A DNA stretch of 64,000 nucleotides from Actinophytocola algeriensis (GTDB lineage Bacteria > Actinomycetota > Actinomycetes > Mycobacteriales > Pseudonocardiaceae). The stretch covers positions 1 through 64,000 of the forward strand of contig NZ_JACHJQ010000012.1 of assembly GCF_014203735.1 (NCBI RefSeq), read 5' to 3'. A program made the position numbers and the translations under genes. This document shows, piece after piece, positions 1 to 64,000 of the stretch (its first letter is position 1; each line of letters starts with the position of its first letter). The notes under the pieces were generated by a model. The model saw nothing but the letters and a program-made list of their open reading frames with translations. It was not told the DNA's origin and made no database searches.

Positions 1-140
1 CGATCTACCGGAGACCTCATCTATTTGATCAACGACACGCCGGAACAGGCCACACCCAGGCCATCAGCCGGTCACGACTTCGATACAGGCCCTAGCTGCG
101 GGGCAGGGGCCGACCGCATCGCGGGCGACACGGCGGCCGT

Positions 141-153
141 GGGCTTCGAGCCC
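141..153. terminator. Short GC hairpin downstream of the WYL regulator
   Basis: Five-base arms GGGCT/AGCCC enclose a TCG loop, beginning 8 bases beyond the minus-strand stop codon of the WYL regulator. There is no clear U-tract, as is common in actinomycetes, so its role as a terminator is inference from position. The bases between here and the left edge hold no gene I can support. Confidence 0.3.
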
Positions 154-160
154 GGGTTTG

Positions 161-1126
161 TCAGAGTGTCGTGGCTCGTTGGTAGCGTTCTGCCAGTTCC
201 TTCAGGTGGGTTCTGAGTTCCGGTGGGTTCCTGACCTCGAAGTCGTAGCCCAGTAGTCCGATGTGGACTGCCAGGCTCGCCATGGTGTCGGAGCCCGTGT
301 CCAGCAGGCACGTGTGGTCGTCGATCGCGGTCACCACGCCCACTGCCGGGTTGGTCCTTGCGACGACTTCTGTTGCCGGGGCGTGGACTTTCACTTGTGC
401 TCGGTGGCGCCACGCTGCCGCCGAGACCCTGCCCGCCACGTAGGCCGCCAGGTCTTCTTGTGGTAGTGGCCTTGGGCGGAACTTCGGGCCCGCCGGTTGT
501 CTGGGCGGGCCCATGCGGTCTGCTCGGAAGGTGCGCCAGTCGTCCTTGTCCAGGTCGTAGGCGACCAGGTACCAGCGGCGGCCCCAGTTCGCCAGGCGGT
601 AGGGCTCCACCCGCCTTCTCGATGACTCCTCGCGGTGGGTTTCGTAGTCGAAGCGGATGGTCTCGTGGTCTCGGCAGGTCAGGGCCAGTGCCGCCAGCAA
701 CTCCGGGTCCGCGGTCGGGGTGTTGCCGTAGCGGGGGACCGCGACCGTCTGGCTGTGCAGTGCGTTGACCTGCCTGCGCAGGCGGTGAGGCAGTACCTGC
801 TCCAGCTTCGCCAGTGCTCGCTGGGACGTTTCCTCCACGCCTTCGATGGCGCCGCTTGTCGCGGTGCGAAGACTCAGGGCCACCGCCACCGCTTCCTCGT
901 CGTCCAGGAGCAGGGGCGGTAGTTCCGCGCCCGCGCCGAGGCGGTAGCCGCCCACGTTGCCCCGCGTGGCCAGGACCGGGTAACCCAGGGTTCGAAGTCG
1001 TTCCACGTCGTTGCGGATGGTGCGGGGGCTGACGTCCAGGCGGTCCGCCAGTTCCGTGCCTGTCCAGTCGCGTGGGGTCTGCAGCAGGGACAGCAGGCGG
1101 AGGAGTCGTGCCGAGGTTTCCAGCAT
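161..1126 (-). CDS. WYL-domain HTH transcriptional regulator
   Basis: A 321-aa regulator with an N-terminal helix-turn-helix of the DeoR/YafY type (residues about 5-60, with SPRTIRNDVERLR as recognition region) and a WYL-type ligand-sensing domain (about 140-230; the core reads RRWYLVAYDLDKDDWRTFRADR). WYL regulators bind DNA as dimers and respond to small ligands or nucleic-acid fragments; the ligand here is unknown. The gene is divergent from an epoxide hydrolase, and the spacer carries a perfect 8-bp inverted repeat, so it probably regulates itself and the hydrolase. A second regulator of the same architecture lies near 18.3 kb. The family call is firm; the target is inferred. Confidence 0.9.
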   Translation of the reverse strand: MLETSARLLRLLSLLQTPRDWTGTELADRLDVSPRTIRNDVERLRTLGYPVLATRGNVGGYRLGAGAELPPLLLDDEEAVAVALSLRTATSGAIEGVEETSQRALAKLEQVLPHRLRRQVNALHSQTVAVPRYGNTPTADPELLAALALTCRDHETIRFDYETHREESSRRRVEPYRLANWGRRWYLVAYDLDKDDWRTFRADRMGPPRQPAGPKFRPRPLPQEDLAAYVAGRVSAAAWRHRAQVKVHAPATEVVARTNPAVGVVTAIDDHTCLLDTGSDTMASLAVHIGLLGYDFEVRNPPELRTHLKELAERYQRATTL

Positions 1127-1146
1127 GGATCTCAGTCTGCCACCGT

Positions 1147-1169
1147 ATTAGGCACGGAGTTTGCCTAAT
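1147..1169. promoter_or_regulatory. Inverted-repeat operator between WYL regulator and epoxide hydrolase
   Basis: Perfect 8-bp arms ATTAGGCA / TGCCTAAT are separated by 7 bases, in the 63-bp gap between two divergent genes. The placement is typical for the binding site of the adjacent WYL regulator and would control both directions. The sequence is directly visible; the protein-DNA pairing is inference. Confidence 0.6.
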
Positions 1170-1189
1170 GGGGTTCTAGCGTTCTGGTC

Positions 1190-2334
1190 ATGACGAACAG
1201 CACCGAGATCCATCCCTTCCGCATCGACGTTCCGCGGGCCGACCTCGACGACCTTCGCGACCGCCTGGCTCGTACGCGCTGGACCGAGGAACTGCCCGAC
1301 GCCGGGTCGGACTACGGGGTCGGGGCCGACTACGTGCGCAGGCTCGCGTCGCACTGGTTGAACAGCTACGACTGGCGTGCCTGGGAGGCCAAGCTGAACG
1401 CCCACCCGCAGTTCACGACCGAGATCGACGGGCAGAACATCCACTTCCTGCACGTCCGGTCGGCCGAGCCCGGGGCCTTCCCGCTGATCCTCACCCACGG
1501 GTGGCCCGGATCGATCGTCGAGTACCTCGACGTCATCGGGCCGCTCACCGACCCGCGTGCACACGGGCTCGACCCCGCGCTCACGTTCGACGTCGTGGTT
1601 CCCTCCGTGCCCGGGTTCGGGTTCTCCGGGCCGACCACGGAACGCGGCTGGAACCTCCAGCGCGTGGCCCGTGCGTGGGCCGAGTTGATGCGTCGGCTCG
1701 GGTACTCCCGCTACGGGGCCGTCGGGAACGACGGGGGCTCGATGGTCTCGCCCGAGGTCGGGCGGGTCGACGCCGTGCACGTGGCCGGGGTGCACGTGAC
1801 CCAGATCTTCTCCTTCCCCAGCGGGGATCCCGCCGAGTTCGAGGGCATGACCGACGACGAGCAGGCCGCCATGGCCCACCTCCAGTGGTTCCACGAGAAC
1901 CTCGGGGCGTTCGGCCAGCTGCAGGGCCAGCAGCCCCAGACCGTCGCGCACGCGCTCGCCGACTCGCCCGCCGGGCTGATCGGGTGGAACGGTCAGCTCT
2001 TCGGCGACGGGGTCGACATCGAGTTCGCGCTCACGAACATGGCGATCTACTGGTTCACCGGCACGTCCGCCTCATCGGCGCGGTTCTACTACGAGAACGC
2101 GCACGCGGACACACCGACCGAACCGACCACCGTGCCGCTCGGGCTCGCGTCGTTCGCGGGGACTTCAAGTCCATCCGGCGGTTCGTCGACCGTGACCACA
2201 AGAACGTGGTGTCGTGGCACGAGTACACCGTCGGTGGGCACTACGCGGCGCACCAGGCGCCGGACGTGCTCGTCGACGACCTCCGCGGGTTCTACGGCGG
2301 GCTGCTCGCCGAGGACACGGAACCCACCGGGTGA
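1190..2334 (+). pseudogene. Epoxide hydrolase with a single-base frameshift near the C-terminus
   Basis: The reading frame encodes an alpha/beta-hydrolase-fold epoxide hydrolase (EHN N-terminal region, oxyanion motif HGWPGS, nucleophile Asp in GNDGGS). After SFAG, at about 2155-2162, the frame is lost. The rest of the enzyme continues in the next frame (DFKSIRRF..., catalytic-His region GGHYAAHQAPD, ending at 2334). Adding one G to the GGGG run at 2158-2161 restores a normal protein of about 381 aa. Without it, the first frame runs on into unrelated sequence and loses the catalytic His. This is either a sequencing error in a G run or a recent inactivating mutation. It is probably controlled by the divergent WYL regulator. 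Confidence 0.85.
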
Positions 2335-2374
2335 ACCGCCAGGCACGTCCGGTTCCGGCCTGCGTGGCATGTCC

Positions 2375-3007
2375 TCAACGGACACCGCGTGGCCGGAACT
2401 GGATGCTGATCCTCGGGCCCACCGGTTTGGTCGTCTTCGGCACCGCGTGTTCCCACGTGCGCTGGCACGAGCCGCCCATGACGATCAGGTCGCCGAGGCC
2501 GAGTGCGTGGCGGAGGGTCGGGCCGCCTCCGCGCGGCCGGAGTAACAGTGCCCTCGGCGCGCCGACGGAGACGATCGCGACCATCGTGTCCTCGGAGTTG
2601 CCGCGGCCGATGCGATCTCCGTGCCAGGCAACGGAATCACGGCCGTCGCGGTAGTAGCACAGGCCCGCGGTGCGGAACGGTTCGCCGAGTTCGGCCGCGT
2701 AGTGGTGGCTCAGCGCGTCACGGGCCCTCGTCAGCACCGGGTCCGGCAGCGTGGCTTCCTCGTCGTAGAAGCAGAGCAGCCGCGGCACGTCGACGTGCCG
2801 GTCGTACATCCGGCGGCGCTCCGCCCGCCACGGCACACCGGCGGCCAACCGGTCGAACAAGGTGCCCGCTCCGGTCAGCCAGCCCGGGCGCACGTCCACC
2901 CACGCGCCGTTCGACAGGTCGGTGCGGCGGATGGGGGACAGGGACCGGAGACCGACCTCGTCGAGGTCGTCGAGCAGTGAACCTTGGAGCGCGGACATGG
3001 CGACCAC
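2375..3007 (-). CDS. AlkB-like 2-oxoglutarate/Fe(II) dioxygenase
   Basis: A 210-aa protein (GTG start; an in-frame ATG nine bases inside is an equally good start). The C-terminal half has the AlkB signature: HxD iron ligands in WHGDRIGR, a distal His in WEHAVPK, and the 2-oxoglutarate-binding Arg segment RISIQFR. AlkB proteins remove alkyl groups from nucleic-acid bases by oxidative demethylation. The gene is convergent with the broken epoxide hydrolase and divergent from a DJ-1 family gene. No damage-response site is evident. Repair of alkylated DNA or RNA is the likely role; the substrate is not readable from sequence. Confidence 0.85.
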   Translation of the reverse strand: MVAMSALQGSLLDDLDEVGLRSLSPIRRTDLSNGAWVDVRPGWLTGAGTLFDRLAAGVPWRAERRRMYDRHVDVPRLLCFYDEEATLPDPVLTRARDALSHHYAAELGEPFRTAGLCYYRDGRDSVAWHGDRIGRGNSEDTMVAIVSVGAPRALLLRPRGGGPTLRHALGLGDLIVMGGSCQRTWEHAVPKTTKPVGPRISIQFRPRGVR

Positions 3008-3107
3008 CCTACACCCCTTTCGAACAGGTGAGCGAGATGGTTAGTCCCGTGGGTCCCGGGGTAGCCGCCAGACCGAGGCTGACACGGAGACGAAAGGGTG
3101 AGCGAGC

Positions 3108-3656
3108 ATGCCTGCTATCGAAGGCAAGAGGGTCGCCTTCCTGGCCACCGACGGCGTCGAACAGGTCGAGCTGGACCGGCCGTGGAGGGCCGTCGCCGAG
3201 GCAGGCGGGCACCCCGAGCTGGTGTCCCTCGAAGCCGGTGACATCCAGGCCTTCAACCACCTGGACAAGGGCGACACCAAGCACGTCGACAAGGCGATCG
3301 ACGACGCCAGTCCCGACGCCTACGACGCGCTCGTGCTGCCCGGTGGCGTGGCCAACGGCGACTTCGTCCGCGCGGACGAGCGGGCCGTGCGGTTCGTCCG
3401 GCAGTTCGCCGAGACGGGCAGGCCGATCGCGGTGATCTGCCACGGCGGCTGGGTCCTCGCCGAGGCGGACGTGGTGCGCGGCAGGACGATGACCTCGTGG
3501 CCGAGCCTGAAGACCGACCTGCGCAACGCGGGCGCCACCTGGGTGGACCAGGAGGTCGTCACCGACAACGGCCTGGTCTCCAGCCGCAATCCCGGCGACC
3601 TCGACGCGTTCTGCGCGAAGGCCGTCGAGGAGATCGCGGAAGGCGTGCACGTCTGA
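3108..3656 (+). CDS. DJ-1/PfpI family protein (general stress protein)
   Basis: A 182-aa single-domain protein of the DJ-1/PfpI family. The nucleophile-elbow Cys is in AVICHGGW (residue about 111), and the usual upstream acidic residue is in the N-terminal Rossmann-like region. Family members act as glyoxalase/deglycase-like enzymes or chaperones under stress; the PfpI protease label is historical. Its stop codon overlaps the start of the next gene (ATGA), so the two are co-translated. That suggests a shared role in oxidative or carbonyl stress, which is inference. Confidence 0.9.
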   Translation: MPAIEGKRVAFLATDGVEQVELDRPWRAVAEAGGHPELVSLEAGDIQAFNHLDKGDTKHVDKAIDDASPDAYDALVLPGGVANGDFVRADERAVRFVRQFAETGRPIAVICHGGWVLAEADVVRGRTMTSWPSLKTDLRNAGATWVDQEVVTDNGLVSSRNPGDLDAFCAKAVEEIAEGVHV

Positions 3657-4627
3657 TGCACCGCTTCGGCTACACGCTCATGACCGAGCAGGCCGGGCCT
3701 CGTGCGCTGGTGCGCCACGCGCACGAGGCCGAGCGGGCCGGGTTCGACTTCGAGGTCATGAGCGACCACTACTTTCCGTGGCTCACCGAGCAGGGACATG
3801 CCTCGAACGCGTGGGCGACCCTCGGCGCGGTGACCCAGTCGACGGAACGCGTCGAGCTGATGACCTACGTGACGTGCCCGATCATGCGGTACCACCCCGC
3901 CGTGGTCGCCCAGCAGGCGGCCACCGTGCAGTTGTTGTCCGGCAACAGGTTCACGCTCGGGCTCGGTGCCGGCGAGAACCTCAACGAGCACGTCGTCGGC
4001 CGCGGCTGGCCGCCGGTGAACGTCCGGCACGAGATGCTCGTCGAGGCCGTCGAGATCATCTCCGCGCTGTTCGACGGCGGCCACGTCAACTTCGCGGGTG
4101 ACCACTTCCGGGTGGACTCGGCGAAACTGTGGGACCTGCCGGACATCCGGGTGCCGATCGCGGTCGCGGTCTCCGGTGACCAGTCCGTGCACCGGTTCGC
4201 GCCGCTCGCCGACGCGATGATCGCCGTGGAGCCGGAGGCCGGGCTGTGCGAGGAGTGGGACCGCACCGGCAAGCAGGGCACGCGGAAGATCGCGCAGCTG
4301 CCGGTCTGCTGGGACGCCGACCGGGACGCGGCGATCACCCGCGCGCACGAGCAGTTCCGCTGGTTCGCGGGCGGCTGGAAGGTCAACGCCGAACTGCCGG
4401 GGCCGGCCGGTTTCGCCGCCGCGACCCAGTTCGTCACGAAGGACGACGTCGCCGACAACATCCCGTGCGGCGACGACCCGGACGCCGTCGCGGCGGCCGT
4501 GAAACCGTTCCTGGACGCGGGTTTCACCGATGTCGCGCTGGTCGGCATCGGCGGTGACCACCAGGACGGGTTCCTCGCCGCCGCGAAGGAGCGGATCCTG
4601 CCCGCGCTGCGTGCCCTCTCGGGTTAG
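3656..4627 (+). CDS. F420-dependent (LLM class) oxidoreductase, TIGR03557-like
   Basis: A 323-aa luciferase-like monooxygenase-fold protein. Characteristic segments are the N-terminal HAHEAERAGFDFEVMSDHY, the repeated-barrel motif TLGLGAGENLNEH, and the C-terminal GFTDVALVGIGG. The closest family known to me is the F420-dependent glucose-6-phosphate-dehydrogenase-like group. Its start overlaps the stop of the DJ-1 gene (ATGA). Coenzyme F420 use is inferred from family. The 3' end overlaps by four bases with the convergent enolase-superfamily gene. Confidence 0.85.
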   Translation: MHRFGYTLMTEQAGPRALVRHAHEAERAGFDFEVMSDHYFPWLTEQGHASNAWATLGAVTQSTERVELMTYVTCPIMRYHPAVVAQQAATVQLLSGNRFTLGLGAGENLNEHVVGRGWPPVNVRHEMLVEAVEIISALFDGGHVNFAGDHFRVDSAKLWDLPDIRVPIAVAVSGDQSVHRFAPLADAMIAVEPEAGLCEEWDRTGKQGTRKIAQLPVCWDADRDAAITRAHEQFRWFAGGWKVNAELPGPAGFAAATQFVTKDDVADNIPCGDDPDAVAAAVKPFLDAGFTDVALVGIGGDHQDGFLAAAKERILPALRALSG

Positions 4628-5757
4628 ACCGACTCGGCGAACTCGATCCGGTCGGTCGTCCACACCCGTGAGCGCTCGCTCAGCGTGAGGCCGATGCCGG
4701 GCCGGTCGGGGACGGCCACCGCGCCGTTCTCGACGACGAGCTTCTCGTTGAACAGCGGCGCGAGCCGGTCGACGTGCGCCACCTGCGCGGTGCCCGGGTA
4801 GGCGGCCGCGAGGTGGACGTGCAGCTCCGTCGCGAACTGCGGGGCGAGCGTCAGGTGGTGCTGGTCCGCCAGCGCGGCCACCCGCAGGAACGGGGTGATG
4901 CCGCCGATCGTGGCCGCGTCCGGCTGCAGGACGCCTGCCGCCTCGCCGGTCATCAGCAGCCAGTGCTCGCCGACGCTGGTGGCCGCGGAACCCGCCGCGA
5001 CCGGGGTGGCCAGCGCACCCGTGAGCGCCGCGTGGCCCTTCGTGTCGTGCTCGTCGAGCGGATCCGCCAGCCACAGCAAGGAGAACTCGTCGAGGCGGCG
5101 GCCGGTCCTGCCGGCCTGTCCACGGTCCCACCGGTGGTCCGCGCTCGCGATGAGCGGCACGTCGTCGCCCAGTGCCTCCCGGACCGCGCGCACCCGCTCG
5201 AGGTCGTGCGCCACGTCCCGCGCGCCGACCGCGACGGCGACGCCGCCGACGCCCTGCTCCAGCGCGCGCCTGGCGTTCTCGATGACGTGGTTGACCGGCA
5301 CCGAAAGAGATCCACCGGACGTGGTGTGACACGACACCGCGTCACGGTGACTGCCCAGCAGCTTCGCCAGCGGCAGGTTCGCGCGCTTGGCCTTCAGGTC
5401 CCACAGGCCCACGTCGACGGCGCCGATCGCCTGCGCGGCGAGCCCGGTCCGGCCCGCGGACGCGCCCGCGGCGACCAGCTTCTCCCGTACCCGGCCGATG
5501 TCGTTGGGGTCCTCGCCGAGCAGCAGCGGCGCGATTTCCTTGGCGTGCGCGTAAAGCGCGGGCCCACCGGCCCGGGTGGCGTAGCTGAAGCCGAGGCCGG
5601 CATGGCCGTCGGTGGTGCCGAGCTCGGCGAAGAGGAACGCCACCTCGGTTACTGGCTGCCGCCGGCCGCCCACCGCCTTCTCGTCGCCGATCGGCGAGCT
5701 GAGCGGCAGATACACCAGCGACAACCGGACTCGGTCTATTCGGTCTCCTGTGCGCAC
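4624..5757 (-). CDS. Enolase-superfamily protein (mandelate racemase/MLE-like), probable pseudoenzyme
   Basis: About 377 aa from a GTG start (a longer ATG start at 5805 would lie inside the SMR operator and is less likely). The capping domain and TIM barrel are full length. The active site is altered at every position expected from the family: the K-x-K acid/base lysines read V-A-V in GVGGVAVAVG; the three metal-ligand positions read Ser, Ala and Ser (IASADHRWD, WLADPLD, AAGSAATS, where relatives have D, EEP and GE); the barrel-end His is Gln in LAPQFATELH. A metal-dependent racemase or dehydratase activity is therefore unlikely. It may be a structural or regulatory descendant. It diverges from the SMR efflux gene. 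Confidence 0.75.
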   Translation of the reverse strand: MRTGDRIDRVRLSLVYLPLSSPIGDEKAVGGRRQPVTEVAFLFAELGTTDGHAGLGFSYATRAGGPALYAHAKEIAPLLLGEDPNDIGRVREKLVAAGASAGRTGLAAQAIGAVDVGLWDLKAKRANLPLAKLLGSHRDAVSCHTTSGGSLSVPVNHVIENARRALEQGVGGVAVAVGARDVAHDLERVRAVREALGDDVPLIASADHRWDRGQAGRTGRRLDEFSLLWLADPLDEHDTKGHAALTGALATPVAAGSAATSVGEHWLLMTGEAAGVLQPDAATIGGITPFLRVAALADQHHLTLAPQFATELHVHLAAAYPGTAQVAHVDRLAPLFNEKLVVENGAVAVPDRPGIGLTLSERSRVWTTDRIEFAESV

Positions 5758-5776
5758 CCGGCTAAGCCTATCGTGG

Positions 5777-5804
5777 TGTACATTCGTACTAGTACAGATG
5801 TACA
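5777..5804. promoter_or_regulatory. 28-bp near-palindromic operator upstream of SMR pump
   Basis: The outer arms TGTACAT / ATGTACA and inner arms GTAC / GTAC around CTAG-like centre form a 28-bp palindrome. Only the two dinucleotides at positions 8-9 and 20-21 break it. It sits just upstream of the SMR ribosome site and next to the divergent enolase-like gene. The size and symmetry fit a dimer-of-dimers TetR operator, and a TetR gene is co-transcribed with the pump, so autoregulation is the simple reading. Confidence 0.75.
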
Positions 5805-5823
5805 TCTACCGGGAGTAGTGCAC

Positions 5824-6147
5824 ATGCCGTATGTGTTCCTGCTGGTCGCGATCGCTTTCGAGGTGGTCGCGACCAGTCTGCTCAAGGCCACGGAGGGGTT
5901 CACGAGGCTGTGGCCGACGGTCGCCGTCCTGACCGGGTACGTCGCCGCGTTCGCCGCGCTGGCCTGGGCGGTCAAGCAGAACCTGCCGGTCGGCGTCGCG
6001 TACGCGATGTGGTCGGGCCTCGGCACGGCGGCCATCGTCGCGATCGGCGTGGTGTTCCTCGGCGAGCCCATCAGCGTGCAGAAAGTGGCGGGCGTGCTGC
6101 TGGTCATCGGTGGCGTCGCGGTGCTGAACCTGGGCGGTGCGCATTGA
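5824..6147 (+). CDS. Small multidrug resistance (SMR) family transporter
   Basis: A 107-aa protein with four predicted membrane helices. The membrane-embedded acidic residue typical of EmrE/Mmr pumps is Glu13 (AFEVVATSLLKATEGF), and the dimer-interface Gly-rich helix 3 is present. SMR proteins work as antiparallel dimers exporting cationic drugs or guanidinium in exchange for protons. The RBS GGGAG stands 9 bases upstream of ATG. The stop overlaps the TTG start of a TetR regulator, and a large palindrome precedes the gene. Together these form a self-contained regulated efflux unit. Confidence 0.92.
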   Translation: MPYVFLLVAIAFEVVATSLLKATEGFTRLWPTVAVLTGYVAAFAALAWAVKQNLPVGVAYAMWSGLGTAAIVAIGVVFLGEPISVQKVAGVLLVIGGVAVLNLGGAH

Positions 6148-6683
6148 CCGCCCGCCGCGACCCGGAGGGCAGGTGCCGCAAGATCGTGACCGCCACCGTG
6201 CGTGCGATCGCGGACGTCGGCATCGGCAACGTCACCCACCGCAAGATCGCCGCGCTGGCCGGTGTTCCGCTCGGCTCGACCACCTACTACTTCCCGACAC
6301 TCGACGACCTGGTCGCCGCCGCGCTGCGCGAGGCCATCGAGTGCGCGCGCGCCGAGCTGGAGGCGTGGGCCGAGGAGCTGATGGCCAGCGACGACGTGGT
6401 CGGCACCTTCGTCGACGTGACCCGCCGCCACCTCGACGACCGGGAACCGGTGCTGCTCGAGTACGAGCTGTACCTCGCCGCCGCGCGCTCACCCGAGCTG
6501 CGGCCCGTCGCCCAGCTGTGGATCGACGGCCTGCGCGGCATCTGCGCCCGGTTCGCCGGCAAGGACCGGGGATTCGCGCTGGCCGCGCTCATCGACGGGC
6601 ACATGATGCAGGCCTTGGTCACCGATGAACCGCTCGACGCCGACGCGTTCCGCGCAGGCGTCGAGCGGCTGGTCAACGGCTGA
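6144..6683 (+). CDS. TetR family regulator of the SMR pump
   Basis: A 179-aa protein starting at a TTG that overlaps the SMR stop codon (TTGA); no closer ATG exists before the HTH. The N-terminal helix-turn-helix spans residues about 8-55 (NVTHRKIAALAGVPLGSTTYYFPTLDDL), followed by a helical ligand-binding domain. Being translated together with the pump, it is most likely its repressor, acting on the 28-bp palindrome upstream. The ligand is unknown. The 3' end overlaps the convergent methyltransferase gene by 11 bases. Confidence 0.85.
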   Translation: MTARRDPEGRCRKIVTATVRAIADVGIGNVTHRKIAALAGVPLGSTTYYFPTLDDLVAAALREAIECARAELEAWAEELMASDDVVGTFVDVTRRHLDDREPVLLEYELYLAAARSPELRPVAQLWIDGLRGICARFAGKDRGFALAALIDGHMMQALVTDEPLDADAFRAGVERLVNG

Positions 6684-7683
6684 GCCGCCACAGGGACACG
6701 GTCTCGCCGCGGTTGTTCCGGTGCCGAGGCACCGTGTCCAGGCGGCCGGCGACCCGCAGTCCCGCCCGGTCGAACCGCTCGAGCAGGTCCGCGCGGGTGC
6801 GCAGCCCGTACCGCTCGGCGAGGTCGGAGAGGACCAGCCACCCCTCGCCGCCGGGTGCCAGGTGCGTGCCGAGTCCGTCGAGGAACCCGGCGAGCACACG
6901 CCCGCCGGGGTCGTACACGGCACCGTCGAGCGGCGACGCGGGTTGGGCAGGCAGCCACGGCGGGTTGCACACCACGAGCCCCGCCCGCTCCGGCGGGAAC
7001 AGGTCGGCCTCGCGGATCTCGGCGGGCAGCCCGGCGAGGTTCTCCCGCGCGCACGCCACCGCCCGCGCCGAGACGTCGGTGGCGACGATCCGGCGCACAC
7101 CGCGCCGCGCGAGCACCGCGGCGAGCACGCCGGTGCCCGTGCCGATGTCGAGCGCGAGGTCCGCACCGGGCAGGGGCGCGGCGGCCACGAGGTCGACGTA
7201 CTCCTGCCGGGTCGGCACGAACACGCCCCAGTGCGGGTGGATGTACCGGTTCAGCGCGCGCACCCACACCCCGCGCCGCCGCCACTCGTGCGCGCTGGCC
7301 ATGCCGAGCAGCTCACGCAGTGCCAGCAGGCGGTCGGTGACGGGGCCGCCCGCCGCGGCCGCCACCGCGTCCCGGACGTCAGGCGCGCCGGGCAGCGCCA
7401 CCCGGCCGGTGGCGTCGAGCGGCACGACGACCATGCCGAGCACGCGGGTGCGGGTGCGCCGCTGTTGCCGGTAGCGGAAGAACGACACCTCCGGGTCGGC
7501 AGGCTGCCGGTCGAGGCGGCGCCGCATCCCGTCGAGCAACCGGCGCGCGGCGGGGAACGAGCCCTGCCAGAGGATGCCGACGCCCTGCGAGGCGTGGCGG
7601 AGTGCCTGGTCCACGGTCAGCGACCGGACCGGTTCGAGGTGCCGAGGGCAGGCGAGACCCAGAGCGGTGTACCACGGTTTCAC
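6673..7683 (-). CDS. Class I SAM-dependent methyltransferase with NPPW motif
   Basis: A 336-aa protein. The first half is an N-terminal domain without a recognised motif. The second half is a Rossmann methyltransferase with SAM motif I ALDIGTGTGVLAA (about residues 185-197) and the catalytic loop NPPW. That loop marks N-methyltransferases acting on a planar amide or exocyclic amine, such as HemK-like or rRNA guanine methyltransferases. The substrate is probably RNA, protein or a small molecule; I cannot tell which. It is convergent with the TetR gene and followed by about 175 bases of spacer before a tiny transporter gene. Confidence 0.8.
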   Translation of the reverse strand: MKPWYTALGLACPRHLEPVRSLTVDQALRHASQGVGILWQGSFPAARRLLDGMRRRLDRQPADPEVSFFRYRQQRRTRTRVLGMVVVPLDATGRVALPGAPDVRDAVAAAAGGPVTDRLLALRELLGMASAHEWRRRGVWVRALNRYIHPHWGVFVPTRQEYVDLVAAAPLPGADLALDIGTGTGVLAAVLARRGVRRIVATDVSARAVACARENLAGLPAEIREADLFPPERAGLVVCNPPWLPAQPASPLDGAVYDPGGRVLAGFLDGLGTHLAPGGEGWLVLSDLAERYGLRTRADLLERFDRAGLRVAGRLDTVPRHRNNRGETVSLWRLSR

Positions 7684-7858
7684 GAAGACTCCTGGAACAG
7701 GAGCCGTCCTCGCACGGAGGCGAACCCGACAACCCGGAGAACCGGATCACCAGGACAACTCGGTCAACCGTCCGAGGACGGCCGGAGGAAGGGGCGGCCG
7801 TCACACGGACGGCGGCCACCAGTCCAGTCGCGCTGCTTCGTGAAACACGGTGGGAAGC

Positions 7859-7978
7859 CTAGCCGCCGAAGAGGGGCAGGATCGACTTGATGGTCTGGTA
7901 CAGCGCGTAGACGATCGGGATGCCCACGACCAGCCAGGAGATCACCAGGCGCGGGGTCTGGTTCTGCGTCTCGGTCAT
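7859..7978 (-). CDS. 39-aa single-helix protein, MFS transporter small subunit
   Basis: A 39-aa peptide with one hydrophobic helix (about residues 11-35, LVISWLVVGIPIVYALYQTI), starting at an ATG five bases past the MFS carrier's stop. An AAGGGA ribosome site, which spans the end of the carrier gene, precedes it by 7 bases. Peptides of this size and position are known next to OFA (oxalate/formate antiporter-type) carriers and are annotated as an MFS transporter small subunit. Translation is probably coupled to the carrier. It is short enough to be missed by ordinary gene calling. Confidence 0.75.
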   Translation of the reverse strand: MTETQNQTPRLVISWLVVGIPIVYALYQTIKSILPLFGG

Positions 7979-7982
7979 CGCG

Positions 7983-9392
7983 TCATCCCTTCGCCTGCTG
8001 TTCGGCTTCCGCGAACGCGTCGGTGTGCCCGGACTCGTGGAACTTCGCCGCGACCGGGCGGACCAGCAGGTTCGCGACGAAGCCGACCGCGAGCACGCCG
8101 ATCATGGTGAACAGGGCCGGACGGTAGTCGCTGTAGACGAGCTGGCCCGGTTTGCCTTGTGCGTCGAGGAAACCGTTGATGATGAGCGGGCCCGCGATGC
8201 CCGCGGCGGACCACGCGGTGAGCAGCCTGCCGTGGATGGCGCCGACCTGGTAGGTGCCGAACAGGTCCCGCAGGTACGCCGGGACGGTGGCGAAACCGCC
8301 GCCGTAGAAGGAGATGATGACACCGGCCAGCAGCACGAACACGGCGGTGGCGCTGTGCCCGGCGACGGCGAGCAGGAAGTACAGGACCATGCCGACGCCG
8401 AGGTACATGACGTACGTCGGCTTGCGGCCCAGGAAGTCCGAAGTGGACGACCACGCGAAGCGGCCAGCCATGTTGAAGATCGACAGCAGGCCGACGAACG
8501 CGGTCGCCGCGGTCGTGGCGACCGTCGACGTGCCGCTCTCGCGGAAGAAGTCCTGGATCATCGGGCTCGCCTGCTCGAGGATGCCGATGCCCGCGGTCAC
8601 GTTGCAGAACAGCACCGTCCACAACAGCCAGAACTGCGGTGTCCTGATCGCGTTGGCCGCCGAGACGTGCGCGGAGGTGACGAGCGGCTTGGCCTTGAGC
8701 TTCGCCGGGTCGAAGCCCTCCGGCCGCCAGCCCGGTGCCGGGACGCGCACGTTGAAGACGCCGAACATCATCACGATGAAGTAGACGATGCCGAGCGTGA
8801 GGAACAGCAGCGCGACCGAGCTGCCCGACGCCACCGACTGCGAGTTCGACGGGTCGTAGTCGCTGTCGTACAACGACATCAGCTGCCGGGACAGGGGCGA
8901 CGCGACGAGCGCCCCGCCGCCGAAGCCCATGATCGCCATGCCGGTCGCGAGGCCCGGCCGGTCCGGGAACCACTTGATCAGCGTGGACACCGGCGAGATG
9001 TAGCCGATGCCGAGGCCGATGCCGCCGATGAAGCCGTAGCCGAGGTACACGAGCCACAGCTGAGTGGTGGTGATGCCGAGCGAGCCGACGAGGAAGCCGG
9101 ACGCCCAGAAGCACGCGGACGTGAACATCGCCGCTCGCGGGCCCACCCGCTCGACCCACGTGCCCATGACCGCCGCCGAGACGCCGAGCATCACGATGGC
9201 GATCGAGAAGATGATGCCGATGGCGGTCAGGCTCGTGTCGAAGTGCTGGACGAGCGCGTTCTTGTAGACGCTGGTCGCGTAGGCCTGGCCGATGCAGAGG
9301 TGGATCGCCAGCGCGGCGGGCGGGATCAGCCAGCGGCTGTAGCCCGGTTTCGCCACGGTGTGTTCGCGGTCGAGGAACGACAGGGCGGCCAC
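7983..9392 (-). CDS. MFS transporter, OFA (oxalate/formate antiporter) type
   Basis: About 469 aa from a GTG start with GGAGGTG immediately upstream; a start 39 bases earlier is open but lacks a ribosome site. Twelve membrane segments are predicted, with a glycine-rich segment (FIGGIGLGIGYISPVSTLIKWFPDRPG) characteristic of the OFA group. Such carriers exchange small mono- or dicarboxylates across the inner membrane. A LysR regulator lies upstream in the same direction and a 39-aa membrane peptide follows. The substrate is not determinable here; oxalate or formate is only a family guess. Confidence 0.85.
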   Translation of the reverse strand: MAALSFLDREHTVAKPGYSRWLIPPAALAIHLCIGQAYATSVYKNALVQHFDTSLTAIGIIFSIAIVMLGVSAAVMGTWVERVGPRAAMFTSACFWASGFLVGSLGITTTQLWLVYLGYGFIGGIGLGIGYISPVSTLIKWFPDRPGLATGMAIMGFGGGALVASPLSRQLMSLYDSDYDPSNSQSVASGSSVALLFLTLGIVYFIVMMFGVFNVRVPAPGWRPEGFDPAKLKAKPLVTSAHVSAANAIRTPQFWLLWTVLFCNVTAGIGILEQASPMIQDFFRESGTSTVATTAATAFVGLLSIFNMAGRFAWSSTSDFLGRKPTYVMYLGVGMVLYFLLAVAGHSATAVFVLLAGVIISFYGGGFATVPAYLRDLFGTYQVGAIHGRLLTAWSAAGIAGPLIINGFLDAQGKPGQLVYSDYRPALFTMIGVLAVGFVANLLVRPVAAKFHESGHTDAFAEAEQQAKG

Positions 9393-9478
9393 GACCCACC
9401 TCCATGTGCTGCCTTGTTGATCGTGGCGCACCGTACTGACGAAAGTCGTTGAGAGTCAAAACAATTTGATTGATGGGG

Positions 9479-9497
9479 CGATAAACACCGTTTATCG
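9479..9497. promoter_or_regulatory. Perfect 8-bp hairpin / LysR-type T-N11-A site
   Basis: CGATAAAC-ACC-GTTTATCG contains a T-N11-A core typical of LysR binding sites. It overlaps the stop codon of the LysR gene and lies about 90 bases before the start of the MFS gene it probably controls. It could also act as a weak terminator between the two genes, but there is no T-run. The function is inference. Confidence 0.5.
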
Positions 9498-10415
9498 GAC
9501 GTACGTTGTGAGAAGTTGGTCCAGTTTCTCCTGGATGTCGACGCGGCTCGTGGCGTCCAGCAGGGCGCGGGCGAGCATCGGCTCGGGGTCGCGGTCGGCG
9601 AGGACGAGGCCGACCTGGTTCGTGGCGTGGGGCCGGTCCAGCGGCACCACCGTCAGACCGTCGGGCACCCCGAACAGGTACAGCCACGCGTGGGCGATGA
9701 CGCTGGACCACCGCCCGGTGGCGACGTGCGCGTAGATCGCCGAGACCGTGTCGGTCTCCACGGACGGGCTGACCGTCACCCCCGCCTCGGCGAAGTTGCG
9801 GTCGAGGATCCGCCGGTTCTGCATGACCGACGACAGCAGGCACAGCGGCGTGTCGACCAGCTCGCCCCACCCGACCGAGTCCCGGCCGGCGAACGCGCCG
9901 TCGGACGGCGTGAGCAACAGGTAGCGCTCGCGGTAGAGCGGCCTGACCCGGACCGTGCCGAGCGGCTCACCGTCCACATAGGTCAGCCCGATGTCGAGGT
10001 CGAACTCGGCGAGCCGGTGCACGATCTCCCGCGAGGACAGCGACTCGATCGAGATCCGCACCCGGGGGTGGTCGGAGAACATGGGCGCGGTCAGCAGCGA
10101 CGCCATCGTCTGCGCGGTGGGGATGGCGCCGATGCGCAGCACGCCGGACAGACCGCCGCGCATGCTGGCCAGTTCGTGGCGCAGCGCGTCCTGCTCGGCC
10201 AGGATGCGGTGCGCCCACAACAGCACCTGCTTGCCCTCGGGGGTGAACCCCTCGAACCGCTGGCCCCGCTGCACGATCTGGACGTCCAGCTCCGCCTCGA
10301 GCTTGCGGATGGCGGCCGACAGCGCGGGCTGCGACACGTGACAGGCCTCGGCCGCCCGCCCGAAGTGCCCTTCACGGGCGAGCGCGCTCAGGTACTCGAG
10401 CTGGCGCAGCAACAT
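9492..10415 (-). CDS. LysR family transcriptional regulator
   Basis: A 307-aa LysR protein. It has an N-terminal winged HTH (MLLRQLEYLSALAREGHFGRAAEACHVSQPALSAAIRKLE pattern, residues 1-60), a linker helix, and a periplasmic-binding-protein-like effector domain. It lies directly upstream of the OFA-type MFS carrier in the same orientation, and a T-N11-A palindrome stands between them. That arrangement suggests it switches the carrier on in response to the transported acid. Confidence 0.9.
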   Translation of the reverse strand: MLLRQLEYLSALAREGHFGRAAEACHVSQPALSAAIRKLEAELDVQIVQRGQRFEGFTPEGKQVLLWAHRILAEQDALRHELASMRGGLSGVLRIGAIPTAQTMASLLTAPMFSDHPRVRISIESLSSREIVHRLAEFDLDIGLTYVDGEPLGTVRVRPLYRERYLLLTPSDGAFAGRDSVGWGELVDTPLCLLSSVMQNRRILDRNFAEAGVTVSPSVETDTVSAIYAHVATGRWSSVIAHAWLYLFGVPDGLTVVPLDRPHATNQVGLVLADRDPEPMLARALLDATSRVDIQEKLDQLLTTYVR

Positions 10416-10462
10416 GGGCAGAGCCTAGCCGTGCACACCGGTCCCTCCCGGTCCCGGAGGAC

Positions 10463-10627
10463 CTACCCGCTCGCACTGGCGGGCCATGGACGATGGCTGC
10501 CGGGGCCGGACGACCGCGTGGTGAAGCCGCCCGCCACCGCCAGCACCACGATGCCGGTCGTCGCGAGCTCGGCATTGCCGTGGAACGCGATCAGGACGCA
10601 CAATGCCGTCCACACAAGGGTTCTCAT
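10463..10627 (-). CDS. Possible small membrane protein, 54 aa
   Basis: An open frame of 54 codons from ATG with one strongly hydrophobic stretch (LVWTALCVLIAFHG...TTGIVVLAVAGG) and a polar C-terminal tail. I do not recognise a family. The ribosome site is weak. It fills the gap between the LysR and acetyltransferase genes, and hydrophobic coding bias in an otherwise empty spacer is the only support. Treat it as tentative. Confidence 0.3.
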   Translation of the reverse strand: MRTLVWTALCVLIAFHGNAELATTGIVVLAVAGGFTTRSSGPGSHRPWPASASG

Positions 10628-10676
10628 ACCACTGACGTTAGGTTCCCTGCCTCGGGAACCCTCCCGGGCGCGCGCG

Positions 10677-11435
10677 TCAGGTCAGGCGGTGGCGTACCCA
10701 GACGCCGGGTTCCACGTACACGGCGTGGTCGTGTTCCACGCTGCAGTGCACGGGGACGAGGGCACCGGGCACGAGCACGTCGCCGGTCCGGTCGAACGGC
10801 AGCCCGGTCCACTCGCGCCACTCGGCGAGTGTGCCGGGGATGACCATGGCCCGCCCGCACACGCCGACGATCTCGCCGCCTGCCCGCACGTGCACGCGCA
10901 GCCAGGGATCGGCGGGCAGGCCGTCGTCGCGGGCGCGGAAGGCGTAGGTGCTCATCGGGGTGTGCGGTTCGCCCGCCTTGCCGGTCGGCCGCACCGGGGC
11001 GACCAGCTCGTCGAACCCCAGCCTGCCGGCGTTGTTCCGCAGCGCGTCGAGCAGCACCGGTGCGAGGCCGTGACCGCGGCGGTCCCGGCGAATCGTGATC
11101 TCCAGCGCGGACACCAGGTTCGGCGCCCGCCCGGCCGCCAGGTCGAGCGCGCCCCAGCGGATCACGCCGTCCCAGCCGTCGGCCGGGAGTTCCTCGCGGC
11201 CCGGCGACCCGAACGCGAACGGCACCGAGAACGCCCTGGCCACGGCGACGTCCGGGGCCGAGGCCTCGTACGCGACCAGCGCGTGCCCGGGGTGGTCCCG
11301 CGGCGCGTGCGTGAAGTAGAAGTTCGCGACCGGATCGGCGCGCATGAAGGCGGGCCACTCGTCGTCGAGTTGCCAGAGCAGCTCGGTCAGGTCCGGTCGC
11401 TCGTCGATCGGCACGACGATGAGCTCGTTCGCCAC
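10677..11435 (-). CDS. GNAT family N-acetyltransferase
   Basis: A 252-aa protein from a GTG start; the frame stays open far upstream, but the similarity-like region begins here (MANELIVVPIDERPDL). The acetyl-CoA-binding loop of GNAT enzymes is visible as IRRDRRGHGLAPVLLDALR, preceded by a beta-strand region LEITI. The C-terminal third is an additional domain of about 90 aa. The substrate is unknown. It is divergent from the HD-domain gene with about 140 bases between them. Confidence 0.75.
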   Translation of the reverse strand: MANELIVVPIDERPDLTELLWQLDDEWPAFMRADPVANFYFTHAPRDHPGHALVAYEASAPDVAVARAFSVPFAFGSPGREELPADGWDGVIRWGALDLAAGRAPNLVSALEITIRRDRRGHGLAPVLLDALRNNAGRLGFDELVAPVRPTGKAGEPHTPMSTYAFRARDDGLPADPWLRVHVRAGGEIVGVCGRAMVIPGTLAEWREWTGLPFDRTGDVLVPGALVPVHCSVEHDHAVYVEPGVWVRHRLT

Positions 11436-11577
11436 GGCGCAACTGTAGACACCGGCGCGGGAGGGGCCGGCCGTCTCCGGCGTGCCGTGACGGACGTCAT
11501 CCGGTGGGGGCGACAACGCGGGGTACCCCGGCGCTGAGGCATGCTGATCCGGTCGGGTCAGCCAGGAGGAGGTCGCG

Positions 11578-12372
11578 GTGCCGACTGCGGACACGCTGTG
11601 TGAACCGGAACCACCACTGGTGAGCCGGATCGAGGAGCGGCTGGGTCGCGCCGACGTGCCGAGAAGCGTGCTCGCCGAGTGTGTGCGGGACGCGTGGTCG
11701 GCCTTCGAGCACGCCAGGGTGCAGCTGTTCGTGCCGGTCCTGGTCGAACGCGCGGTGCGGGCCCGCATCGGGTGGCTCGCCGACGCCGGTGACGTGCCGC
11801 TCGCCGACGTGTCGCTGCGGACCTGGGCGTGGCTGACCGCCCGCCACCTGCTGGCCGGGGAGCTGCCCCGGCGCTGGGCGCACACGTGCGGTGTGGCGCG
11901 GCGGGCCCAGCAGATCGCGCCCGCGTTCCCGGCAGGCGAGGGGGACGTGCTCGTCGCGTCGGCCTGGCTGCACGACATCGGGTACGCCGCCGCGGTCGAG
12001 GTCACGGGGATGCACCAGGTGGACGGTGCCCGCTACCTCGTGGGGCGCGGCGTGCCGTTCCGGGTGGCCGCGCTGGTGGCCCACCACGCGGGTGCGGCGG
12101 CCGTGGCGGACCTGACCGGTCTGGCCGACGCGCTGGCCGTGTACGACGACGAGCCCACCGCGGTGCGGGACGCGCTGTGGTACTGCGACATGACGACCGG
12201 CCCCGACGGCAGGCCGATGACCTTCTCCGAACGCATGACCGAACTGCGCATCCGCCGGTCCGCGGACGATCCCGTGGTGCGTGCGCTGGCGGTCAACGAA
12301 CGTGAGCGTGCCGCGGCGGTGCGCCGGACCGAGAACCTGCTCCGCCACGCCGGGCTAGTGCTCGCGAGCTGA
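11578..12372 (+). CDS. HD-domain protein (putative metal-dependent phosphohydrolase)
   Basis: A 264-aa protein from a GTG start. The HD core appears as His in LPRRWAHTCGVARRA, the HD doublet in SAWLHDIGY, and later His in VAHHAG. This is the H...HD...D metal-binding pattern of phosphohydrolases acting on nucleotides or cyclic nucleotides. The N-terminal 70 residues are a helical segment with no recognised motif. The last 18 bases overlap a convergent membrane-protein gene. The substrate is not predictable. Confidence 0.8.
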   Translation: MPTADTLCEPEPPLVSRIEERLGRADVPRSVLAECVRDAWSAFEHARVQLFVPVLVERAVRARIGWLADAGDVPLADVSLRTWAWLTARHLLAGELPRRWAHTCGVARRAQQIAPAFPAGEGDVLVASAWLHDIGYAAAVEVTGMHQVDGARYLVGRGVPFRVAALVAHHAGAAAVADLTGLADALAVYDDEPTAVRDALWYCDMTTGPDGRPMTFSERMTELRIRRSADDPVVRALAVNERERAAAVRRTENLLRHAGLVLAS

Positions 12373-12708
12373 CCTCCGCCGGTCCACGACCGCGTCCACG
12401 AGGATGGCCACGCCGATGGCCGCCGCGACGAGCGCGAGCGGACTGGCCAGCGGTGCGGACAGCACGAGCGCCACGCCCGGGACGATCCGGTGCGACCGGG
12501 GCGCGATGACGCAGGCGAGAAGCGTGCCGACGGCCAGCAGCAGGACCGGGATCAGCACCAGCGAGAAGATCGCGACGTAGCCGTGCGGGTCGTCGTCCGC
12601 CACCACGTCATCGTTGCCGCTCAGCAGCAGCGTTGCCCGGATCACCGCCCACCCCGCGACGGCGAGCCCGGCGAGGAGCAGGCCGCGCCGGACCGCGTTC
12701 GTGCTCAT
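12355..12708 (-). CDS. Small integral membrane protein, 117 aa
   Basis: A 117-aa protein with three predicted membrane helices (residues about 8-25, 42-64 and 75-105) and a basic C-terminus (VDRRRSAREH). I recognise no family. It lies 8 bases downstream of another membrane-protein gene in the same direction, so the two probably form a pair transcribed away from the MarR gene. The longer open frame extending upstream lacks coding character. Confidence 0.65.
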   Translation of the reverse strand: MSTNAVRRGLLLAGLAVAGWAVIRATLLLSGNDDVVADDDPHGYVAIFSLVLIPVLLLAVGTLLACVIAPRSHRIVPGVALVLSAPLASPLALVAAAIGVAILVDAVVDRRRSAREH

Positions 12709-12716
12709 CGTCCAGG

Positions 12717-13220
12717 TTAAACACGGACGGGGGTCGCCTGTTCGGTGTTCCGCAACATCTGGCGGGCGAGTCCCACCCACCAGACGAACGTCAACGCGAT
12801 CATGGTCGGGTTCTTCACGAACAGCAACACGGCCAGGTAGGTCGGCCGCGCGTCGTCGGAGAGCAGCCCACCGACGACGCTCTCCGCGAACACGTCGAAG
12901 ATCAGGAACGCCACCGAGACCAGCACGCCCTGGATCACGAGGCTCCGCCAGTGGTGGTGCGCGAAGGTCGACAGGCTGGCCCAGCGCCACGGGGTGTCGC
13001 GCATGGCCAGGCGCCAGATCACCGCGAGCAGCAGCAGTCGGGTGGCCATCACGACGACCTCCGAGACCAGGGCGAGCGGGCCGGGGATGCCCCAGTTCAC
13101 GGCCACGAGCCGCTGCACGGACGCGACGAGCGAGAGTCCGGCGATCAGGGGGAGATGGCGCAGGTAGAACCGCCACGTCCAGCGGGGTACGTCGAGCGCC
13201 AGCGTCAGTTCGGTCCTCAT
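12717..13220 (-). CDS. Integral membrane protein, 167 aa
   Basis: A 167-aa protein with four likely membrane segments and many Trp/Arg at the helix ends. No motif that I recognise; I assign no function. It is divergently arranged with a MarR regulator across about 57 bases that contain TTTC...GAAA and AGCAT...ATGCT half-sites, and it is probably controlled by that regulator together with the next small membrane gene. Confidence 0.7.
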   Translation of the reverse strand: MRTELTLALDVPRWTWRFYLRHLPLIAGLSLVASVQRLVAVNWGIPGPLALVSEVVVMATRLLLLAVIWRLAMRDTPWRWASLSTFAHHHWRSLVIQGVLVSVAFLIFDVFAESVVGGLLSDDARPTYLAVLLFVKNPTMIALTFVWWVGLARQMLRNTEQATPVRV

Positions 13221-13239
13221 CGGGGTCCCTCCTCGGACG

Positions 13240-13277
13240 AATTTATTTCAGCATACCGAAATATTCAGGATGCTAAA
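13240..13277. promoter_or_regulatory. AT-rich divergent promoter with probable MarR operator
   Basis: A locally AT-rich stretch between divergent genes contains TTTC-N8-GAAA, the pair AGCAT-N15-ATGCT, and two near-repeats TTCAGCAT and TTCAGGAT. MarR proteins bind such imperfect inverted repeats of 16-20 bp. It is the only non-coding sequence between the membrane pair and the MarR gene. Promoter elements are not sharply defined. Confidence 0.4.
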
Positions 13278-13736
13278 GTGATCTCCGTGACGCAAGGAGA
13301 CTCGCTGGGGCGGGAGCTGAGCACCGCGGTCGTGGCGTTCCACGAGGCGGTGGGGGCCTACCTCGGGGTGAGTGCGGTGGACCAGCGGGCGCTGGGGGTC
13401 ATCGGCGCGCGAGGGCCGCTGTCGGCGGGGGCGCTGGCGAAGGAGATCGGCCTGACCCCGGGCGCGGTGACGGGCATGGTGGACCGGTTGGAGCGGGCCG
13501 GTCTGGTGGAGCGCGCACCCGATCCCGCCGACCGCAGGCGCGTGGTCATCACCGTGGCGGCCAAGGGGCGGGGGGCCTTCGGCGAGGTGTTCGGCGGTCT
13601 GTCGACGGCGATGAACGCCATGGTGGGGCGGTACTCGGTGGCGGAGCAGCAGGTGATCGCGGACTGGGTCACCCGGACGATCGACATCCTGCGCGAGCAG
13701 ACCCGGGAACTGAGCCGCCGTACGTCGAAGCGCTGA
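13278..13736 (+). CDS. MarR family transcriptional regulator
   Basis: About 152 aa from the first of two in-frame GTG codons; the second, 9 bases on, gives 149 aa and is equally possible. The winged HTH is clear (LSAGALAKEIGLTPGAVTGMVDRLERAGLVERAPDPADRRRV pattern, the wing carrying the usual DxRR). MarR dimers usually repress an adjacent divergent gene and release it on binding a phenolic or drug-like ligand. The divergent membrane pair is the expected target. Confidence 0.9.
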   Translation: MISVTQGDSLGRELSTAVVAFHEAVGAYLGVSAVDQRALGVIGARGPLSAGALAKEIGLTPGAVTGMVDRLERAGLVERAPDPADRRRVVITVAAKGRGAFGEVFGGLSTAMNAMVGRYSVAEQQVIADWVTRTIDILREQTRELSRRTSKR

Positions 13737-13755
13737 GGGGCGGCCTCCGCCCGGC

Positions 13756-14973
13756 CTACTGGGTGATTCTGATCGGGTTCACGATGTCGGCGGTGACCGT
13801 CAGCAGCAGGACGGCACCGCCGATCATCACCAGCACCATCGTGATGCCGGAGAGTCTGGTGTAGTCGACCGGCGCGGCCGCGGTCTTGCCGCGCCGGTCG
13901 CGCAGCCAGTTGCGGACGTGTTCGTACCACGTGACCGCGATGTGCCCGCCGTCCAGTGGCAGCAGTGGCAGCAGGTTGAACACGCCCATGAAGAAGTTCA
14001 GGCCCGCCAGCAGGAGCAGGAACACCTGCCACAGCCCGGCTTCCACCGCCTCACCGCCGATGCGGCTCGCGCCGACGACGCTGACCGGGGTCTCCGGGTC
14101 ACGTTCGCCGCCGAAGATCGCTTCCACGACCGCCGGGATGCGTTGCGGGAACTCGACGAGCTTCTCGAAGGTCTGCGCGAACATGTCACCGGCGAACGTC
14201 GCGGTGCCGCCGAGTGCGGACCAGGCCGAGTAGTCGAACGACCGGGTCGCCGTGACGCCCGCGACGCCGACCTGTGCCACGGCCGCCTCGCCGTCGGACG
14301 TGGTGACCGGGCGGTCCACCCGGGGGACGTCGACGGTCAGCCGCAGTGTCTCGTCGCCGCGTCGCACCACGAACGGGGTCGGGCCGTCGGCGCGCTGGAT
14401 CTCGTCGACCATCGCGCTCCACGTCGGCGTCGTGACCCCGCCGACCGACAGCACCTCGTCGCCCGGCCGCAGGCCCGCGGCCTGTGCGGGACCGCTCTCA
14501 CCGGGGCCGCACGCCGGGTTCGCGAGCTGCTCGTTGGACGTCGCGTCGTGCACGCACGCGGAGACCTGGGAGACGACCGGTTTCTCGGCGAGGTTCGGCA
14601 GGCCGAACGTCACGGCCATCGTGTAGAGCACGATGAACCCGAGCAGGAAGTGGGTGAACGGCCCGGTCGCCATCACGACGGTCCGCTTCCAAGTCTTCTG
14701 CCGCCACATCGCGCGCGGCTCGTCCTGGGGGTCGACCTCGTCGAGCGCGGTCATGCCCGCGATCTCGCAGAACCCGCCGACGGGGATCGCCTTGAGCCCG
14801 TACTCGGTCTCACCGCGCCGGAACGACCAGAGCCGCGGCCCGAACCCGACGAAGTACCTGCGCACCTTCATGCCGAACGCCTTCGCGGTCAGCAGGTGGC
14901 CCGCCTCGTGCAGTGCGAGCGACACACCCACGCACAACGCGAAAAGCACCACGCCGATGATGTACGCGAGCAC
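13756..14973 (-). CDS. M50 site-2 metalloprotease (RseP/Rip1-like)
   Basis: A 405-aa intramembrane zinc protease. It has an N-terminal helix with the HEAGH zinc motif (residues 22-26), a PDZ domain in the middle (about 165-215, GLRPGDEVLSVGG), and the third zinc ligand in NLLPLLPLDGGHI near residue 345. Such proteases cut anti-sigma factors or signal-peptide remnants in the membrane. In most actinomycetes the main copy sits between dxr and ispG. Here it is between a MarR gene and recQ, so it is either a paralogue or a relocated copy. Confidence 0.92.
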   Translation of the reverse strand: MLAYIIGVVLFALCVGVSLALHEAGHLLTAKAFGMKVRRYFVGFGPRLWSFRRGETEYGLKAIPVGGFCEIAGMTALDEVDPQDEPRAMWRQKTWKRTVVMATGPFTHFLLGFIVLYTMAVTFGLPNLAEKPVVSQVSACVHDATSNEQLANPACGPGESGPAQAAGLRPGDEVLSVGGVTTPTWSAMVDEIQRADGPTPFVVRRGDETLRLTVDVPRVDRPVTTSDGEAAVAQVGVAGVTATRSFDYSAWSALGGTATFAGDMFAQTFEKLVEFPQRIPAVVEAIFGGERDPETPVSVVGASRIGGEAVEAGLWQVFLLLLAGLNFFMGVFNLLPLLPLDGGHIAVTWYEHVRNWLRDRRGKTAAAPVDYTRLSGITMVLVMIGGAVLLLTVTADIVNPIRITQ

Positions 14974-15090
14974 ATCCGCCCCTCTCGCCTGCCGTTCCGG
15001 CGAGCCTACGCAGCACAGGTAAAGCGGCTGTTCAGGCCGCTGGCCGCGGCGTGACCGGGTGCGTCGCTCCTCGCTTTCGCCCTGCCCCGG

Positions 15091-16908
15091 TCACTCAGCC
15101 AGCGTGTCCAGCACCTGCTGTCCGAACTTGGCGAGTTTGTTCTCGCCGACGCCGTTGATCGTGCCCAGTTCGGCCAACGTCGTGGGGCCTTCCGACGCGA
15201 TCTGGCGCAGCGTCGCGTCGTGGAAGATGACATAGGCCGGGACGCCCTGCTCCTTCGCTGTCGCGGCGCGCCAGGATCGGAGCTTGTCGAAGACCGGCTG
15301 CGTCTCCGGGGACAGTTCCTGTTGTGGCGCCTTGGGCCGGGACGTCTTGGCCGCGCGTTTCGGTTCCTGGCGCAGCCGTACTTCGCGTTTGCGGGCCAGT
15401 ACCTCGCTGCTCGCGTCCGTGAGGACCAGCGTGCCGTGGTCGCCTTCCACCGTCAGCAGGCCCTGCGCCAGGAGCTGGCGGATCACGCCGCGCCACACCG
15501 GTTCCGCGTGTTCCGTGCCCACGCCGAACACGGTGAGGGAGTCGTGGCCGAACTGCTGGATCTTGGCCGTCTGACGGCCAAGCAGGATGTCGACGATGTG
15601 GCCGACACCGAACTTCTGGCGGCGTTCCCGGTCGAGGCGGAACACCGCGGACAGAACCTTCTGCGCCGCGATCGTGCCGTCCCACGCCTCCGGGGGGCTC
15701 AGGCACGTGTCGCAGTTGCCGCACGGGGAGGCTTCCTGGCCGAAGTAGTTCAGCAGCTGCACTCGCCGGCATTCGACGGTCTCGCACAGCGCGAGCATCG
15801 CGTCCAGGTGGGTGCCGAGCCGCCTGCGGTGGGCGTCGTCGCCCTCCGAGGTGGCGATCATCTTGCGTTGCTGCACCACGTCCTGCAGCCCGTACGCGAG
15901 CCACGCCGTCGACGGTTGGCCGTCGCGGCCCGCCCTGCCGGTCTCCTGGTAGTAGCCCTCCACCGACTTCGGCAGGTCCAGGTGGGCGACGAACCGGACG
16001 TCGGGCTTGTCGATGCCCATGCCGAACGCGATGGTCGCCACGACCACGAGGCCGTCCTCGCGCAGGAACCGGGCCTGGTTGCGCGCTCGCGTGCGCGCGT
16101 CGAGGCCCGCGTGGTACGGCAGCGCCTCGATCCCGTTGTCCGAGAGGAACTGCGCGGTGCGTTCCGTCGACGCCCGCGACAGGCAGTAGACGATGCCCGC
16201 GTCGCCCTTGTGCTCGGTGGTGAGCAGCTCGAGCAGCTGCTGTTCCGGGCGGTTCTTCGCCACGATCCGGTACTGGATGTTGGGGCGGTCGAAGCTCGAC
16301 ACGAAGTGCCGCGCGTCGTCCAGGTTCAGCCGGTGCGCGATCTCCTTGCGGGTCGCGCCCGTCGCGGTCGCCGTCAGCGCGATCCTCGGCACCGCCGGCC
16401 ACCGCTCGTGCAGCCGCGACAGCTCGAGGTAGTCCGGGCGGAAGTCGTGACCCCACTGCGCGACGCAGTGGGCCTCGTCGATGGCGAACAGCGAGATCTT
16501 CCCGCGGTCCAGCAGCCGCAGCGTGGACTCGACCTTCAGCCGTTCTGGCGCCAGGTACAGCAGGTCCAGCTCGCCTGCCAGGAACGCCTCCTCGACCGCG
16601 TGCCGCTGCCCGAAGTCCTGCGTGGAGTTGAGGAAGCCCGCCCGCACGCCGAGCGCGGTGAGCGCGTCGACCTGGTCCTGCATCAACGCGATCAGCGGCG
16701 ACACCACCACGCCGGTGCCGGGCCGGACCAGCGCCGGGATCTGGTAGCACAGCGACTTGCCGCCACCGGTCGGCATCAGCACGAGCGCGTCGCCACCGCT
16801 GACCACCTGCTCGATGATGTCCCGTTGGTTCCCCCGGAACGCGTCGTAGCCGAACACGCGGCGCAGCGTGTCCAGCGCGGGCTGGGTCGCGGTCTCGGGG
16901 AGAGTCAC
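15091..16908 (-). CDS. recQ: ATP-dependent DNA helicase RecQ
   Basis: A 605-aa superfamily 2 helicase. Walker A is in [14 protein letters not shown], the DEAH box in [20 protein letters not shown], motif VI in [11 protein letters not shown], then a zinc-binding RQC region with the four cysteines around [11 protein letters not shown]...CGNCDTC, a winged helix, and a C-terminal HRDC domain (last 80 residues). Domain order and length match bacterial RecQ. It unwinds recombination intermediates in the cytoplasm. It is transcribed alone; a hairpin element lies just upstream of its start. Confidence 0.95.
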
Positions 16909-16960
16909 GCGGCGATTCTAGGGCCGCGCACCGACAAGGCCGGAGAGTTGTCCACAGGTC

Positions 16961-17125
16961 AGTGTCCTGAGTCGAAAGTTCGGCGCGCTTCTCGGCGGCC
17001 CAGCTTCCCGCTGGCGGCGTTGCCGGAAGGCCCAAGCACAACTACGGTACGAGAGACCTTCCGGCGCCTTGCCAGCGGAAACCTGGATCCCCCGATAAGC
17101 ACACCAACTTCCGACTCAGGACACT
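16961..17125. mobile_element. 165-bp MITE-like element with 20-bp terminal inverted repeats
   Basis: The ends are AGTGTCCTGAGTCGAAAGTT and the inverse of AGTGTCCTGAGTCGGAAGTT (one mismatch in 20). Inside, a second imperfect inverted repeat pairs TTCCCGCTGGC...GCCGGAAGG with CCTTCCGGC...GCCAGCGGAA, so the whole element can fold into a long hairpin. It carries no gene. It lies between the start of recQ and the end of the winged-helix gene. The last two bases of the right end form the first two bases of that gene's stop codon. No target duplication is obvious. It looks like a non-autonomous element or REP-like unit. Confidence 0.75.
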
Positions 17126-18248
17126 AGGCGTGTCCACCCACGGTGACCTCGCCGATCGTCAGCACCGGCGTGGCGCCGAGGATCGTGCCGATGCGGTCGG
17201 CCTGCGTCTCCAGTTCGCGCCGACGGGCCGCCGTCAGCCGGATGAACGGCTCGACCGTCAGCGCGACCCGTTTCCCCGACCGCTTCTGGTGCCACCGCCC
17301 GCCTACCACCCCGTCGGCCAGCAGCACCTGGAAGTTGCCCTTGGCGCGGGTCGCGGCGAGGCCCGGGTTGAGGCGAACGCGGTCGTTGCCGACGGCGTAG
17401 GCGTAGGTGTCGAAATACGGCAGCAGCCGCAGCCCGCGCGGCGGTTCCTCGGGCACCGCCGTGTCATCCGCCGACACCCACGCGGTCTCGCCCGCCACCG
17501 CCACGGGCGACAAGTCAGCCGACCTGAAAACCTCGCGCGCCCACGCGTCGGGCGCGTTCAGCCAGTTCGCGAACCGTGCGGGCGTGGACGGACCGAAGGC
17601 GTGCAGGTACCGGCGGAGCAGCCACGCGACCGGATCGGCAGGCGGCTCGCCACCGGAAGCGGGCGGCGCGGTGTAGGTGGTCATGCGGCCGCGGTTCGGG
17701 CCGAAGCACACGAGGCCGCGGTTCCCGGCGAGCGGCAGCGCCTGGCGCCACCTCGGCCACTTGCCGCCGAACGCCTCCATCACCGGGTCCCCGGCCCAGG
17801 AGCCGGTCGCCGCGACCACCGCGTCCGACAGTTCGTCGATGGTCAGGGTGGTGTCGCGGACCGCGTCCTCGACGGCGGCGAGCACCTGTTCCGTCTGGTC
17901 GCGAGTCATGCGTATTGGTTCCGGCATGGCCGGGGTCGACGACGGCACCGAGGACAGCGCCGCGATCCACGCGGGCAACTCGGCGGCGGGCAGCAGGTGC
18001 ACGGTGCCGCGCGGCCCGAACGTCTTCACGAGCGTCCGGTCCCGCCACAGCGCGGCCTGGACCGTCTCGCGCGTCGCGTCCGGCAGCCGCAGCGCGATCG
18101 ACAGTTCCGCGGCGGACAGCACCTGGGAGTGCGTGCCCGCCACCGCCGACACGACCTCGGCTGGACCACCGGGGAGCGGCGCGGCGAGGCCGTGCCGGTC
18201 GAGCCGTCGTGCACACACCTGCGACCAGGTCATCGACATCATGGCCAC
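17124..18248 (-). CDS. Winged-helix DNA-binding protein of the HTH_42/AlkZ-like family
   Basis: A 374-aa protein with the repeated winged-helix architecture of the HTH_42 family, which includes the DNA glycosylases AlkZ and YcaQ that excise crosslinked or bulky bases. The catalytic QxQ/QxD segment of those enzymes aligns with HSQ (residues 40-42, AGTHSQVLSAAELSIALR), so activity is uncertain. The conserved GPRGTVHLLP and C-terminal ADGVVGGRWHQKR segments are typical. The stop codon is built at the junction with a MITE-like element, so the native C-terminus may have been a little different. Confidence 0.8.
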   Translation of the reverse strand: MAMMSMTWSQVCARRLDRHGLAAPLPGGPAEVVSAVAGTHSQVLSAAELSIALRLPDATRETVQAALWRDRTLVKTFGPRGTVHLLPAAELPAWIAALSSVPSSTPAMPEPIRMTRDQTEQVLAAVEDAVRDTTLTIDELSDAVVAATGSWAGDPVMEAFGGKWPRWRQALPLAGNRGLVCFGPNRGRMTTYTAPPASGGEPPADPVAWLLRRYLHAFGPSTPARFANWLNAPDAWAREVFRSADLSPVAVAGETAWVSADDTAVPEEPPRGLRLLPYFDTYAYAVGNDRVRLNPGLAATRAKGNFQVLLADGVVGGRWHQKRSGKRVALTVEPFIRLTAARRRELETQADRIGTILGATPVLTIGEVTVGGHA

Positions 18249-18294
18249 ACGCTAACGGCGAACTAGGTCAGGATCGGTCCCATATGCTCCGGTC

Positions 18295-19239
18295 ATGAGC
18301 GCCGGTCGTCTCCTCGCCCTGCTGTCCCTCCTCCAGACACCGAGGGAGTGGCCGGGCAGCGAGCTCGCCCGCAGGCTGGCGGTCAGCCCGAGGACCGTGC
18401 GGCGCGACATCGAGCGGCTGCGCGACCTCGGGTACCCGGTCGAGGCGACGATGGGCGCCGAGGGCGGGTACCGCCTCGTGGCCGGCTCCGCGGTGCCGCC
18501 GCTCCTGCTCGACGACGAGGAGGCGGTGGCGATGGCGGTCGGCCTGCGCGCCGCCGCCGGGCAGGCGGTGCAGGGCATCGAGGAGGCGTCGGTCCGCGCG
18601 CTCACCAAGCTCGAGCGGGTGCTGCCGTCGCGGCTGCGGTACCGGGTCGGCGCGCTCACCTCCGCGACCGTCCCGCTCATCACCGGCGAACAGCAGCCCG
18701 TTGATCCAGGTCAACTGACCGGGATCGCGAGCGCGGCCACCAACCACGAGCGGCTGCGCTTCACCTACTCCGATCACGACGGCACGGAGACCAAGCGGCA
18801 CGTCGAGCCGTACCGGCTGATCGCGGCGGGCCGGCGCTGGTACCTCGCCGCGTTCGACCTCGAGCGCGACGACTGGCGACTGTTCCGGGTCGACCGTATT
18901 GCGAACGCGCTGCCGACCCGCGCCCGCTACGAGCCGCGCGAGCTGCCGGAAGGCGACCCCGCGTCGTTCGCCACCAGTAAGCTCTACTCCCTCGCGCCCA
19001 CCTACGAGGCGGTGGTCGTCGTCGACCTGCCAGCGGACCGCGTGCCCGCCCACCTCGGCACGGCGCAGCCGGTCGACGATCGCCGCAGCCGGGTGCGCGC
19101 GGGCGCGGACACCCTCGAGTGGCTGGCATATCGGTTCGCCACGGCGGGCTGCGAGTTCACCGTCGAGGAACCCCGCGAGCTGGTCGACTACCTGCGCGAA
19201 CTGGGGAGTCGCGTGGCTCGGGCGACAAATCGAGAATGA
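18295..19239 (+). CDS. WYL-domain HTH transcriptional regulator
   Basis: A 314-aa regulator with a DeoR/YafY HTH (residues 3-58, SPRTVRRDIERLRDLGYPVEA) and a WYL domain (about 140-205, AAGRRWYLAAFDLERDDWRLFRVDR). It closely resembles the regulator at the left end of the window in layout and motifs, and the two are probably paralogues. It sits upstream of the DGPF/ECF42 genes, separated by their own promoter, and divergent (46-bp gap) from the winged-helix gene. The target is unknown. Confidence 0.9.
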   Translation: MSAGRLLALLSLLQTPREWPGSELARRLAVSPRTVRRDIERLRDLGYPVEATMGAEGGYRLVAGSAVPPLLLDDEEAVAMAVGLRAAAGQAVQGIEEASVRALTKLERVLPSRLRYRVGALTSATVPLITGEQQPVDPGQLTGIASAATNHERLRFTYSDHDGTETKRHVEPYRLIAAGRRWYLAAFDLERDDWRLFRVDRIANALPTRARYEPRELPEGDPASFATSKLYSLAPTYEAVVVVDLPADRVPAHLGTAQPVDDRRSRVRAGADTLEWLAYRFATAGCEFTVEEPRELVDYLRELGSRVARATNRE

Positions 19240-19241
19240 GG

Positions 19242-19268
19242 TGTCGAAACCCGGTCCGGTCGTTCGAC
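19242..19268 (+). promoter_or_regulatory. Probable ECF42-type promoter for the DGPF-sigma operon
   Basis: TGTCGAAA at 19242-19249 and CGAC at 19265-19268 are spaced as -35 and -10 elements. From memory, ECF42 sigma factors recognise TGTCGA (-35) and CGA-type (-10) motifs upstream of their own operons. The site precedes the first DGPF gene by about 80 bases, which fits autoregulation by the ECF42 protein encoded downstream. Confidence 0.65.
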
Positions 19269-19347
19269 GTGAGGTCAGCGGCCAGGTTTCGGCGCGAGTT
19301 CGCCCCCCGCGCGAGACAGGAAAGGCGAGACAGGAAGGACTGAACGC

Positions 19348-19776
19348 ATGCGCTTCATGGTCATCCGCAAGGCAGACGAGGAAACCGAGGCCGGTGTGGC
19401 GCCGAGCCAGGAGCTGCTCGACGCCATGGGCCGCTACAACGAAGAAATGATCAAGGCCGGCGTCATGTTGTCCGGCGACGGGCTCATGGCCTCCAGCAAG
19501 GGGGCCAAGGTGCGGTTCTCCACCACCGGGAAGACGACGGTGATCGACGGTCCTTTCGCCGAGGCGAAGGAGCTGGTCGCCGGATATTCGATCCTCGAGG
19601 TCGACTCGCTGGCGGAAGTCATCGAATGGGTGAAGAAGTGGCCGGTCGAGGACGGCCACGGCAACGCCGAGATCGAGATCCGCCAGATCGCCGAGATCGA
19701 CGACTTCGGTGACTCGATGACCGACGAGAACGTCGAGCACACCCGGCGCCTCCGCGACCTGACCGACGGCAAGTAG
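19348..19776 (+). CDS. DGPF/YCII-domain protein 1
   Basis: A 142-aa protein with a ferredoxin-like YCII fold and the family signature VIDGPFAEAKELVAGYSI. A good AAGGA site precedes ATG. DGPF proteins are the standard genomic partners of ECF42 sigma factors; their biochemical role is not established. It is the first gene of a three-gene unit ending in the sigma factor. It resembles the next gene closely, so the two arose by duplication. Confidence 0.9.
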   Translation: MRFMVIRKADEETEAGVAPSQELLDAMGRYNEEMIKAGVMLSGDGLMASSKGAKVRFSTTGKTTVIDGPFAEAKELVAGYSILEVDSLAEVIEWVKKWPVEDGHGNAEIEIRQIAEIDDFGDSMTDENVEHTRRLRDLTDGK

Positions 19777-19786
19777 AGGAGGACCT

Positions 19787-20173
19787 ATGCGATTCCTTGT
19801 GATGGTGAAGGCGGACGAGGGTTTCGAGAAAGGTGCGGTCCCGTCCGCGGACGAGCTGGCGGCGATGGGGCGGTACAACGACGAGCTGATCAAGGCGGGT
19901 GTGCTGCTCGCCGGTGAGGGGCTGCTCGAGTCGGCGCGCGGTGCGCGGGTCAAGTTCACGAACGGCATCCCGACGGTGATCGACGGCCCGTTCGCCGAGG
20001 CGAAGGAGCTGGTGGCCGGGTTCTGGCTGCTCGACGTCAAGTCCAAGGAGGAGGCGATCGAGTGGGTGAAGCGGGTCCCGTGCGTCGGCGGCGCCGAGTC
20101 CGCCATCGAGATCCGCCAGGTCTACGAAGCCGAGGACCTCATCGCCGCGGTGAACACGAACCACGGGGAGTAG
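19787..20173 (+). CDS. DGPF/YCII-domain protein 2
   Basis: A 128-aa YCII-fold protein with the same DGPF signature (VIDGPFAEAKELVAGFWL), 10 bases after the first copy, behind an AGGAGG ribosome site. It is shorter at the C-terminus than its neighbour. It is co-transcribed with the ECF42 sigma factor 16 bases downstream. The function is unknown; in related systems DGPF proteins accompany, but are not shown to be, anti-sigma factors. Confidence 0.9.
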   Translation: MRFLVMVKADEGFEKGAVPSADELAAMGRYNDELIKAGVLLAGEGLLESARGARVKFTNGIPTVIDGPFAEAKELVAGFWLLDVKSKEEAIEWVKRVPCVGGAESAIEIRQVYEAEDLIAAVNTNHGE

Positions 20174-20189
20174 CTGCTTTGATAGGCGC

Positions 20190-21443
20190 ATGCCGACGCT
20201 GGAGACCCAACGTGCGATAGACGCCGTGTGGCGCATCGAGTCGGCCCGGCTCATCGCCGGGCTCACCCGGATGGTGCACGACGTCGGCCTGGCCGAGGAG
20301 CTCGCGCAGGACGCGCTGGTCGCGGCGCTGGAGCAGTGGCCGGAGTCGGGTGTCCCGGACAACCCGGGCGCCTGGCTCATGGCCATCGCCAAACGGCGCG
20401 CCATCGACATGTTCCGCCGCCGCGAGACGCTGACACGCAAGGTCACCGAGATCGGCCGCGATCTGGAGACCGCCGAGCTGCCCACCGCGGAGCCGGACTT
20501 CGACGCGATCCACTCCAACATCTCCGACGACCTGCTGCGCCTGGTGTTCATCTCCTGCCACCCGGTCCTGTCCACCGAGGCCAGGGTGGCGCTCACGCTG
20601 CGCCTCCTGGGCGGCCTGACCACCGACGAGATCGCCCGCGCCTTCCTCACGCCGGAGGCGACGATCGCGCAGCGGATCGTGCGGGCCAAGAAGACCCTCG
20701 CCCAGAAGAAGATCCCGTTCGAGGTGCCTGCCGCGAGCGAGCTGGAGGAGCGGCTCGCGTCCGTGCTGGAGGTCGTCTACCTGGTCTTCAACGAGGGCTA
20801 CGCGGCCACCGGCGGTGACGACTGGATGCGGCCCGGGCTGTGCGAGGACGCGATGCGGCTCGGCCGGATCCTCGCCGAGCTGGTGCCCAAGGAGCCGGAG
20901 GCGCACGGCCTGATCGCGTTGATGGAGATCCAGGCCTCCCGGGCCCGGGCGAGGACGACGTCGGACGGTACACCCGTACTGCTCAACGACCAGGACCGGT
21001 CGCGGTGGGACCAGCTCCTGATCCGGCGCGGCCTCACGGCACTGGAACGCGCGGCCGAGCTCGGGCAGCCCATGGGGCCGTACGTGCTGCAGGCGGAGAT
21101 CGCCGCGTGCCATGCCAGGGCACGCACCCCGGAGGAGACCGACTGGGTGCGGATCGCCGCCCTGTACGCGCGCCTGGTGCAGCTCGTGCCCTCGCCGGTC
21201 GTCGAGCTGAACCGCGGCGTCGCGCTGTCGATGGCGTTCGGCCCGGAGGCCGGGCTCAAGGTCGTCGACGAGCTCGTCGACGAACCGTCGCTGAGGAACT
21301 ACCACCTGCTGCCCAGCGTGCGCGGTGACCTGCTGGCCAAGCTCGGCCGGGCCGAGGAGGCACGCGCGGAGTTCGAGCGGGCCGCCGGGCTCACCCGCAA
21401 CGAGCGGGAGCGGGCACTGCTGCTGAAGCGGGCGGCGGAATGA
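20190..21443 (+). CDS. ECF42-group RNA polymerase sigma factor
   Basis: A 417-aa sigma factor. The sigma-2 region is N-terminal (VHDVGLAEELAQDALVAALEQWPESG, the LMAIAKRRAIDMFRR core), sigma-4 spans about residues 110-170 (LTLRLLGGLTTDEIARAFLTPEATIAQRIVRAKK), and a C-terminal extension of over 200 residues has TPR-like helices, which defines the ECF42/SigJ-like class with DUF6596. The extension is thought to control activity in place of a separate anti-sigma factor. It sits downstream of two DGPF genes and probably drives the TGTCGA-type promoter before them. The stop overlaps the LacI start (ATGA). Confidence 0.93.
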   Translation: MPTLETQRAIDAVWRIESARLIAGLTRMVHDVGLAEELAQDALVAALEQWPESGVPDNPGAWLMAIAKRRAIDMFRRRETLTRKVTEIGRDLETAELPTAEPDFDAIHSNISDDLLRLVFISCHPVLSTEARVALTLRLLGGLTTDEIARAFLTPEATIAQRIVRAKKTLAQKKIPFEVPAASELEERLASVLEVVYLVFNEGYAATGGDDWMRPGLCEDAMRLGRILAELVPKEPEAHGLIALMEIQASRARARTTSDGTPVLLNDQDRSRWDQLLIRRGLTALERAAELGQPMGPYVLQAEIAACHARARTPEETDWVRIAALYARLVQLVPSPVVELNRGVALSMAFGPEAGLKVVDELVDEPSLRNYHLLPSVRGDLLAKLGRAEEARAEFERAAGLTRNERERALLLKRAAE

Positions 21444-22465
21444 CCGACAACACCCCTGGCATGAAGGACGTCGCCGCGGTCGCGGGCGTGTCCATCGGCA
21501 CCGTGTCGAACGTGCTGAACCGCCCGCAACTGGTCAGCGAGGCGACGCGGCTGCGCGTGCAGGCCGCGATCGTCGAGCTGGGCTTCGTCCGCAACGAGAC
21601 CGCGCGCCAGCTGCGGGCGGGGCACAGCAGGACCATCGCGTACGTGGTGATGGACGCGGCGAACCCGTTCTTCAACGACGTGGCGCGCGGTGTCGAGGAG
21701 GAGGCCCGCGCCGAGGGCATGGTCGTCTACCTGTGCAACTCCAACCAGGACGGCAGCCGCGAACGCGAGTACCTCGAGCGGCTGCGCGAGCAGCGGGTGC
21801 AGGGCGTGCTGATCACGCCGATCGACCCGGTCGGCGAGCGGCTCGCGGAGATGCCCGGCCGCGGCATGCCGGTCGTGCTGGTCGACTGCCAGTCCGCCGA
21901 CGAGTCGCAGTGCTCGGTCGCGGTCGACGACGTGCTCGGCGGCGAGCTGGCCATGACCCACCTGCTCGAGACCGGGCACGAGCGGATCGCGTTCGTCGGC
22001 GGCCCCATGACCGTGCAGCAGGTCCGCGACCGCCACGAAGGCGCGCGACAGGCCACCCTGGCCGTGGACCGGCCGGTCGAGCTGGTGCGGATGGAGACCG
22101 AGGCGTTGACCGTCGCGGAGGGCAGGCGTGCGGGGGAGCGGCTCGTCGGGCTGCCTGCCGAGCGGCGGCCGACCGCCGCGTTCTGCGCCAACGACCTGCT
22201 CGCGCTCGGCCTGCTGCAGGTCATGACCCGGCAGGGGCTGTCGGTGCCGAAGGATCTCGCGGTCGTCGGCTACGACGACATCGAGTTCGCGGAGGCGGCC
22301 GCCGTGCCGCTCACCTCGGTGCGCCAGCCGAGGGAGCTGCTCGGCAGGACCGCGGCGCGGTTGCTCCTGGAGGAGGCGTCCGGCGAGGCGTCGCACAAGC
22401 ACCAACAGGTCCGGTTCCGGCCGGAGCTGGTCGTGCGGGCGTCGACCCGGATCCACCGGCCTTGA
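21440..22465 (+). CDS. LacI family repressor of the rhamnose operon
   Basis: A 341-aa LacI/GalR repressor. The N-terminal HTH and hinge are canonical (MKDVAAVAGVSIGTVSNVLNRPQLVSEATRLRV, residues 8-40) and the rest is a type I periplasmic-binding fold. Its stop codon lies inside the -35 region of the rhaEW-type gene, and a LacI-type operator follows that promoter. Control of rhamnose catabolism is thus inferred from position. The start overlaps the end of the sigma-factor gene, so some read-through expression is likely. Confidence 0.92.
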   Translation: MTDNTPGMKDVAAVAGVSIGTVSNVLNRPQLVSEATRLRVQAAIVELGFVRNETARQLRAGHSRTIAYVVMDAANPFFNDVARGVEEEARAEGMVVYLCNSNQDGSREREYLERLREQRVQGVLITPIDPVGERLAEMPGRGMPVVLVDCQSADESQCSVAVDDVLGGELAMTHLLETGHERIAFVGGPMTVQQVRDRHEGARQATLAVDRPVELVRMETEALTVAEGRRAGERLVGLPAERRPTAAFCANDLLALGLLQVMTRQGLSVPKDLAVVGYDDIEFAEAAAVPLTSVRQPRELLGRTAARLLLEEASGEASHKHQQVRFRPELVVRASTRIHRP

Positions 22466-22516
22466 CACCCCCGGCACGGCTCCACCATGCTGATGGCCGC
22501 ATTGAAACGTTTAACT
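22462..22516 (+). promoter_or_regulatory. Promoter and LacI-type operator of the rhamnose operon
   Basis: TTGACA (22462-22467), an 18-base spacer and CATGCT (22486-22491) make a good -35/-10 pair. Immediately after the expected start point lies TTGAAACGTTTAAC (22502-22515), a near-palindrome with the central CG typical of LacI/GalR operators. Binding there would block initiation. The -35 overlaps the stop codon of the regulator gene. Confidence 0.75.
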
Positions 22517-22532
22517 CGAAGCCGAGGGCGGC

Positions 22533-24554
22533 ATGACTGACCAGGTCGAGGCGTTGTTGCGACGGAGCAACCGGCTCGGATCCGATCCCCGCAACACCAA
22601 CTACGCCGGCGGCAACACGTCCGCCAAGACCACCGCCGCTGATCCGGTCACCGGCACCTCCGTTGAGCTGTTGTACGTCAAGGGATCCGGCGGCGACCTC
22701 GGCACGCTGACCGCGGACGGCCTCGCGGTGCTGCGGCTCGACCGCCTCCGCGCGCTGACCGGTGTCTACCCGGGTGTCGAGCGCGAGGACGAGATGGTCG
22801 CCGCGTTCGACTTCTGCCTGCACGGCAAGGGCGGCGCGGCACCGTCGATCGACACCGCCATGCACGGCCTGGTCGAGCAGGCACACGTCGACCACCTGCA
22901 CCCCGACGCCGGCATCGCGTTCGCGACCGCCGCCGACGGGCCCGAGCTGACCCGCCGGTGCTTCGGCGACCGCGTGGTCTGGGTGCCGTGGCGGCGGCCG
23001 GGATTCCAGCTGGGGCTGGACATCGCGGCCGTGCAGCGGGACAACCCGCGGGCCATCGGAGTGATCCTCGGCGGCCACGGCATCACCGCCTGGGGTACCA
23101 CCACCGACGAGTGCGAGGCCAGCTCGCTGGAGATCATCGCCACGGCCCAGCGCTACCTCGACGAGCACGGCAGGCCCGACCCGTTCGGCGCCGTCGTGGT
23201 CGAGACGCTCGCCCCCGCCGACCGCGCGCTGCTGGCCGCACGCATCGCCCCGGCCGTCCGCGGTCTCGTGTCCACCGACCACCCGCAGGTCGGGCACTTC
23301 ACCGACTCGGCGGGGGTGCTGGACTTCCTCGCCCGCGAACGCCTGGGTGAGCTCGCCGCGAAGGGCACCAGCTGCCCCGACCACTTCCTGCGCACCAAGG
23401 TCCGCCCGCTCGTACTCGACGTGCCGCCGACCACCCCGCTGGAGGCGCTCCTCGCGCGCCTGCGGGAACTGCACGAGGCCTACCGCGCCGACTACCGCGC
23501 CTACTACGAGCGCTACGCCGACGCGGACAGCCCGCCCATGCGCGGCGCCGACCCGGCCATCGTGCTGGTGCCCGGCGTCGGCATGTTCAGCTTCGGCGCG
23601 GACAAGCAGACCGCGCGCGTCGCGGGCGAGTTCTACGTCAACGCCATCAACGTGATGCGGGGCGCCGAGTCGGTCTCGGCCTACGAGCCGATCGAGGAAC
23701 GCGAGAAGTTCCGCATCGAGTACTGGGCGCTGGAGGAGGCGAAGCTGCGCCGTCGTCCCAAGCCGAAGCCCCTCGCCACCCGCGTCGCGTTCGTCACCGG
23801 CGGCGGCTCGGGCATCGGCCGCGCCACCGCGCTGCGGCTCGCGGCCGAGGGCGCGTGCGTGGTCGTCGCCGACCGCGACCCGGACTCGGCGAAGCAGGTC
23901 GCCGAGGAGATCGGCGAGACCGGGCTCGCCGTGACCGTCGACGTGACCGACGAGAACGCGATCGCCGCCGCGTTCCGTACGGCTGTACTGGCGTTCGGCG
24001 GCGTCGACCTCGTGGTCAACAACGCGGGTCTGTCGGTGTCGAAACCGTTGCTGGAGACCACGGAGGAGGACTGGGACCGCCAGCACGACGTGATGGCGAA
24101 GGGCTCGTTCCTCGTCTCGCGTGAGGCCGCGCGGATCATGGTCGAGCAGGGCATCGGCGGCGACATCGTCTACATCTCCAGCAAGAACGCCGTGTTCGCC
24201 GGCCCCAACAACGTCGCGTACGGGGCGGCGAAGGCCGATCAGGCGCACCAGGTCCGGCTGCTCGCCGCCGAACTGGGCGAGTACGGGATCCGCGTCAACG
24301 GCATCAACCCGGACGGCGTGGTCCGCGGCTCCGGGATCTTCGCGGGCGGCTGGGGCGCGCAGCGCGCCGCCGTGTACGGGGTGCCGGAGGAGGAGCTGGG
24401 TGCGTTCTACGCCAAGCGAACGCTGCTGAAGCGGGAGGTGCTGCCGGAGCACGTGGCGGCGGCGGTCGTCGCGCTGTGCGCCGGTGACCTGTCGCTGACG
24501 ACCGGGTCGCACGTCCCGGTGGACGCCGGGGTGGCCGCGGCCTTCCTGCGGTGA
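22533..24554 (+). CDS. Bifunctional rhamnulose-1-phosphate aldolase/lactaldehyde dehydrogenase
   Basis: A 673-aa fusion. Residues 1-400 form a class II aldolase (zinc ligands in VDHLHPD and GGHGI). Residues about 410-673 form a short-chain dehydrogenase with GGGSGIGRATALRLA, NNAG and the YGAAK catalytic Tyr/Lys. Such fusions (RhaE-W/RhaD types) split L-rhamnulose-1-phosphate and oxidise the lactaldehyde formed. It is first in a two-gene operon with rhamnulokinase, under a LacI-type operator. Rhamnose isomerase is not in the window and may be elsewhere. Confidence 0.9.
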   Translation: MTDQVEALLRRSNRLGSDPRNTNYAGGNTSAKTTAADPVTGTSVELLYVKGSGGDLGTLTADGLAVLRLDRLRALTGVYPGVEREDEMVAAFDFCLHGKGGAAPSIDTAMHGLVEQAHVDHLHPDAGIAFATAADGPELTRRCFGDRVVWVPWRRPGFQLGLDIAAVQRDNPRAIGVILGGHGITAWGTTTDECEASSLEIIATAQRYLDEHGRPDPFGAVVVETLAPADRALLAARIAPAVRGLVSTDHPQVGHFTDSAGVLDFLARERLGELAAKGTSCPDHFLRTKVRPLVLDVPPTTPLEALLARLRELHEAYRADYRAYYERYADADSPPMRGADPAIVLVPGVGMFSFGADKQTARVAGEFYVNAINVMRGAESVSAYEPIEEREKFRIEYWALEEAKLRRRPKPKPLATRVAFVTGGGSGIGRATALRLAAEGACVVVADRDPDSAKQVAEEIGETGLAVTVDVTDENAIAAAFRTAVLAFGGVDLVVNNAGLSVSKPLLETTEEDWDRQHDVMAKGSFLVSREAARIMVEQGIGGDIVYISSKNAVFAGPNNVAYGAAKADQAHQVRLLAAELGEYGIRVNGINPDGVVRGSGIFAGGWGAQRAAVYGVPEEELGAFYAKRTLLKREVLPEHVAAAVVALCAGDLSLTTGSHVPVDAGVAAAFLR

Positions 24555-25930
24555 CGGCGATGCGGAACGTCCGGGTCGCCGCGGCCGACCTCGGTGCGGC
24601 CAGCGGCCGGGTGATCGTCGGCGAGGCCGGCGCGGACTCGCTGGCGCTGCGGGAGGTGCACCGGTTCCCGAACCGTCCGGTGCGGGCGGGGCGCACCCTG
24701 CACTGGGACATCCTCGCGCTGTACCAGGGAGTTCTCGACGGGTTACGCGCGGCCGGGCCGGTCGACGGGATCGGCATCGACTCGTGGGCCGTCGACTACG
24801 GGCTCCTCGACGCGGACGGCGCCTTGCTCGGCAACCCGGTGCACTACCGCGACGAGCGGACCGCGGGCGCGAAGGGCAACCTGGAACGCCTCGGCGCGCG
24901 GGAGCTGTACGCGACGACGGGGCTGCAGTTCCTGCCGTTCAACACGATCCACCAGCTGGCCGCCGAGCCGCGGCTCGGGATCGCGCACCGGCTGCTGCTG
25001 ATCCCGGATCTGCTCGCGTACTGGCTGACCGGGGAGCAGGGCGCGGAGGTCACCAACGCGTCGACGACGCAGCTCCTCGACGTGAAGACCCGCAGGTGGG
25101 CGACGGGCCTGATGGCGAACGCGGGCGTCGATCCCGCGCTGTTCCCCGAGTTGCGGGAGCCCGGGACGGTGATCGGGGACGCGGACGGCACGCCCGTGAT
25201 CGCCGTCGGCTCCCACGACACGGCGTCCGCGGTGGTCGGCGTGCCCGCGGAACACGAGCGGTTCGCCTACATCTCGTGCGGCACGTGGTCGCTGGTCGGG
25301 GTGGAACTGGACACGCCGGTGCTCACGGAAGCCAGCAGGGAAGCCAACTTCACCAACGAGCTGGGCGTCGACGGCACCGTCCGCTACCTGCGCAACGTGA
25401 TGGGGTTGTGGCTGCTGCAGGAATGCGTGCGCGAGTGGGGTGCGGACACCGGGGAGTTGTTGCGGGAGGCGGAGAAGCGGCCGAGGGCGGCCGTGATCGA
25501 CCCCGACGACCCCGTGTTCCTGCCGCCCGGCGCCATGGCCGCGCGGATCGCCGACGCGTGCGAGCGGGCGGACCAGCCGGTGCCCGAGGACCGGCCCGCC
25601 ATCGTGCGGTGCGTTGTGGACAGTCTGGCCGACGCGCACCGGCGGGCCGTCGAGGACGCGCAGGCGTTGTCCGGCAAGGCGGTCGACGTCGTGCACATGG
25701 TCGGCGGCGGCGCCAGGAACACGTTGCTGTGCCAGTTGACCGCGGACGCGTGCGGCCTGCCGGTGGTCGCGGGTCCGGTCGAGGCGACCGCCATCGGGAA
25801 CGTGCTCGTGCAGGCGAGGGCGCTCGGCGCGCTGGCCGGTGACCTGACCCGGCTGCGCGCCCTGATCAGGGCCACGCAGCCGGTCACCCGCTATCAGCCA
25901 GTGCCACGCCCTCGCTCCGCTCGCGGGTGA
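24551..25930 (+). CDS. rhaB: Rhamnulokinase
   Basis: A 459-aa FGGY-type sugar kinase with the N-terminal phosphate loop AADLGAASGRV, substrate segment GIGIDSWAVDYGLLD, and adenosine motif HMVGGGARNTLLCQLTAD. Members of this group phosphorylate L-rhamnulose. The GTG start overlaps the stop of the aldolase/dehydrogenase gene. The last residues (PRPRSARG) are encoded within the start of a GC-rich intergenic repeat, so the original C-terminus may have been altered. Confidence 0.9.
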   Translation: MTAMRNVRVAAADLGAASGRVIVGEAGADSLALREVHRFPNRPVRAGRTLHWDILALYQGVLDGLRAAGPVDGIGIDSWAVDYGLLDADGALLGNPVHYRDERTAGAKGNLERLGARELYATTGLQFLPFNTIHQLAAEPRLGIAHRLLLIPDLLAYWLTGEQGAEVTNASTTQLLDVKTRRWATGLMANAGVDPALFPELREPGTVIGDADGTPVIAVGSHDTASAVVGVPAEHERFAYISCGTWSLVGVELDTPVLTEASREANFTNELGVDGTVRYLRNVMGLWLLQECVREWGADTGELLREAEKRPRAAVIDPDDPVFLPPGAMAARIADACERADQPVPEDRPAIVRCVVDSLADAHRRAVEDAQALSGKAVDVVHMVGGGARNTLLCQLTADACGLPVVAGPVEATAIGNVLVQARALGALAGDLTRLRALIRATQPVTRYQPVPRPRSARG

Positions 25931-26033
25931 GGCGGCCTGATCCGGTGTCTTCCCTCCTGCGCTGCTCGGGCGGCTCGCTTCGCTCGCGGCCCTCCGCTGC
26001 TCGTCAGTCCAGACACCGGCGGCCGCCTCACAG
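25929..26033. terminator. Long inverted repeat between convergent rhaB and GH16 genes
   Basis: GAGGCGGCC...CCGGTGTCT on the left pairs with AGACACCGG...GGCCGCCTC on the right around a loop of about 57 bases that itself contains short GCTCG/CGAGC-type repeats. It fills the whole gap between two convergent genes, so a bidirectional terminator is the simplest role. The dense CTCCGCTCG-type words resemble dispersed intergenic repeats of actinomycetes. Confidence 0.5.
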
Positions 26034-26837
26034 CGCGTAGACCCGCGCCCAGTCCACCTCGTAGACCGCGGGCTGCAGGTCGTCGCCGTAGAAGTTGTCC
26101 AGCTGGATGGTCTGGTGCATCGACGGCGCGCACTGGATGCAGTCACGCACGTCGTTGGCACCGCCCGAGAAGCTGAACCACTCCTCGCCGTCCACGAAGC
26201 CCTTCACGTGGTCCGGCGTCCACTCGACGGCGATGTTGTGCCACTGCGACAGGTCCACGCCGCACAGCTGCGCGTGTTCCTGCTGCACCGGCGCGTCCGC
26301 GTCGTGCGGGTAGTGGATGAACGCCTCCGCGCAGTCCTCGCCCGGGGCGCCGTTCTCCAGGTAGTCGTACTCGCCGTCCTCCGGCCACCGGTCCGAGTCC
26401 GGCCACAGGATCAGGAGCGGGTGGTACTGGCGGCCGTTGTTCTCTCCCACGGCCTGCGATCGGACGCGGGCCTCCCAGCGCCCGTACTGCTGCCCGAAGT
26501 GGGACGCGAGCCAGCCGGAGTCGCCTTTCGCCTCACCGGTCTGCCGCAGCACACCGCCGACGACGCGGGTGTTCCTGTCGCACCGCTGCCCGTTGCCGGC
26601 GTGGCCCGGCCAGCACTGGTCCACGCCACCGCCAGCGAGTGACCACTTCTCCTGGTCCGGCACCGCGGGCTCGGTCTCGGAGCCGTAGTCGAACTCGTCC
26701 GAGCCCGCCGCGATGGGCTCGCCCCAGCCGTACCGCCCGGCCGCCGAGTCCGGCTCGGCCGCGGAAGCGGGCAGTGCCACCAGCACTCCGGACAGCACCA
26801 CGGCGGCCCCGAGCGCGAGGAGCAGGCGTTTCTGCAT
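26028..26837 (-). CDS. Secreted glycoside hydrolase family 16-like protein
   Basis: A 269-aa protein with a Sec signal peptide (basic MQKRLLL, hydrophobic core, ASA-A cleavage region near residue 27) and a concanavalin-like beta-sandwich. The GH16 catalytic pattern E-x-D-x-x-E is present as EYDYLE in WPEDGEYDYLENG. GH16 enzymes hydrolyse beta-glucans, agar or similar polysaccharides outside the cell. A good AAAGGA site stands 7 bases before ATG. Closest groups are probably the short actinobacterial GH16 proteins of unknown substrate. Confidence 0.8.
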   Translation of the reverse strand: MQKRLLLALGAAVVLSGVLVALPASAAEPDSAAGRYGWGEPIAAGSDEFDYGSETEPAVPDQEKWSLAGGGVDQCWPGHAGNGQRCDRNTRVVGGVLRQTGEAKGDSGWLASHFGQQYGRWEARVRSQAVGENNGRQYHPLLILWPDSDRWPEDGEYDYLENGAPGEDCAEAFIHYPHDADAPVQQEHAQLCGVDLSQWHNIAVEWTPDHVKGFVDGEEWFSFSGGANDVRDCIQCAPSMHQTIQLDNFYGDDLQPAVYEVDWARVYAL

Positions 26838-26923
26838 CGATTGGTCCTTTCCCCGACGTACACGTGCGGTGACCAGCGTCGTCGCCGCCGGCTGCGGGGA
26901 TACGGGCGTGGCAGGTTCCTGCC

Positions 26924-29917
26924 TCACCCGCGCGGCAGGCGCAGGCAGTCCACCGGCAGGCCGAGGTCGGCGAGGATCCCGTCGCACTCCGCCCTCGCGG
27001 TCCGTGCCGCCTCGGGATCGCCTGCCGCTTCGTGGGCGCGAGCCAGTCTGGCCAGTAGCCGTGCGGCTTCCAGCGGTGCTCGCAGCTGCCGCCAGGTTCG
27101 CAGCGCCGCCCGCAGTGGTTCGACGGCTGCTTCCGGGTCGCCGCTCGCCATGGCCAGTTCGCCCAGTGTCCGGTACGCCTCGGCGGTGCCGTCGGCGTTG
27201 CCCAGTGTCGTGAACACCGGCAGCGCCCGGTCCAGTCGCTTGCGGGCCGCGGCGAAGCGGCCGAGGCGGACGTCGACGTCGGCGAGGGTCTGTTCGACGT
27301 AGGCCGCGTGCAGCTCGTCGTCGATCTCCTCGGTCAGCTGACCCGCCTCGGTGAGTGCCTGCTCGGCGTCGTCGAGGCGGTGCACGTCGATCAGGGTGTA
27401 CGCGTAGATGATCAGGTTCATCGCCTGCAGGCGGTGGTTGCCCTGCGCGCGGCGGATGGCGAGGGCGTCCTCCACGAGCGGCAGCGCGCGGGCCGGCTCG
27501 CCGAGGTCGCGGTGCACCTCCGCGCGGTTGATCAGCAGTGACGGCAGCGCGGAGCCCGGCACGTCCGGGTCGCACTCGCGGATGGCCTCGTCGAGCATCT
27601 CCGCCGCCTCGCGCAGTCTGCCCAGCCTGCGGGCGGCGAGGCCGGCGTGCAGCAGTGCGCGCATGGTCCGGTTGTGGTCGCCGAGCTTCGTGGCGAGTGC
27701 CAGCGCCTCCGCCGCGAGCGCGGGCATCTCACCGCACCGCGCCCGCTGCGCGTACACCGCGAACAACGCCTGCAGGATCTTCAACAACAGGTCGTCGGGA
27801 CCGGTCGTCCGCAGTGCGGACGCGGCGACCTCGAGGGCGTGCTCGCGTTCGTCGTCGTAGGCGCGCAGCGCGAGGAACCCCGACATGCGCAGCGCGAACA
27901 GTCCAGCCAGCTCCGCGTGGCCCTGCGCGCTGGCCTGTTCCAGCGCGCTCGTCAGGCTCGTGCGCTCCACCTCCAGCCACGCCCTCGGCTGGTCGCGGGT
28001 CGCGCGTACCGCGACCTGCGGGGCGGCGACGGCCTCCAGCCCGCTGGCGTAGATCGTGTGGTGGTCGGCGCGCTGGTCCGCCTCGGTGGCGAGCGCGAGC
28101 CACGACGACAGGACCTTCGACACCGCCTCCGCGCGTTCGTCCTCCGGGTCCTCGTCCTCCGCCCGCTCGGCGGCGAACGCGCGGATGAGGTCGTGCAGCT
28201 GGTAGCGGGACTGGCCGACCGCGTCGCGGCCGAGCGGTTCGAGGAGGTGCATCTCGACCAGCCGGTCCAGCATCCGTTCCACGCGTGCGGTCGACGGTTC
28301 ACCGGTCAGCTCCTGCGCCACCCACGTCGGCCAGTCCGGCGTCAGCAGCAGTCCGAGCCTGCGCAGCAGCACCCGCAGCGGCTCGTCGAGCGCCTGGTAG
28401 CTCAGCTCGATGCTGGCCCGCACGTCGAGGTCGCCCACCGACAGCTCGTCGAGGCGGCCGACCTGGTCGGCGAGCCTGCTGCGGAACTCCTCGAGTGTCC
28501 ACTCGGGATGGACGGCGAGGCGGGCCGCGGCAACGCACACCGCCAGCGGCAGCCGCCCGCACAGCTCGACGACGGCCTCCGCGGCCTCCGGCGCGCCGCC
28601 GACCCGCTGCTCACCGATCACCGCGGCCAGCAGCGCGACCGCGTCGTCCGGTGAGAGCACCGGCACCGACCACCGCGTCGCGCCCAGCAGAGCGCCGAGC
28701 CTGCGGCGGGAGGTCACCAGCACCTGGCAGCCCGGTGTGCCGGGCAGCAGCGGCCGGACCTGCTCCTCACCGGCGGCGTCGTCGAGCACGATCAGGACGT
28801 GGCGGCCCGCCAGGTGGCTGCGGTACAGCGCGACCCGTTCGTCCCGGTCGTCGGGCACCTCCGCGCCGCCGACGCCGAGCGTGCGCAGGAACCGGCCGAC
28901 GACCGCGTGCGGGTCGGCGGGCGCGTGGTGCCCGCCGCGCAGGTCGGCGAACAGCTGTCCGTCGGGGAAGGCGTGGTCGGCGCGGCGCGCGGCGGCCAGC
29001 GCCAGCGACGTCTTGCCGACGCCGCCCGGCCCGACGAGCACCCGGACCTGGCCGGCCTGGTCCGTGCGGGCCAGGTCCGCGGCGATCTCGTCGATCAGGT
29101 CGTCGCGGCCGGTGAGGAGTGGCGAGCTGGCAGGCAGCTGGCGCGGCACGGTCACCGGCGCGGGCTGGGCGACCGGTGCGGGCGCCTCGCCGCGCAGGAT
29201 CCGCTGTTCGAGGTCCCGCAGCGCGGGCCCCGGTTCGACACCGAGGTCGTCGGAGAACAGGCGGTAGAGCGCGCGGTACGCGGCGAGCGCGTCGGCGCGG
29301 CGGCCGGACGCGGCGAGCGCGGCCATGCGGATCTCGTGCAGCCGTTCCCGGTAGGGGTGGTCGGTGAGCACCGGCTCCAGCTCGCGGAGCACGTCGTCAT
29401 AGCGGCCGAGCGCGACCTGCGCCTCCAGCCTGGCCTCGGCCGCGCTCACCCGTTCCTCGCCGAGCAGCGCCCGGGTGGTGGCGGCGAGTTCGTCGGCCAC
29501 GTCGGCGAGCGCGGGCCCGCGCCACAGCGCGAGCGCGTCCGCGAACAGTCCCGCCGCGCGCTCGTGGTCGCCGCCGGAACCGGCGTTCCTGCCCTGCACG
29601 ACCAGCTCGCGGAACCGGACGAGATCCAGCCCGTGCTCGCCGAGGTGCAGCTCGTAGCCGGTGGGGCGGGTGACGATCAGGCCGTCGCCCGCCGCGCGCA
29701 GCCTGCGGCGGACGTTGCTGATCAGGTTGTGGAGCTGGGGTCGCGCGGTGGTCGGCGGGTCGTCCCACAGCGCGTCGACGAGCCGGTCCGTACTGGTGAG
29801 GCGACCCGCGTTGAGCAGCAGCGTGGCCAGCACGAACCGCTGCCTGCCGCTGCCGATGGGAATGTGTTCCGGGTCGTCCCAGACCGCGACAGGTCCCAGC
29901 ACGCCGAACTCCACCAT
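26924..29917 (-). CDS. SARP-family regulator with NB-ARC and TPR domains (AfsR-like)
   Basis: A 997-aa protein starting at MVEFGVLGPVAVWDD. Domains in order: OmpR-type winged-helix DNA-binding domain (1-95), bacterial transcriptional activation domain (about 100-245), NB-ARC ATPase with Walker A VGPGGVGKTSLALAAAR (about residue 295) and LIVLDDA Walker B, then C-terminal TPR repeats. AfsR-like SARPs bind direct heptamer repeats and switch on secondary metabolism. It lies about 10 kb from the biosynthetic cluster in this window; a link is possible but not shown. Confidence 0.9.
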   Translation of the reverse strand: MVEFGVLGPVAVWDDPEHIPIGSGRQRFVLATLLLNAGRLTSTDRLVDALWDDPPTTARPQLHNLISNVRRRLRAAGDGLIVTRPTGYELHLGEHGLDLVRFRELVVQGRNAGSGGDHERAAGLFADALALWRGPALADVADELAATTRALLGEERVSAAEARLEAQVALGRYDDVLRELEPVLTDHPYRERLHEIRMAALAASGRRADALAAYRALYRLFSDDLGVEPGPALRDLEQRILRGEAPAPVAQPAPVTVPRQLPASSPLLTGRDDLIDEIAADLARTDQAGQVRVLVGPGGVGKTSLALAAARRADHAFPDGQLFADLRGGHHAPADPHAVVGRFLRTLGVGGAEVPDDRDERVALYRSHLAGRHVLIVLDDAAGEEQVRPLLPGTPGCQVLVTSRRRLGALLGATRWSVPVLSPDDAVALLAAVIGEQRVGGAPEAAEAVVELCGRLPLAVCVAAARLAVHPEWTLEEFRSRLADQVGRLDELSVGDLDVRASIELSYQALDEPLRVLLRRLGLLLTPDWPTWVAQELTGEPSTARVERMLDRLVEMHLLEPLGRDAVGQSRYQLHDLIRAFAAERAEDEDPEDERAEAVSKVLSSWLALATEADQRADHHTIYASGLEAVAAPQVAVRATRDQPRAWLEVERTSLTSALEQASAQGHAELAGLFALRMSGFLALRAYDDEREHALEVAASALRTTGPDDLLLKILQALFAVYAQRARCGEMPALAAEALALATKLGDHNRTMRALLHAGLAARRLGRLREAAEMLDEAIRECDPDVPGSALPSLLINRAEVHRDLGEPARALPLVEDALAIRRAQGNHRLQAMNLIIYAYTLIDVHRLDDAEQALTEAGQLTEEIDDELHAAYVEQTLADVDVRLGRFAAARKRLDRALPVFTTLGNADGTAEAYRTLGELAMASGDPEAAVEPLRAALRTWRQLRAPLEAARLLARLARAHEAAGDPEAARTARAECDGILADLGLPVDCLRLPRG

Positions 29918-29958
29918 GGAATTCTGGCAGAGTTCGGCGGGCGGGTACGACGGGTGGG

Positions 29959-30825
29959 TCAGTGCGTGGCGTCCAACCGGACGAACTCGTCGGTCGTCAG
30001 GTCGACGTGGACGGCCGCGGCCGAGTCGCGGATGGTCGCCGGTCGGGACGAACCGGGGATCGGGATCACCACGGGCGACTTCGCGAGCAGCCACGCGAGG
30101 CACACCTGCTGCGGGCTGATGCCCTTGTCCTTGGCCACTTCCGCGAACGGCGCGAAGATCGAACCGAGGTCACCTGCCTTCGCGATGCCGCCGAGCGGGC
30201 TCCACGGCAGGAACGCGATGCCCAGCGAGTCGCACAGGTCCAGCTCCGGTTCGCTGGAGCGGAACCGGGGCGAGAACTCGTTCTGCACGCTCACGAGGCG
30301 GCCGCCGAGGATCTCGTTCGCGAGCCGGATCTGGTCCGGGTTCGCGTTCGAGATGCCCGCGTACCGGATATTGCCCGCGTCGAGCAGGTCGCGGATGGCG
30401 CCGACCGACTCGGCGTAGTCGACCCTCGGGTCCGGCCGGTGGAACTGGTACAGGCCGATGGCGTCGACGCCGAGCCGCTTCAGCGACGCCTCGCACGCCT
30501 GCTTGAGGTACTCGGGTGAGCCGTCGAGGCCCCAGCCGCCGCCCTCGGTGCGGGTGTGGCCGCCCTTGGTCGCGATCAGCACGTCGGACGTGTCACCGCC
30601 CCAGCTCGCGACCGCGCGGGCGATGAGCGACTCGTTGTGCCCGATGTCCGTGTTGTCCAGTGAGTAGGCGTCCGCGGTGTCGAACAGCGTGACGCCCGCC
30701 TCGAGCGCGGCGTGGATCGTGTCGACGGACTGCTGCTCGTCCTCCGGCCTGCCCTCGATGGACATCGGCATGCCACCGAGTCCGATGGCGCTGACCTGCG
30801 TGTCGCCGATGCGACGGGACTGCAT
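29959..30825 (-). CDS. Aldo/keto reductase
   Basis: A 288-aa (alpha/beta)8 NADPH-dependent reductase. The tetrad is visible: Asp and Tyr in LFDTADAYSLDN, Lys in VLIATKGGH, His in LYQFHRPDP. The C-terminal NADP-binding segment is PVVIPIPGSSRPATI. The chosen ATG has AAGGAGG 8 bases upstream; a longer frame has no ribosome site. It is divergent from a LysR regulator that probably controls it. The carbonyl substrate is unknown. Confidence 0.9.
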   Translation of the reverse strand: MQSRRIGDTQVSAIGLGGMPMSIEGRPEDEQQSVDTIHAALEAGVTLFDTADAYSLDNTDIGHNESLIARAVASWGGDTSDVLIATKGGHTRTEGGGWGLDGSPEYLKQACEASLKRLGVDAIGLYQFHRPDPRVDYAESVGAIRDLLDAGNIRYAGISNANPDQIRLANEILGGRLVSVQNEFSPRFRSSEPELDLCDSLGIAFLPWSPLGGIAKAGDLGSIFAPFAEVAKDKGISPQQVCLAWLLAKSPVVIPIPGSSRPATIRDSAAAVHVDLTTDEFVRLDATH

Positions 30826-30932
30826 CTCGGATGCCTCCTTCGTAGCTCTTCTGCCTCTTCCAGCTTCCCGCTCGGTCATTAAGCTGTCCAACAGAAGTCT
30901 TCGATCGGGTTAATCAGTCTGGGTGATGAATC

Positions 30933-31805
30933 GTGGAGCTGCGGCAACTCTCCTATTTCGTCGCGGTCGCCGAGGAGTGCCACTTCACGCGTGCCGCGAA
31001 ACGGCTCCACGTCGCGCAGTCCGGGCTGTCGGCGTCGGTCCGCTCGCTGGAGCGGGAGCTGGGCGCGGACCTGTTCGTGCGGAACACGAGACAGGTGCGT
31101 CTCACGCCGGCCGGTGCCGCGCTGCTGGCCGAGGCGCGGCGGACACTCGCCGCGTCGGACGCCTGCGTGGCCGCCGTCGCCGCCGTGCAGGGGCTCCTGC
31201 GGGGCACCCTCGCGATCGGTTCGCTGCAGTGCCTGCACGTGGTGCACCTGCCCGCCGTGCTCGCCGGCTTCGTGTCCGACCACCCTGGGCTGGACGTCGA
31301 GCTGCGGCAGGGCGGGTCGGGGGAGCTGACCGCCCTGGTGGCACAGGGAAAGCTCGACGTGGCGTTCGTGTCGCGACCCGCCGCGCACCCGGAGGAGGTG
31401 GTGGTGGGCTCGCTCGCGACCGAGCCACTCGTGCTGGCGTGCGCGCATGACCACCCGCTCGCACGTGCCGACCGCGTGTCACCCGCGACGCTGACCGGTG
31501 AGCGGTTCGTGGACTTCGCGCCCGACTGGGGGACGCGGGACCTGGTGGACTCGGTGGTCGGGCCGCGGCACGTCGCGCTCGAGGTGACCGACGTGCACTC
31601 GCTGCTGGACCTCGTCGCCTGCGGCCTCGGGGTCGCGCTCGTGCCGCAGTCGTTCTCGGTGAAGACGGACCGGGTGCGGTTCGTCGGCCTCACCCTGCCC
31701 GCGCCGCACTGGGAGACCGTGTCGGTCACGGCGAACCCGCCGAGCGCGGCCGCGGTCGCACTGGTCGCGGACGTGCGCCGGTCGGCGGGCTTGACCTCCA
31801 GTTAG
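30933..31805 (+). CDS. LysR family transcriptional regulator
   Basis: A 290-aa LysR protein (GTG start). The winged HTH is residues 1-60 (ELRQLSYFVAVAEECHFTRAAKRLHVAQSGLSASVRSLE pattern), with an effector-binding domain from about residue 90. It is divergent from the aldo/keto reductase across about 107 bases, which include a CTGT-CCA-ACAG inverted repeat. It is followed by an NmrA-type gene, so it may regulate both sides. Confidence 0.9.
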   Translation: MELRQLSYFVAVAEECHFTRAAKRLHVAQSGLSASVRSLERELGADLFVRNTRQVRLTPAGAALLAEARRTLAASDACVAAVAAVQGLLRGTLAIGSLQCLHVVHLPAVLAGFVSDHPGLDVELRQGGSGELTALVAQGKLDVAFVSRPAAHPEEVVVGSLATEPLVLACAHDHPLARADRVSPATLTGERFVDFAPDWGTRDLVDSVVGPRHVALEVTDVHSLLDLVACGLGVALVPQSFSVKTDRVRFVGLTLPAPHWETVSVTANPPSAAAVALVADVRRSAGLTSS

Positions 31806-31857
31806 GTCGACGTTGTTGACTCACTCGGGTCGGAGTGTCGAGTGAGAGGGCCCCACC

Positions 31858-32658
31858 GTGATCCTCGTCGTCGGTGCCACCGGGAACATCGGGCGCGAGC
31901 TGGTGTCCCGGCTGGTGGCGCGCGGGCAGGACGTCCGCGCGGTGAGCCGGGATCCCGGTGGGGCCCGTGCGGTCCTGCCGTCCGATGTGGACGTCCGGGA
32001 CATCGCCGCGCTGCCGTCCGCGATGGACGGGGTGCGTGCGCTGTTCTTGTTGCAGGGCCTGGTCGACCCGGCGCCCGTGCTGGCCGGCGCCGCTCGTCGA
32101 GGGGTCGAGCGGGTCGTGTACGTGTCGTCGATGGTGGCCGCGTCCTACCCGGGATCGGGGATCGGGCGGCAGATCGTGGCCGGGGAACAGGCCGTGCGGG
32201 GCAGCGGGCTCGACTGGACGCTGGTGCGGCCGTGGGAGTTCCAGTCGAACACGCTCGCCTGGGCGGGGTCGGTCCGGGCCGGCGGCGCGGTGCGGGTGCC
32301 GTCGCTCGGCAAGCCGTCGCCGGCGGTGGCGCCCGCCGACATCGCGGCCGTGTCGGTGCGGGCGCTCGTCGACGACGGGCACGCGGGGAAGGTGTACCCG
32401 CTGACCGGCCCAGCCGAGCTGACCGTCGAGGAGAAGGTGCGGGTGCTGGCCGACGTGCTCGGGCGGCCGGTGTCACTCGTGGTCGCCGGGCCGGTGCCCG
32501 CGCACGAGGACCCGGTCGTGCGGGCCGCGCTCGTGCCCGGGGTGTGCGACATGGACACCCCGGGCGTGCTGCCGACCGTCGCGGAGGTGACCGGTCGCCC
32601 GGCGCACGCGTACGCGCGGTGGGTGTCGGCGAACGCGACCGCGTTCAGTCCTGGTTGA
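31858..32658 (+). CDS. NmrA-like NAD(P)-binding protein
   Basis: A 266-aa atypical short-chain dehydrogenase. The dinucleotide loop is MILVVGATGNIGRELVSRL, the central segment is VERVVYVSSMVA, and WTLVRPWEF follows. NmrA-type proteins sense redox state or reduce quinones and lack the full SDR catalytic triad. The start ATG is 52 bases after the LysR stop. It ends convergently with the hydroxyacid dehydrogenase, overlapping by 14 bases. The function is not further defined. Confidence 0.85.
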   Translation: MILVVGATGNIGRELVSRLVARGQDVRAVSRDPGGARAVLPSDVDVRDIAALPSAMDGVRALFLLQGLVDPAPVLAGAARRGVERVVYVSSMVAASYPGSGIGRQIVAGEQAVRGSGLDWTLVRPWEFQSNTLAWAGSVRAGGAVRVPSLGKPSPAVAPADIAAVSVRALVDDGHAGKVYPLTGPAELTVEEKVRVLADVLGRPVSLVVAGPVPAHEDPVVRAALVPGVCDMDTPGVLPTVAEVTGRPAHAYARWVSANATAFSPG

Positions 32659-33514
32659 GCCCCGCCAGCTGTTCGATCACCAGCACCAGCGCCGAGTGGT
32701 CGAGATCGCCGTGGCCCTGCGCCCGGGCGGCCGCCATCAGCTGAGCGACCGTCGCACTGAGGGGGAGTGGTACACCGGCGTCCCTGGCCGAGCCGAGCAC
32801 GATGCCGAGGTCCTTGTGGTGCAGGTCGACGCGGAAGCTCGGCGTGAAGTCGTGGTTGCGCATCGCAGGCGCCTTGCGGTTGAGCACGGTGCTGCCCGCG
32901 AGCCCGCCGGACAGCACCTCGACGGCGGGCTCGAGGTCGACACCCTGTGCCCGCAGGAGCGTGAGCGCCTCGGCGACGAGCCCGATGGTGCCCGCGACGA
33001 TCAGCTGGTTCGCCGTCTTCACGGTCTGCCCGCCACCGGCCGGTCCGACGTGGACGATCGTGGTGCCGAGCACGTCGAGGACCGGGCGTGCGGCCTCGAC
33101 GTCCGCCGCCGCGCCACCGACCATGATCGACAGCGTGCCGTCGATCGCGCCCTGCTCACCGCCGCTGACCGGTGCGTCGACCACCCGCACGCCGGCCGCC
33201 CGCCCCCGCTCGGCGACGGCACGGGCCGTGGTGGGCGCGATGGTGCTCATGTCGATCCACAGTGCACCGTCCGCCGTCAGCACGTCGTCGGCGATGGCCT
33301 CGACGTCCGGCGAGTCCGGCAGCATCGTGATCACGACCTCGGCCCCGCGCACCGCGTCCCGCGCACTGTCCGCGGCGGTCCCGCCCTGCTCGGCGAACGC
33401 GGCCGTCTTGCCGGGGCTGCGGTTGAAGCCGGCGACGTCATGCCCGGCGCGGACGAGGTTGACGGCCATGGGCAGACCCATGGTCCCGAGCCCGATGAAC
33501 GCGATGCTGGCCAT
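32645..33514 (-). CDS. 3-hydroxyisobutyrate dehydrogenase family protein
   Basis: A 289-aa beta-hydroxyacid dehydrogenase. The NAD(P) loop is FIGLGTMGLPMAVNLVRAGHDVAGFNRS, the substrate motif is DAPVSGGEQGA, and the catalytic Lys is in GGGQTVKTANQLI (about residue 171). Family members oxidise 3-hydroxyisobutyrate, reduce tartronate semialdehyde, or act as imine reductases. It is probably co-transcribed with the small monooxygenase-fold gene 10 bases upstream. Confidence 0.9.
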   Translation of the reverse strand: MASIAFIGLGTMGLPMAVNLVRAGHDVAGFNRSPGKTAAFAEQGGTAADSARDAVRGAEVVITMLPDSPDVEAIADDVLTADGALWIDMSTIAPTTARAVAERGRAAGVRVVDAPVSGGEQGAIDGTLSIMVGGAAADVEAARPVLDVLGTTIVHVGPAGGGQTVKTANQLIVAGTIGLVAEALTLLRAQGVDLEPAVEVLSGGLAGSTVLNRKAPAMRNHDFTPSFRVDLHHKDLGIVLGSARDAGVPLPLSATVAQLMAAARAQGHGDLDHSALVLVIEQLAGLNQD

Positions 33515-33523
33515 GCTCCGACC

Positions 33524-33844
33524 CTAGTGGTCGCCCGGCACCCCCAGCCCGCCGACGATCTCCACCTCCTGCCCGGTGAACTCGCCCGTGAGCAACGGCA
33601 TGGTCTTCGCGATCGCGGCCTTGACCTCCGGTAATCCCAGCGACGCGTCGTGCGCCTCCTTGCTGACCCAGATCTCGGTGACCCACACGAGGTCCTTGTC
33701 ACCGGTGTCGTCGTCGGACACACCGACCGCGTACAGGTCGCAGCCCGCCGCCCGCAGGCCGTCCTGACCGCTGACGAGCGTGGCCACCACCTCGTCCCGG
33801 TGTCCCGGCTTGACGCGCATGGTGCCGAAGTAGCCGTACCGCAC
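33524..33844 (-). CDS. Antibiotic biosynthesis monooxygenase (ABM) fold protein
   Basis: A 106-aa dimeric alpha/beta-barrel protein (ABM/YgiN type), with the pattern MRVKPGHRDEVVATLVSG...VWVTEIWVSKEAHDASL. The GTG start has GGAGG five bases upstream, a strong signal. Members act as cofactor-free oxygenases on quinol-like compounds or as small stress proteins. It precedes the hydroxyacid dehydrogenase gene in an apparent operon. Confidence 0.85.
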   Translation of the reverse strand: MRYGYFGTMRVKPGHRDEVVATLVSGQDGLRAAGCDLYAVGVSDDDTGDKDLVWVTEIWVSKEAHDASLGLPEVKAAIAKTMPLLTGEFTGQEVEIVGGLGVPGDH

Positions 33845-33971
33845 TGTTCCTCCCTGGTCGATCGCTGTCGGCGGCGATACTCGCACGGCCCACCGACAGT
33901 CCGATTGGACGAACGCGACAGCCGCGGACATGGCAATCTCACGTTCCGTGGGTCCTGGGCGTCTTCGTGGT

Positions 33972-34436
33972 GTGAGACCTTTCGAGCGGATCGTGGACCG
34001 GTACGGGGCAATGGTGCTGCGGGTGTGCCGCGCGGTGCTCGGGCCGACCGACGCCGAGGACGCGTGGTCGGAGACCTTCCTCGCCGCGCTCAAGGCGTAC
34101 CCCGGGCTGCCCGAGGACGCGAACGTCGAGGCCTGGCTGGTGACCATCGCGCACCGCAAGGCGCTCGACGTGTGGCGGGCGGACCGGCGGCGGCCGGTGG
34201 CCGTGGCCGAGGTGCCCGACCGGGGACGTGCCGACGAGTGGCACGGCGACCTCTGGGCGGCGCTGGCCCGGCTGCCGCACAAGCAGCGGCTCGCCGTCGC
34301 CTACCACCACCTCGCCGGGCTGCCCTACGCCGAGATCGCCGCGATCACCGGTGGTACCACCGACGCCGCCCGTCGCGCCGCGGCCGACGGCATGAAACGT
34401 CTCCGCACGCTCTACACCGAGGAGGAGACCGCATGA
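33972..34436 (+). CDS. ECF-type RNA polymerase sigma factor
   Basis: About 154 aa from a GTG start (an ATG 42 bases earlier is open but adds a low-complexity head). Sigma-2 is MVLRVCRAVLGPTDAEDAWSETFLAALKAY...AWLVTIAHRKALDVWR. Sigma-4 is LARLPHKQRLAVAYHHLAGLPYAEIAAITG. No anti-sigma gene is adjacent. The stop overlaps the ATG of an O6-alkylguanine-DNA methyltransferase gene, so the pair are co-translated, suggesting an alkylation or DNA-damage response. Neither start has a strong ribosome site. Confidence 0.88.
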   Translation: MRPFERIVDRYGAMVLRVCRAVLGPTDAEDAWSETFLAALKAYPGLPEDANVEAWLVTIAHRKALDVWRADRRRPVAVAEVPDRGRADEWHGDLWAALARLPHKQRLAVAYHHLAGLPYAEIAAITGGTTDAARRAAADGMKRLRTLYTEEETA

Positions 34437-35020
34437 ACTTCGACGCCCTGCCACTGGAGGACCCGGCCGCCCAGGCGCGGCTGCACGCCCGGCTCGTCGC
34501 CGACGCCGAGCGGGAGGGGCTGCTCGACCTCGCCTACCGCACCGTCGACACCCCCGTCGGATCGCTGCTGCTCGCCGCGACGCCCGTCGGGCTGGTGCGG
34601 GTCGTGTACGAGAACGTCGGCCACGACGCCGAGCTGACGCGGCTCACCGAGACCGTCAGCCCCCGGGTGCTGCACGCACCCGCCCGTCTCGACACCGTCG
34701 CGTGGCAGCTCGACGAGTACTTCGCGGGCCGCCGCACCGCGTTCGACGTGCCGCTGGACCTGCGGCTCGCGCGGGGGTTCCGGCTGGCCGTGGTCGAGCA
34801 CCTGCCCGCGATCCAATACGGTCGTACCGAAACATATGCCCAGGTGGCGGCCGCCGCCGGGAGTCCGAAGGCGGTCCGGGCCGTCGGCACCGCGTGTGCG
34901 ACCAACCCGGTGCCCGTGGTCGTGCCGTGCCACCGTGTCGTCCGCTCCGACGGGTCGTTCGGCGGCTACGCGGGCGGGCGGGACGCCAAGCGGACGCTGC
35001 TCACCCTGGAAGCGGCGTGA
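34433..35020 (+). CDS. ogt: Methylated-DNA-[protein]-cysteine S-methyltransferase
   Basis: A 195-aa suicide repair protein. The alkyl-acceptor motif VVPCHRVV is near residue 165, preceded by the helix-turn-helix segment TYAQVAAAAGSPKAVRAVGTACATNP. It transfers alkyl groups from O6-alkylguanine to its own Cys. Translation is coupled (ATGA) to the ECF sigma factor upstream. The N-terminal domain is normal for Ogt. The symbol is by family resemblance. Confidence 0.92.
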   Translation: MNFDALPLEDPAAQARLHARLVADAEREGLLDLAYRTVDTPVGSLLLAATPVGLVRVVYENVGHDAELTRLTETVSPRVLHAPARLDTVAWQLDEYFAGRRTAFDVPLDLRLARGFRLAVVEHLPAIQYGRTETYAQVAAAAGSPKAVRAVGTACATNPVPVVVPCHRVVRSDGSFGGYAGGRDAKRTLLTLEAA

Positions 35021-35135
35021 CGGGCCGCGCCGACGCCGACCGGACCACGGTCGCCACGGGTGCGGGCCGGGGTGACGGGACACTTTGGGCTTGGTGTTTC
35101 ACGACGCCACGTGATCGGTGTGATTAAGTCGCACC

Positions 35136-36209
35136 ATGGTGCGAGCAGCGGTGCTTTCCAAGCAGGGCGGGCAACTCGAGGTCCGGGACATCACCCTCGG
35201 CGAACCCGGGCCGGGACAGGTGAAGGTGCGGGTCGCGGCGGCGGGTGTCTGCCACTCCGACCTCTCCCTCGCCAACGGGACGCTCACCCAGGAGGTACCC
35301 GCGGTGCTCGGGCACGAGGGCGCCGGCGTGGTCATCGCGGTCGGCGACGGCGTGGACCGGGTCGCCGTGGGTGACCACGTGGTCCTGAACTGGGCGCCGG
35401 CCTGCCGCGACTGCTGGTTCTGCCTGCGGGGCGAGCCGTGGCTGTGCGTGCACGCCGAGGAGACGGCCCGCGCGCCCTACGCGTTCCTCGACGACGGCAC
35501 CCCCCTCTACCCGGGCCTCGGCACGGCGGCGTTCGCGGAGGAGACGATCGTGCCGGCCGCCGGGGTCGTGCGGGTGCCCGACAGCGTGCCGATGGATCAG
35601 GCCGCGGTGCTGGGCTGTGCCGTGCAGACCGGTGCGGGCGCGGTGCTCAACACCGCACGCGTGCGGGCCGGGGAGTCCGTCGTGGTCGTCGGGCTCGGTG
35701 GTGTCGGCCTGTCGGCGTTGCAGGCGGCACGGGCGGTCGGTGCGGGCCCGATCATCGGCGTCGACGTCAGCGAGGCCAAGGCCGACCTGGCCGCGCAGCA
35801 CGGCGCCACCGACTTCCTCGTCTCCGGCGACACGACCACCAAGGCCATCCGCAAGCTCACCGGCGGGCGCGGCGCCGACCACGCCTTCGACTGCGTCGGC
35901 CTGCCCGCGACCATCCGCACCGCGTGGTCGTCGAGCCGCCGCGGCGGGTCGGTCACGGTGGTCGGCGTCGGCAGCAAGGCCAACATCGTCGAGTTCACCG
36001 CGCTGGAGCTGTACTGGTTCGGCCGCACCCTGCACGGCTGCGTGTTCGGGTCGAGCGATCCGGACGTCGAGATCCCGCGCCTGCTCGGCCTCGTCGAGGA
36101 GGGCAAGCTCGACCTCGCCGCCCTCGCCACGGCCACGACCGACCTCGCGGGGATCAACGACGCGTTCGAGCACCTCGGCCAGGGCGCGCGGACCATCGTC
36201 ACGTTCTGA
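35136..36209 (+). CDS. Zinc-dependent alcohol dehydrogenase (medium-chain, class III-like)
   Basis: A 357-aa MDR enzyme. Catalytic zinc ligands are Cys in AGVCHSDLS, His in LGHEGAG and Cys in LGCAVQTGAG. The structural zinc Cys set is in CRDCWFCLRGEPWLC. The NAD loop is VVVGLGGVGLSALQAARAVGA. The layout resembles formaldehyde/nitrosothiol-type and acyl-alcohol dehydrogenases. The start ATG follows an AT-richer 115-base spacer. Its 3' end overlaps by 11 bases the cyclase-like remnant on the other strand. Confidence 0.92.
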   Translation: MVRAAVLSKQGGQLEVRDITLGEPGPGQVKVRVAAAGVCHSDLSLANGTLTQEVPAVLGHEGAGVVIAVGDGVDRVAVGDHVVLNWAPACRDCWFCLRGEPWLCVHAEETARAPYAFLDDGTPLYPGLGTAAFAEETIVPAAGVVRVPDSVPMDQAAVLGCAVQTGAGAVLNTARVRAGESVVVVGLGGVGLSALQAARAVGAGPIIGVDVSEAKADLAAQHGATDFLVSGDTTTKAIRKLTGGRGADHAFDCVGLPATIRTAWSSSRRGGSVTVVGVGSKANIVEFTALELYWFGRTLHGCVFGSSDPDVEIPRLLGLVEEGKLDLAALATATTDLAGINDAFEHLGQGARTIVTF

Positions 36210-36843
36210 GCACCCGGACCCAGCCGATCCCGTCGGTCTCCTTCACGGCCACGTGCACGGGCCGGTACGTGCCCGGTTCGTACTCGGGCCGGTGCCGGAC
36301 CACCTCGGCGTAGAACCACGCCGACACGATCATCGCGAGGGGCGCGCGGGAACCCGCGCACGCCTTCTTGAACGCCGCGGCGTCGAGGAGGCGGTGCGCG
36401 TGGACGATCGCGGAGCCGGTCATCCCGAGGTCGTCCCGGGTGAGCTCACCGGCGTGCAGCGCCATCCGCAGCTTGATCCGCTGCGCGGGCGGGTGGGTGT
36501 CGTTGTGCGTGCGCAGCTCGGTGGTGAGCGCGGCGGGCAACCGGCCGGCCAGCACCCCTTTCGGCAGCCCGGCGGGAATCAGCACCAGCACGCTGTCACC
36601 CACGACCTCGACGTGGCAGAAATCCCACGGAATACCGGTTTTCACACCACCCAGCGCTGGCGACTCGACGCGACCGACGCTTCCCCGAGCACGACCACGG
36701 CGCCGCTGCCGGACGCGGCCGAGTACCCGGGCGGCGGCAAGGACCTGGGCTGCGCAGGACTCGGCCCCGCCCTCGATCCCGCGACGCAACCGCGACACCG
36801 ACCGGGACGGCGTCGCCGACGTCCGGTTCCGGGTCTGCATCAC
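36199..36843 (-). pseudogene. Truncated nucleotidyl-cyclase-like protein
   Basis: The C-terminal 145 residues, from GIPWDFCHVEVVGDSVLVLIPAGLPK through LRMALHAGELTRDDLGMTGSAIVHAHRLLDA to the end, resemble the cyclase-fold domain of a common actinobacterial protein. The expected first strand and metal-binding Asp region (a DVEGFG-type start) are missing. The first 69 codons are unlike the family and simply antisense to a broken gene relic. The family-like part starts at about 36,636, so the gene appears to have lost its 5' end. Without the first Asp, cyclase activity is unlikely. Confidence 0.6.
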
Positions 36844-36901
36844 CTACACGCCCGAGCTGGCGCCCAGGACGCCCGTCGTGAACTGCGAGGGCCGCTACTG
36901 A
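36640..36901 (+). pseudogene. Relic of a plus-strand gene, C-terminal part with frameshift
   Basis: One frame reads RWRLDATDASPSTTTAPLPD and continues AEYPGGGKDLGCAGLGPALDPAT. About 36,790 the protein-like sequence moves to the next frame, NRDTDRDGVADVRFRVCITY then TPELAPRTPVVNCEGRY and a stop. The DTDRDGVAD segment resembles a calcium-binding DxDxDG repeat. There is no start codon with a ribosome site, and the 5' end stops at the same point as the truncated cyclase. I read this as the tail of a lost secreted or surface protein; the identity is unknown. Confidence 0.4.
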
Positions 36902-36905
36902 GGGC

Positions 36906-38099
36906 TCACCAGCTGACCGGGAGGCTGTGCAGGCCGTAGATCGTCGCGTCGTCCTTGAACGGCAGGTCGGACACCGGCACGTCGACCCGCAGCGTCGGCA
37001 CGCGCGCGAACAGGCTGTCGAACACGATCCGCAGTTCCACGCGGGCGAGGTTCTGCCCGAGGCACTGGTGCGCGCCGTACCCGAACGCGATGTGGTTGCG
37101 GGCGCCGCGGGTGACATCCAGGCGGTCCGGCTCCGCGAACACGGCCGGGTCGTGGTTGGCGGCGTTGCCGAGCGTCAGCACGCCCTCGCCCGCCTTGACG
37201 GTCACGCCGCCGACCTCGGTGTCCGCGACCGCCACGCGGGAGGTCACGAACTCGGCGATCGTGAACTGCCGCAGCAGTTCCTCGACCGCGGCTGGCGTCC
37301 GCGACGGGTCCGCCTTCAGCAGCGCGAGCTGTTCGGGTTCCTGGAGCAGGGCGAGCGTGCCCAGCGAGATCATGTTGGCGGTCGTCTCGTGGCCCGCGAC
37401 CAGCAGCAGCACCGCGAGGCTCACCAGCGCGTCGCGGTCGTAGGTGCCTTCCGCGCGGTGTTTGGCGATCTGCCTGCCGATCAGGTCGTCGGTGGGCGTG
37501 GGCTCCTTCTCGCCGACGAGCTTGTCCATGTACGCGCGCAGCTCGTCGGCCGCGGCGCGCACGTCCCCGGCCGCGGCCTTGCGGGACAGCAGCGTCCGCG
37601 AGCGGGACTGGAAGAACTCGTGGTCGTCGTAGGGCACCCCGAGCTGCTCGCAGATCACCAGCGACGGCACGGGCTGCGCGAGCGCCTCCACCAGGTCGGC
37701 CGTGCGGGACTCGTGCGCGAGCATCGCATCGAGGTGCGCGTCGACGATCTCCTGGACCCGCGGGCGCAACGCGGCGAGGCGCTTGACGGTGAACTCGCCC
37801 AGCACCGCGCGCCGGGCCGGGCCGTGCTCGGGCGGGTCGAGGGTGATCAGCGACGGCTTCAGCCCGCGGTCCTGCTGGAAGCGCCTGCCGGTCGGGTTCG
37901 GGAAGTCCGGGTTGGCGCGGTTCGCGGAGAACGCGGGGTCGGTGAGCACCGTGCGCACGTCGGCGTGCCGGGACGCGGCCCACACCTCCTGCCCGCTGCG
38001 CAGGGTCACCTTCGTCATCGGGCCCGGTTCGGTGATCGACGCGTCGCCGTGGAACGGGCAGGCACGTGGCGGGAAGGACTCCGGCACGGTCGATGTCAT
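36906..38099 (-). CDS. Cytochrome P450 (CYP105-like)
   Basis: A 397-aa P450. It has the I-helix oxygen motif LLVAGHETTAN, the K-helix E-x-x-R in AAVEELLRQF, the heme loop FGYGAHQCLGQNLARVELR with axial Cys near residue 345, and the CPFHG N-terminal signature often seen in CYP105 proteins. No ferredoxin gene is adjacent. It is divergent from a TetR gene, with a perfect 7-bp-arm operator in between, so TetR repression and induction by a xenobiotic substrate are likely. Confidence 0.93.
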   Translation of the reverse strand: MTSTVPESFPPRACPFHGDASITEPGPMTKVTLRSGQEVWAASRHADVRTVLTDPAFSANRANPDFPNPTGRRFQQDRGLKPSLITLDPPEHGPARRAVLGEFTVKRLAALRPRVQEIVDAHLDAMLAHESRTADLVEALAQPVPSLVICEQLGVPYDDHEFFQSRSRTLLSRKAAAGDVRAAADELRAYMDKLVGEKEPTPTDDLIGRQIAKHRAEGTYDRDALVSLAVLLLVAGHETTANMISLGTLALLQEPEQLALLKADPSRTPAAVEELLRQFTIAEFVTSRVAVADTEVGGVTVKAGEGVLTLGNAANHDPAVFAEPDRLDVTRGARNHIAFGYGAHQCLGQNLARVELRIVFDSLFARVPTLRVDVPVSDLPFKDDATIYGLHSLPVSW

Positions 38100-38154
38100 T
38101 TCCGAACCCCCAAGATCTGGAAGAAACTCGTCCACTTGTCATCGACCGTAGTCA

Positions 38155-38171
38155 GACGGAAGCGTTCCGTC
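38155..38171. promoter_or_regulatory. TetR operator between P450 and tetR
   Basis: GACGGAA-GCG-TTCCGTC has perfect 7-bp arms. It lies in the 102-bp divergent spacer and covers the -35 region of the likely tetR promoter, whose -10 is GATAAT at 38190-38195. That -10 places transcription start at or next to the GTG at 38202, so the tetR message would be leaderless. Binding by the TetR protein would shut both genes. Confidence 0.7.
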
Positions 38172-38201
38172 CACCTTCGGGACGAATGTGATAATCCGCT
38201 G

Positions 38202-38831
38202 GTGACGAAACCCGAGGTGCCGCTGCGTGCGGATGCGCGCCGCAACCGGGACCAGATCCTGGTGGCGGCGCGGGAGATCTTCGCCGAGCGGGGCGCCGAG
38301 GTGCCCATGGAGGAGATCGCCCGCCGGGCGTCGGTCGGTGTCGGCACGCTCTACCGGCGGTTCGTCGACCGGGAGGCGCTGATCCGCGCGGTCTTCCGGG
38401 ACACCTTCCAGGCCGTCGCCGACGAGACCAGGGCCGCGCTCGCGCAGGAGCGGACCGCGTGGGACGCGCTGATGCGGATCATGCGGCAGTCGGCGTGGCT
38501 GCACGTGAGCGTGCAGGCCAAGTCGTCCCGCGTCACGGCCGTGGTGCGGGACGACGAGGAGACCTCGCGGATGCGCGACGAGGTGCTCGACATGCTCGAC
38601 GAGGTGGTGCGCCGTGCGCAGGACGAGGGCAGCCTGCGCGGCGACGTGGGGGTCGGCGACCTCGCGATGCTGTTCGTGTCGGTCGTCCACCAGGTCCAGT
38701 CGGTCACCGAGGACGCGGCCGGCCTGGTGCCGGCCCGCGTCCTGGCCATCATGATGGACGGGCTGCGCGCGCCGGCTCCCGGCGAGCTGCCCGGCCGCCC
38801 ACTGACCCGCGGCGACCTCGAGTTCCCCTGA
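38202..38831 (+). CDS. TetR family transcriptional regulator
   Basis: A 209-aa protein (GTG start). The HTH is residues 12-60 (RDQILVAAREIFAERGAEVPMEEIARRASVGVGTLYRRFVDREAL pattern), followed by a helical ligand domain. There is no ribosome site; the -10 hexamer GATAAT seven bases before the start codon suggests a leaderless transcript. It probably represses itself and the divergent P450 through the palindrome between them. Confidence 0.92.
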   Translation: MTKPEVPLRADARRNRDQILVAAREIFAERGAEVPMEEIARRASVGVGTLYRRFVDREALIRAVFRDTFQAVADETRAALAQERTAWDALMRIMRQSAWLHVSVQAKSSRVTAVVRDDEETSRMRDEVLDMLDEVVRRAQDEGSLRGDVGVGDLAMLFVSVVHQVQSVTEDAAGLVPARVLAIMMDGLRAPAPGELPGRPLTRGDLEFP

Positions 38832-38944
38832 TCGGCACCGCGAGCCCCCGGCCGGAACCCGGGAGCAGCGCGCACGCCCGGTAACGGTCGTCCGGCTCTC
38901 GCCGCCTACCCTGGCTCGCACGGTGCGATCGGGAGGTATCGGAC

Positions 38945-39781
38945 ATGTCTCGGGGAGCTGTGGTCGCGGCGCTGTGCGTGCTCGTCGGCGTGGCGGCGGT
39001 GGCGGTGTCGCCAGTCGTCTCGGTGCCGGACACCGTGTGGGGCACGGCGGCGGTCGTGCTCGCCGTGCTCTACCTCCTCGGGGTCCGGCGGGTGCCGGGC
39101 TGGCCGCGTTGGCGCACGGTGATGTGGCTGCTGGGCTGCGTGGTGGTGCTGGTCGCCACGTCGTGGGGCGTCCCTGACACGGTCAGCGCGCTGGTCGCGA
39201 ACCACGTGCTGCTGGCCGTCGTGGCACCGGTGCTGCTCGTGCTCGGCGGTCCGGTGACCCTCGCGCTGCGCGGCCTGCCGAAGTCCTGGCGTGCGCGGCT
39301 GGTGGCCATGGTGCGGTCGCGCGCCTACCGGGGGCTGACCCAGCCCGCGGTGGTGTTCGTGTCGCTGCTCGGCCCGTTCTACCTGCTTTACGTGTTCGGC
39401 ACGGTCGGCGTCGTGCTGGGCAGCCACTGGCCGCACCTGGCGGTGGAAGCCGTCGCGCTGGTCGCCGGTTACGCCTTCTTCTGGACGGTGATCGGGGTCG
39501 ACCCCGGGGTGCGCCGACTGCCGCACGCGGGCCGGGTCGGGCTGATGACCGCGTTGCTGCTGGGCGTCGGGTACCTCGCCGTCGTCGTCGGCAACGCCGA
39601 CTCCCTCGCCGGGAGCACCGTGTGGGCGCTCGGCGAGCTGCCGGTACTGGTGCTGGTCATGGTGACCGTGGCCCAGTGGGCACGCGCGGACGAACGCGCC
39701 GCCGCCCGTGCGGACACCGAGCCCGACCTGTCCGCCTACAACGAGATGTTCGCCAAGCTGGCCGACCCGCCCCGCCGTTAG
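38945..39781 (+). CDS. CtaG-like (caa3-type) cytochrome oxidase assembly membrane protein
   Basis: A 278-aa protein with about seven membrane helices. Family-like segments are LLGCVVVLVATSWG, VANHVLLAVVAPVLLVLGGPVTLALRGLP and GYAFFWTVIGVDPG, which place it in the Caa3_CtaG family used in copper delivery or oxidase assembly. The usual N-terminal extension of longer actinobacterial versions is absent. The ribosome site GGGAGG stands 8 bases before ATG. A monocistronic unit is likely. Confidence 0.8.
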   Translation: MSRGAVVAALCVLVGVAAVAVSPVVSVPDTVWGTAAVVLAVLYLLGVRRVPGWPRWRTVMWLLGCVVVLVATSWGVPDTVSALVANHVLLAVVAPVLLVLGGPVTLALRGLPKSWRARLVAMVRSRAYRGLTQPAVVFVSLLGPFYLLYVFGTVGVVLGSHWPHLAVEAVALVAGYAFFWTVIGVDPGVRRLPHAGRVGLMTALLLGVGYLAVVVGNADSLAGSTVWALGELPVLVLVMVTVAQWARADERAAARADTEPDLSAYNEMFAKLADPPRR

Positions 39782-40068
39782 CGGCTCGGGGCGCCTGGCG
39801 CTCAGGCCGGGAACTCGCGGCAAAATCGGTTTACTTGTCCTTTGTGGACGCGATCTTGGAGTGCCGCCACGGTCGGTGAGAGTTTCTGCCCCCGCATTGC
39901 GGACAGTTACCGGAATTGTTTCCGCGATGTCGAATATGAGGCGGTCAGACCAGTGTTGTTGCTCCGTTCTGCCTCATTCGGTGGGATGCTGAGCCTATTC
40001 GAGAATTGTGCTTCTGGGCGCCCGCTCAGCGGGTGGCCATGGGGTGTATGACACCGTTGCCGAGGGTG

Positions 40069-40100
40069 AAGTGCCTCGAAAAGTGCCTGTTCAAGCGCCC
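40069..40100. repeat. Three 12-bp-phased direct repeats (AAGYGCCY)
   Basis: AAGTGCCT at 40069, AAGTGCCT at 40081 and AAGCGCCC at 40093 recur at exact 12-base spacing, about one helical turn. Direct repeats phased this way are the kind of site bound by SARP-like or OmpR-like activators (SARPs usually use 11-base steps). They lie about 200 bases before the first biosynthetic gene. Confidence 0.45.
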
Positions 40101-40179
40101 TGCGCCTCATGTATGCAGTGCGGCTCGACGCGTTTGGCGTGATCGCGCCATTACGTAGAGCATCGTTCATGTTTTGTCT

Positions 40180-40194
40180 TTTCAGCGCCTGAAA
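40180..40194. promoter_or_regulatory. Perfect inverted repeat upstream of first cluster gene
   Basis: TTTCAG-CGC-CTGAAA, six-base arms with a three-base centre, lies 100-115 bases before the likely start of the first AMP ligase. It may be a repressor site. No matching regulator gene is present in the cluster part visible here. Confidence 0.4.
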
Positions 40195-40294
40195 TCTGAC
40201 GTACGCTCCACTTCGCCGCCAGGTCGGGGCTGGTGGTAACTCGATGAAGGGCCCCTTCGGGGTGTATTTGTGCTGCTCATTTTTTCCTTGGGAG

Positions 40295-41695
40295 GTGTCC
40301 GCAATTACGGCCAGCGAAGTGCTGCGGACTGGCTCGTCGGAATGGGTCGACGAGGTATTGCTGAACGGCCCAGACAATGGAGTCTGTCTACACCTGGACG
40401 GTGCGCCGATTGCGCGTGCCGCGCTACGCCGGCTGGTCGTCGGGAAGCAGGACGCGCTGGTCGCGGCCGGGCTGCGGGAAGGCGGTTGCGCCGCGCTGAA
40501 CCTGCCGCCGTCACTCGCCTACGTGGCCAACCTGCTCGCCGTCTGGCGGATCGGCGCCCAGGCCGTACTGCTGGACCACCGGCTGACGCGGTACGAAGTC
40601 GACTCGGCCGCCGACCGGCTCGGTGTGCAGGTGCTGGTCGGCATCGGCGGCTCGAAAGGCAGTCCGCTGGCCGTGTTCCACGACGTGGCCGAGACGATCA
40701 CCACCCGGGAGGGCAGGCCGGCGGCGACGCCGCACGCCGTCCTCCAGCTCAGTTCCGGTTCGACCGGACCGTCCAAGGGGATCGGCCGGACAGCGGCCGA
40801 CCTCGTCGCGGAAGTCGAGCGGTACACCCGGATCGACGGCGTGCCACTGCCCGGCGAACGGATCATCCTGCTGCCCTCGATGGTGCACGTCCTCGGGCTC
40901 GTCGGCGGACTCCTGTACGGGCTGCACGCGGGCGTCGAGCTCGTGCCGCCACGCAGGCTCACCGGCGACAGCATCCTCGACGCGGTCGGTTCTGGCGCCA
41001 CCCCGGCGACCGTGCTCGGGGTGCCGTTCCACATCGGACTCCTGAACTCGGTCGCCGATCCGCGCAGGCTGCCACAGCTCAAGCGGATGACCACCGGTGG
41101 TGAGCTGGTGCCCGCCACCGTCTCGGCGGCGTTCGACGAGAAGTACGGCGTGCCGCTCGGGAACATGTGGGGCATGACCGAGCTGGGGGTCATCGCGACC
41201 GACCTGTTCGGTGAGCACCGGCCCGCGGTGCGGCCCGCCCCGGGGATCGAGGTCCGGGAGAGCGGCGGCGAGCTGCTGATCCGCAGGCCGGAGTCGCCCT
41301 ACGTCGGGCTGTCCGATCCGGCCAGGTGGGCCGACGGCTGGTTGCACACCAAGGACGCCGGTGTCCTCGACCCGTCGACCGGTCTCGTGACCGTGCTCGG
41401 CAGGCTCGACTCGCAGGTGTCGGTCGGCGGGCTCAAGGTCGACCTGACCGAGGTCGAGCACACCCTCACCGAGCTGCCCGGCGTCGAGGCCGCGGTCGTC
41501 CTGTACGACAAGGAGATCACCGCCTTCGTCCAGCTGACCGGCGACCACGCGGAGCAGTCGGTGGCGGTGGCGCTCGCCGAACGGCTCGCGGGCTACAAGC
41601 GGCCGAGGACCACGCACTTCATGCGGGCGCTGCCGCGCACGACGACCGGCAAGCTCGTCCGGGACCGCGCCGTGCTCCGTGCGGCGGTCTCCTGA
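40295..41695 (+). CDS. Acyl/aryl-AMP ligase 1
   Basis: An ANL-superfamily adenylate-forming enzyme of about 466 aa. The phosphate loop reads LQLSSGSTGPSKGIGR, the middle motif NMWGMTELGVIATD, the hinge YVGLSDPARWADGWLHTKDAGVLD, and the C-terminal catalytic Lys is in TTGKLVRD. It activates a carboxylic acid, then loads it on CoA or an ACP; two ACP genes follow. The start is uncertain. An ATG at 40244 sits in a GAAGGG-C-CCCTTC hairpin. The GTG used here abuts the GGGAGG site. An ATT nine bases on (ITASEVL) is better spaced. It opens the cluster operon. Confidence 0.88.
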   Translation: MSAITASEVLRTGSSEWVDEVLLNGPDNGVCLHLDGAPIARAALRRLVVGKQDALVAAGLREGGCAALNLPPSLAYVANLLAVWRIGAQAVLLDHRLTRYEVDSAADRLGVQVLVGIGGSKGSPLAVFHDVAETITTREGRPAATPHAVLQLSSGSTGPSKGIGRTAADLVAEVERYTRIDGVPLPGERIILLPSMVHVLGLVGGLLYGLHAGVELVPPRRLTGDSILDAVGSGATPATVLGVPFHIGLLNSVADPRRLPQLKRMTTGGELVPATVSAAFDEKYGVPLGNMWGMTELGVIATDLFGEHRPAVRPAPGIEVRESGGELLIRRPESPYVGLSDPARWADGWLHTKDAGVLDPSTGLVTVLGRLDSQVSVGGLKVDLTEVEHTLTELPGVEAAVVLYDKEITAFVQLTGDHAEQSVAVALAERLAGYKRPRTTHFMRALPRTTTGKLVRDRAVLRAAVS

Positions 41696-41753
41696 CAACC
41701 CCTGACCGGCAACGGTTTCGACCGAGACGTGACAACACACTGGAAGGTGAGCG

Positions 41754-42020
41754 ATGACGGCTGCAGAGGTTCGCGAGTTCGTGCTGGAGTCCCTCCAGGA
41801 GATGAACTACGACATCGAGGGCATCGACGACGACAGCACGCTGGGGCCCGCGGGCGTGGACCTCGAGTCACTCGCGATGGCGGAGCTGGCCGTGCGCGTC
41901 GAGGACCGGTTCGGCGTCCAGTTCGCGGAGGAGGAGTCCGAGGGGCTGGCGCTGATGACCGTCGGCGAGTTCACCAGGACGGTGGCCGACCGGGCCGCGA
42001 GCGTCGCGAGCGCCGGCTGA
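41754..42020 (+). CDS. Acyl carrier protein 1
   Basis: An 88-aa free-standing carrier. The phosphopantetheine Ser is in GVDLESLAMAEL (Ser about residue 39). The acidic helix II and overall size are typical of type II ACPs. It sits between an AMP ligase and a second ACP, so it probably receives an acyl group from one of the two ligases. A GGTGAG-type ribosome site precedes ATG. Confidence 0.92.
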   Translation: MTAAEVREFVLESLQEMNYDIEGIDDDSTLGPAGVDLESLAMAELAVRVEDRFGVQFAEEESEGLALMTVGEFTRTVADRAASVASAG

Positions 42021-42077
42021 CCGAATGGACCGAACCCGGCGTCGCGCAGCGGCGCCACCCGACCCTGCGAGGACTGC

Positions 42078-42320
42078 GTGAACGACAAGACCGCCGTGGA
42101 GCGTGCCGACGTCGTGGCCATGATCGCGAGCCTGGGTGACCGCACGGTCGCCGAGATCGGCGACCAGATCGACTCGATGCAACTCGCGTGGGTCGTGAAC
42201 CAGGCAGAGCAGCGCTACGGCGTGGAGATCGACCTGACCGACGGGCAGTACGCCCGGATGGGCACAGTGGACGGTGCGGTCGAGGTGCTGCGTGAGGCGA
42301 TCGCGGCGGTCCCCAGATGA
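42078..42320 (+). CDS. Acyl carrier protein 2
   Basis: An 80-aa ACP-like protein with the attachment segment DQIDSMQLAWVV (Ser about residue 33). The motif is D-S-M where DSL is usual. It is more divergent than the preceding ACP. Its stop overlaps the ATG of the following ketosynthase (ATGA), so carrier and KS are made together and probably work together. Confidence 0.88.
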   Translation: MNDKTAVERADVVAMIASLGDRTVAEIGDQIDSMQLAWVVNQAEQRYGVEIDLTDGQYARMGTVDGAVEVLREAIAAVPR

Positions 42321-43402
42321 CCGCACCTCGCGTCGCGATCACCGGCCTGGCCGCCGTCAGCGCACTCGGCAGGGGAGTGCAGGCACAACTCGCGGGTGCC
42401 CTGGCGGGTACCGCGGCGTTCGGGCCGGTGCGCCGGTTCGACGCCGGCGGGCGCCGGGTCACCGACGCGGCGACGCTCACGGACGCGGGCACCCTGGCGG
42501 ACGAACTCGCCGGGGCCGTCGCGGCGGCCTGCCACGGCCTGAGTGCGGCCGAACGCGCGACGACCCCGTTGCTGCTGGGAATCCACGGCCACCCCGACGG
42601 CGGCCGCGACACCACGGCCACCACCGCGGGATTCGCGCGGGCGCTGGCCACCCGGGCCGGGCTCGCCGGGGTGGCGAGGATCTACACGTGTGCGTGCGTG
42701 TCCGGCAGCACCGCCGTCGCGGACGCGGCAGCGGAGATCCACAAAGGACGGTCGGGCCGGGTCGTGGTGGCCGCGGGCTACCTCGTGGAGCCCGACCAGT
42801 TCGCCCTCTTCGACGCGGGGCGGGCGCTCGCGCGCGACGGTGCCGCGCGGCCGTTCAGCTCCGGCCGGAACGGACTGTTGCTGGGTGACGCCGTCTCCGC
42901 GGTGGTGCTCGAACCCGCCGGTGCGCGGGAGGTGCTGGCCGAGGTGACCGGCTGGGGCCGGGCCGGGGACGCGCACCACGTCGTCCGCCCCGACCCGGCG
43001 GGTGCCGGCATGGCACGGGCGATCGAGGCGGCCCTGCGCCGCGGCGGGCTCGGACCGGACGAGGTCGGGTACGTCAACGCGAACGCGAGCGGCGCGGACG
43101 GGGACAGCGCGGAAGCCGCCGCCCTGCGCCGGGCCTTCGGCGCGGCACGACCACCGGTCAGCTCGACGAAATCCGTGCACGGCCACGGACTCGAGGGGTC
43201 CGGGCTGCTCGAGCTGGTGATCACCGTGCTCGCCGCGCAGGCGGGCAAACTGCCGGTGAACGCGGGTCACCTCGCGCCAGACCCGGCGTGCGACCTGGAC
43301 CTGGTCCTCGACGGACCGAGGAAGGCAGCGAGCCCCCACGCGTTGACGGTCAACGCCGCCTTCGGCGGTGCCAACACGGCGTTGCTGGTGAGGGCGGCAT
43401 GA
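42317..43402 (+). CDS. Ketosynthase-like protein with altered His
   Basis: A 361-aa KAS I/II-fold protein. The nucleophile is kept (Cys127 in YTCACVSGST) and so is the second His (H290 in SVHGHGLEGSG). The first catalytic His, normally in NAHGT, is Asn (N256 in YVNANASGADGD). At 361 aa it is about 50 residues shorter than FabF-type enzymes. Loss of this His usually weakens decarboxylative condensation, so it may act as an acyltransferase, a chain-length partner, or use an unusual substrate. It is coupled to ACP2 upstream and the KS-like fragment downstream. Confidence 0.88.
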   Translation: MTAPRVAITGLAAVSALGRGVQAQLAGALAGTAAFGPVRRFDAGGRRVTDAATLTDAGTLADELAGAVAAACHGLSAAERATTPLLLGIHGHPDGGRDTTATTAGFARALATRAGLAGVARIYTCACVSGSTAVADAAAEIHKGRSGRVVVAAGYLVEPDQFALFDAGRALARDGAARPFSSGRNGLLLGDAVSAVVLEPAGAREVLAEVTGWGRAGDAHHVVRPDPAGAGMARAIEAALRRGGLGPDEVGYVNANASGADGDSAEAAALRRAFGAARPPVSSTKSVHGHGLEGSGLLELVITVLAAQAGKLPVNAGHLAPDPACDLDLVLDGPRKAASPHALTVNAAFGGANTALLVRAA

Positions 43403-43896
43403 CCCCGACCGAGCTGGCCACCGCGACGCTGCCGGAAGGGACGGTCCCGCCGCCGCTGCCGGGGTTCGTGGTGTCCTCGTTCAGCCCGCTCGCCGCCGCC
43501 GCCGCGGACCGGTGTCTCACCGCCCGCCACGGGAACCCGCCTGCCGCCGGCGAGGTGGGGCGGCGAACCGCGGTCGTCCTCCTCAGCGGGAGCGGCGACG
43601 CGCCGATGGCCGCACACGTCGCCGACGCCGTCGACACCGGCACCCGGATCGGCCCGCTGCTGTTCTTCCAGGCCGTCCCCAACAGCGTCGCGGGGCACGT
43701 CGCCGCGCGCTGGGGCCTGCGCGGGCCCGTGGTCTGCCTGTGCCCGGTGGCCGGCGCGGCGACCGAAGGGCAGGCGTACGCACGACTGCTGATCGAGGAC
43801 GGCGACGCGGACGAGGTCCTCGTCGTCACGGTGGCACGAACGGCCGCACACGCCGTGCTGATCGGCCACAGACAAGCGCTGGGTGAAGGAGAGTGA
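43399..43896 (+). CDS. Free-standing N-terminal KS-like protein lacking the nucleophile
   Basis: A 165-aa protein corresponding to the N-terminal half of a ketosynthase (Ketoacyl-synt_2-like). Anchoring on IEDGDADEVLVV, the Cys position falls on Ala (CLCPVAGAATEGQAYARLL). Such small KS-like proteins accompany KS enzymes in aryl polyene and related type II clusters. There they may act as a partner subunit. Both ends overlap or abut neighbours (ATGA with the KS before it; the AMP ligase ATG lies two bases past its stop). Confidence 0.8.
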   Translation: MTPTELATATLPEGTVPPPLPGFVVSSFSPLAAAAADRCLTARHGNPPAAGEVGRRTAVVLLSGSGDAPMAAHVADAVDTGTRIGPLLFFQAVPNSVAGHVAARWGLRGPVVCLCPVAGAATEGQAYARLLIEDGDADEVLVVTVARTAAHAVLIGHRQALGEGE

Positions 43897-43898
43897 CG

Positions 43899-45506
43899 AT
43901 GAACGCGAAGGGCCTGCGTGCCGTCCTGGCCGCCGATCCGGAGATCGGTGCGGGCAACGTGCTGCGCACCGTCCTCGCCCACGGCGCGGACCCGGACGGG
44001 CCAGGGCTGATCTTCGACACCGAGGTCGACGGCCGTCCCGCAGAACACGAGTTCACACTCGGCGAGCTGGACACCATGGTCGACGCGCGCGCCGCGTGGC
44101 TCCACGCCCGCGGGATCCGCGGGTGCGACCCCGTCGCGGTGTGGGCGACCGCCGCGGCCGACACCGTCCTGAGCTTCCTCGCGCTCACCCGCATCGGCGC
44201 GATCCCCGCGCTGATGAACGGGAAGATGACCCCCGACATCGCCGCCGAGTTCATCCGCAGGCTGCGCGCCAGGGGAGTGCTCGCCGACGCGGCGCACACG
44301 GAACTGCTGGCCGGCCACGACCTCGGCACCGAGCTGCTCGGGCGGCCCGACGAACTGGGTGAAGGCGACCCCTCCGCCGCACCGCGGCACTACCGCCACC
44401 ACCAGGACGACCCGGTCGTCATCACGCACACGTCCGGTACCACCGGCGTGCCCAAGGCCGTGTTGCACCTGCACCGCACGCTGTTCGCCTCCCAGCGGCA
44501 CCTGCTGTCGATGCCGCAGGCACAGGGCACCGGCCGGGTGCTCAACGCGCTGCCGATCCCGCACACCGCGACCGTGCTGATGGTCACCCAGATCCTGTGC
44601 AACCGGGGGAAGATGCTCTGCCTGTCCCACCAGGACGGTCCGACCGTGCTGGCGGCCATCGAGCGGTGGCACCCCGAGTCGGTGTACGGCTTCGCGGTGA
44701 CGTGGGCGGACCTCGCGCGCCACGATCTGTCCACACGGGACGTCGGCTCGGTGCGGATGTGGTTCAACACCGGCGACTGCGCGCACGAGACCCACATCCG
44801 GCGACTGGTCGCGGTCGGCTCGCGGGAGGTCGTCACCCGCGAGGGCCGCCGCCGGATCACCGGGTCGCACTTCATCGACGGCCTCGGCTCGTCGGAGATG
44901 GGGCACAACGGGTTCCACGTCACGCACACGCCCGGCAGCGACCACTACGGCCGCCGGATCGGCAGGCCCTACAAGTTCGCCGAGGTCGCCGTGCTCGACG
45001 CCGACGGGAACGAACTGCCCCCCGGCCGGGTCGGCAGGCTCGGGTTCCGGTCGCCCACCCTCTCGCCCGGCTACTGGAACGACTCGGTCACCACGTTCCG
45101 GTCGCGGCTGGCCGGCTGGTACCTCACCGGTGACCTCGTCCACCGGGACGCCGATGGCAACTACTACCACGTGGACCGCGACCCGGACGCGCTCGTCGGC
45201 GACGGCTTCTACACGGCGTTGTCCGAGGAGCGGATCCTCGCCGCCTGCCAGGACGTGCTCGACTGCACCGTCGTGATCGTGCCCGAGAACGGGCAGGTCG
45301 TCACCGACGTGCTGCTGGAGCTCGCGCCCGGCGCCGAGGCGGGCACCGACCGCACCGAGATCATCCGCGCCGCGCTCGGCGAGCCGGTCGGCGCGACGCT
45401 CCACCGCGTCGTCGTCGTGCGGCAGGAGGACATCCCGCTGACCGTGACCGGCAAGGTGCGCAAGTTCCTGCTGCGCGAGCGGCACCTCGCCAAGGACCCG
45501 GCATGA
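43899..45506 (+). CDS. Acyl/aryl-AMP ligase 2
   Basis: A 535-aa ANL enzyme. The ATG is chosen over a GTG six bases upstream because AAGGAG is 7 bases from it. The phosphate loop is THTSGTTGVPKAVLHLHR, the middle motif HFIDGLGSSEMGHNGFH, the A7-like segment GWYLTGDLVHRDADGNYYHVDRDPD, and the catalytic Lys is in TVTGKVRKF. It is closer to fatty-acyl or aryl-CoA ligases than the first ligase. Its substrate could be an aromatic acid from the HmaS route or a fatty acid. The stop overlaps the ATG of the FabF-type KS. Confidence 0.9.
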   Translation: MNAKGLRAVLAADPEIGAGNVLRTVLAHGADPDGPGLIFDTEVDGRPAEHEFTLGELDTMVDARAAWLHARGIRGCDPVAVWATAAADTVLSFLALTRIGAIPALMNGKMTPDIAAEFIRRLRARGVLADAAHTELLAGHDLGTELLGRPDELGEGDPSAAPRHYRHHQDDPVVITHTSGTTGVPKAVLHLHRTLFASQRHLLSMPQAQGTGRVLNALPIPHTATVLMVTQILCNRGKMLCLSHQDGPTVLAAIERWHPESVYGFAVTWADLARHDLSTRDVGSVRMWFNTGDCAHETHIRRLVAVGSREVVTREGRRRITGSHFIDGLGSSEMGHNGFHVTHTPGSDHYGRRIGRPYKFAEVAVLDADGNELPPGRVGRLGFRSPTLSPGYWNDSVTTFRSRLAGWYLTGDLVHRDADGNYYHVDRDPDALVGDGFYTALSEERILAACQDVLDCTVVIVPENGQVVTDVLLELAPGAEAGTDRTEIIRAALGEPVGATLHRVVVVRQEDIPLTVTGKVRKFLLRERHLAKDPA

Positions 45507-46765
45507 CCACGCCGACGACGTCGGCCGCGATCACCGGCATCGGCCTGCTGACCCCGGTCGGCCGGGGCGTGGAGGAGGTCTTCCACGCGCTGTGCGTCGG
45601 CAAGTCCGGGCTGTCCGCGCCGCCGGCCGGTCACCCGGCCGCGGACTCGGTGGACGTCGGCGGTTTCGTGCCGGACGTCGACCCGCGCACCGTGGTGTCC
45701 GGTCCCGCGGCCTCGGTCGTGGACAAGGTCGTGGTGCTGGCATTGATCACCGCCGCGGACGCGCTCGCCGACGCGGGCATCGAGGTCGGCCGCGACGTCG
45801 ACCCGGACCGGATCGGGGTGGTGGTCGGCGGGGTCGGCGGCATGGCCACCCTCGAGCGGCAGGTGCTGGCGCGCGGCGACCGGGGTCGCACCGCGGTGAG
45901 CCCGTACCTGCTCACCGGGATCCTGCCGAACATGCCCGCCGCCCGGATCGCGATCACCCACGGGATCCGGGGCTACAGTTCGAGCATCGGCACCGCGTGC
46001 GCGTCCGGCGCGCAGGCGATCGCCGACGGGCTGCGGCTGATCCGCTCCGGCGACGCCGACGTGGTGGTGTGCGGGGCGAGCGAGGCGCCGCTGTTCGCGA
46101 CCTTCGCCGACACGTTCGGCAACGCGCGGGCACTCGCCAGGCACTGGCCGGACCCGACCGCCGCGAGCCGCCCGTTCGACACCAGGCGCAACGGGTTCGT
46201 GCTCGCCGAGGGCGCCGGGATGCTCGTGCTGGAGCGCGTCGGACACGCCAACGCCCGAGGCGCCGCCGCGTACGCGGACGTGCGGGGCTGGGGTGCCACC
46301 ACGGACGCGCACCACCCGACCACGCCCCGGCCCGACGGGGCGGGCGCGGCCGAGTGCATGCGCAGAGCCCTTGCCGGCGCGGGCCTCGCGCCCGCCGACA
46401 TCGGTTACGTCAACGCGCACGGCACCGCGACCAAGCTCGGGGACGTCGCGGAAACCGCCGCACTCGCAGCGGTTTTCGGCGAGGACGGCCCGCCGGTCAG
46501 CTCCACCAAGGCGCTGACCGGTCACATGCTCGGCACCTCCGGGGTGGTCGAGGCGGCGGCCGGCGCGCTCGCCGTCGCCCGCGGGGTGCTGCCACCCACC
46601 TTCAACCTCGACGAGGTGGATCCGGCGTGCCCGGGTGCCCACATCCGGGCCACGCCCATGGAGACGGAGATCGACCACGCGCTGACGAACTCGTTCGGGT
46701 TCGGCGGCCAGAACGTGAGTCTCGTGTTGAGCTGCGCGAGCACAGACAAGAAGCGAAACGGTTAG
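45503..46765 (+). CDS. Beta-ketoacyl-ACP synthase (FabF-type), intact triad
   Basis: A 420-aa KAS II-type enzyme with all catalytic residues: Cys166 in SIGTACASGAQ, His in YVNAHGTATKLGD, Lys and His in SSTKALTGHMLGTSG. This is the only fully competent KS of the visible set and probably does the decarboxylative elongations, using the two ACPs. It is coupled by ATGA to the second AMP ligase and followed 32 bases later by hydroxymandelate synthase. No ketoreductase or dehydratase is visible in the window. Confidence 0.93.
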   Translation: MTTPTTSAAITGIGLLTPVGRGVEEVFHALCVGKSGLSAPPAGHPAADSVDVGGFVPDVDPRTVVSGPAASVVDKVVVLALITAADALADAGIEVGRDVDPDRIGVVVGGVGGMATLERQVLARGDRGRTAVSPYLLTGILPNMPAARIAITHGIRGYSSSIGTACASGAQAIADGLRLIRSGDADVVVCGASEAPLFATFADTFGNARALARHWPDPTAASRPFDTRRNGFVLAEGAGMLVLERVGHANARGAAAYADVRGWGATTDAHHPTTPRPDGAGAAECMRRALAGAGLAPADIGYVNAHGTATKLGDVAETAALAAVFGEDGPPVSSTKALTGHMLGTSGVVEAAAGALAVARGVLPPTFNLDEVDPACPGAHIRATPMETEIDHALTNSFGFGGQNVSLVLSCASTDKKRNG

Positions 46766-46797
46766 GGCACACGAGTGAAGCCTGCGGAGCGAGAATC

Positions 46798-47862
46798 ATG
46801 AACCTTTCAGGTATTGACCACATCGAGTTGTACGTCGGGGACGCGCGGCAGGCGGCCTTCTACTACTGCACCGCGTTCGGCTTCCAGGTCGTGGGCCAGG
46901 GCGGCCCGGAGACCGGCCTGAAGGGCCATCGGTCGCTGCTGCTGACCCAGGGCGACATCCGCATGGTCCTCACTTCGCCGCTCGACGCCGACCACCCGGC
47001 GGCGGAGTTCGTCCGCAGCCACGGCGACGGGGTCGCGGTGATCGCGCTGGAGGCCGACGACGCGGAAGCGACGTACGGGGAGCTGGTGGGCCGGGGTGCC
47101 GCCGCGGTGTCCGCGCCTGCCCGCTACGCCGACGGCGACGTGGCCGTGACGACCGCGGAGGTGACCGGGTTCGGCGACGTGATCCACCGGCTGGTGCAGC
47201 GCACCGGCCCGAGGACGGAGTTCCTGCCCGGCGTGTTCCGGATGTCCGAGACAGACCCGGCCGCACCCGGTCCGCTGAAAATGATCGACCACTTCGCGGT
47301 GTGCGTGCCCGCCGGAGGGCTCGACACGACCGTGCGGCACTACGAGACGGTGTTCGGGTTCTCGACGATCTTCGAGGAGTACATCGAGGTCGGCGCGCAG
47401 GGCATGTCGTCGAAGGTGGTGCAGAGCCCGTCGAAGCTGATCACGCTCACGCTCATCGAACCGGACACGAGCCGCGAGCGCGGGCAGATCGACGACTTCC
47501 TGCAGTGGCACGGCGGCCCCGGCGTCCAGCACATCGCGTTCACCACCGACGGCATCAGTGACACGGTCGGGGTGCTCGCCGCACGCGGCGTCCGCTTCGC
47601 CAGCGCACCACCCGCCTACTACGACGTGCTCGCCGAGCGGGTGACCGACCTCGCCGTGCCGGTGGACGAGCTGCGGCGGGCGAACGTCCTCGTCGACCGC
47701 GACCACTGGGGGCAGCTGCTGCAGATCTTCACCGAGTCGATGCACGTCCGCAGGACCCTGTTCCTGGAGATCATCGAGCGCCGGGGCGCGCTGACGTTCG
47801 GCAGCGGCAACATCAAGGCGCTGTACGAAGCGAAGAACCGCGAGCTGTCCGGCGTAGCGTGA
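46798..47862 (+). CDS. hmaS: 4-hydroxymandelate synthase
   Basis: A 354-aa Fe(II) dioxygenase. The iron ligands are His165 (MIDHFAVCV), His245 (GVQHIAFTT) and Glu324 (LFLEIIERRG). The C-terminal GSGNIKALYEA segment and several blocks (GAQGMSSKVVQS, LTLIEPD) match the vancomycin-type enzyme closely as I remember it. HmaS turns 4-hydroxyphenylpyruvate plus O2 into 4-hydroxymandelate and CO2, unlike the related HPPD. A partial hydroxymandelate oxidase lies at the right edge of the window, which supports this choice over HPPD. It lies mid-operon. Confidence 0.92.
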   Translation: MNLSGIDHIELYVGDARQAAFYYCTAFGFQVVGQGGPETGLKGHRSLLLTQGDIRMVLTSPLDADHPAAEFVRSHGDGVAVIALEADDAEATYGELVGRGAAAVSAPARYADGDVAVTTAEVTGFGDVIHRLVQRTGPRTEFLPGVFRMSETDPAAPGPLKMIDHFAVCVPAGGLDTTVRHYETVFGFSTIFEEYIEVGAQGMSSKVVQSPSKLITLTLIEPDTSRERGQIDDFLQWHGGPGVQHIAFTTDGISDTVGVLAARGVRFASAPPAYYDVLAERVTDLAVPVDELRRANVLVDRDHWGQLLQIFTESMHVRRTLFLEIIERRGALTFGSGNIKALYEAKNRELSGVA

Positions 47863-47872
47863 GGAGGCACAA

Positions 47873-48796
47873 GTGACCACACTGGAACGGTTCGCACTGT
47901 CCGAAGAGGACAAGGCGCTGCTGCCGTCGGACGCCGACGTCGCGTTCTACGCCGAACACGGCTGGTACCTGAGCAAGAAGCTGTTCACCGACGACGAGGC
48001 CGACGAGCTGACCGCCGCGAGCGAGCGGTACTACGCGGGCGAGCGGTCGCGGCTGCTCCCGGCGCGGCCCCCGAGGCTGGCGTACTGGACGCCGGAGAAG
48101 GGCGACGTGCAGCGGCACAACGACTACGTGCACTACGAGCACGACGCGCTGTCGGCGCTGCTGCGCAAGCCGCTCATCGGCGCGGTGGCCGCGCGGCTGG
48201 CCATGGCGGCGGAGATCCGGATCTTCCAGTCGACGCTGATCTTCAAGCCACCGATCGCCGGTGAGCAGTCCAACATCGTCCCGTGGCATTTCGACAAGCA
48301 CTACTGGGCGTCGTCCTCTTCCGAGAACATGCTGACCGCGTTCATCCCATTTCACCATTGTGATGAGGAAATGGGCACCATTACGATGGTGGACGGCAGT
48401 CACCGGTGGACCGAGATCGGCACCGACGACAGCACCACGCGCCATTTCGCGGAACGGGACCGGTCCCAACTGGAGCAGATGCTGGCGGAGAACGCGGCGC
48501 ACAACGGCGCCGAGGTGCGCAAGGTGCCGATGGTGATTCCCAAGGGGCACATGAGTTTCCACCACTGCAAGACCTACCACGGCAGCGGGCCCAACGTCAG
48601 TGCCCGACCGCGGCGCGCGGTTTCCCTGCACCTGCAGGACGGCGCCAACGAATTCCGTGAACTCACGTTGTCGGACGGCAGTTCCGCGTTCTACAATCAC
48701 GACAGTCTGGTCCGGAGGACGGCGGACGGCCGCCCGGACTACGCCGACCCGGATTACTGCCCCATTCTGTGGCGCGACCAGAACACCCTTCCCTGA
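47873..48796 (+). CDS. Phytanoyl-CoA dioxygenase (PhyH) family oxygenase
   Basis: A 307-aa 2-oxoglutarate/Fe(II) enzyme. The HxD ligands are His139/Asp141 (PWHFDKHYW), the distal His is 236 in TYHGSGPNVS, and the 2-oxoglutarate Arg is in the RPRRAVSLH segment. GTG start behind GGAGG. PhyH enzymes hydroxylate, desaturate or halogenate small molecules or carrier-bound acids. The Asp of HxD is kept, so hydroxylation rather than halogenation is expected. It is followed closely by another oxygenase-fold gene; the two may act in sequence on the same intermediate. Confidence 0.9.
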   Translation: MTTLERFALSEEDKALLPSDADVAFYAEHGWYLSKKLFTDDEADELTAASERYYAGERSRLLPARPPRLAYWTPEKGDVQRHNDYVHYEHDALSALLRKPLIGAVAARLAMAAEIRIFQSTLIFKPPIAGEQSNIVPWHFDKHYWASSSSENMLTAFIPFHHCDEEMGTITMVDGSHRWTEIGTDDSTTRHFAERDRSQLEQMLAENAAHNGAEVRKVPMVIPKGHMSFHHCKTYHGSGPNVSARPRRAVSLHLQDGANEFRELTLSDGSSAFYNHDSLVRRTADGRPDYADPDYCPILWRDQNTLP

Positions 48797-48808
48797 AGGA
48801 GCACGATC

Positions 48809-49606
48809 TTGTCCAGATATGACTGGGGACAGACCCACCCGGGAATCGAACGGCTCGAAAAGGCCGTCACCGAGGCCCGCGACCGGGTCGTGCGGCACCC
48901 GCTGTACGCCGGCCTCGACACCCACGACGCCGTCGTCACGTTCATGGAACACCACGTCTTCGCGGTGTGGGACTTCATGTCGCTGCTGAAGTCGTTGCAG
49001 CGCGAGCTCACGTGCGTCACCGTGCCGTGGATCCCGACGGGCCCGACCGGCAGCCGCAGGCTCATCAACGACATCGTGATGGTCGAGGAGTCCGACGAGC
49101 TCGGCGAGGGCTTCATCAGCCACTTCGAGCTGTACGTCAACGGCATGCGCGAGGCGGGTGCCGACACGACCGCCATCGACACGCTGATCGACCTGCTCCG
49201 CGGTGGCGCCAAGGTGCAGGACGCGCTCGTCGAGGCCGGGGTGCCGGGAGCGTCGGTCGACTTCGCGGCCACCACCTGGAACATCATCGAGAACATGCCG
49301 GTGCACTGCCAGGCCGCGGCGTTCGCGTTCGGCCGGGAGGATCTGATCCCGGACATGTTCACCCAGGTCGTCGCCATCAACGAGCGCAGCGGGAAGCTGG
49401 GCACGTTCGTCGACTACCTCGAGCGGCACATCGAGGTCGACGGCGAGTTCCACACCCCGATGGCCATGCAGATGGTCACCGACCTGTGTGGCGACGACGA
49501 GCAGAAGTGGCAGGACGCCGCCGACACCGTGAACACCGCGCTCGCCGCGCGGGCGAAGCTGTGGGACGAGATCCTGACCGCCATCAAGAACCGCGCCGAC
49601 GGGTGA
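48809..49606 (+). CDS. DUF3050 protein, putative heme-oxygenase-like diiron enzyme
   Basis: A 265-aa all-helical protein. The start is TTG with AAGGAG eight bases upstream; no ATG or GTG offers a better start. It matches the DUF3050 family, which belongs to the heme-oxygenase-like fold group as I recall. Possible metal ligands are Glu47/His48/His49 ([13 protein letters not shown]), Glu93/94, and His105/Glu107 (FISHFELYV). Related diiron oxidases break C-C bonds or N-oxygenate amines. Its own substrate is unknown, and its place between PhyH and a methyltransferase makes it a tailoring candidate. Confidence 0.8.
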
Positions 49607-50640
49607 GGCCGGTCGTGGCGGAGACACCGGTGGCGGGCGGGTTCGCGCGGCGCAAGCTGCTCGGCATCCTGTCGGGCAGCTGGGTGGCCCAGTGCTGCTA
49701 CGCCGTGGCGAAGCTCGGGATACCGGACCTGCTGGCCGACGGGCCGCGTTCGGTGGACGAGCTCGCCGCGGCGTGCGGGGCCGACCCGGGTGCGCTGGCG
49801 CGGTTGCTGCGCGGCATGGCTTCGATCGGCCTGTTCCGCAGGACCGCACCGGGCACCTACGTGCTGACCTCGGTCACCGAGTGCCTCCGCTCCGACGTGC
49901 CGAACTCGTTGCGGCAGAACGCGATCCTCGACGGCGAGGAGGTGTTCCGGTCCTTCGTGGACATCATGCACACGCTGCGGACCGGGACACCCGCCTTCGA
50001 CGTGGTCCACGGCGAGCCGTTCTACGAGTACCTGGGCAGCCACCCCGGGACGGCCGCGTCGTTCACCTCGGCGATGAACGCGAACCGGGTGCCTGCCACG
50101 CTCGCGTCCTGCGATCTGTCCGATGTGGACATGCTCGTGGACGTCGGCGGCGGCAGCGGCGGCCTGCTCGTCGAGGCGCTGGCGGCGCACCCGGCGATGC
50201 GTGGCGTGCTCCTCGAACTGCCGGAAGCCGTTCGCCATGCGGAGAAGTCGCTCGCCGAGGCGGGCATCGCCGACCGGGTGCGGCTCGTCGAGGGTAGCTT
50301 CTTCGACGCGGTGCCCCCGGATGGCGACGCTTACGTGCTGGCCAGGGTGCTGCACAACTGGGCAGACGACAAGGCCCTGCTGATCCTGCGGCGGGTGCGG
50401 GCGGCGATGACGCCGGGCGCGCGGCTGGTGGTGCTCGAGCAGTTCATGGCCGACGAGGACAGTGCGCCGGACGGCGCGTCCGGGATGGTCGACCTGCTGA
50501 TGCTCGTGCTGCTCGAAGGGCACGACCGGACCGAGGCGCAGTACCGGGTGCTGCTCGCCGAGGCCGGGTTCGTGGTCGACGAGGTGCACCACGGCGCCAA
50601 CCCCACCGCGGACAGCGCGCTCGTCGCGCGTGCCGCATGA
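49603..50640 (+). CDS. O-methyltransferase (dimerisation plus Methyltransf_2)
   Basis: About 345 aa from the GTG that overlaps the previous stop (GTGA); a GTG twelve bases later is also possible. An N-terminal winged dimerisation domain ([22 protein letters not shown]) is followed by a SAM domain with motif [18 protein letters not shown] and the catalytic His in [12 protein letters not shown]. Such enzymes O-methylate phenols or enols. A phenolic unit from the hydroxymandelate route is a natural acceptor, which is inference. Confidence 0.92.
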
Positions 50641-50674
50641 GATCCCTGCCAGTCCTGCGGAAGGAGGTGCGGCG

Positions 50675-51982
50675 ATGACCGGACCGGCGGTCCACAGTGG
50701 ATCGATCAGCTCGCTCGGCCCGCTGCTCTCCCGGGAGGGGCGCCGGGATCCCAACCCGTTCTACGCACAGCTGCACCGGCAGGGGCCGGTGTGCGTGCTG
50801 ACCGACCCGGCGACCCGGTTCGACGTGGTCGTCCACGGCTACGACGCGGTGCACGCCGCACTGCGCGACCCGGCACTGCACGTGATCACCGGCGAGTACC
50901 GCGACCAGGGCGGCACCCGCTGGCGCGAGCACCTCTCGCTGCGTGTGCTGGCCGACTCGATGTTCCTCACCGAGGGCGAACGGCACACCACCGCGCGGCG
51001 GCGGTTCGCCCACGCGTTCAGCGCCCGGCGGGTGGCGGCGCTCGAGCCGGCCGTCGACCGGATCGTCGCGCGGCGGCTCGACCGGCTCGCCGCAGCGGCG
51101 GAGCTTGCGGAGCGCTCGTCAGGCACAGCGGCGGAGCTTGCGGAGCGCTCATCAGGCACAGCCGGGGCGGGCGGTGCGCCGGTGGACCTGCTCGCGGAGT
51201 TCGCGCTGCCGATCCCCAGCGACGTGGTCGGCGAACTGCTCGGCGTGCCGGAGGCCGACCGGGACTGGTTCCCGCCTCGGGTGCGGGCGTTCGGCGCGAT
51301 CCTCGACCTCGGCGCCGGGGTGTGGCGCCACCAGAAGGCGGCCGACACGGCCGCGGCAGAGCTGACCGCCTACTTCGCCGACCTGCTCGCCGCCCGCCGC
51401 GCGGACCCCAGGGACGATCTGGTCAGCGCGCTCGTCACCGCCGAGGACGACCCGGCGGACGATGCCGAGTTGATCGCGAACCTGCTCACGACGTACAACG
51501 GCGGCTTCGTCACCACGACCCACCTCGTCGGCAACGGCGCGCGGCTGCTGCTGGACGACCCGGCCGAGAAGGCGCGGGTGCTGGCCGATCCGGCGCGGCT
51601 GGACGACTTCCTGCAGGAGGTCCTGCGGTACGAGCCACCGGTGCACTTCGGCACCCGCTTCGCGGCGGCCGACACCGAGATCGCGGGCACCCCGGTGCCC
51701 GAGGGCAGCCGGGTGCTCGTGCTGCTCGGCGCCGCCAACCGCGACCCGAGCCGGTTCACCGACCCGGACACCTTCGACCCGGGCCGCGCGGAAGGACCAC
51801 CCCTGTCGTTCGGCGCGGGCGTCCACTACTGCCTGGGCGCCGTGCTGTCCAAGATGGAGGGACGGATCGCGCTGCCCGCACTGCTGCGCCGCTTCCCGGA
51901 CCTCGCGCTCGCGGGCGACCCCGGCGAGCGCACCACGCTGATGCTGCGCGGCTACGAATCTCTCCCGGTGAGAGTCTCATGA
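50675..51982 (+). CDS. Cytochrome P450 with internal duplicated peptide
   Basis: A 435-aa P450 starting at the ATG with AAGGAGG seven bases upstream. The E-x-x-R is in EVLRYEPP and the heme loop is FGAGVHYCLGAVLSKME. The I-helix reads YNGGFVTTTH where AGxET or AGxDT is usual, so the acid before the Thr is missing. Residues about 140-165 hold two copies of AELAERSSGTA encoded by a 33-bp tandem repeat, an insertion absent from normal P450s. It is coupled to the KASIII-ACP gene (ATGA). Oxidation of a carrier-bound or aromatic intermediate is likely. Confidence 0.9.
   Translation: MTGPAVHSGSISSLGPLLSREGRRDPNPFYAQLHRQGPVCVLTDPATRFDVVVHGYDAVHAALRDPALHVITGEYRDQGGTRWREHLSLRVLADSMFLTEGERHTTARRRFAHAFSARRVAALEPAVDRIVARRLDRLAAAAELAERSSGTAAELAERSSGTAGAGGAPVDLLAEFALPIPSDVVGELLGVPEADRDWFPPRVRAFGAILDLGAGVWRHQKAADTAAAELTAYFADLLAARRADPRDDLVSALVTAEDDPADDAELIANLLTTYNGGFVTTTHLVGNGARLLLDDPAEKARVLADPARLDDFLQEVLRYEPPVHFGTRFAAADTEIAGTPVPEGSRVLVLLGAANRDPSRFTDPDTFDPGRAEGPPLSFGAGVHYCLGAVLSKMEGRIALPALLRRFPDLALAGDPGERTTLMLRGYESLPVRVS
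51093..51158. repeat. 33-bp tandem duplication inside the P450 gene
   Basis: Two consecutive 33-bp units differ at one base (G/A at 51118 versus 51151), adding eleven codons in frame. They fall in a surface segment between RRLDRLAA and PVDLLAEFALP. The near identity points to a recent event. The GGAGCTTGCGGAGCGCTC words resemble dispersed GC-rich repeats of actinomycetes. Confidence 0.85.
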
Positions 51983-53247
51983 CGACTCTCGCGGACGTGG
52001 CCGCGTTCCTGCCCGAGCGCGTGGTGCCGGTCGAGGAGATGGGGCCAGAGCTGGGTCTCACCCCGACACAGGTCCGGGTGCTGCGCCGGTTCAACGGGCT
52101 CGGCGAGGTGCGCAGGCAGCGGCCCGGTGAGACACTGGTCGACCTTCTCGAGGCGGCGGCGCGGGCACTCCCGTCGCTGCGGGGCCGCGAACACCTGGTG
52201 CGCTACGTGATCCACGCGCGCGGTGTGCCGGTCGTGGCGCCCTACCCGGTCAACCCGGTGCACGAGCTGCGGCAGCGGCTCGGCCTCACGAGCGCGACCG
52301 CGTTCACGGTGACGCACCACGCGTGCGTGTCCGGTCTGCTCGCCATCGACATCGCCGGGCGCCTGTCCGCCAGGCACCCCGACCCGGGTGCGCTCGTGCT
52401 GGTGGTGGCGGGGGAGCAGGTGTTCACCATGGACGCGCGGCTCACGCCGGACCACCGCGTCTTCGGTGAGGGGGCAGGCGCCTGCCTGGTCTCGGCGGGC
52501 GGCCCCGGCGACGCGGTGCTGTCCTTCGCGTGCGGTCAGCGCAGCGACCTCGACCACTACTCCGAGGAAGGTGCTGCTGGCGCTGCCGGCGCCGCCGGCA
52601 TGGACCGGTTCGCGCAGGAGTACACCGAACTGCTCGCCGAGGTGATCCTCGCGGCGGTCAAGCAGGCGGACCTGTCGCTCGACGACCTCGCACTCGTGTT
52701 GCCGCACAACGTGAACGTCGTGTCGTGGCGGCGGGTGTGCAGGCGGATCGGCCTGCCGGTGGACCGCGTGCTGCTCGACAACGTGCCGCTGGTGGGGCAC
52801 ACGCCGTCGGCGGACACCTTCATCAACCACGCGTCGGCGGTCGCGCTCGGGCGCCTCACCCCCGGCGACCGGTACCTCACCGCGGGGGCGGGCTTCGGCG
52901 CGGTCTTCTCGGCGATGGTCCTCGAACACCGGGCGGCCGGTCACCCGGCCGCCACACAGCACGGGAGCGGGAACATGGCGGCAATCGAGGTCACGGACCT
53001 GCGCGGCCGGGTGGTCGACACCCTCGGTGTCCTGCTGGGCAGGTTGCTCGGCGCGGACCTGGTGGTGTCCGAGGAGACCAGGCTGTTCGACGAGCTGGGA
53101 CTCAGCTCGTCGAAGACCCTCGAGCTGTTGCTGGCGTTGGAGGACGAGCTGGACCTCCAGGTCGACATCGAGGACATCGACCGCCGCGACCTCGTGTCGG
53201 TGGGCTCGCTGAGTGACTTCGTCGTCGCCAACGTGGACGGTGCGTGA
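51979..53247 (+). CDS. KASIII-like condensing enzyme fused to an ACP
   Basis: A 422-aa fusion. Residues 1-330 are a KAS III-fold enzyme with the triad Cys116 (THHACVSGL), His243 (LPHNVNVVSW) and Asn283 (TFINHASAVAL). Residues 335-422 are an ACP whose DSL is SSS (Ser377 in FDELGLSSSKTLELLL). A Met at 333 has a GGGAG-type site upstream (ATG 52975), so free ACP may also be made. KASIII enzymes start chains from acyl-CoA or transfer acyl groups. With the E1 pair downstream, loading an aroyl or acyl starter on the attached ACP is the model. Confidence 0.85.
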   Translation: MTTLADVAAFLPERVVPVEEMGPELGLTPTQVRVLRRFNGLGEVRRQRPGETLVDLLEAAARALPSLRGREHLVRYVIHARGVPVVAPYPVNPVHELRQRLGLTSATAFTVTHHACVSGLLAIDIAGRLSARHPDPGALVLVVAGEQVFTMDARLTPDHRVFGEGAGACLVSAGGPGDAVLSFACGQRSDLDHYSEEGAAGAAGAAGMDRFAQEYTELLAEVILAAVKQADLSLDDLALVLPHNVNVVSWRRVCRRIGLPVDRVLLDNVPLVGHTPSADTFINHASAVALGRLTPGDRYLTAGAGFGAVFSAMVLEHRAAGHPAATQHGSGNMAAIEVTDLRGRVVDTLGVLLGRLLGADLVVSEETRLFDELGLSSSKTLELLLALEDELDLQVDIEDIDRRDLVSVGSLSDFVVANVDGA

Positions 53248-53250
53248 GCC

Positions 53251-54165
53251 ATGTTCGTGACCGGTCCACCGACGGCGGGTACGGGGCTGGCGCTGCGGCG
53301 CGTGGCCCACCGCGGCCACACCGGCCCGCCCATCGCCGACTCGTCGCTGGCCACGCACCCGACGCTGCGGCCCTACCTCACCGACCTCGCGGCCACCCGA
53401 GGGCTGGCGCTGCGTGCGGAGGTGCTCGGCACCGGCCAGGCGTACGCGGAGCTGGCGGCACCCGTGGTCGAGGCGGTCACGTCACCGGACGAGCCCGTCG
53501 ACCTGCTGGTGCTGGCCTTCGGCGTGCCCGACGTGCAACCCGGCCGCAACGCCGCGCTGCGGCTCGCGGCGCACTGCCCCGGCCGCCCGCTCGCGTTCGC
53601 GGTCTGCGACCAGGGACCGGCCGCCGCGTTCACCGCGCTGGGGCTGGCCGCCGACTACGCCGCCACCGGCGTGTGTGCCCGCGCGGTGCTGGTGGTGGCC
53701 GAGCAGGCGGCGGTGCCCTACCCGCTCACCGCGCAGGCGCCCGTGCCGGAGCGGCACGCCGCGGTCGCGGTGCTGCTGGAGAGCGGGCCCGCGCCCGCGC
53801 ACGTCCGAACGCACGCGGACCTGCCACCGGAGGCGGTCGCCGCGGTGCTCGCCGCCGAGGTCGCCGAGCTGACCGGTGAGCGCGACGACGTGACCCTCGT
53901 GCTGGGGCCCGGCGTGGGCACGGCACCGGACGTGCCGGGGGCCGAGATGCTTCGCGGGACACCGGAACTGCCCTACACCGGGGCGTGGGCACGCCTCGCC
54001 GACGGCGAACCAGGCCGGTTCCTGGTGATCGCCGACTACGACTCCGCGCTCGGCTACCTGTGCGTGGCCGGGCTCGAACCGAGTTCACGGCCTGCCGCCG
54101 ACCTGGCGGTGGCCGGTTCACCGGGAACGGGAGGAGGTGTGGCGAACATGGCGGTCAAGGACTGA
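53251..54165 (+). CDS. Thiolase-fold KASIII-like partner protein
   Basis: A 304-aa protein of thiolase-like fold with segments DLLVLAFGVPDVQPGRNAALRLAAHCPGRPLAF, AVCDQGPAAAFTALGLAADYA and RAVLVVAEQAA, which align loosely with the nucleophile half of KASIII. A Cys is present (AVCDQG), but I see no partner His or Asn. It is shorter than an active enzyme. It starts 3 bases after the KASIII-ACP gene and probably forms a heterodimer with it. The call rests on fold-like patterns, so it is moderate. Confidence 0.6.
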   Translation: MFVTGPPTAGTGLALRRVAHRGHTGPPIADSSLATHPTLRPYLTDLAATRGLALRAEVLGTGQAYAELAAPVVEAVTSPDEPVDLLVLAFGVPDVQPGRNAALRLAAHCPGRPLAFAVCDQGPAAAFTALGLAADYAATGVCARAVLVVAEQAAVPYPLTAQAPVPERHAAVAVLLESGPAPAHVRTHADLPPEAVAAVLAAEVAELTGERDDVTLVLGPGVGTAPDVPGAEMLRGTPELPYTGAWARLADGEPGRFLVIADYDSALGYLCVAGLEPSSRPAADLAVAGSPGTGGGVANMAVKD

Positions 54166-54227
54166 GCTCGTCGCTGCTAGGCAGCATCTCGTGTCGACTG
54201 GTCCGACCCGGTTGGTGGCCGGACCCG

Positions 54228-54259
54228 CGTGCGGGGACGGATGTCGCCGTCCCCGCACG
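54228..54259. terminator. Strong 13-bp hairpin splitting the cluster
   Basis: CGTGCGGGGACGG and its exact complement CCGTCCCCGCACG enclose a six-base loop, lying 63 bases past the thiolase-like gene and before the exporter gene. It is followed by GTCTT but no long T-run. It may end the first transcript or attenuate read-through into the second half of the cluster. Confidence 0.7.
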
Positions 54260-54298
54260 GTCTTACCCGATTCTACGCCGAGAGGAGTGCCGGACCCG

Positions 54299-55543
54299 AT
54301 GCGTATCCCGTGGCTCGGGCTGCCCGCGCGGAGTGGGCGGCTGGTCCTGGTCGGTCTCATCGACTCCACCGGGACGGGACTGTTCATCGCCGGGGCCGCG
54401 GTGTTCTACACGCAGGGCGCCGGGCTCTCCATCGCCCAGGTCGGCATCGGCCTCACCGTCGCGGGTCTGTGCGGACTGCTGGCGCTCACCCCGCTCGGCA
54501 TGCTCGCCGACCGCATCGGCCCCCGTCCGGCCGCGGTGCTGCTGCACTTCTGGCGCGCCGCCGGGTTCGTCGCCTTCGCGTTCGTGCACGACTTCGTCAC
54601 GTTCCTGGTCGTCGCCTGCGTCGTCGGCATACCGGCGCGCGCGGTCGACCCGGTCAACCAGATGTTCGTCGACCGCCACATCGGCAAGGAGCAGCGGACC
54701 AGGGTGATGGCCGCGTTCCGGGTGGTCGCCAACGTCGGCTTCACCCTCGGCGCGCTGCTCGCCACCGTGATCATCGCCATCGGCACCCGCCCGGCGTTCG
54801 TCGCGATCGTGCTCGGCGACGCGCTGACGTTCGTGCTCGCCGGCATCCTGCTGACGAGGGTGCCGCTGCTGGCGGACCACACGCCGGCACGGCCCACAGT
54901 GCGCGGATGGCCGACGTCGCTGCGGCAGGGCCGCTTCCTCGCGGTGGCGGCACTGCACGCGGTGTTCGTGCTGCACATCCCGTTGCTGTCGATCGGCATC
55001 CCGCTGTGGGCCACACAGCACACCACCGCGCCCGCGTTGATCGTCGGGCCGCTCATCGTGCTCAACACGATCCTCGTGATCCTGTTCCAGGTCCGGTGCA
55101 GCCGCGGCACGGAGACCCGCGCGGGCGGCATCCGTGCCCTGCGCCTCGCGTCGGTGTCGCTCGCCGGGTGCGCCGCGGTGGTCGCGTTCGCCGGGGAGAC
55201 CGGCACCGTGCTCACCGTCGTGCTGCTGGCCGCCGGGATGGTGCTGCTGACCTTCGGCGAGCTGTTCCAGGTCGCAGGCGGGGTGAGCGTGTCCTACGAC
55301 CTCGCGCCCCGGGACCGGCAGGGCGAGTACCTGGCGGTGTTCTCGCTGGGCACGGCCGCGATGTACATGGTCGGGCCCGTGCTCGTGACGATCGGGATCG
55401 TCGAGCGCGGCCCGGTCGGGTGGCTGGCCCTGGCCGCGGTCTTCCTGGCCGCCGGTTTCTTCGTCCGGCCCGCGGTCGAGGCGGCGGCCGCCCAGATCGA
55501 GCAGACACACCCGAGAGTCGAGGAACCCGAACATGTCGGATGA
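54299..55543 (+). CDS. MFS exporter
   Basis: A 414-aa, twelve-helix MFS protein of the drug-efflux type. The loop 2-3 signature reads GMLADRIGPRPAAVL and helix 4/5 has the RAVDPVNQMFVD segment. A start at a GTG twelve bases earlier is also possible; AGAGGAG lies between. It is the only transporter in the cluster and probably exports the product or gives self-resistance. The end overlaps the condensation-protein start by 11 bases. Confidence 0.9.
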   Translation: MRIPWLGLPARSGRLVLVGLIDSTGTGLFIAGAAVFYTQGAGLSIAQVGIGLTVAGLCGLLALTPLGMLADRIGPRPAAVLLHFWRAAGFVAFAFVHDFVTFLVVACVVGIPARAVDPVNQMFVDRHIGKEQRTRVMAAFRVVANVGFTLGALLATVIIAIGTRPAFVAIVLGDALTFVLAGILLTRVPLLADHTPARPTVRGWPTSLRQGRFLAVAALHAVFVLHIPLLSIGIPLWATQHTTAPALIVGPLIVLNTILVILFQVRCSRGTETRAGGIRALRLASVSLAGCAAVVAFAGETGTVLTVVLLAAGMVLLTFGELFQVAGGVSVSYDLAPRDRQGEYLAVFSLGTAAMYMVGPVLVTIGIVERGPVGWLALAAVFLAAGFFVRPAVEAAAAQIEQTHPRVEEPEHVG

Positions 55544-56942
55544 GCAAGAGTTGCCGCCGGGCGAGGTCGTGGACCGGATCACGGTCCCGTTCGCCGGGAG
55601 CGGGGCGGGCGAGGCGGACCTGACCTGGGGTCAGATCGGCCTCTGGCAGTCCATCGAGGCGTCCGGGAAGTCCAAGGCCGTGTTCCACATCGCCGAGGTC
55701 GAGCAGGAGACGACCGTCGACGACGTGGCCGGGATGCTGCGGTTCATGGTGTCGCGGCACCAGTCGCTGCGCACCAGGCTCGTGCTCCGCGAGGGCAGGC
55801 CGCCACGCCAGCGCTGCTCGGCGTCCGGTGCGGTGACGCTGACGGTCGTGGACGCGGGCGCGGACGACCCGGCCGCGGTCGCCGAGGCGGTGTCGCGGCG
55901 GTGGCAGCACGAGCAGTTCGACTTCGAGAACGAGTGGCCGATCCGGCTCGCGGCGATCCGCGCGAACGGCGTGCTCACCCACGTGGTCACCGTCATCCTG
56001 CACACCTCCGTCGACGCCTACGGCCTGAGCGCGCTCGCCGCCGACGTCGCGGCCCGCGACGCGGGGACCGGCGAGCCCGCCGGCCCGGTCACCGCCCTCC
56101 AGCCGCTGGAACAGGCGGCGCGGCAGGCGAGCCCGGCGGGGCAGCGGCAGAACGCGGCCTCCCTGAAGTACCTGGAACGGGTGCTGCGCGCCATCGACGC
56201 CGGCCGGTTCGGCGAGCCGAGGTACGGCGGCGAACGGTGGATCGACATGGTCCAGTACCGGTCGCCCGCCACCCTGCTGGCGGTGCGGGCGGTCGCCGCG
56301 CGCGAGCGGATCGACGACTCGCCGGTGCTGCTCGCGAGCTTCGCCGTCGGTCTCGCCCGCTTCACCGGGGTGAACCCGGTGCTGGCGATGCTCATGGTGG
56401 GCAACAGGTTCCGGCCCGGTCTCGCCGACTCGGTCAGCGCGCTGATCCAGCTGAGCCCGTACCTGATCGACGTCGCGGACACCACGGTGGGCCACACGGT
56501 GTCGCGCGCCGCCACGAGCGCGATCAACGCGTACAAGAACGCCTACTACGACCCGTACGAACAGGACGAGGTGATCGAGCGGGTCGAGCGGGAGCGCGGC
56601 GAGGAACTCGACCTGTCGTGCTTCTACAACGACCGGCGCCAGCAGGAGCGGAGCCACGTCGGCGAGACGGTCCCGAGGGAGGCGGAGATCCGGGCGGCGC
56701 TCGAGCACAGCCGCCTGTCCTGGGAGCCGGAGATCAGCATGCCGCGCCGCAAGATCTACTTCAACGTCGACGACCCGCCGGGTGCCATCGAGTTCGTGAT
56801 GTCGGTGGACCGGCGCTACTTCGACCGGTCGGACATGGCGACGATCATGCGGAACATCGAACAGGCCGCCGTCGAGGCCGCGCTGGCACCGGAGGCGCCG
56901 ACCCGTGTCACCCGTCGCGTGGCCGCGGGCGCGGGTCACTGA
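55533..56942 (+). CDS. Free-standing condensation-domain protein
   Basis: A 469-aa protein of the NRPS condensation superfamily. The catalytic motif is VILHTSVDAYG: the second His (H157) and Asp161 of HHxxxDG are kept, while the first His is Leu. It has N- and C-lobe segments (WGQIGLWQSIE; MLMVGNRFRPGL; LDLSCFYNDRR). No adenylation or carrier domain is attached. Such enzymes join an acyl-carrier donor to an amine or alcohol. Here it would link the aryl or acyl unit to a partner, with carriers from elsewhere in the cluster. Confidence 0.88.
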   Translation: MSDEQELPPGEVVDRITVPFAGSGAGEADLTWGQIGLWQSIEASGKSKAVFHIAEVEQETTVDDVAGMLRFMVSRHQSLRTRLVLREGRPPRQRCSASGAVTLTVVDAGADDPAAVAEAVSRRWQHEQFDFENEWPIRLAAIRANGVLTHVVTVILHTSVDAYGLSALAADVAARDAGTGEPAGPVTALQPLEQAARQASPAGQRQNAASLKYLERVLRAIDAGRFGEPRYGGERWIDMVQYRSPATLLAVRAVAARERIDDSPVLLASFAVGLARFTGVNPVLAMLMVGNRFRPGLADSVSALIQLSPYLIDVADTTVGHTVSRAATSAINAYKNAYYDPYEQDEVIERVERERGEELDLSCFYNDRRQQERSHVGETVPREAEIRAALEHSRLSWEPEISMPRRKIYFNVDDPPGAIEFVMSVDRRYFDRSDMATIMRNIEQAAVEAALAPEAPTRVTRRVAAGAGH

Positions 56943-56987
56943 GTGTCCTGGTCGGACAGCACGTGCAAGGGAAGGAGGTGGGTGCGC

Positions 56988-57122
56988 ATGCGTGTCGAGG
57001 ACAAGCCGTTCGCGGGCACGGCAGCGCTCGCGCCTGCGATCGAGGAGGTGGCCGTGCGGGCCGCGATCGAAGCCGGCGCCTCCACCGCCGTCGGCGGCGC
57101 CCCGATGGCGGCCCTCCGATGA
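56988..57122 (+). CDS. 44-aa peptide, unknown
   Basis: An ATG preceded by a near-perfect AAGGAGG site at 9 bases opens a 44-codon frame (MRVEDKPFAG start, MAALR end) rich in Ala, Gly, Val. The C-terminal half is GASTAVGGAPMAALR. Its stop codon overlaps the start of the E1 alpha gene (ATGA), so it is translated and coupled. I recognise no family. It could be a leader for coupling, a small subunit of the E1 complex, or a precursor peptide; none is supported beyond position. Confidence 0.6.
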   Translation: MRVEDKPFAGTAALAPAIEEVAVRAAIEAGASTAVGGAPMAALR

Positions 57123-58102
57123 CGGCATCCACAGTGGACATCGCGGTCTCGTTGTACCGGACCGTGCGGCTGATCCGCCGGTTCGAGGAGCGGGCGCTCG
57201 AGCTGGTGCGGTCCGGCGACATCGTCGGCGGCATCCACCCCTGCATCGGGCAGGAGGCGGTGCCCGCCGGGGTGTGCGCCGCGCTCGGCCAGGACGACCT
57301 CGTCACCGGCACCCACCGCGGGCACGGGCACGTGCTCGCGAAGGGTGCGGACCCGGCCCGCATGATGGCCGAGCTGACCGGCCGCGTCACCGGGCTCAAC
57401 AAGGGCCGCGGCGGCTCCATGCACGCGGCGGACTTCGGCGTCGGGGTCCTCGGCGCCAACGCGATCGTGGGTGCCGCCGGTGCCATCGCGACCGGGGCCG
57501 CGTGGGCGCGGCAGCGGCTCGGGACCCCCGTGGTCGCGGCGACCTTCTTCGGTGACGGCGCGGTCAACGAGGGCATGCTCCTCGAAACGTTCAACCTGGC
57601 GGCGCTGTGGCGGGTGCCGGTGGTGTTCGTCTGCGAGAACAACGGCTGGGCGACCACCATGCGCGTCGACGACGCGGTCGCGGGCAGCATCACCGGGCGG
57701 GCCGAGGCGTTCGGCATCCCAGCGTCCACAGTGGACGGTCAGGACGCGGCGGCGGTGCTCGCGGCCACCCGGGAGGCCGTGGCGCGGGCCCGCGCGGGTG
57801 GCGGGCCGTCGTTCCTCGAGTGCCGAACCCAGCGGTTCGAGGCCCACCACACGTTCGAGCACGCGGTGCGGCTGCGCTACCGCACCGACGAGGAACTCGC
57901 GCTGATCCGTGCCCGCGACCCGCTCGACATCCAGGGTGCGCGCCTCGACGCCGCCGTGCGGGCGGACGTGGACTCCGAGATCGAGGACGTGCTCGGCCAC
58001 GCCGTCGAGTTCGCGCTGGCGAGTGAGTTCCCCGACCCCCTCACCGCACTGGACCACCTGTACGCGAGCGGGCTGCGCCCGCGACCCGGGAGCGGTGTCT
58101 GA
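57119..58102 (+). CDS. 2-oxo acid dehydrogenase E1 component, alpha subunit
   Basis: A 327-aa thiamine diphosphate enzyme subunit. The cofactor motif is GDG (145-147) followed about 27 residues later by NN (174-175): FFGDGAVNEGMLLETFNLAALWRVPVVFVCENNGW. The N-terminal RTVRLIRRFEERALELVRSG is typical of PDH/acetoin E1 alpha. It forms a heterotetramer with the beta subunit coded next (ATGA). No E2 or E3 gene follows, as in PDH-like pairs recruited to natural-product starter supply, for example the pristinamycin PglB/PglC pair. Confidence 0.93.
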   Translation: MTASTVDIAVSLYRTVRLIRRFEERALELVRSGDIVGGIHPCIGQEAVPAGVCAALGQDDLVTGTHRGHGHVLAKGADPARMMAELTGRVTGLNKGRGGSMHAADFGVGVLGANAIVGAAGAIATGAAWARQRLGTPVVAATFFGDGAVNEGMLLETFNLAALWRVPVVFVCENNGWATTMRVDDAVAGSITGRAEAFGIPASTVDGQDAAAVLAATREAVARARAGGGPSFLECRTQRFEAHHTFEHAVRLRYRTDEELALIRARDPLDIQGARLDAAVRADVDSEIEDVLGHAVEFALASEFPDPLTALDHLYASGLRPRPGSGV

Positions 58103-59076
58103 TGCCGAAGCTGTCCTACCAGAAGGCGCTCAACCGGGCGCTCGCCGACGCGATGACGGCTGACGAGACGGTGTTCGTGCTCGGCGAGGACGTCCGGGTC
58201 GCCGCGTCGAACGTGACCGCGGGCCTGCACAAGCGGTTCGGGGACGACCGCGTCCTCGACACCCCGCTGTCCGAACAGGGCTTCACGAGCTTCGCCACCG
58301 GCGCGGCGATCGCGGGCATGCGCCCGGTCATCGAGTTCCAGATCCCCGCGCTGCTGTTCCTGTCGTTCGAGCAGATCACCAACCACGCCCACAAGTTCTC
58401 GCTCATGACCGGCGGGCAGTGCACCGTGCCCGTCACCTACGTGGTGCCGGGTTCCGGCTCGCGCACCGGTTGGGCGGGCCAGCACTCCGACCACCCCTAC
58501 AGCCTGTTCGCGCACGTCGGCGTCAAGACCGTCGTGCCGGCCACCCCCGCCGACGCCTACGGGTTGTTGCGGTCGGCGATCGCCGACCCCGACCCGGTGG
58601 TGGTGTTCGCGCCGTCGGCCGCGCTCGGCGTCCGCGAGGACCTCGACTTCGGGACGCTCGCGCCGGTGTCGCTCGGGTCGGGCCGGATCCACCGCCACGG
58701 CACGGATGTCACCGTGGTGGCGGTTGGGCACCACGTGCACGACGCCGTCGCGGTGGCCGACGACCTCGCGGACAGCGTGTCGGTCGAGGTGTTCGACCCC
58801 AGGACGCTCTACCCCTTCGACTGGGACGGGCTCACCGAGTCGGTGTCGCGGACCGGGCGGCTCGTGGTGATCGACGACTCGAACCGGATGTGCGGGCTCG
58901 CGGGCGAGGTGATCGCGACGATCTCCGAGCGGGTGCGGCTCGCGGCCCCGCCCGCCCGGGTCACCCGCCCGGACGGTGCGGTGCTGCCGTTCTCACTCGA
59001 GCTGGACCGGTCGGTGCAGCCGAGCAGGGCGCAGCTCGCGGACGCCGTCGCCATCGCGGTCAAGGAACGGCCATGA
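58102..59076 (+). CDS. 2-oxo acid dehydrogenase E1 component, beta subunit
   Basis: A 324-aa transketolase-like beta subunit, with the segments FVLGEDVRVA, LDTPLSEQGFTSFATGAAIAGMRPVIEFQ, and C-terminal LVVIDDSNRMCGLAGEV. It partners the alpha subunit (ATGA overlap). Together they decarboxylate a 2-oxo acid and pass the acyl or hydroxyalkyl group to an acceptor. Given HmaS and Hmo, 4-hydroxybenzoylformate is a plausible substrate, though pyruvate or a branched 2-oxo acid cannot be excluded. Confidence 0.93.
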   Translation: MPKLSYQKALNRALADAMTADETVFVLGEDVRVAASNVTAGLHKRFGDDRVLDTPLSEQGFTSFATGAAIAGMRPVIEFQIPALLFLSFEQITNHAHKFSLMTGGQCTVPVTYVVPGSGSRTGWAGQHSDHPYSLFAHVGVKTVVPATPADAYGLLRSAIADPDPVVVFAPSAALGVREDLDFGTLAPVSLGSGRIHRHGTDVTVVAVGHHVHDAVAVADDLADSVSVEVFDPRTLYPFDWDGLTESVSRTGRLVVIDDSNRMCGLAGEVIATISERVRLAAPPARVTRPDGAVLPFSLELDRSVQPSRAQLADAVAIAVKERP

Positions 59077-59087
59077 CGGGAACGCGG

Positions 59088-59801
59088 TCACTGCCGCCCT
59101 GCGGACGCCGTGCGGTCCGGGTTCTCGGCCAGGTGGGTGCCCAGCACCCGCACGGTCTCCGCGAGCGCGATCGCGTCGCCGCGCCCGTTGACGTGCCTGC
59201 CGTCGGCCGCGAACAGGCCGGGATCGGTCGCGGCCGGGTGTCCGGTGAGGTTCACGTGCAGCGTGCCGAGCTCCTCTGCGATCGCCGACGTGCGCGCGGA
59301 CAGTTCCCGCATCCGCTTCCGCAGACCCGGGCGCAGCCAGTCGGGGATCCTGGGGGAGGGGGAGTAGGAGACGTTGAACAGCCCCAGCGTGAGCACGTCC
59401 GCGCCCGCCGCCCGCAGCGCGGTGATCATGGTCCGCAGCTCGGCGTCCACCGCGTCGGGCTTGTACGTCGCCGGGAACGCGTCGTTGGCGCCGCACACCA
59501 GGAGCGCGAGGTCAGGTTCGAAGTCCAGCGCGGGACCGAGCTGACCGGCGCGGACCTCCCGCGCACGCAGCCCCCGGTGCCCGAGGTTGAGGTAGTCGAG
59601 GCCCGGTGCGGTGGCGGCCAGCTCGCGCGCGACGCGGTCGGCGAACTGCACCTCGCTGTAGCCGGGCAGGGGCTCGGCGAGCCCCTCCGCGACGCTGTCG
59701 CCGAGGACGGCGAACCGCCGCCACGGGTGCCCGGCGAGCAGGCGGGCGCTGTCCCCCGCGCGCAGGCAGTGGGGATCTTCCGACTCGGTCAAGGAGTGCA
59801 T
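59088..59801 (-). CDS. SGNH/GDSL hydrolase (cytoplasmic)
   Basis: A 237-aa hydrolase with block I FAVLGDSVAEGL, block II NLGHRGLRAREV, block III VCGANDAF and block V DGRHVNGRG, so Ser, Gly, Asn, and His are all present. No signal peptide. It is the only minus-strand gene in the cluster region and starts next to the following plus gene (adjacent start codons at 59801/59802). It could deacylate a small molecule or carrier. The link to the pathway is unproven. Confidence 0.9.
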   Translation of the reverse strand: MHSLTESEDPHCLRAGDSARLLAGHPWRRFAVLGDSVAEGLAEPLPGYSEVQFADRVARELAATAPGLDYLNLGHRGLRAREVRAGQLGPALDFEPDLALLVCGANDAFPATYKPDAVDAELRTMITALRAAGADVLTLGLFNVSYSPSPRIPDWLRPGLRKRMRELSARTSAIAEELGTLHVNLTGHPAATDPGLFAADGRHVNGRGDAIALAETVRVLGTHLAENPDRTASAGRQ

Positions 59802-60404
59802 GTGTCAATCGCCCTGGATCTGCGGGACCTGCGGGAGGCGAACCGCCGCGTGCTCGCGACGACCACGGAGATCGTCGCACAGGTGCGGGCCGACCAGCTC
59901 GACCTGCCGACGCCGTGCGACGGCTGGTCGGTGCGCGACCTGTTGCGGCACATGGTGGGCAACAACAACGGCTTCGCGGGCGCGGCACTGGGCCGGCCGC
60001 CGGACGCCGCCGTCTGGGACGGGGTGGACGTCACCGACCCGGCCGGTGAGTTCCCGGCGTCCGCGGAGCGGGTGGTCGCGGCGTTCGCCTCCGTCGAACC
60101 GCTGACCGGCACGTTCGCGGTGCTGGGCTACGGGGACGTGCCCGCTGCCCAGGCCGTCGGCATGTACTTCATCGACTACCTGGCCCACGGCTGGGACGTC
60201 GCCGTGTCGATCGGGGTGGACCCCGGCCTCGACCAGGACGCCTGCGCGGCCGTGCTGCGGATCGGTGCCGCGTGGCCGAGGGACTCGCCCGCGATCTGGG
60301 GGCCGGGTGCCCCGTTCGGCCGCCGGGTCGACGTGCCGGGGGACGCGTCGGTGGCCGACCGGATGCTCGGCTTCCTCGGCCGGTTCCCGGTGTGGCCGGG
60401 ATGA
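59802..60404 (+). CDS. TIGR03086-type metal-binding protein (maleylpyruvate isomerase/DinB fold)
   Basis: A 200-aa protein from a GTG with AAGGAG five bases upstream. A four-helix DinB-like core shows metal ligands in DLLRHMVGNNN and DYLAHGWDVA (H-x-x-D). Members of this actinobacterial group include mycothiol-dependent isomerases and transferases. Its start codon abuts that of the divergent SGNH gene, so the two promoters lie within each other's coding regions. Role in the cluster unknown. Confidence 0.85.
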   Translation: MSIALDLRDLREANRRVLATTTEIVAQVRADQLDLPTPCDGWSVRDLLRHMVGNNNGFAGAALGRPPDAAVWDGVDVTDPAGEFPASAERVVAAFASVEPLTGTFAVLGYGDVPAAQAVGMYFIDYLAHGWDVAVSIGVDPGLDQDACAAVLRIGAAWPRDSPAIWGPGAPFGRRVDVPGDASVADRMLGFLGRFPVWPG

Positions 60405-60730
60405 CCCCGCGCAATTCGCGGGACGAAAGGCGGCGAACAGTTTCCGCATTCGGATCCCGTGCGGCGGAGCGTGGCCGGTCACGATATCCATGCCCGCGGT
60501 CCGCCCCTTCGGTGAAATCACCGGCCGTGTCACTCCTTTTCGGACGGAGACTACCGGCCGCGCGCGTGCCGGGCCAGCGGCGGACGCCGTTTGTGCCGGA
60601 GGAAATGCCTGTTCCGGCAACGCATCGGTGCGGCAGGGGAGGTAGCAGTGTGCCATCGGAGAAACGCACTCCGTTGACCCGTAGTGCGGATGGGCAGGAA
60701 TGACTGGTCTGGTCGTACGAATAGGGCGGT

Positions 60731-60748
60731 GCCGTTCGCGAACGGCAT
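60731..60748. promoter_or_regulatory. Perfect 18-bp palindrome adjoining a promoter
   Basis: TGCCGTTCGCGAACGGCA is identical to its reverse complement. It ends exactly where a -35 hexamer begins, so a bound dimer could either activate or block RNA polymerase. No cognate regulator gene is adjacent. Confidence 0.7.
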
Positions 60749-60777
60749 TGACCTGGAATCGGCGCGGGGCTACTTTC
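60749..60777 (+). promoter_or_regulatory. Sigma-70-type promoter of secreted SGNH hydrolase
   Basis: TTGACC, 17 bases, TACTTT: a good vegetative-type promoter. The start point would be about 60,784, giving a leader of about 50 bases before ATG at 60836. Confidence 0.65.
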
Positions 60778-60835
60778 CGGACCCACTGCCCCCTGCTGCC
60801 ACCGGCATGCCACATTTAGTTGGAGGATCCACCGA

Positions 60836-62161
60836 ATGAACATTTCGAGGAAATGGCGGTCGCGGTCGCTGATCGCCTCCGGGCTGGCGGCGGCGGTCAC
60901 GGCGACCGTGCTCGTCGCGGGCGCCGGCACGGGTGCGGCGGCAGGTGGGGGGCGGCACGACGCGCAGCGGGACTGGGTCGGCAGCTGGGCGGCGGGCGTC
61001 ACCCGGGGCAACCTCACCGGCACGTCGTCGGTGGGGTTCAACAACCAGAGCGTCCGGATGATCGTGCACGGCTCGGTCGGTGGCTCGAAGGTCCGCGTCC
61101 GGCTCTCCAATGTCTACGGGGAGAAGTCGGTCGAGGTCGGGCACGCCACCGTCGCGAAGCCGGACACCGCCACCCCCGCGCTGACCGACGTCGACCCGGC
61201 CTCGGTCACGCGGCTGACCTTCGGCGGTTCGCCGTCGTTCGTCATGCCGAAGGGCGCCGAACTGCTCAGCGACCCGGTCGACCTGCGGGTGGGCGACGAC
61301 CAGGACCTGGTGGTGAGCGTCTACTTCCCCACGCCGACCGGGCTGACCACGTTCCACTCGACGTCCCGGCAGAACAGCTGGTCCGGCAACGGTGACCTCG
61401 CGGACGACGCCGCGGGCACCGGCTACACCGTCACGCGCACCTGCTGCTGGTTCTTCCTGGCCGGCGTCGACGTGCTCCGCGACAAGGCGGCCGGCTCGGT
61501 GATCGTGTTCGGCGACTCGCTCGGCGACGGCAACGGCATCGCGGTCAACAGCAACCTGCGCTGGCCCGACCAGCTCTTCGACCGGATGCAGAGCAAGGTG
61601 CGCCACAAGGCGCTGCCCGGCGTGCTGAACGTCAGCCGTGCGGGCGCACGGCTGAGCCACGAGGGTCTCGAACCCGGCGACGGCGGCTTCGCGGGCTTCC
61701 CCGAGCTCGGCGACAACGCGTACTCCCGGCTCGACGAGGACGTGTTCTCCGAGACCGCCGCGCACGCGGTCATCCTGGACCTCGGCATCAACGACATCTG
61801 GATGAACAACGACTCGGCCGCGTCGATCATCGCGGCGATCCGCCAGCTCAACCAGCAGATCAAGCAGCGCGGGTACACGGTGCTCGTCGGCACCCTCGGA
61901 CCGTTCGAGGGCCTGATGGGCGTCAACGGCACGACCGTGTGGTCGCCGGAGAAGGAGGCGACCCGCCAGGCGGTCAACGACTACCTGCGCACACACCGCG
62001 ACGAGTTCGACGCGGTCGTGGACTTCGACAAGGTGCTCCGCGACCCGGGTGCCCCGAGCAAGCTGGCGCCCGCGTTCGACTCCGGCGACCACATCCACCC
62101 GAACGGCGCGGGCAACAAGGCGATGGCCGAGGCCGTCCCGCTGCACAAGATCGTTCGCTGA
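60836..62161 (+). CDS. Secreted SGNH hydrolase
   Basis: A 441-aa protein with a signal peptide (KWRSRSLIASGLAAAVTATVLVAGAGTGAAA, cleavage near residue 40) and an SGNH domain: block I VIVFGDSLGDGNG, block II NVSRAGARL, block III DLGINDIW, block V SGDHIHPNGAGN. Acts outside the cell as an esterase or carbohydrate deacylase. It is preceded by its own promoter and followed by a 14-bp hairpin, so it is a separate transcription unit inside the cluster region and may be unrelated. Confidence 0.92.
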   Translation: MNISRKWRSRSLIASGLAAAVTATVLVAGAGTGAAAGGGRHDAQRDWVGSWAAGVTRGNLTGTSSVGFNNQSVRMIVHGSVGGSKVRVRLSNVYGEKSVEVGHATVAKPDTATPALTDVDPASVTRLTFGGSPSFVMPKGAELLSDPVDLRVGDDQDLVVSVYFPTPTGLTTFHSTSRQNSWSGNGDLADDAAGTGYTVTRTCCWFFLAGVDVLRDKAAGSVIVFGDSLGDGNGIAVNSNLRWPDQLFDRMQSKVRHKALPGVLNVSRAGARLSHEGLEPGDGGFAGFPELGDNAYSRLDEDVFSETAAHAVILDLGINDIWMNNDSAASIIAAIRQLNQQIKQRGYTVLVGTLGPFEGLMGVNGTTVWSPEKEATRQAVNDYLRTHRDEFDAVVDFDKVLRDPGAPSKLAPAFDSGDHIHPNGAGNKAMAEAVPLHKIVR

Positions 62162-62164
62162 CGG

Positions 62165-62201
62165 GGTGGTCCCGGTGGCCGACCGCGCCACCGGGACCAC
62201 C
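62165..62201. terminator. Strong 14-bp hairpin after the SGNH gene
   Basis: GGTGGTCCCGGTGG pairs exactly with CCACCGGGACCACC around a nine-base loop, starting four bases after the stop codon. The position and stability fit a terminator, though no U-run follows. Confidence 0.85.
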
Positions 62202-62343
62202 GCCGTGTTCTCGGATGACCCCCTGGCAGCCGCACCTCAGGGGAACGTGACGCAAGCCAGCCACAAGTACGTGACCGAACAGAACTCGCCGTCCCCAGCG
62301 CGACCAGAACGTTGAGTTCCGGGGAGGCGGAACAGGGGCCCCG

Positions 62344-63300
62344 ATGCCGCTTGACCCGCAGTTCGCCGCCATGCGTGCGGAACGCATGGCGCGTGGGGCG
62401 ACACCGTTGTACGAGATGACGCTCGCGCAGGCGCGTGCCGCCGACCTCGCGGACATCCGCGCGGCGGGCGGGGACGCCGAGCCCGTGTTCGAGGTGACCG
62501 ACGGGACGTTCCCCGGCAGGCGGGGCGTGCTGCCGGTACGCGTCTACCGCCCGTCCGCCGACCGTCCACTCGGGACATTGGTGTACTTCTTCGGCGGTGG
62601 CTGGACACTGGGCGGCATCGACACGTCCGACGGCGTCTGCCGGGCACTCGCGAACGCCGCCGGGTGCCTGGTCGTCACCCCGGGCTACCGGCTGGCGCCC
62701 GAGCACCCGTTCCCCGCTGCCGTGGACGACTGCCTCGCCGCGGTCGAGTGGGTGGCCAGGAACGCGGAGGCGCTGGGCGCCGACCCCGACCGGATCGCGG
62801 TCGGTGGCGACAGCGCGGGCGGGAACCTGGCGGCCGTGGTGGCCCAGGAGGGCAAGGATGTCGGCCCCCGACTCGCCGCGCAGGTGCTCGTGTACCCGAA
62901 CACCTGCTACCGCTCCGGCACCGACTCGTTGCGCGACAACGACGACAGGTGGCTGTTCAACCACCACTCCGTCGACTGGTACTGGCGCAACTACCTCCCC
63001 GACCCCGGCGCGGGCCGCGACCCCCGGGTGTCACCGCTGCTCGCCCCGGACCTGTCGAGGCTGCCACCCGCGCTCGTGATCACCGCCGAGTACGACCCGC
63101 TGCGCGACGAGGGCGAGCGCTACGCCGAGCGGATGCGGGCGGCCGGGGTGCCGGTGGAACTGACCCGTTACGACGGGATGGCGCACGGGTTCTTCACCAT
63201 GTCCGGGGTGCTGCCCGACGCCCGCCGTGCCGTCGCCCAAGCCGCGGAGTACCTGCGGAAGATGCCGGCCCTCCAGGGGACGCGGGCCGATGACGCGTGA
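62344..63300 (+). CDS. HSL-type alpha/beta hydrolase
   Basis: A 318-aa esterase of the hormone-sensitive lipase group. The oxyanion motif HGGG reads FGGG (VYFFGGGWTLGG), the nucleophile is in GDSAGG, Asp is in YDPLRDEGERYA, and His in MAHGFF. It overlaps by 11 bases the start of the hydroxymandelate oxidase, so the two are co-transcribed. It could remove an ester or carrier bond in the pathway. Confidence 0.9.
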   Translation: MPLDPQFAAMRAERMARGATPLYEMTLAQARAADLADIRAAGGDAEPVFEVTDGTFPGRRGVLPVRVYRPSADRPLGTLVYFFGGGWTLGGIDTSDGVCRALANAAGCLVVTPGYRLAPEHPFPAAVDDCLAAVEWVARNAEALGADPDRIAVGGDSAGGNLAAVVAQEGKDVGPRLAAQVLVYPNTCYRSGTDSLRDNDDRWLFNHHSVDWYWRNYLPDPGAGRDPRVSPLLAPDLSRLPPALVITAEYDPLRDEGERYAERMRAAGVPVELTRYDGMAHGFFTMSGVLPDARRAVAQAAEYLRKMPALQGTRADDA

Positions 63301-64000
63301 CGACCCGCTGACCGTCGCCGACGTCGCCCGGCTCGCGCAGGCGCGGCTGCCGAAGGAGCTGTGGGACTACGTCGCGGGCGGCAGCGGCGCGGAGACGACC
63401 CTCGCGGCCAACCGGGCCGCGCTCGACGAGGTGGCGGTGCTGCCCAGGGTGCTGGCGGGCGTGGCCGCGCCGGACCCCGGGACCCGGCTGCTCGGCTCCG
63501 CGTCCTCGCTGCCGCTCGCCGTGGCGCCGATGGCCTACCAGCGACTCCTGCACCCCGACGGCGAGCTCGCCACCGCCGAGGCCGCCGAGGCGGCCGGCGT
63601 GCCGTTCGTGGTGAGCACCCTGGCCAGCGTGACGGTGGAGGAGGTCGTGAAGACCGGCGCCACCACCTGGTTCCAGCTCTACTGGCTGCGCGCGCCAGGT
63701 GTCGTCGAGGACCTCGTGGCGCGGGCCGAGGACGCGGGTTGCGAGGCGCTGGTCGTGACCGTCGACGTACCGGTCATGGGGCGGCGGCTGCGCGACGTGC
63801 GCAACTCGTTCGTGCTGCCGGACGACGTGGTCGCCGCACACCTCACCGGCGGCGGCGACGGCACTGCGAGCCGCGCGCACGCCCGGGAAGCCGGGACATC
63901 GGCGATCGCCGCGCACACCGCGGCCGCGTTCGCCCCCGGACTCGGGTGGTCGGACCTCGAGTGGTTGCGCGACCGGACGTCACTCCCGCTGGTGCTGAAG
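63290..64000 (+). CDS. hmo: 4-hydroxymandelate oxidase, N-terminal part (cut by window end)
   Basis: The first 237 codons of an FMN-dependent 2-hydroxyacid oxidase, open to the window edge. The match to the vancomycin-type Hmo as I recall it includes ELWDYVAGGSGAETTLAANRAAL, LAVAPMAYQRLLHPDGELA, TWFQLYWLR, and AGCEALVVTVDVPVMGRRLRDVRNSF. It oxidises 4-hydroxymandelate to 4-hydroxybenzoylformate. ATG overlaps the upstream hydrolase. This is the second step after HmaS and supports an aryl-glyoxylate supply in the cluster. Confidence 0.9.
   Translation, partial: MTRDDPLTVADVARLAQARLPKELWDYVAGGSGAETTLAANRAALDEVAVLPRVLAGVAAPDPGTRLLGSASSLPLAVAPMAYQRLLHPDGELATAEAAEAAGVPFVVSTLASVTVEEVVKTGATTWFQLYWLRAPGVVEDLVARAEDAGCEALVVTVDVPVMGRRLRDVRNSFVLPDDVVAAHLTGGGDGTASRAHAREAGTSAIAAHTAAAFAPGLGWSDLEWLRDRTSLPLVLK

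What the first reader, a model, noticed from the sequence alone, without database searches (positions are those of the whole stretch)
40069..64000. Unrecognised biosynthetic cluster mixing hydroxymandelate, PDH-like and type II KS enzymes
Nineteen same-strand genes combine HmaS, two AMP ligases, ACPs, altered and intact KS, KASIII-ACP, C-domain, E1 pair and several oxygenases; Hmo follows. HmaS plus Hmo normally feed HpgT for hydroxyphenylglycine, but no HpgT-like gene and no multidomain NRPS or PKS is seen. I know no described pathway with this gene set. The right boundary is outside the window.
Basis: partly seen in the sequence, partly recalled or inferred. Interest (0 to 1): 0.85.

Follow-up and report, generated by a model that had tools for sequence, protein, structure and literature searches.

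The report
Hydroxyphenylglycine gene cluster with diazo enzyme
This is a real gene cluster, shared by many soil bacteria, that appears to make the amino acid 4-hydroxyphenylglycine and carries a relative of a diazo-forming enzyme, so it may lead to an unknown family of nitrogen-nitrogen-bonded natural products.

Summary
The cluster is real: 18 same-strand genes run 40244-59076, and it continues past the window to about 71.6 kb. (1) Hydroxyphenylglycine (Hpg) supply is complete: HmaS, Hmo and, 393 bp beyond the window, an aminotransferase 56-67% identical to four that lie near HmaS in NRPS or glycopeptide-like loci. No NRPS/PKS megasynthase was seen. (2) The second 'AMP ligase' is a relative of nitrite-dependent N-N ligases (diazotase CmaA6, Tri17). 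AL1-ACP-ACP-KSa-KSb-AL2 repeats the cma/ava A1-A6 order, but aminohydroxybenzoate synthases and the denitrification enzyme are absent. Of 32 below-cut-off AL2-type ligases in 249 sampled family genomes, 22 lie within 25 kb of HmaS; of 16 over the cut-off, none. Seven of 37 related loci carry nitrous-acid genes in the cluster; this genome shows no intact aspartate N-hydroxylase. Best reading: an Hpg-based dissociated pathway with nitrite-dependent N-N chemistry. Product, step order and nitrite source are unknown. No matching description turned up in ten open-library searches.

The parts
40244..41695 (+). AL1: AMP ligase, CmaA1/AvaA1-like (acyl-ACP ligase by homology); exact start uncertain
   Evidence: Pfam AMP-binding and C-terminal domain; 40-41% to the same-position ligase in four cma/ava-type loci
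41754..42020 (+). ACP1, carrier protein with DLESL motif
   Evidence: Pfam PP-binding; motif conserved in relatives
42078..42320 (+). ACP2, second carrier protein (DSM motif)
   Evidence: no Pfam hit, weak NCBIfam ACP hit (1.7e-4), Ser motif conserved
42317..43402 (+). KSa: ketosynthase with Cys kept, first His replaced by Asn
   Evidence: Pfam; motif alignment; 43-45% to KS of cma/ava-type loci
43399..43896 (+). KSb: half-size KS/CLF-like partner
   Evidence: NCBIfam AmcG 37.3 bits, cut-off 80; 34-43% to the same-position gene of cma/ava-type loci
43899..45506 (+). AL2: ATP-dependent N-N ligase / diazotase relative
   Evidence: NF058622 493 bits, cut-off 975; CmaA6 8ztz 411 bits, Tri17 315 bits (titles); tree
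45503..46765 (+). KS2: intact FabF-type ketosynthase (Cys-His-His)
46798..47862 (+). HmaS, 4-hydroxymandelate synthase
   Evidence: 2r5v best solved relative; tree
47873..48796 (+). PhyH-family Fe(II)/2-oxoglutarate oxygenase
   Evidence: Pfam; in 19 of 20 related clusters
48809..49606 (+). DUF3050 / haem-oxygenase-like putative diiron oxygenase
   Evidence: Pfam DUF3050 and Haem_oxygenas_2; in 7 of 20 related clusters
49615..50640 (+). O-methyltransferase, SAM motif DVGGGSG kept
   Evidence: Pfam; motif; PDB ranking; in 4 of 20 related clusters
50675..51982 (+). Cytochrome P450
   Evidence: Pfam; in 4 of 20 related clusters
51979..53247 (+). KAS3-ACP: KASIII-like enzyme fused to an ACP; Cys and PHNVN His present, usual Asn position is His
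   Evidence: Pfam; alignments
53251..54165 (+). X304: divergent KASIII-fold protein, no Pfam hit
   Evidence: AlphaFold2 pLDDT 86; Foldseek KASIII matches incl. PqsBC; relatives at 37 loci
54299..55543 (+). MFS transporter
   Evidence: Pfam; in 1 of 20 related clusters
55533..56942 (+). Stand-alone condensation domain (LHTSVDA: second His and Asp kept)
   Evidence: Pfam; alignment
57119..58102 (+). E1 alpha, ThDP-dependent 2-oxoacid dehydrogenase subunit
   Evidence: Pfam; GDG...NN stretch conserved
58102..59076 (+). E1 beta
   Evidence: Pfam
59088..59801 (-). GDSL esterase, breaks the same-strand run; matched only in the two Actinophytocola loci L012 and L013
   Evidence: Pfam
59802..60404 (+). 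MDMPI_N (mycothiol-dependent isomerase-like) protein
   Evidence: Pfam
60836..62161 (+). GDSL esterase 2
   Evidence: Pfam
62344..63300 (+). Hormone-sensitive-lipase family hydrolase, conserved in relatives
   Evidence: NCBIfam; in 15 of 20 related clusters
63290..64000 (+). Hmo, FMN-dependent 4-hydroxymandelate oxidase candidate; runs on to 64393 outside the window
   Evidence: Pfam FMN_dh. Beyond the window, same contig numbering: HpgT-type aminotransferase 64393-65814 (+), KAS3b 66309-67244 (-), 4HBT thioesterase 67274-67705 (+), MFS 67729-68904 (-), AMP ligase 69018-70571 (-), second X304 70812-71633 (+)

Best explanation
The finding is one conserved biosynthetic cluster (40244 to about 71633 on contig C12). 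It makes 4-hydroxyphenylglycine (HmaS, then Hmo, then the HpgT-type aminotransferase), loads this aryl amino acid or a precursor on a discrete carrier protein (AL1 with ACP1/ACP2), extends or transfers it with dissociated KS enzymes (KS2 intact; KSa/KSb altered), and uses AL2, a CmaA6/Tri17-type ligase, to join nitrite to an amino group and form a diazo or other N-N function. A second arm, E1 alpha/beta with KAS3-ACP, X304 and the C-domain, supplies and transfers another acyl group; KAS3 and X304 probably work as an unequal KASIII pair, as PqsC and PqsB do (PqsBC roles recalled). PhyH, DUF3050, OMT and P450 decorate the product and MFS pumps export it. Shown: gene content, conservation, Hpg gene set by homology and context, clade of AL2, X304 fold (predicted). 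Inferred: substrates, order of steps, nitrite as co-substrate, E1 role, pairing of KAS3 with X304, product.
For: Hpg genes: HmaS; 48 of 66 HmaS-type hits of at least 276 bits have a relative of the aminotransferase within 12 kb, including loci with NRPS modules (L100, L101, L102) and a glycopeptide-like locus (L099). AL2: CmaA6 411 bits, Tri17 315, 9xb8 (named FadD) 264, the other six listed at E<=1e-20 97 or less; 26 window-type AL2 form one group (support 85) within a group of 35 N-N-type ligases (support 100 against 7 others); at E<=1e-120 the diazotase model rings in 40 of 249 family genomes and 0 of 14 control genomes. Same gene order as cma/ava A1-A6. Aspartate N-hydroxylase and nitrosuccinate-lyase relatives together in 7 of 37 related loci (families tested on L016 only: 8cp2, 603 bits; NF052556 567 bits, cut-off 650). 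AL2-HmaS linkage 22 of 32 versus 0 of 16. X304 fold; KAS3 just upstream of X304 in 36 of 37 loci.
Against: AL2 is far below the AvaA6 cut-off (493 of 975 bits), so its substrate and even its reaction may differ. In this genome the only aspartate N-hydroxylase match is about 160 residues long and the one lyase match lies on another contig and also passes the pcaB cut-off, so nitrite supply is unexplained. Only 4 of 20 related clusters read have the N-hydroxylase relative and 2 the lyase relative in the stretch. KSa has lost a catalytic His, and KSa/KSb were not found in 4 of 20 related clusters, so the KS pair is not essential to the core. E1 has no E2 or E3 in the cluster. The 20 clusters were found with X304, KSb or AL2, so their counts are conditioned. 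The AL2 model was poor (pLDDT 60.8).
Confidence: 0.58

Rival explanations
1. Diazotisation-dependent deamination: as in cma/ava, AL2 diazotises an amine that is then lost as N2, so the final product has no N-N bond.
For: AL2 and the gene order resemble cma/ava, where the diazo group is removed (PMC10777205, passages and section 5).
Against: No relative of the denitrification enzyme (A7; epimerase-family protein) on contig bases 1-120000 by tblastn, and none at E<=1e-5 among called proteins of window-type loci apart from one 28% hit in L023. A different enzyme could do the step.
Confidence: 0.17
2. AL2 is an ordinary aryl-acid ligase that has lost or never had nitrite chemistry; the cluster makes a plain Hpg-derived amide or aryl polyketide.
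For: AL2 is below the diazotase cut-off; nitrite genes are not in this cluster and this genome shows no intact aspartate N-hydroxylase.
Against: Closest solved relatives are CmaA6 and Tri17, ahead of ordinary aryl ligases; nitrite genes sit in 7 of 37 related loci; 72 of 134 ava-type clusters also lack them (PMC10777205, section 5).
Confidence: 0.17
3. KSa/KSb work like AmcF/AmcG (KS and cyclisation factor) and build a five-membered ring from 2-oxoglutarate and malonate, which is joined to Hpg.
For: KSa and KSb hit the AmcF and AmcG models (118.7 and 37.3 bits); the same-position gene of one cma/ava-type locus does not hit AmcG at 1e-5; 'minimal type' amcB/F/G/H clusters are reported (PMC10698177 section 9).
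Against: Both are below cut-off (325 and 80); KSa scores higher with FabF; the same-position KS of two cma/ava-type loci scores higher on AmcF (201 and 198 bits); gene order matches cma/ava.
Confidence: 0.06
4. Two unrelated neighbours: an Hpg supply cassette serving a distant NRPS, beside a separate KS/E1 cluster.
For: Hmo and the aminotransferase are separated from HmaS by 15-18 kb and by genes that are not conserved outside Actinophytocola.
Against: Hmo, aminotransferase and HSL travel with AL1, HmaS, PhyH, E1 and KAS3/X304 in several genera in different arrangements.
Confidence: 0.02

Closest known systems
cma (p-coumaric acid) and ava (avenalumic acid) clusters
   Same: Order acyl-ACP ligase, ACP, ACP, KS, CLF-like, diazotase; 40-45% identity for AL1, KSa and AL2 to same-position genes of four cma/ava-type loci
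   Different: No 3,4-AHBA synthases, no A7 denitrification enzyme, no in-cluster nitrite genes in this strain; Hpg supply, E1 pair, KAS3/X304 and C-domain added; KSa lost one His
Hpg supply cassettes (HmaS, Hmo, HpgT) of glycopeptide and NRPS clusters
   Same: All three enzymes present by homology and context
   Different: No NRPS found; genes spread over 19 kb
Tri17 (triacsin) N-N ligase
   Same: Same ligase group, 33-35% identity in the Foldseek alignment
   Different: Other triacsin genes were not searched for
Cispentacin KS-CYF (AmcF-AmcG)
   Same: Small partner beside a shortened KS
   Different: Below both curated cut-offs
PqsBC and other KASIII enzymes
   Same: X304 model matches KASIII folds including PqsBC
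   Different: 11-19% identity and large rmsd in the 50 rows shown; function untested
Pyruvate/2-oxoacid dehydrogenase E1
   Same: E1 alpha and beta homologous to PDH E1
   Different: No E2 or E3 in the cluster; 45% to the nearest other E1 alpha in this genome

Membership tests
Hpg biosynthesis (HmaS/Hmo/HpgT) | HmaS rather than HPPD | tested here: met
Hpg biosynthesis (HmaS/Hmo/HpgT) | FMN-dependent hydroxymandelate oxidase | tested here: met
   FMN_dh family; 54-64% to homologues in L099, L100 and L102; substrate untested
Hpg biosynthesis (HmaS/Hmo/HpgT) | HpgT-type aminotransferase | tested here: met
   by homology and context, not activity
Hpg-containing NRPS cluster | NRPS modules nearby | tested here: not met
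   none among the scanned genes of 40244-71633 nor the nine larger ORFs scanned outside
ava/cma diazotisation cluster | A1-A6 gene order | tested here: met
ava/cma diazotisation cluster | diazotase over NF058622 cut-off | tested here: not met
   493 of 975 bits
ava/cma diazotisation cluster | 3,4-AHBA synthases H and I | tested here: not met
   (query identity as DHQ synthase II and aldolase families)
ava/cma diazotisation cluster | A7 denitrification enzyme | tested here: not met
ava/cma diazotisation cluster | nitrite genes E and D in the cluster | tested here: not met
   not in this cluster; both present in 7 of 37 related loci. 72 of 134 published ava-type clusters lack them too
Nitrite-dependent N-N ligases (CmaA6, Tri17) | sequence group | tested here: met
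Nitrite-dependent N-N ligases (CmaA6, Tri17) | ATP- and nitrite-dependent activity | not testable with these tools
   needs enzyme assay
Cispentacin KS-CYF | AmcF and AmcG models over cut-off | tested here: not met
   118.7 of 325 and 37.3 of 80 bits
2-oxoacid dehydrogenase complex | E2 and E3 with E1 | tested here: not met
   no such domain among the scanned cluster genes
KASIII heterodimer (PqsBC-like) | KASIII fold of X304 | tested here: met
   (predicted model)
KASIII heterodimer (PqsBC-like) | KAS3 and X304 bind each other | not testable with these tools
   only closeness of the genes in 36 of 37 loci

The most novel reading that the evidence does not exclude
A new class of nitrogen-nitrogen natural products in which a carrier-bound 4-hydroxyphenylglycine unit, not an anilinic acid, is diazotised by AL2. 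Nitrite transfer to an amine next to a carbonyl would give an alpha-aryl-alpha-diazo thioester or ketone, kept as such or closed to a pyrazole or pyridazine by the KS-made chain, and then joined to an E1/KASIII-derived acyl unit. As far as I know it would be the first CmaA6/Tri17-type pathway built on an alpha-amino acid by a fully dissociated PKS/NRPS-like system.
Probability: 0.2. Interest if true: 0.88.

Novelty: new variant of a known kind. Interest (0 to 1): 0.68.

Why it matters
Known diazo natural products are few: one 2026 paper counts 469 predicted diazo clusters, of which 20 are linked to 11 products (PMC13061610, passages). The window type pairs a diazotase relative with a new building block, Hpg, and a new accessory set. 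Relatives were found in Actinophytocola, Actinokineospora, Kitasatospora, Phytohabitans, Micromonospora, Catellatospora and others, including DSM, NBRC and JCM strains, so the product can be looked for directly. It also poses clean enzyme questions: what a KS with Cys-Asn-His does, what an E1 pair without E2 hands its acyl group to, and whether N-N ligases accept alpha-amino acids.

Tried and rejected
Considered and set aside: HPPD instead of HmaS; C2-ketol transfer by E1 as in naphthyridinomycin, and PglB/PglC of phenylglycine pathways (recalled only, no sequence compared); AlpH-type SAM-independent coupling for the OMT (AlpH ranks fourth at 191 bits behind 6c5b, CalO6 and DtpM, and the SAM motif is kept); the cyclopentanone route (rival above).

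Led nowhere: a plasmid search with E1 alpha gave only matches under 60% identity (573 records); the AL2 structure model was too poor for active-site reading and served only to obtain PDB titles; ten paper searches found no description of this gene set. Of the papers I saw passages or single sections, none whole: PMC10698177 (passages, section 9), PMC10777205 (passages, section 5), PMC11705231, PMC13061610, PMC10404684, PMC10477347, the last four passages only.

Limits: my gene caller is a simple codon-score script; starts are approximate and it missed genes. A recount by tblastn replaced the first table, which had missed KSb in two clusters (16 of 20, not 14). Some genomes appear to occur under two handles (for example G001/G116 and G002/G154), so genome counts across overlap. 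Rows left out: KSa motif rows need 300 aa, AL2 tree rows 480 aa and 250 bits; the X304 alignment holds the window and 31 of 37 loci; KAS3 motif rows shown are 14 only. In the KSb search 22 of 23 asked genomes' loci could be searched (L015 not held); 18 of the 22 genomes have a match at E<=1e-28.

Full report
What is there. The window is bases 1-64000 of contig C12 (193,860 bases) of a 9.7 Mb genome. The closest named relative of X304 is in Actinophytocola xanthii (74%). Eighteen plus-strand genes run from 40244 to 59076 (labels). A minus-strand GDSL gene follows, then MDMPI, a second GDSL, an HSL-family hydrolase and Hmo, which the window edge cuts. Beyond the edge come an aminotransferase (64393-65814), a second KASIII-like gene, a 4HBT thioesterase, an MFS pump, a third AMP ligase and a second X304 (70812-71633). 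A. xanthii has the same order across loci L049, L012 and L050. Right of 71633 the only matches to the A. xanthii flank are weak ones of 28-31%, so I place the right border near 71.6 kb. On the left, genes between 36199 and 39781 have no match in the relatives read except a P450 at 33-35%, so the left border is near 40.2 kb.

Hpg supply. HmaS is closest to 2r5v among solved structures. In a search of 249 genomes of the family, 66 HmaS-type hits of at least 276 bits are listed; 48 have a relative of our aminotransferase within 12 kb and 10 within 2 kb. I read four such loci: L100, L101 and L102 carry NRPS modules beside the HmaS-aminotransferase pair; L099 has Hmo, HmaS, P450, a PIG-L deacetylase, a C-methyltransferase and a glycosyltransferase, which looks like a glycopeptide cluster (the glycopeptide label is my reading). 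The window aminotransferase is 56-67% identical to those four. NCBIfam has no named HpgT hit for it, so the name rests on homology and context.

The N-N ligase. AL2 scores 493 bits with the model of the 3-aminoavenalumate diazotase (cut-off 975); the next model scores 145. Its nearest solved relatives are CmaA6 (8ztz, 411 bits) and Tri17 (8tf7/9bq0, 315 bits); 9xb8, named FadD, scores 264 and the other six listed 97 or less (titles). In a tree of 42 ligases, 26 window-type AL2 form one group (support 85); with four cma/ava-type and five other N-N-type sequences they stand against seven other ligases (support 100; quick method, long branches in the outgroup). A search with the diazotase model at E<=1e-120 gave 48 places in 40 of 249 genomes and none in 14 control genomes. 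Sixteen places pass the curated cut-off; none of these has a listed HmaS within 25 kb. Of the 32 below it, 22 do, and 18 of these also have the aminotransferase. One more (G154) is split over contigs. So AL2-type genes divide into an aminohydroxybenzoate group and an Hpg group.

Gene order. Four loci with ligases over the cut-off (L086-L089) show the order printed for cma: I, H, A1, A2, A3, A4, A5, A6, (B, not called in L089), A7, E, D; in L086 the H, I and A7 genes are a DHQ synthase II, an aldolase and an epimerase-family protein. The window repeats A1-A6 as AL1, ACP1, ACP2, KSa, KSb, AL2, with 40-45% identity for AL1, KSa and AL2 and 34-43% for KSb. It lacks H, I, B and A7: tblastn over contig bases 1-120000 found none at 1e-3. 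B has relatives among called proteins of window-type loci only in the two compact loci L064 and L096. Those two also carry HmaS, PhyH and an aspartate N-hydroxylase relative but no E1 or KAS3/X304 in the stretch read.

Nitrite. Seven of 37 X304 loci, all Actinokineospora, hold both an aspartate N-hydroxylase relative and a nitrosuccinate-lyase relative (families tested on L016; 8cp2 as sole PDB match at 1e-10 with 603 bits; 8cp2 is the aspartate N-hydroxylase). The window genome (98% complete) does not: it has a match of about 160 C-terminal residues on C2 and, elsewhere on C2, one lyase with 576 bits (cut-off 650) that also passes the pcaB cut-off. Nitrite here must come from elsewhere, or the pathway is idle in this strain. 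Published ava-type clusters lack these genes in 72 of 134 cases.

Condensing enzymes. KSa keeps its Cys in all 17 window-type sequences read, but the two catalytic His positions read Asn-His in 11, His-Gln in 4 and His-His in 2; four cma/ava-type KS and the window KS2 are His-His. A KS with one His gone may transfer rather than condense. KAS3 keeps Cys and His, but the usual Asn position is His in the 14 sequences shown. X304 has no Pfam hit. A model from 32 sequences (pLDDT 86) matches KASIII structures with Foldseek E down to 2e-9, TM about 0.5 and 11-19% identity in the rows shown. Cys119, Asp120, Gln121 and His169 are invariant. KAS3 lies just upstream of X304 in 36 of 37 loci, usually with an ACP gene between them or, here, fused.

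How widespread. In 20 related clusters assembled from the loci, a tblastn recount finds AL1 and AL2 in 20; HmaS, PhyH and ACP1 in 19 (the HmaS missing from G137 lies just outside the stretch read); ACP2 in 18; KS2, KAS3 and X304 in 17; KSa and KSb in 16; E1 alpha, E1 beta, aminotransferase, HSL and C-domain in 15; Hmo in 12; DUF3050 in 7; OMT and P450 in 4; MFS in 1. Many stretches are incomplete, and all were found through X304, KSb or AL2, so these are not unbiased rates. Instead of the window's tailoring and MFS genes, many relatives have a glycosyltransferase (16), an ABC transporter (14) or a phosphopantetheinyl transferase (9), and some an amino acid-ACP ligase (4). L094, L095 and L098 have no KSa/KSb in the stretch read, which suggests that Hpg supply, AL1, the ACPs, AL2, PhyH and KAS3/X304 are the heart of the pathway.

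Conclusion. The best reading is a family of Hpg-based, dissociated pathways with a nitrite-dependent N-N ligase, sharing a cassette with cma/ava. It is not a member of ava/cma (several defining features tested and not met) and not an Hpg NRPS cluster. Product, order of steps, acceptor of the E1 acyl group and nitrite source are open.

Noticed in passing
L091, L092, L093, L097: Another conserved cluster with aminohydroxybenzoate-synthase relatives, an AL2-type ligase and an O-methyltransferase relative in all four, and an aspartate N-hydroxylase relative in three of the four stretches; it recalls cremeomycin-type clusters (recalled).
   Followed up: partly
L016 11460-12341 and relatives: Stand-alone amino acid-[ACP] ligase of the seryl-tRNA-synthetase type near X304 in Actinokineospora, Solihabitans and one Kitasatospora (L030), absent from the window cluster.
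   Followed up: no
L104 5731-6261: AAC(2')-type acetyltransferase gene (below curated cut-offs) directly upstream of the nitrosuccinate-lyase-like gene in the window's own genome.
   Followed up: no
L105 5479-5943: Open frame of 154 aa matching only the C-terminal part of the aspartate N-hydroxylase, perhaps a remnant.
   Followed up: partly
L103 4575-11227: Second, fragmentary window-type cluster in an Actinophytocola MAG with E1, P450, OMT, HmaS, ACPs and a short AL1 piece; no AL2 or KS gene called in the stretch.
   Followed up: no
window 26924-29917: Large BTAD/NB-ARC (SARP-type) regulator on the minus strand left of the cluster; link to the cluster untested.
   Followed up: no
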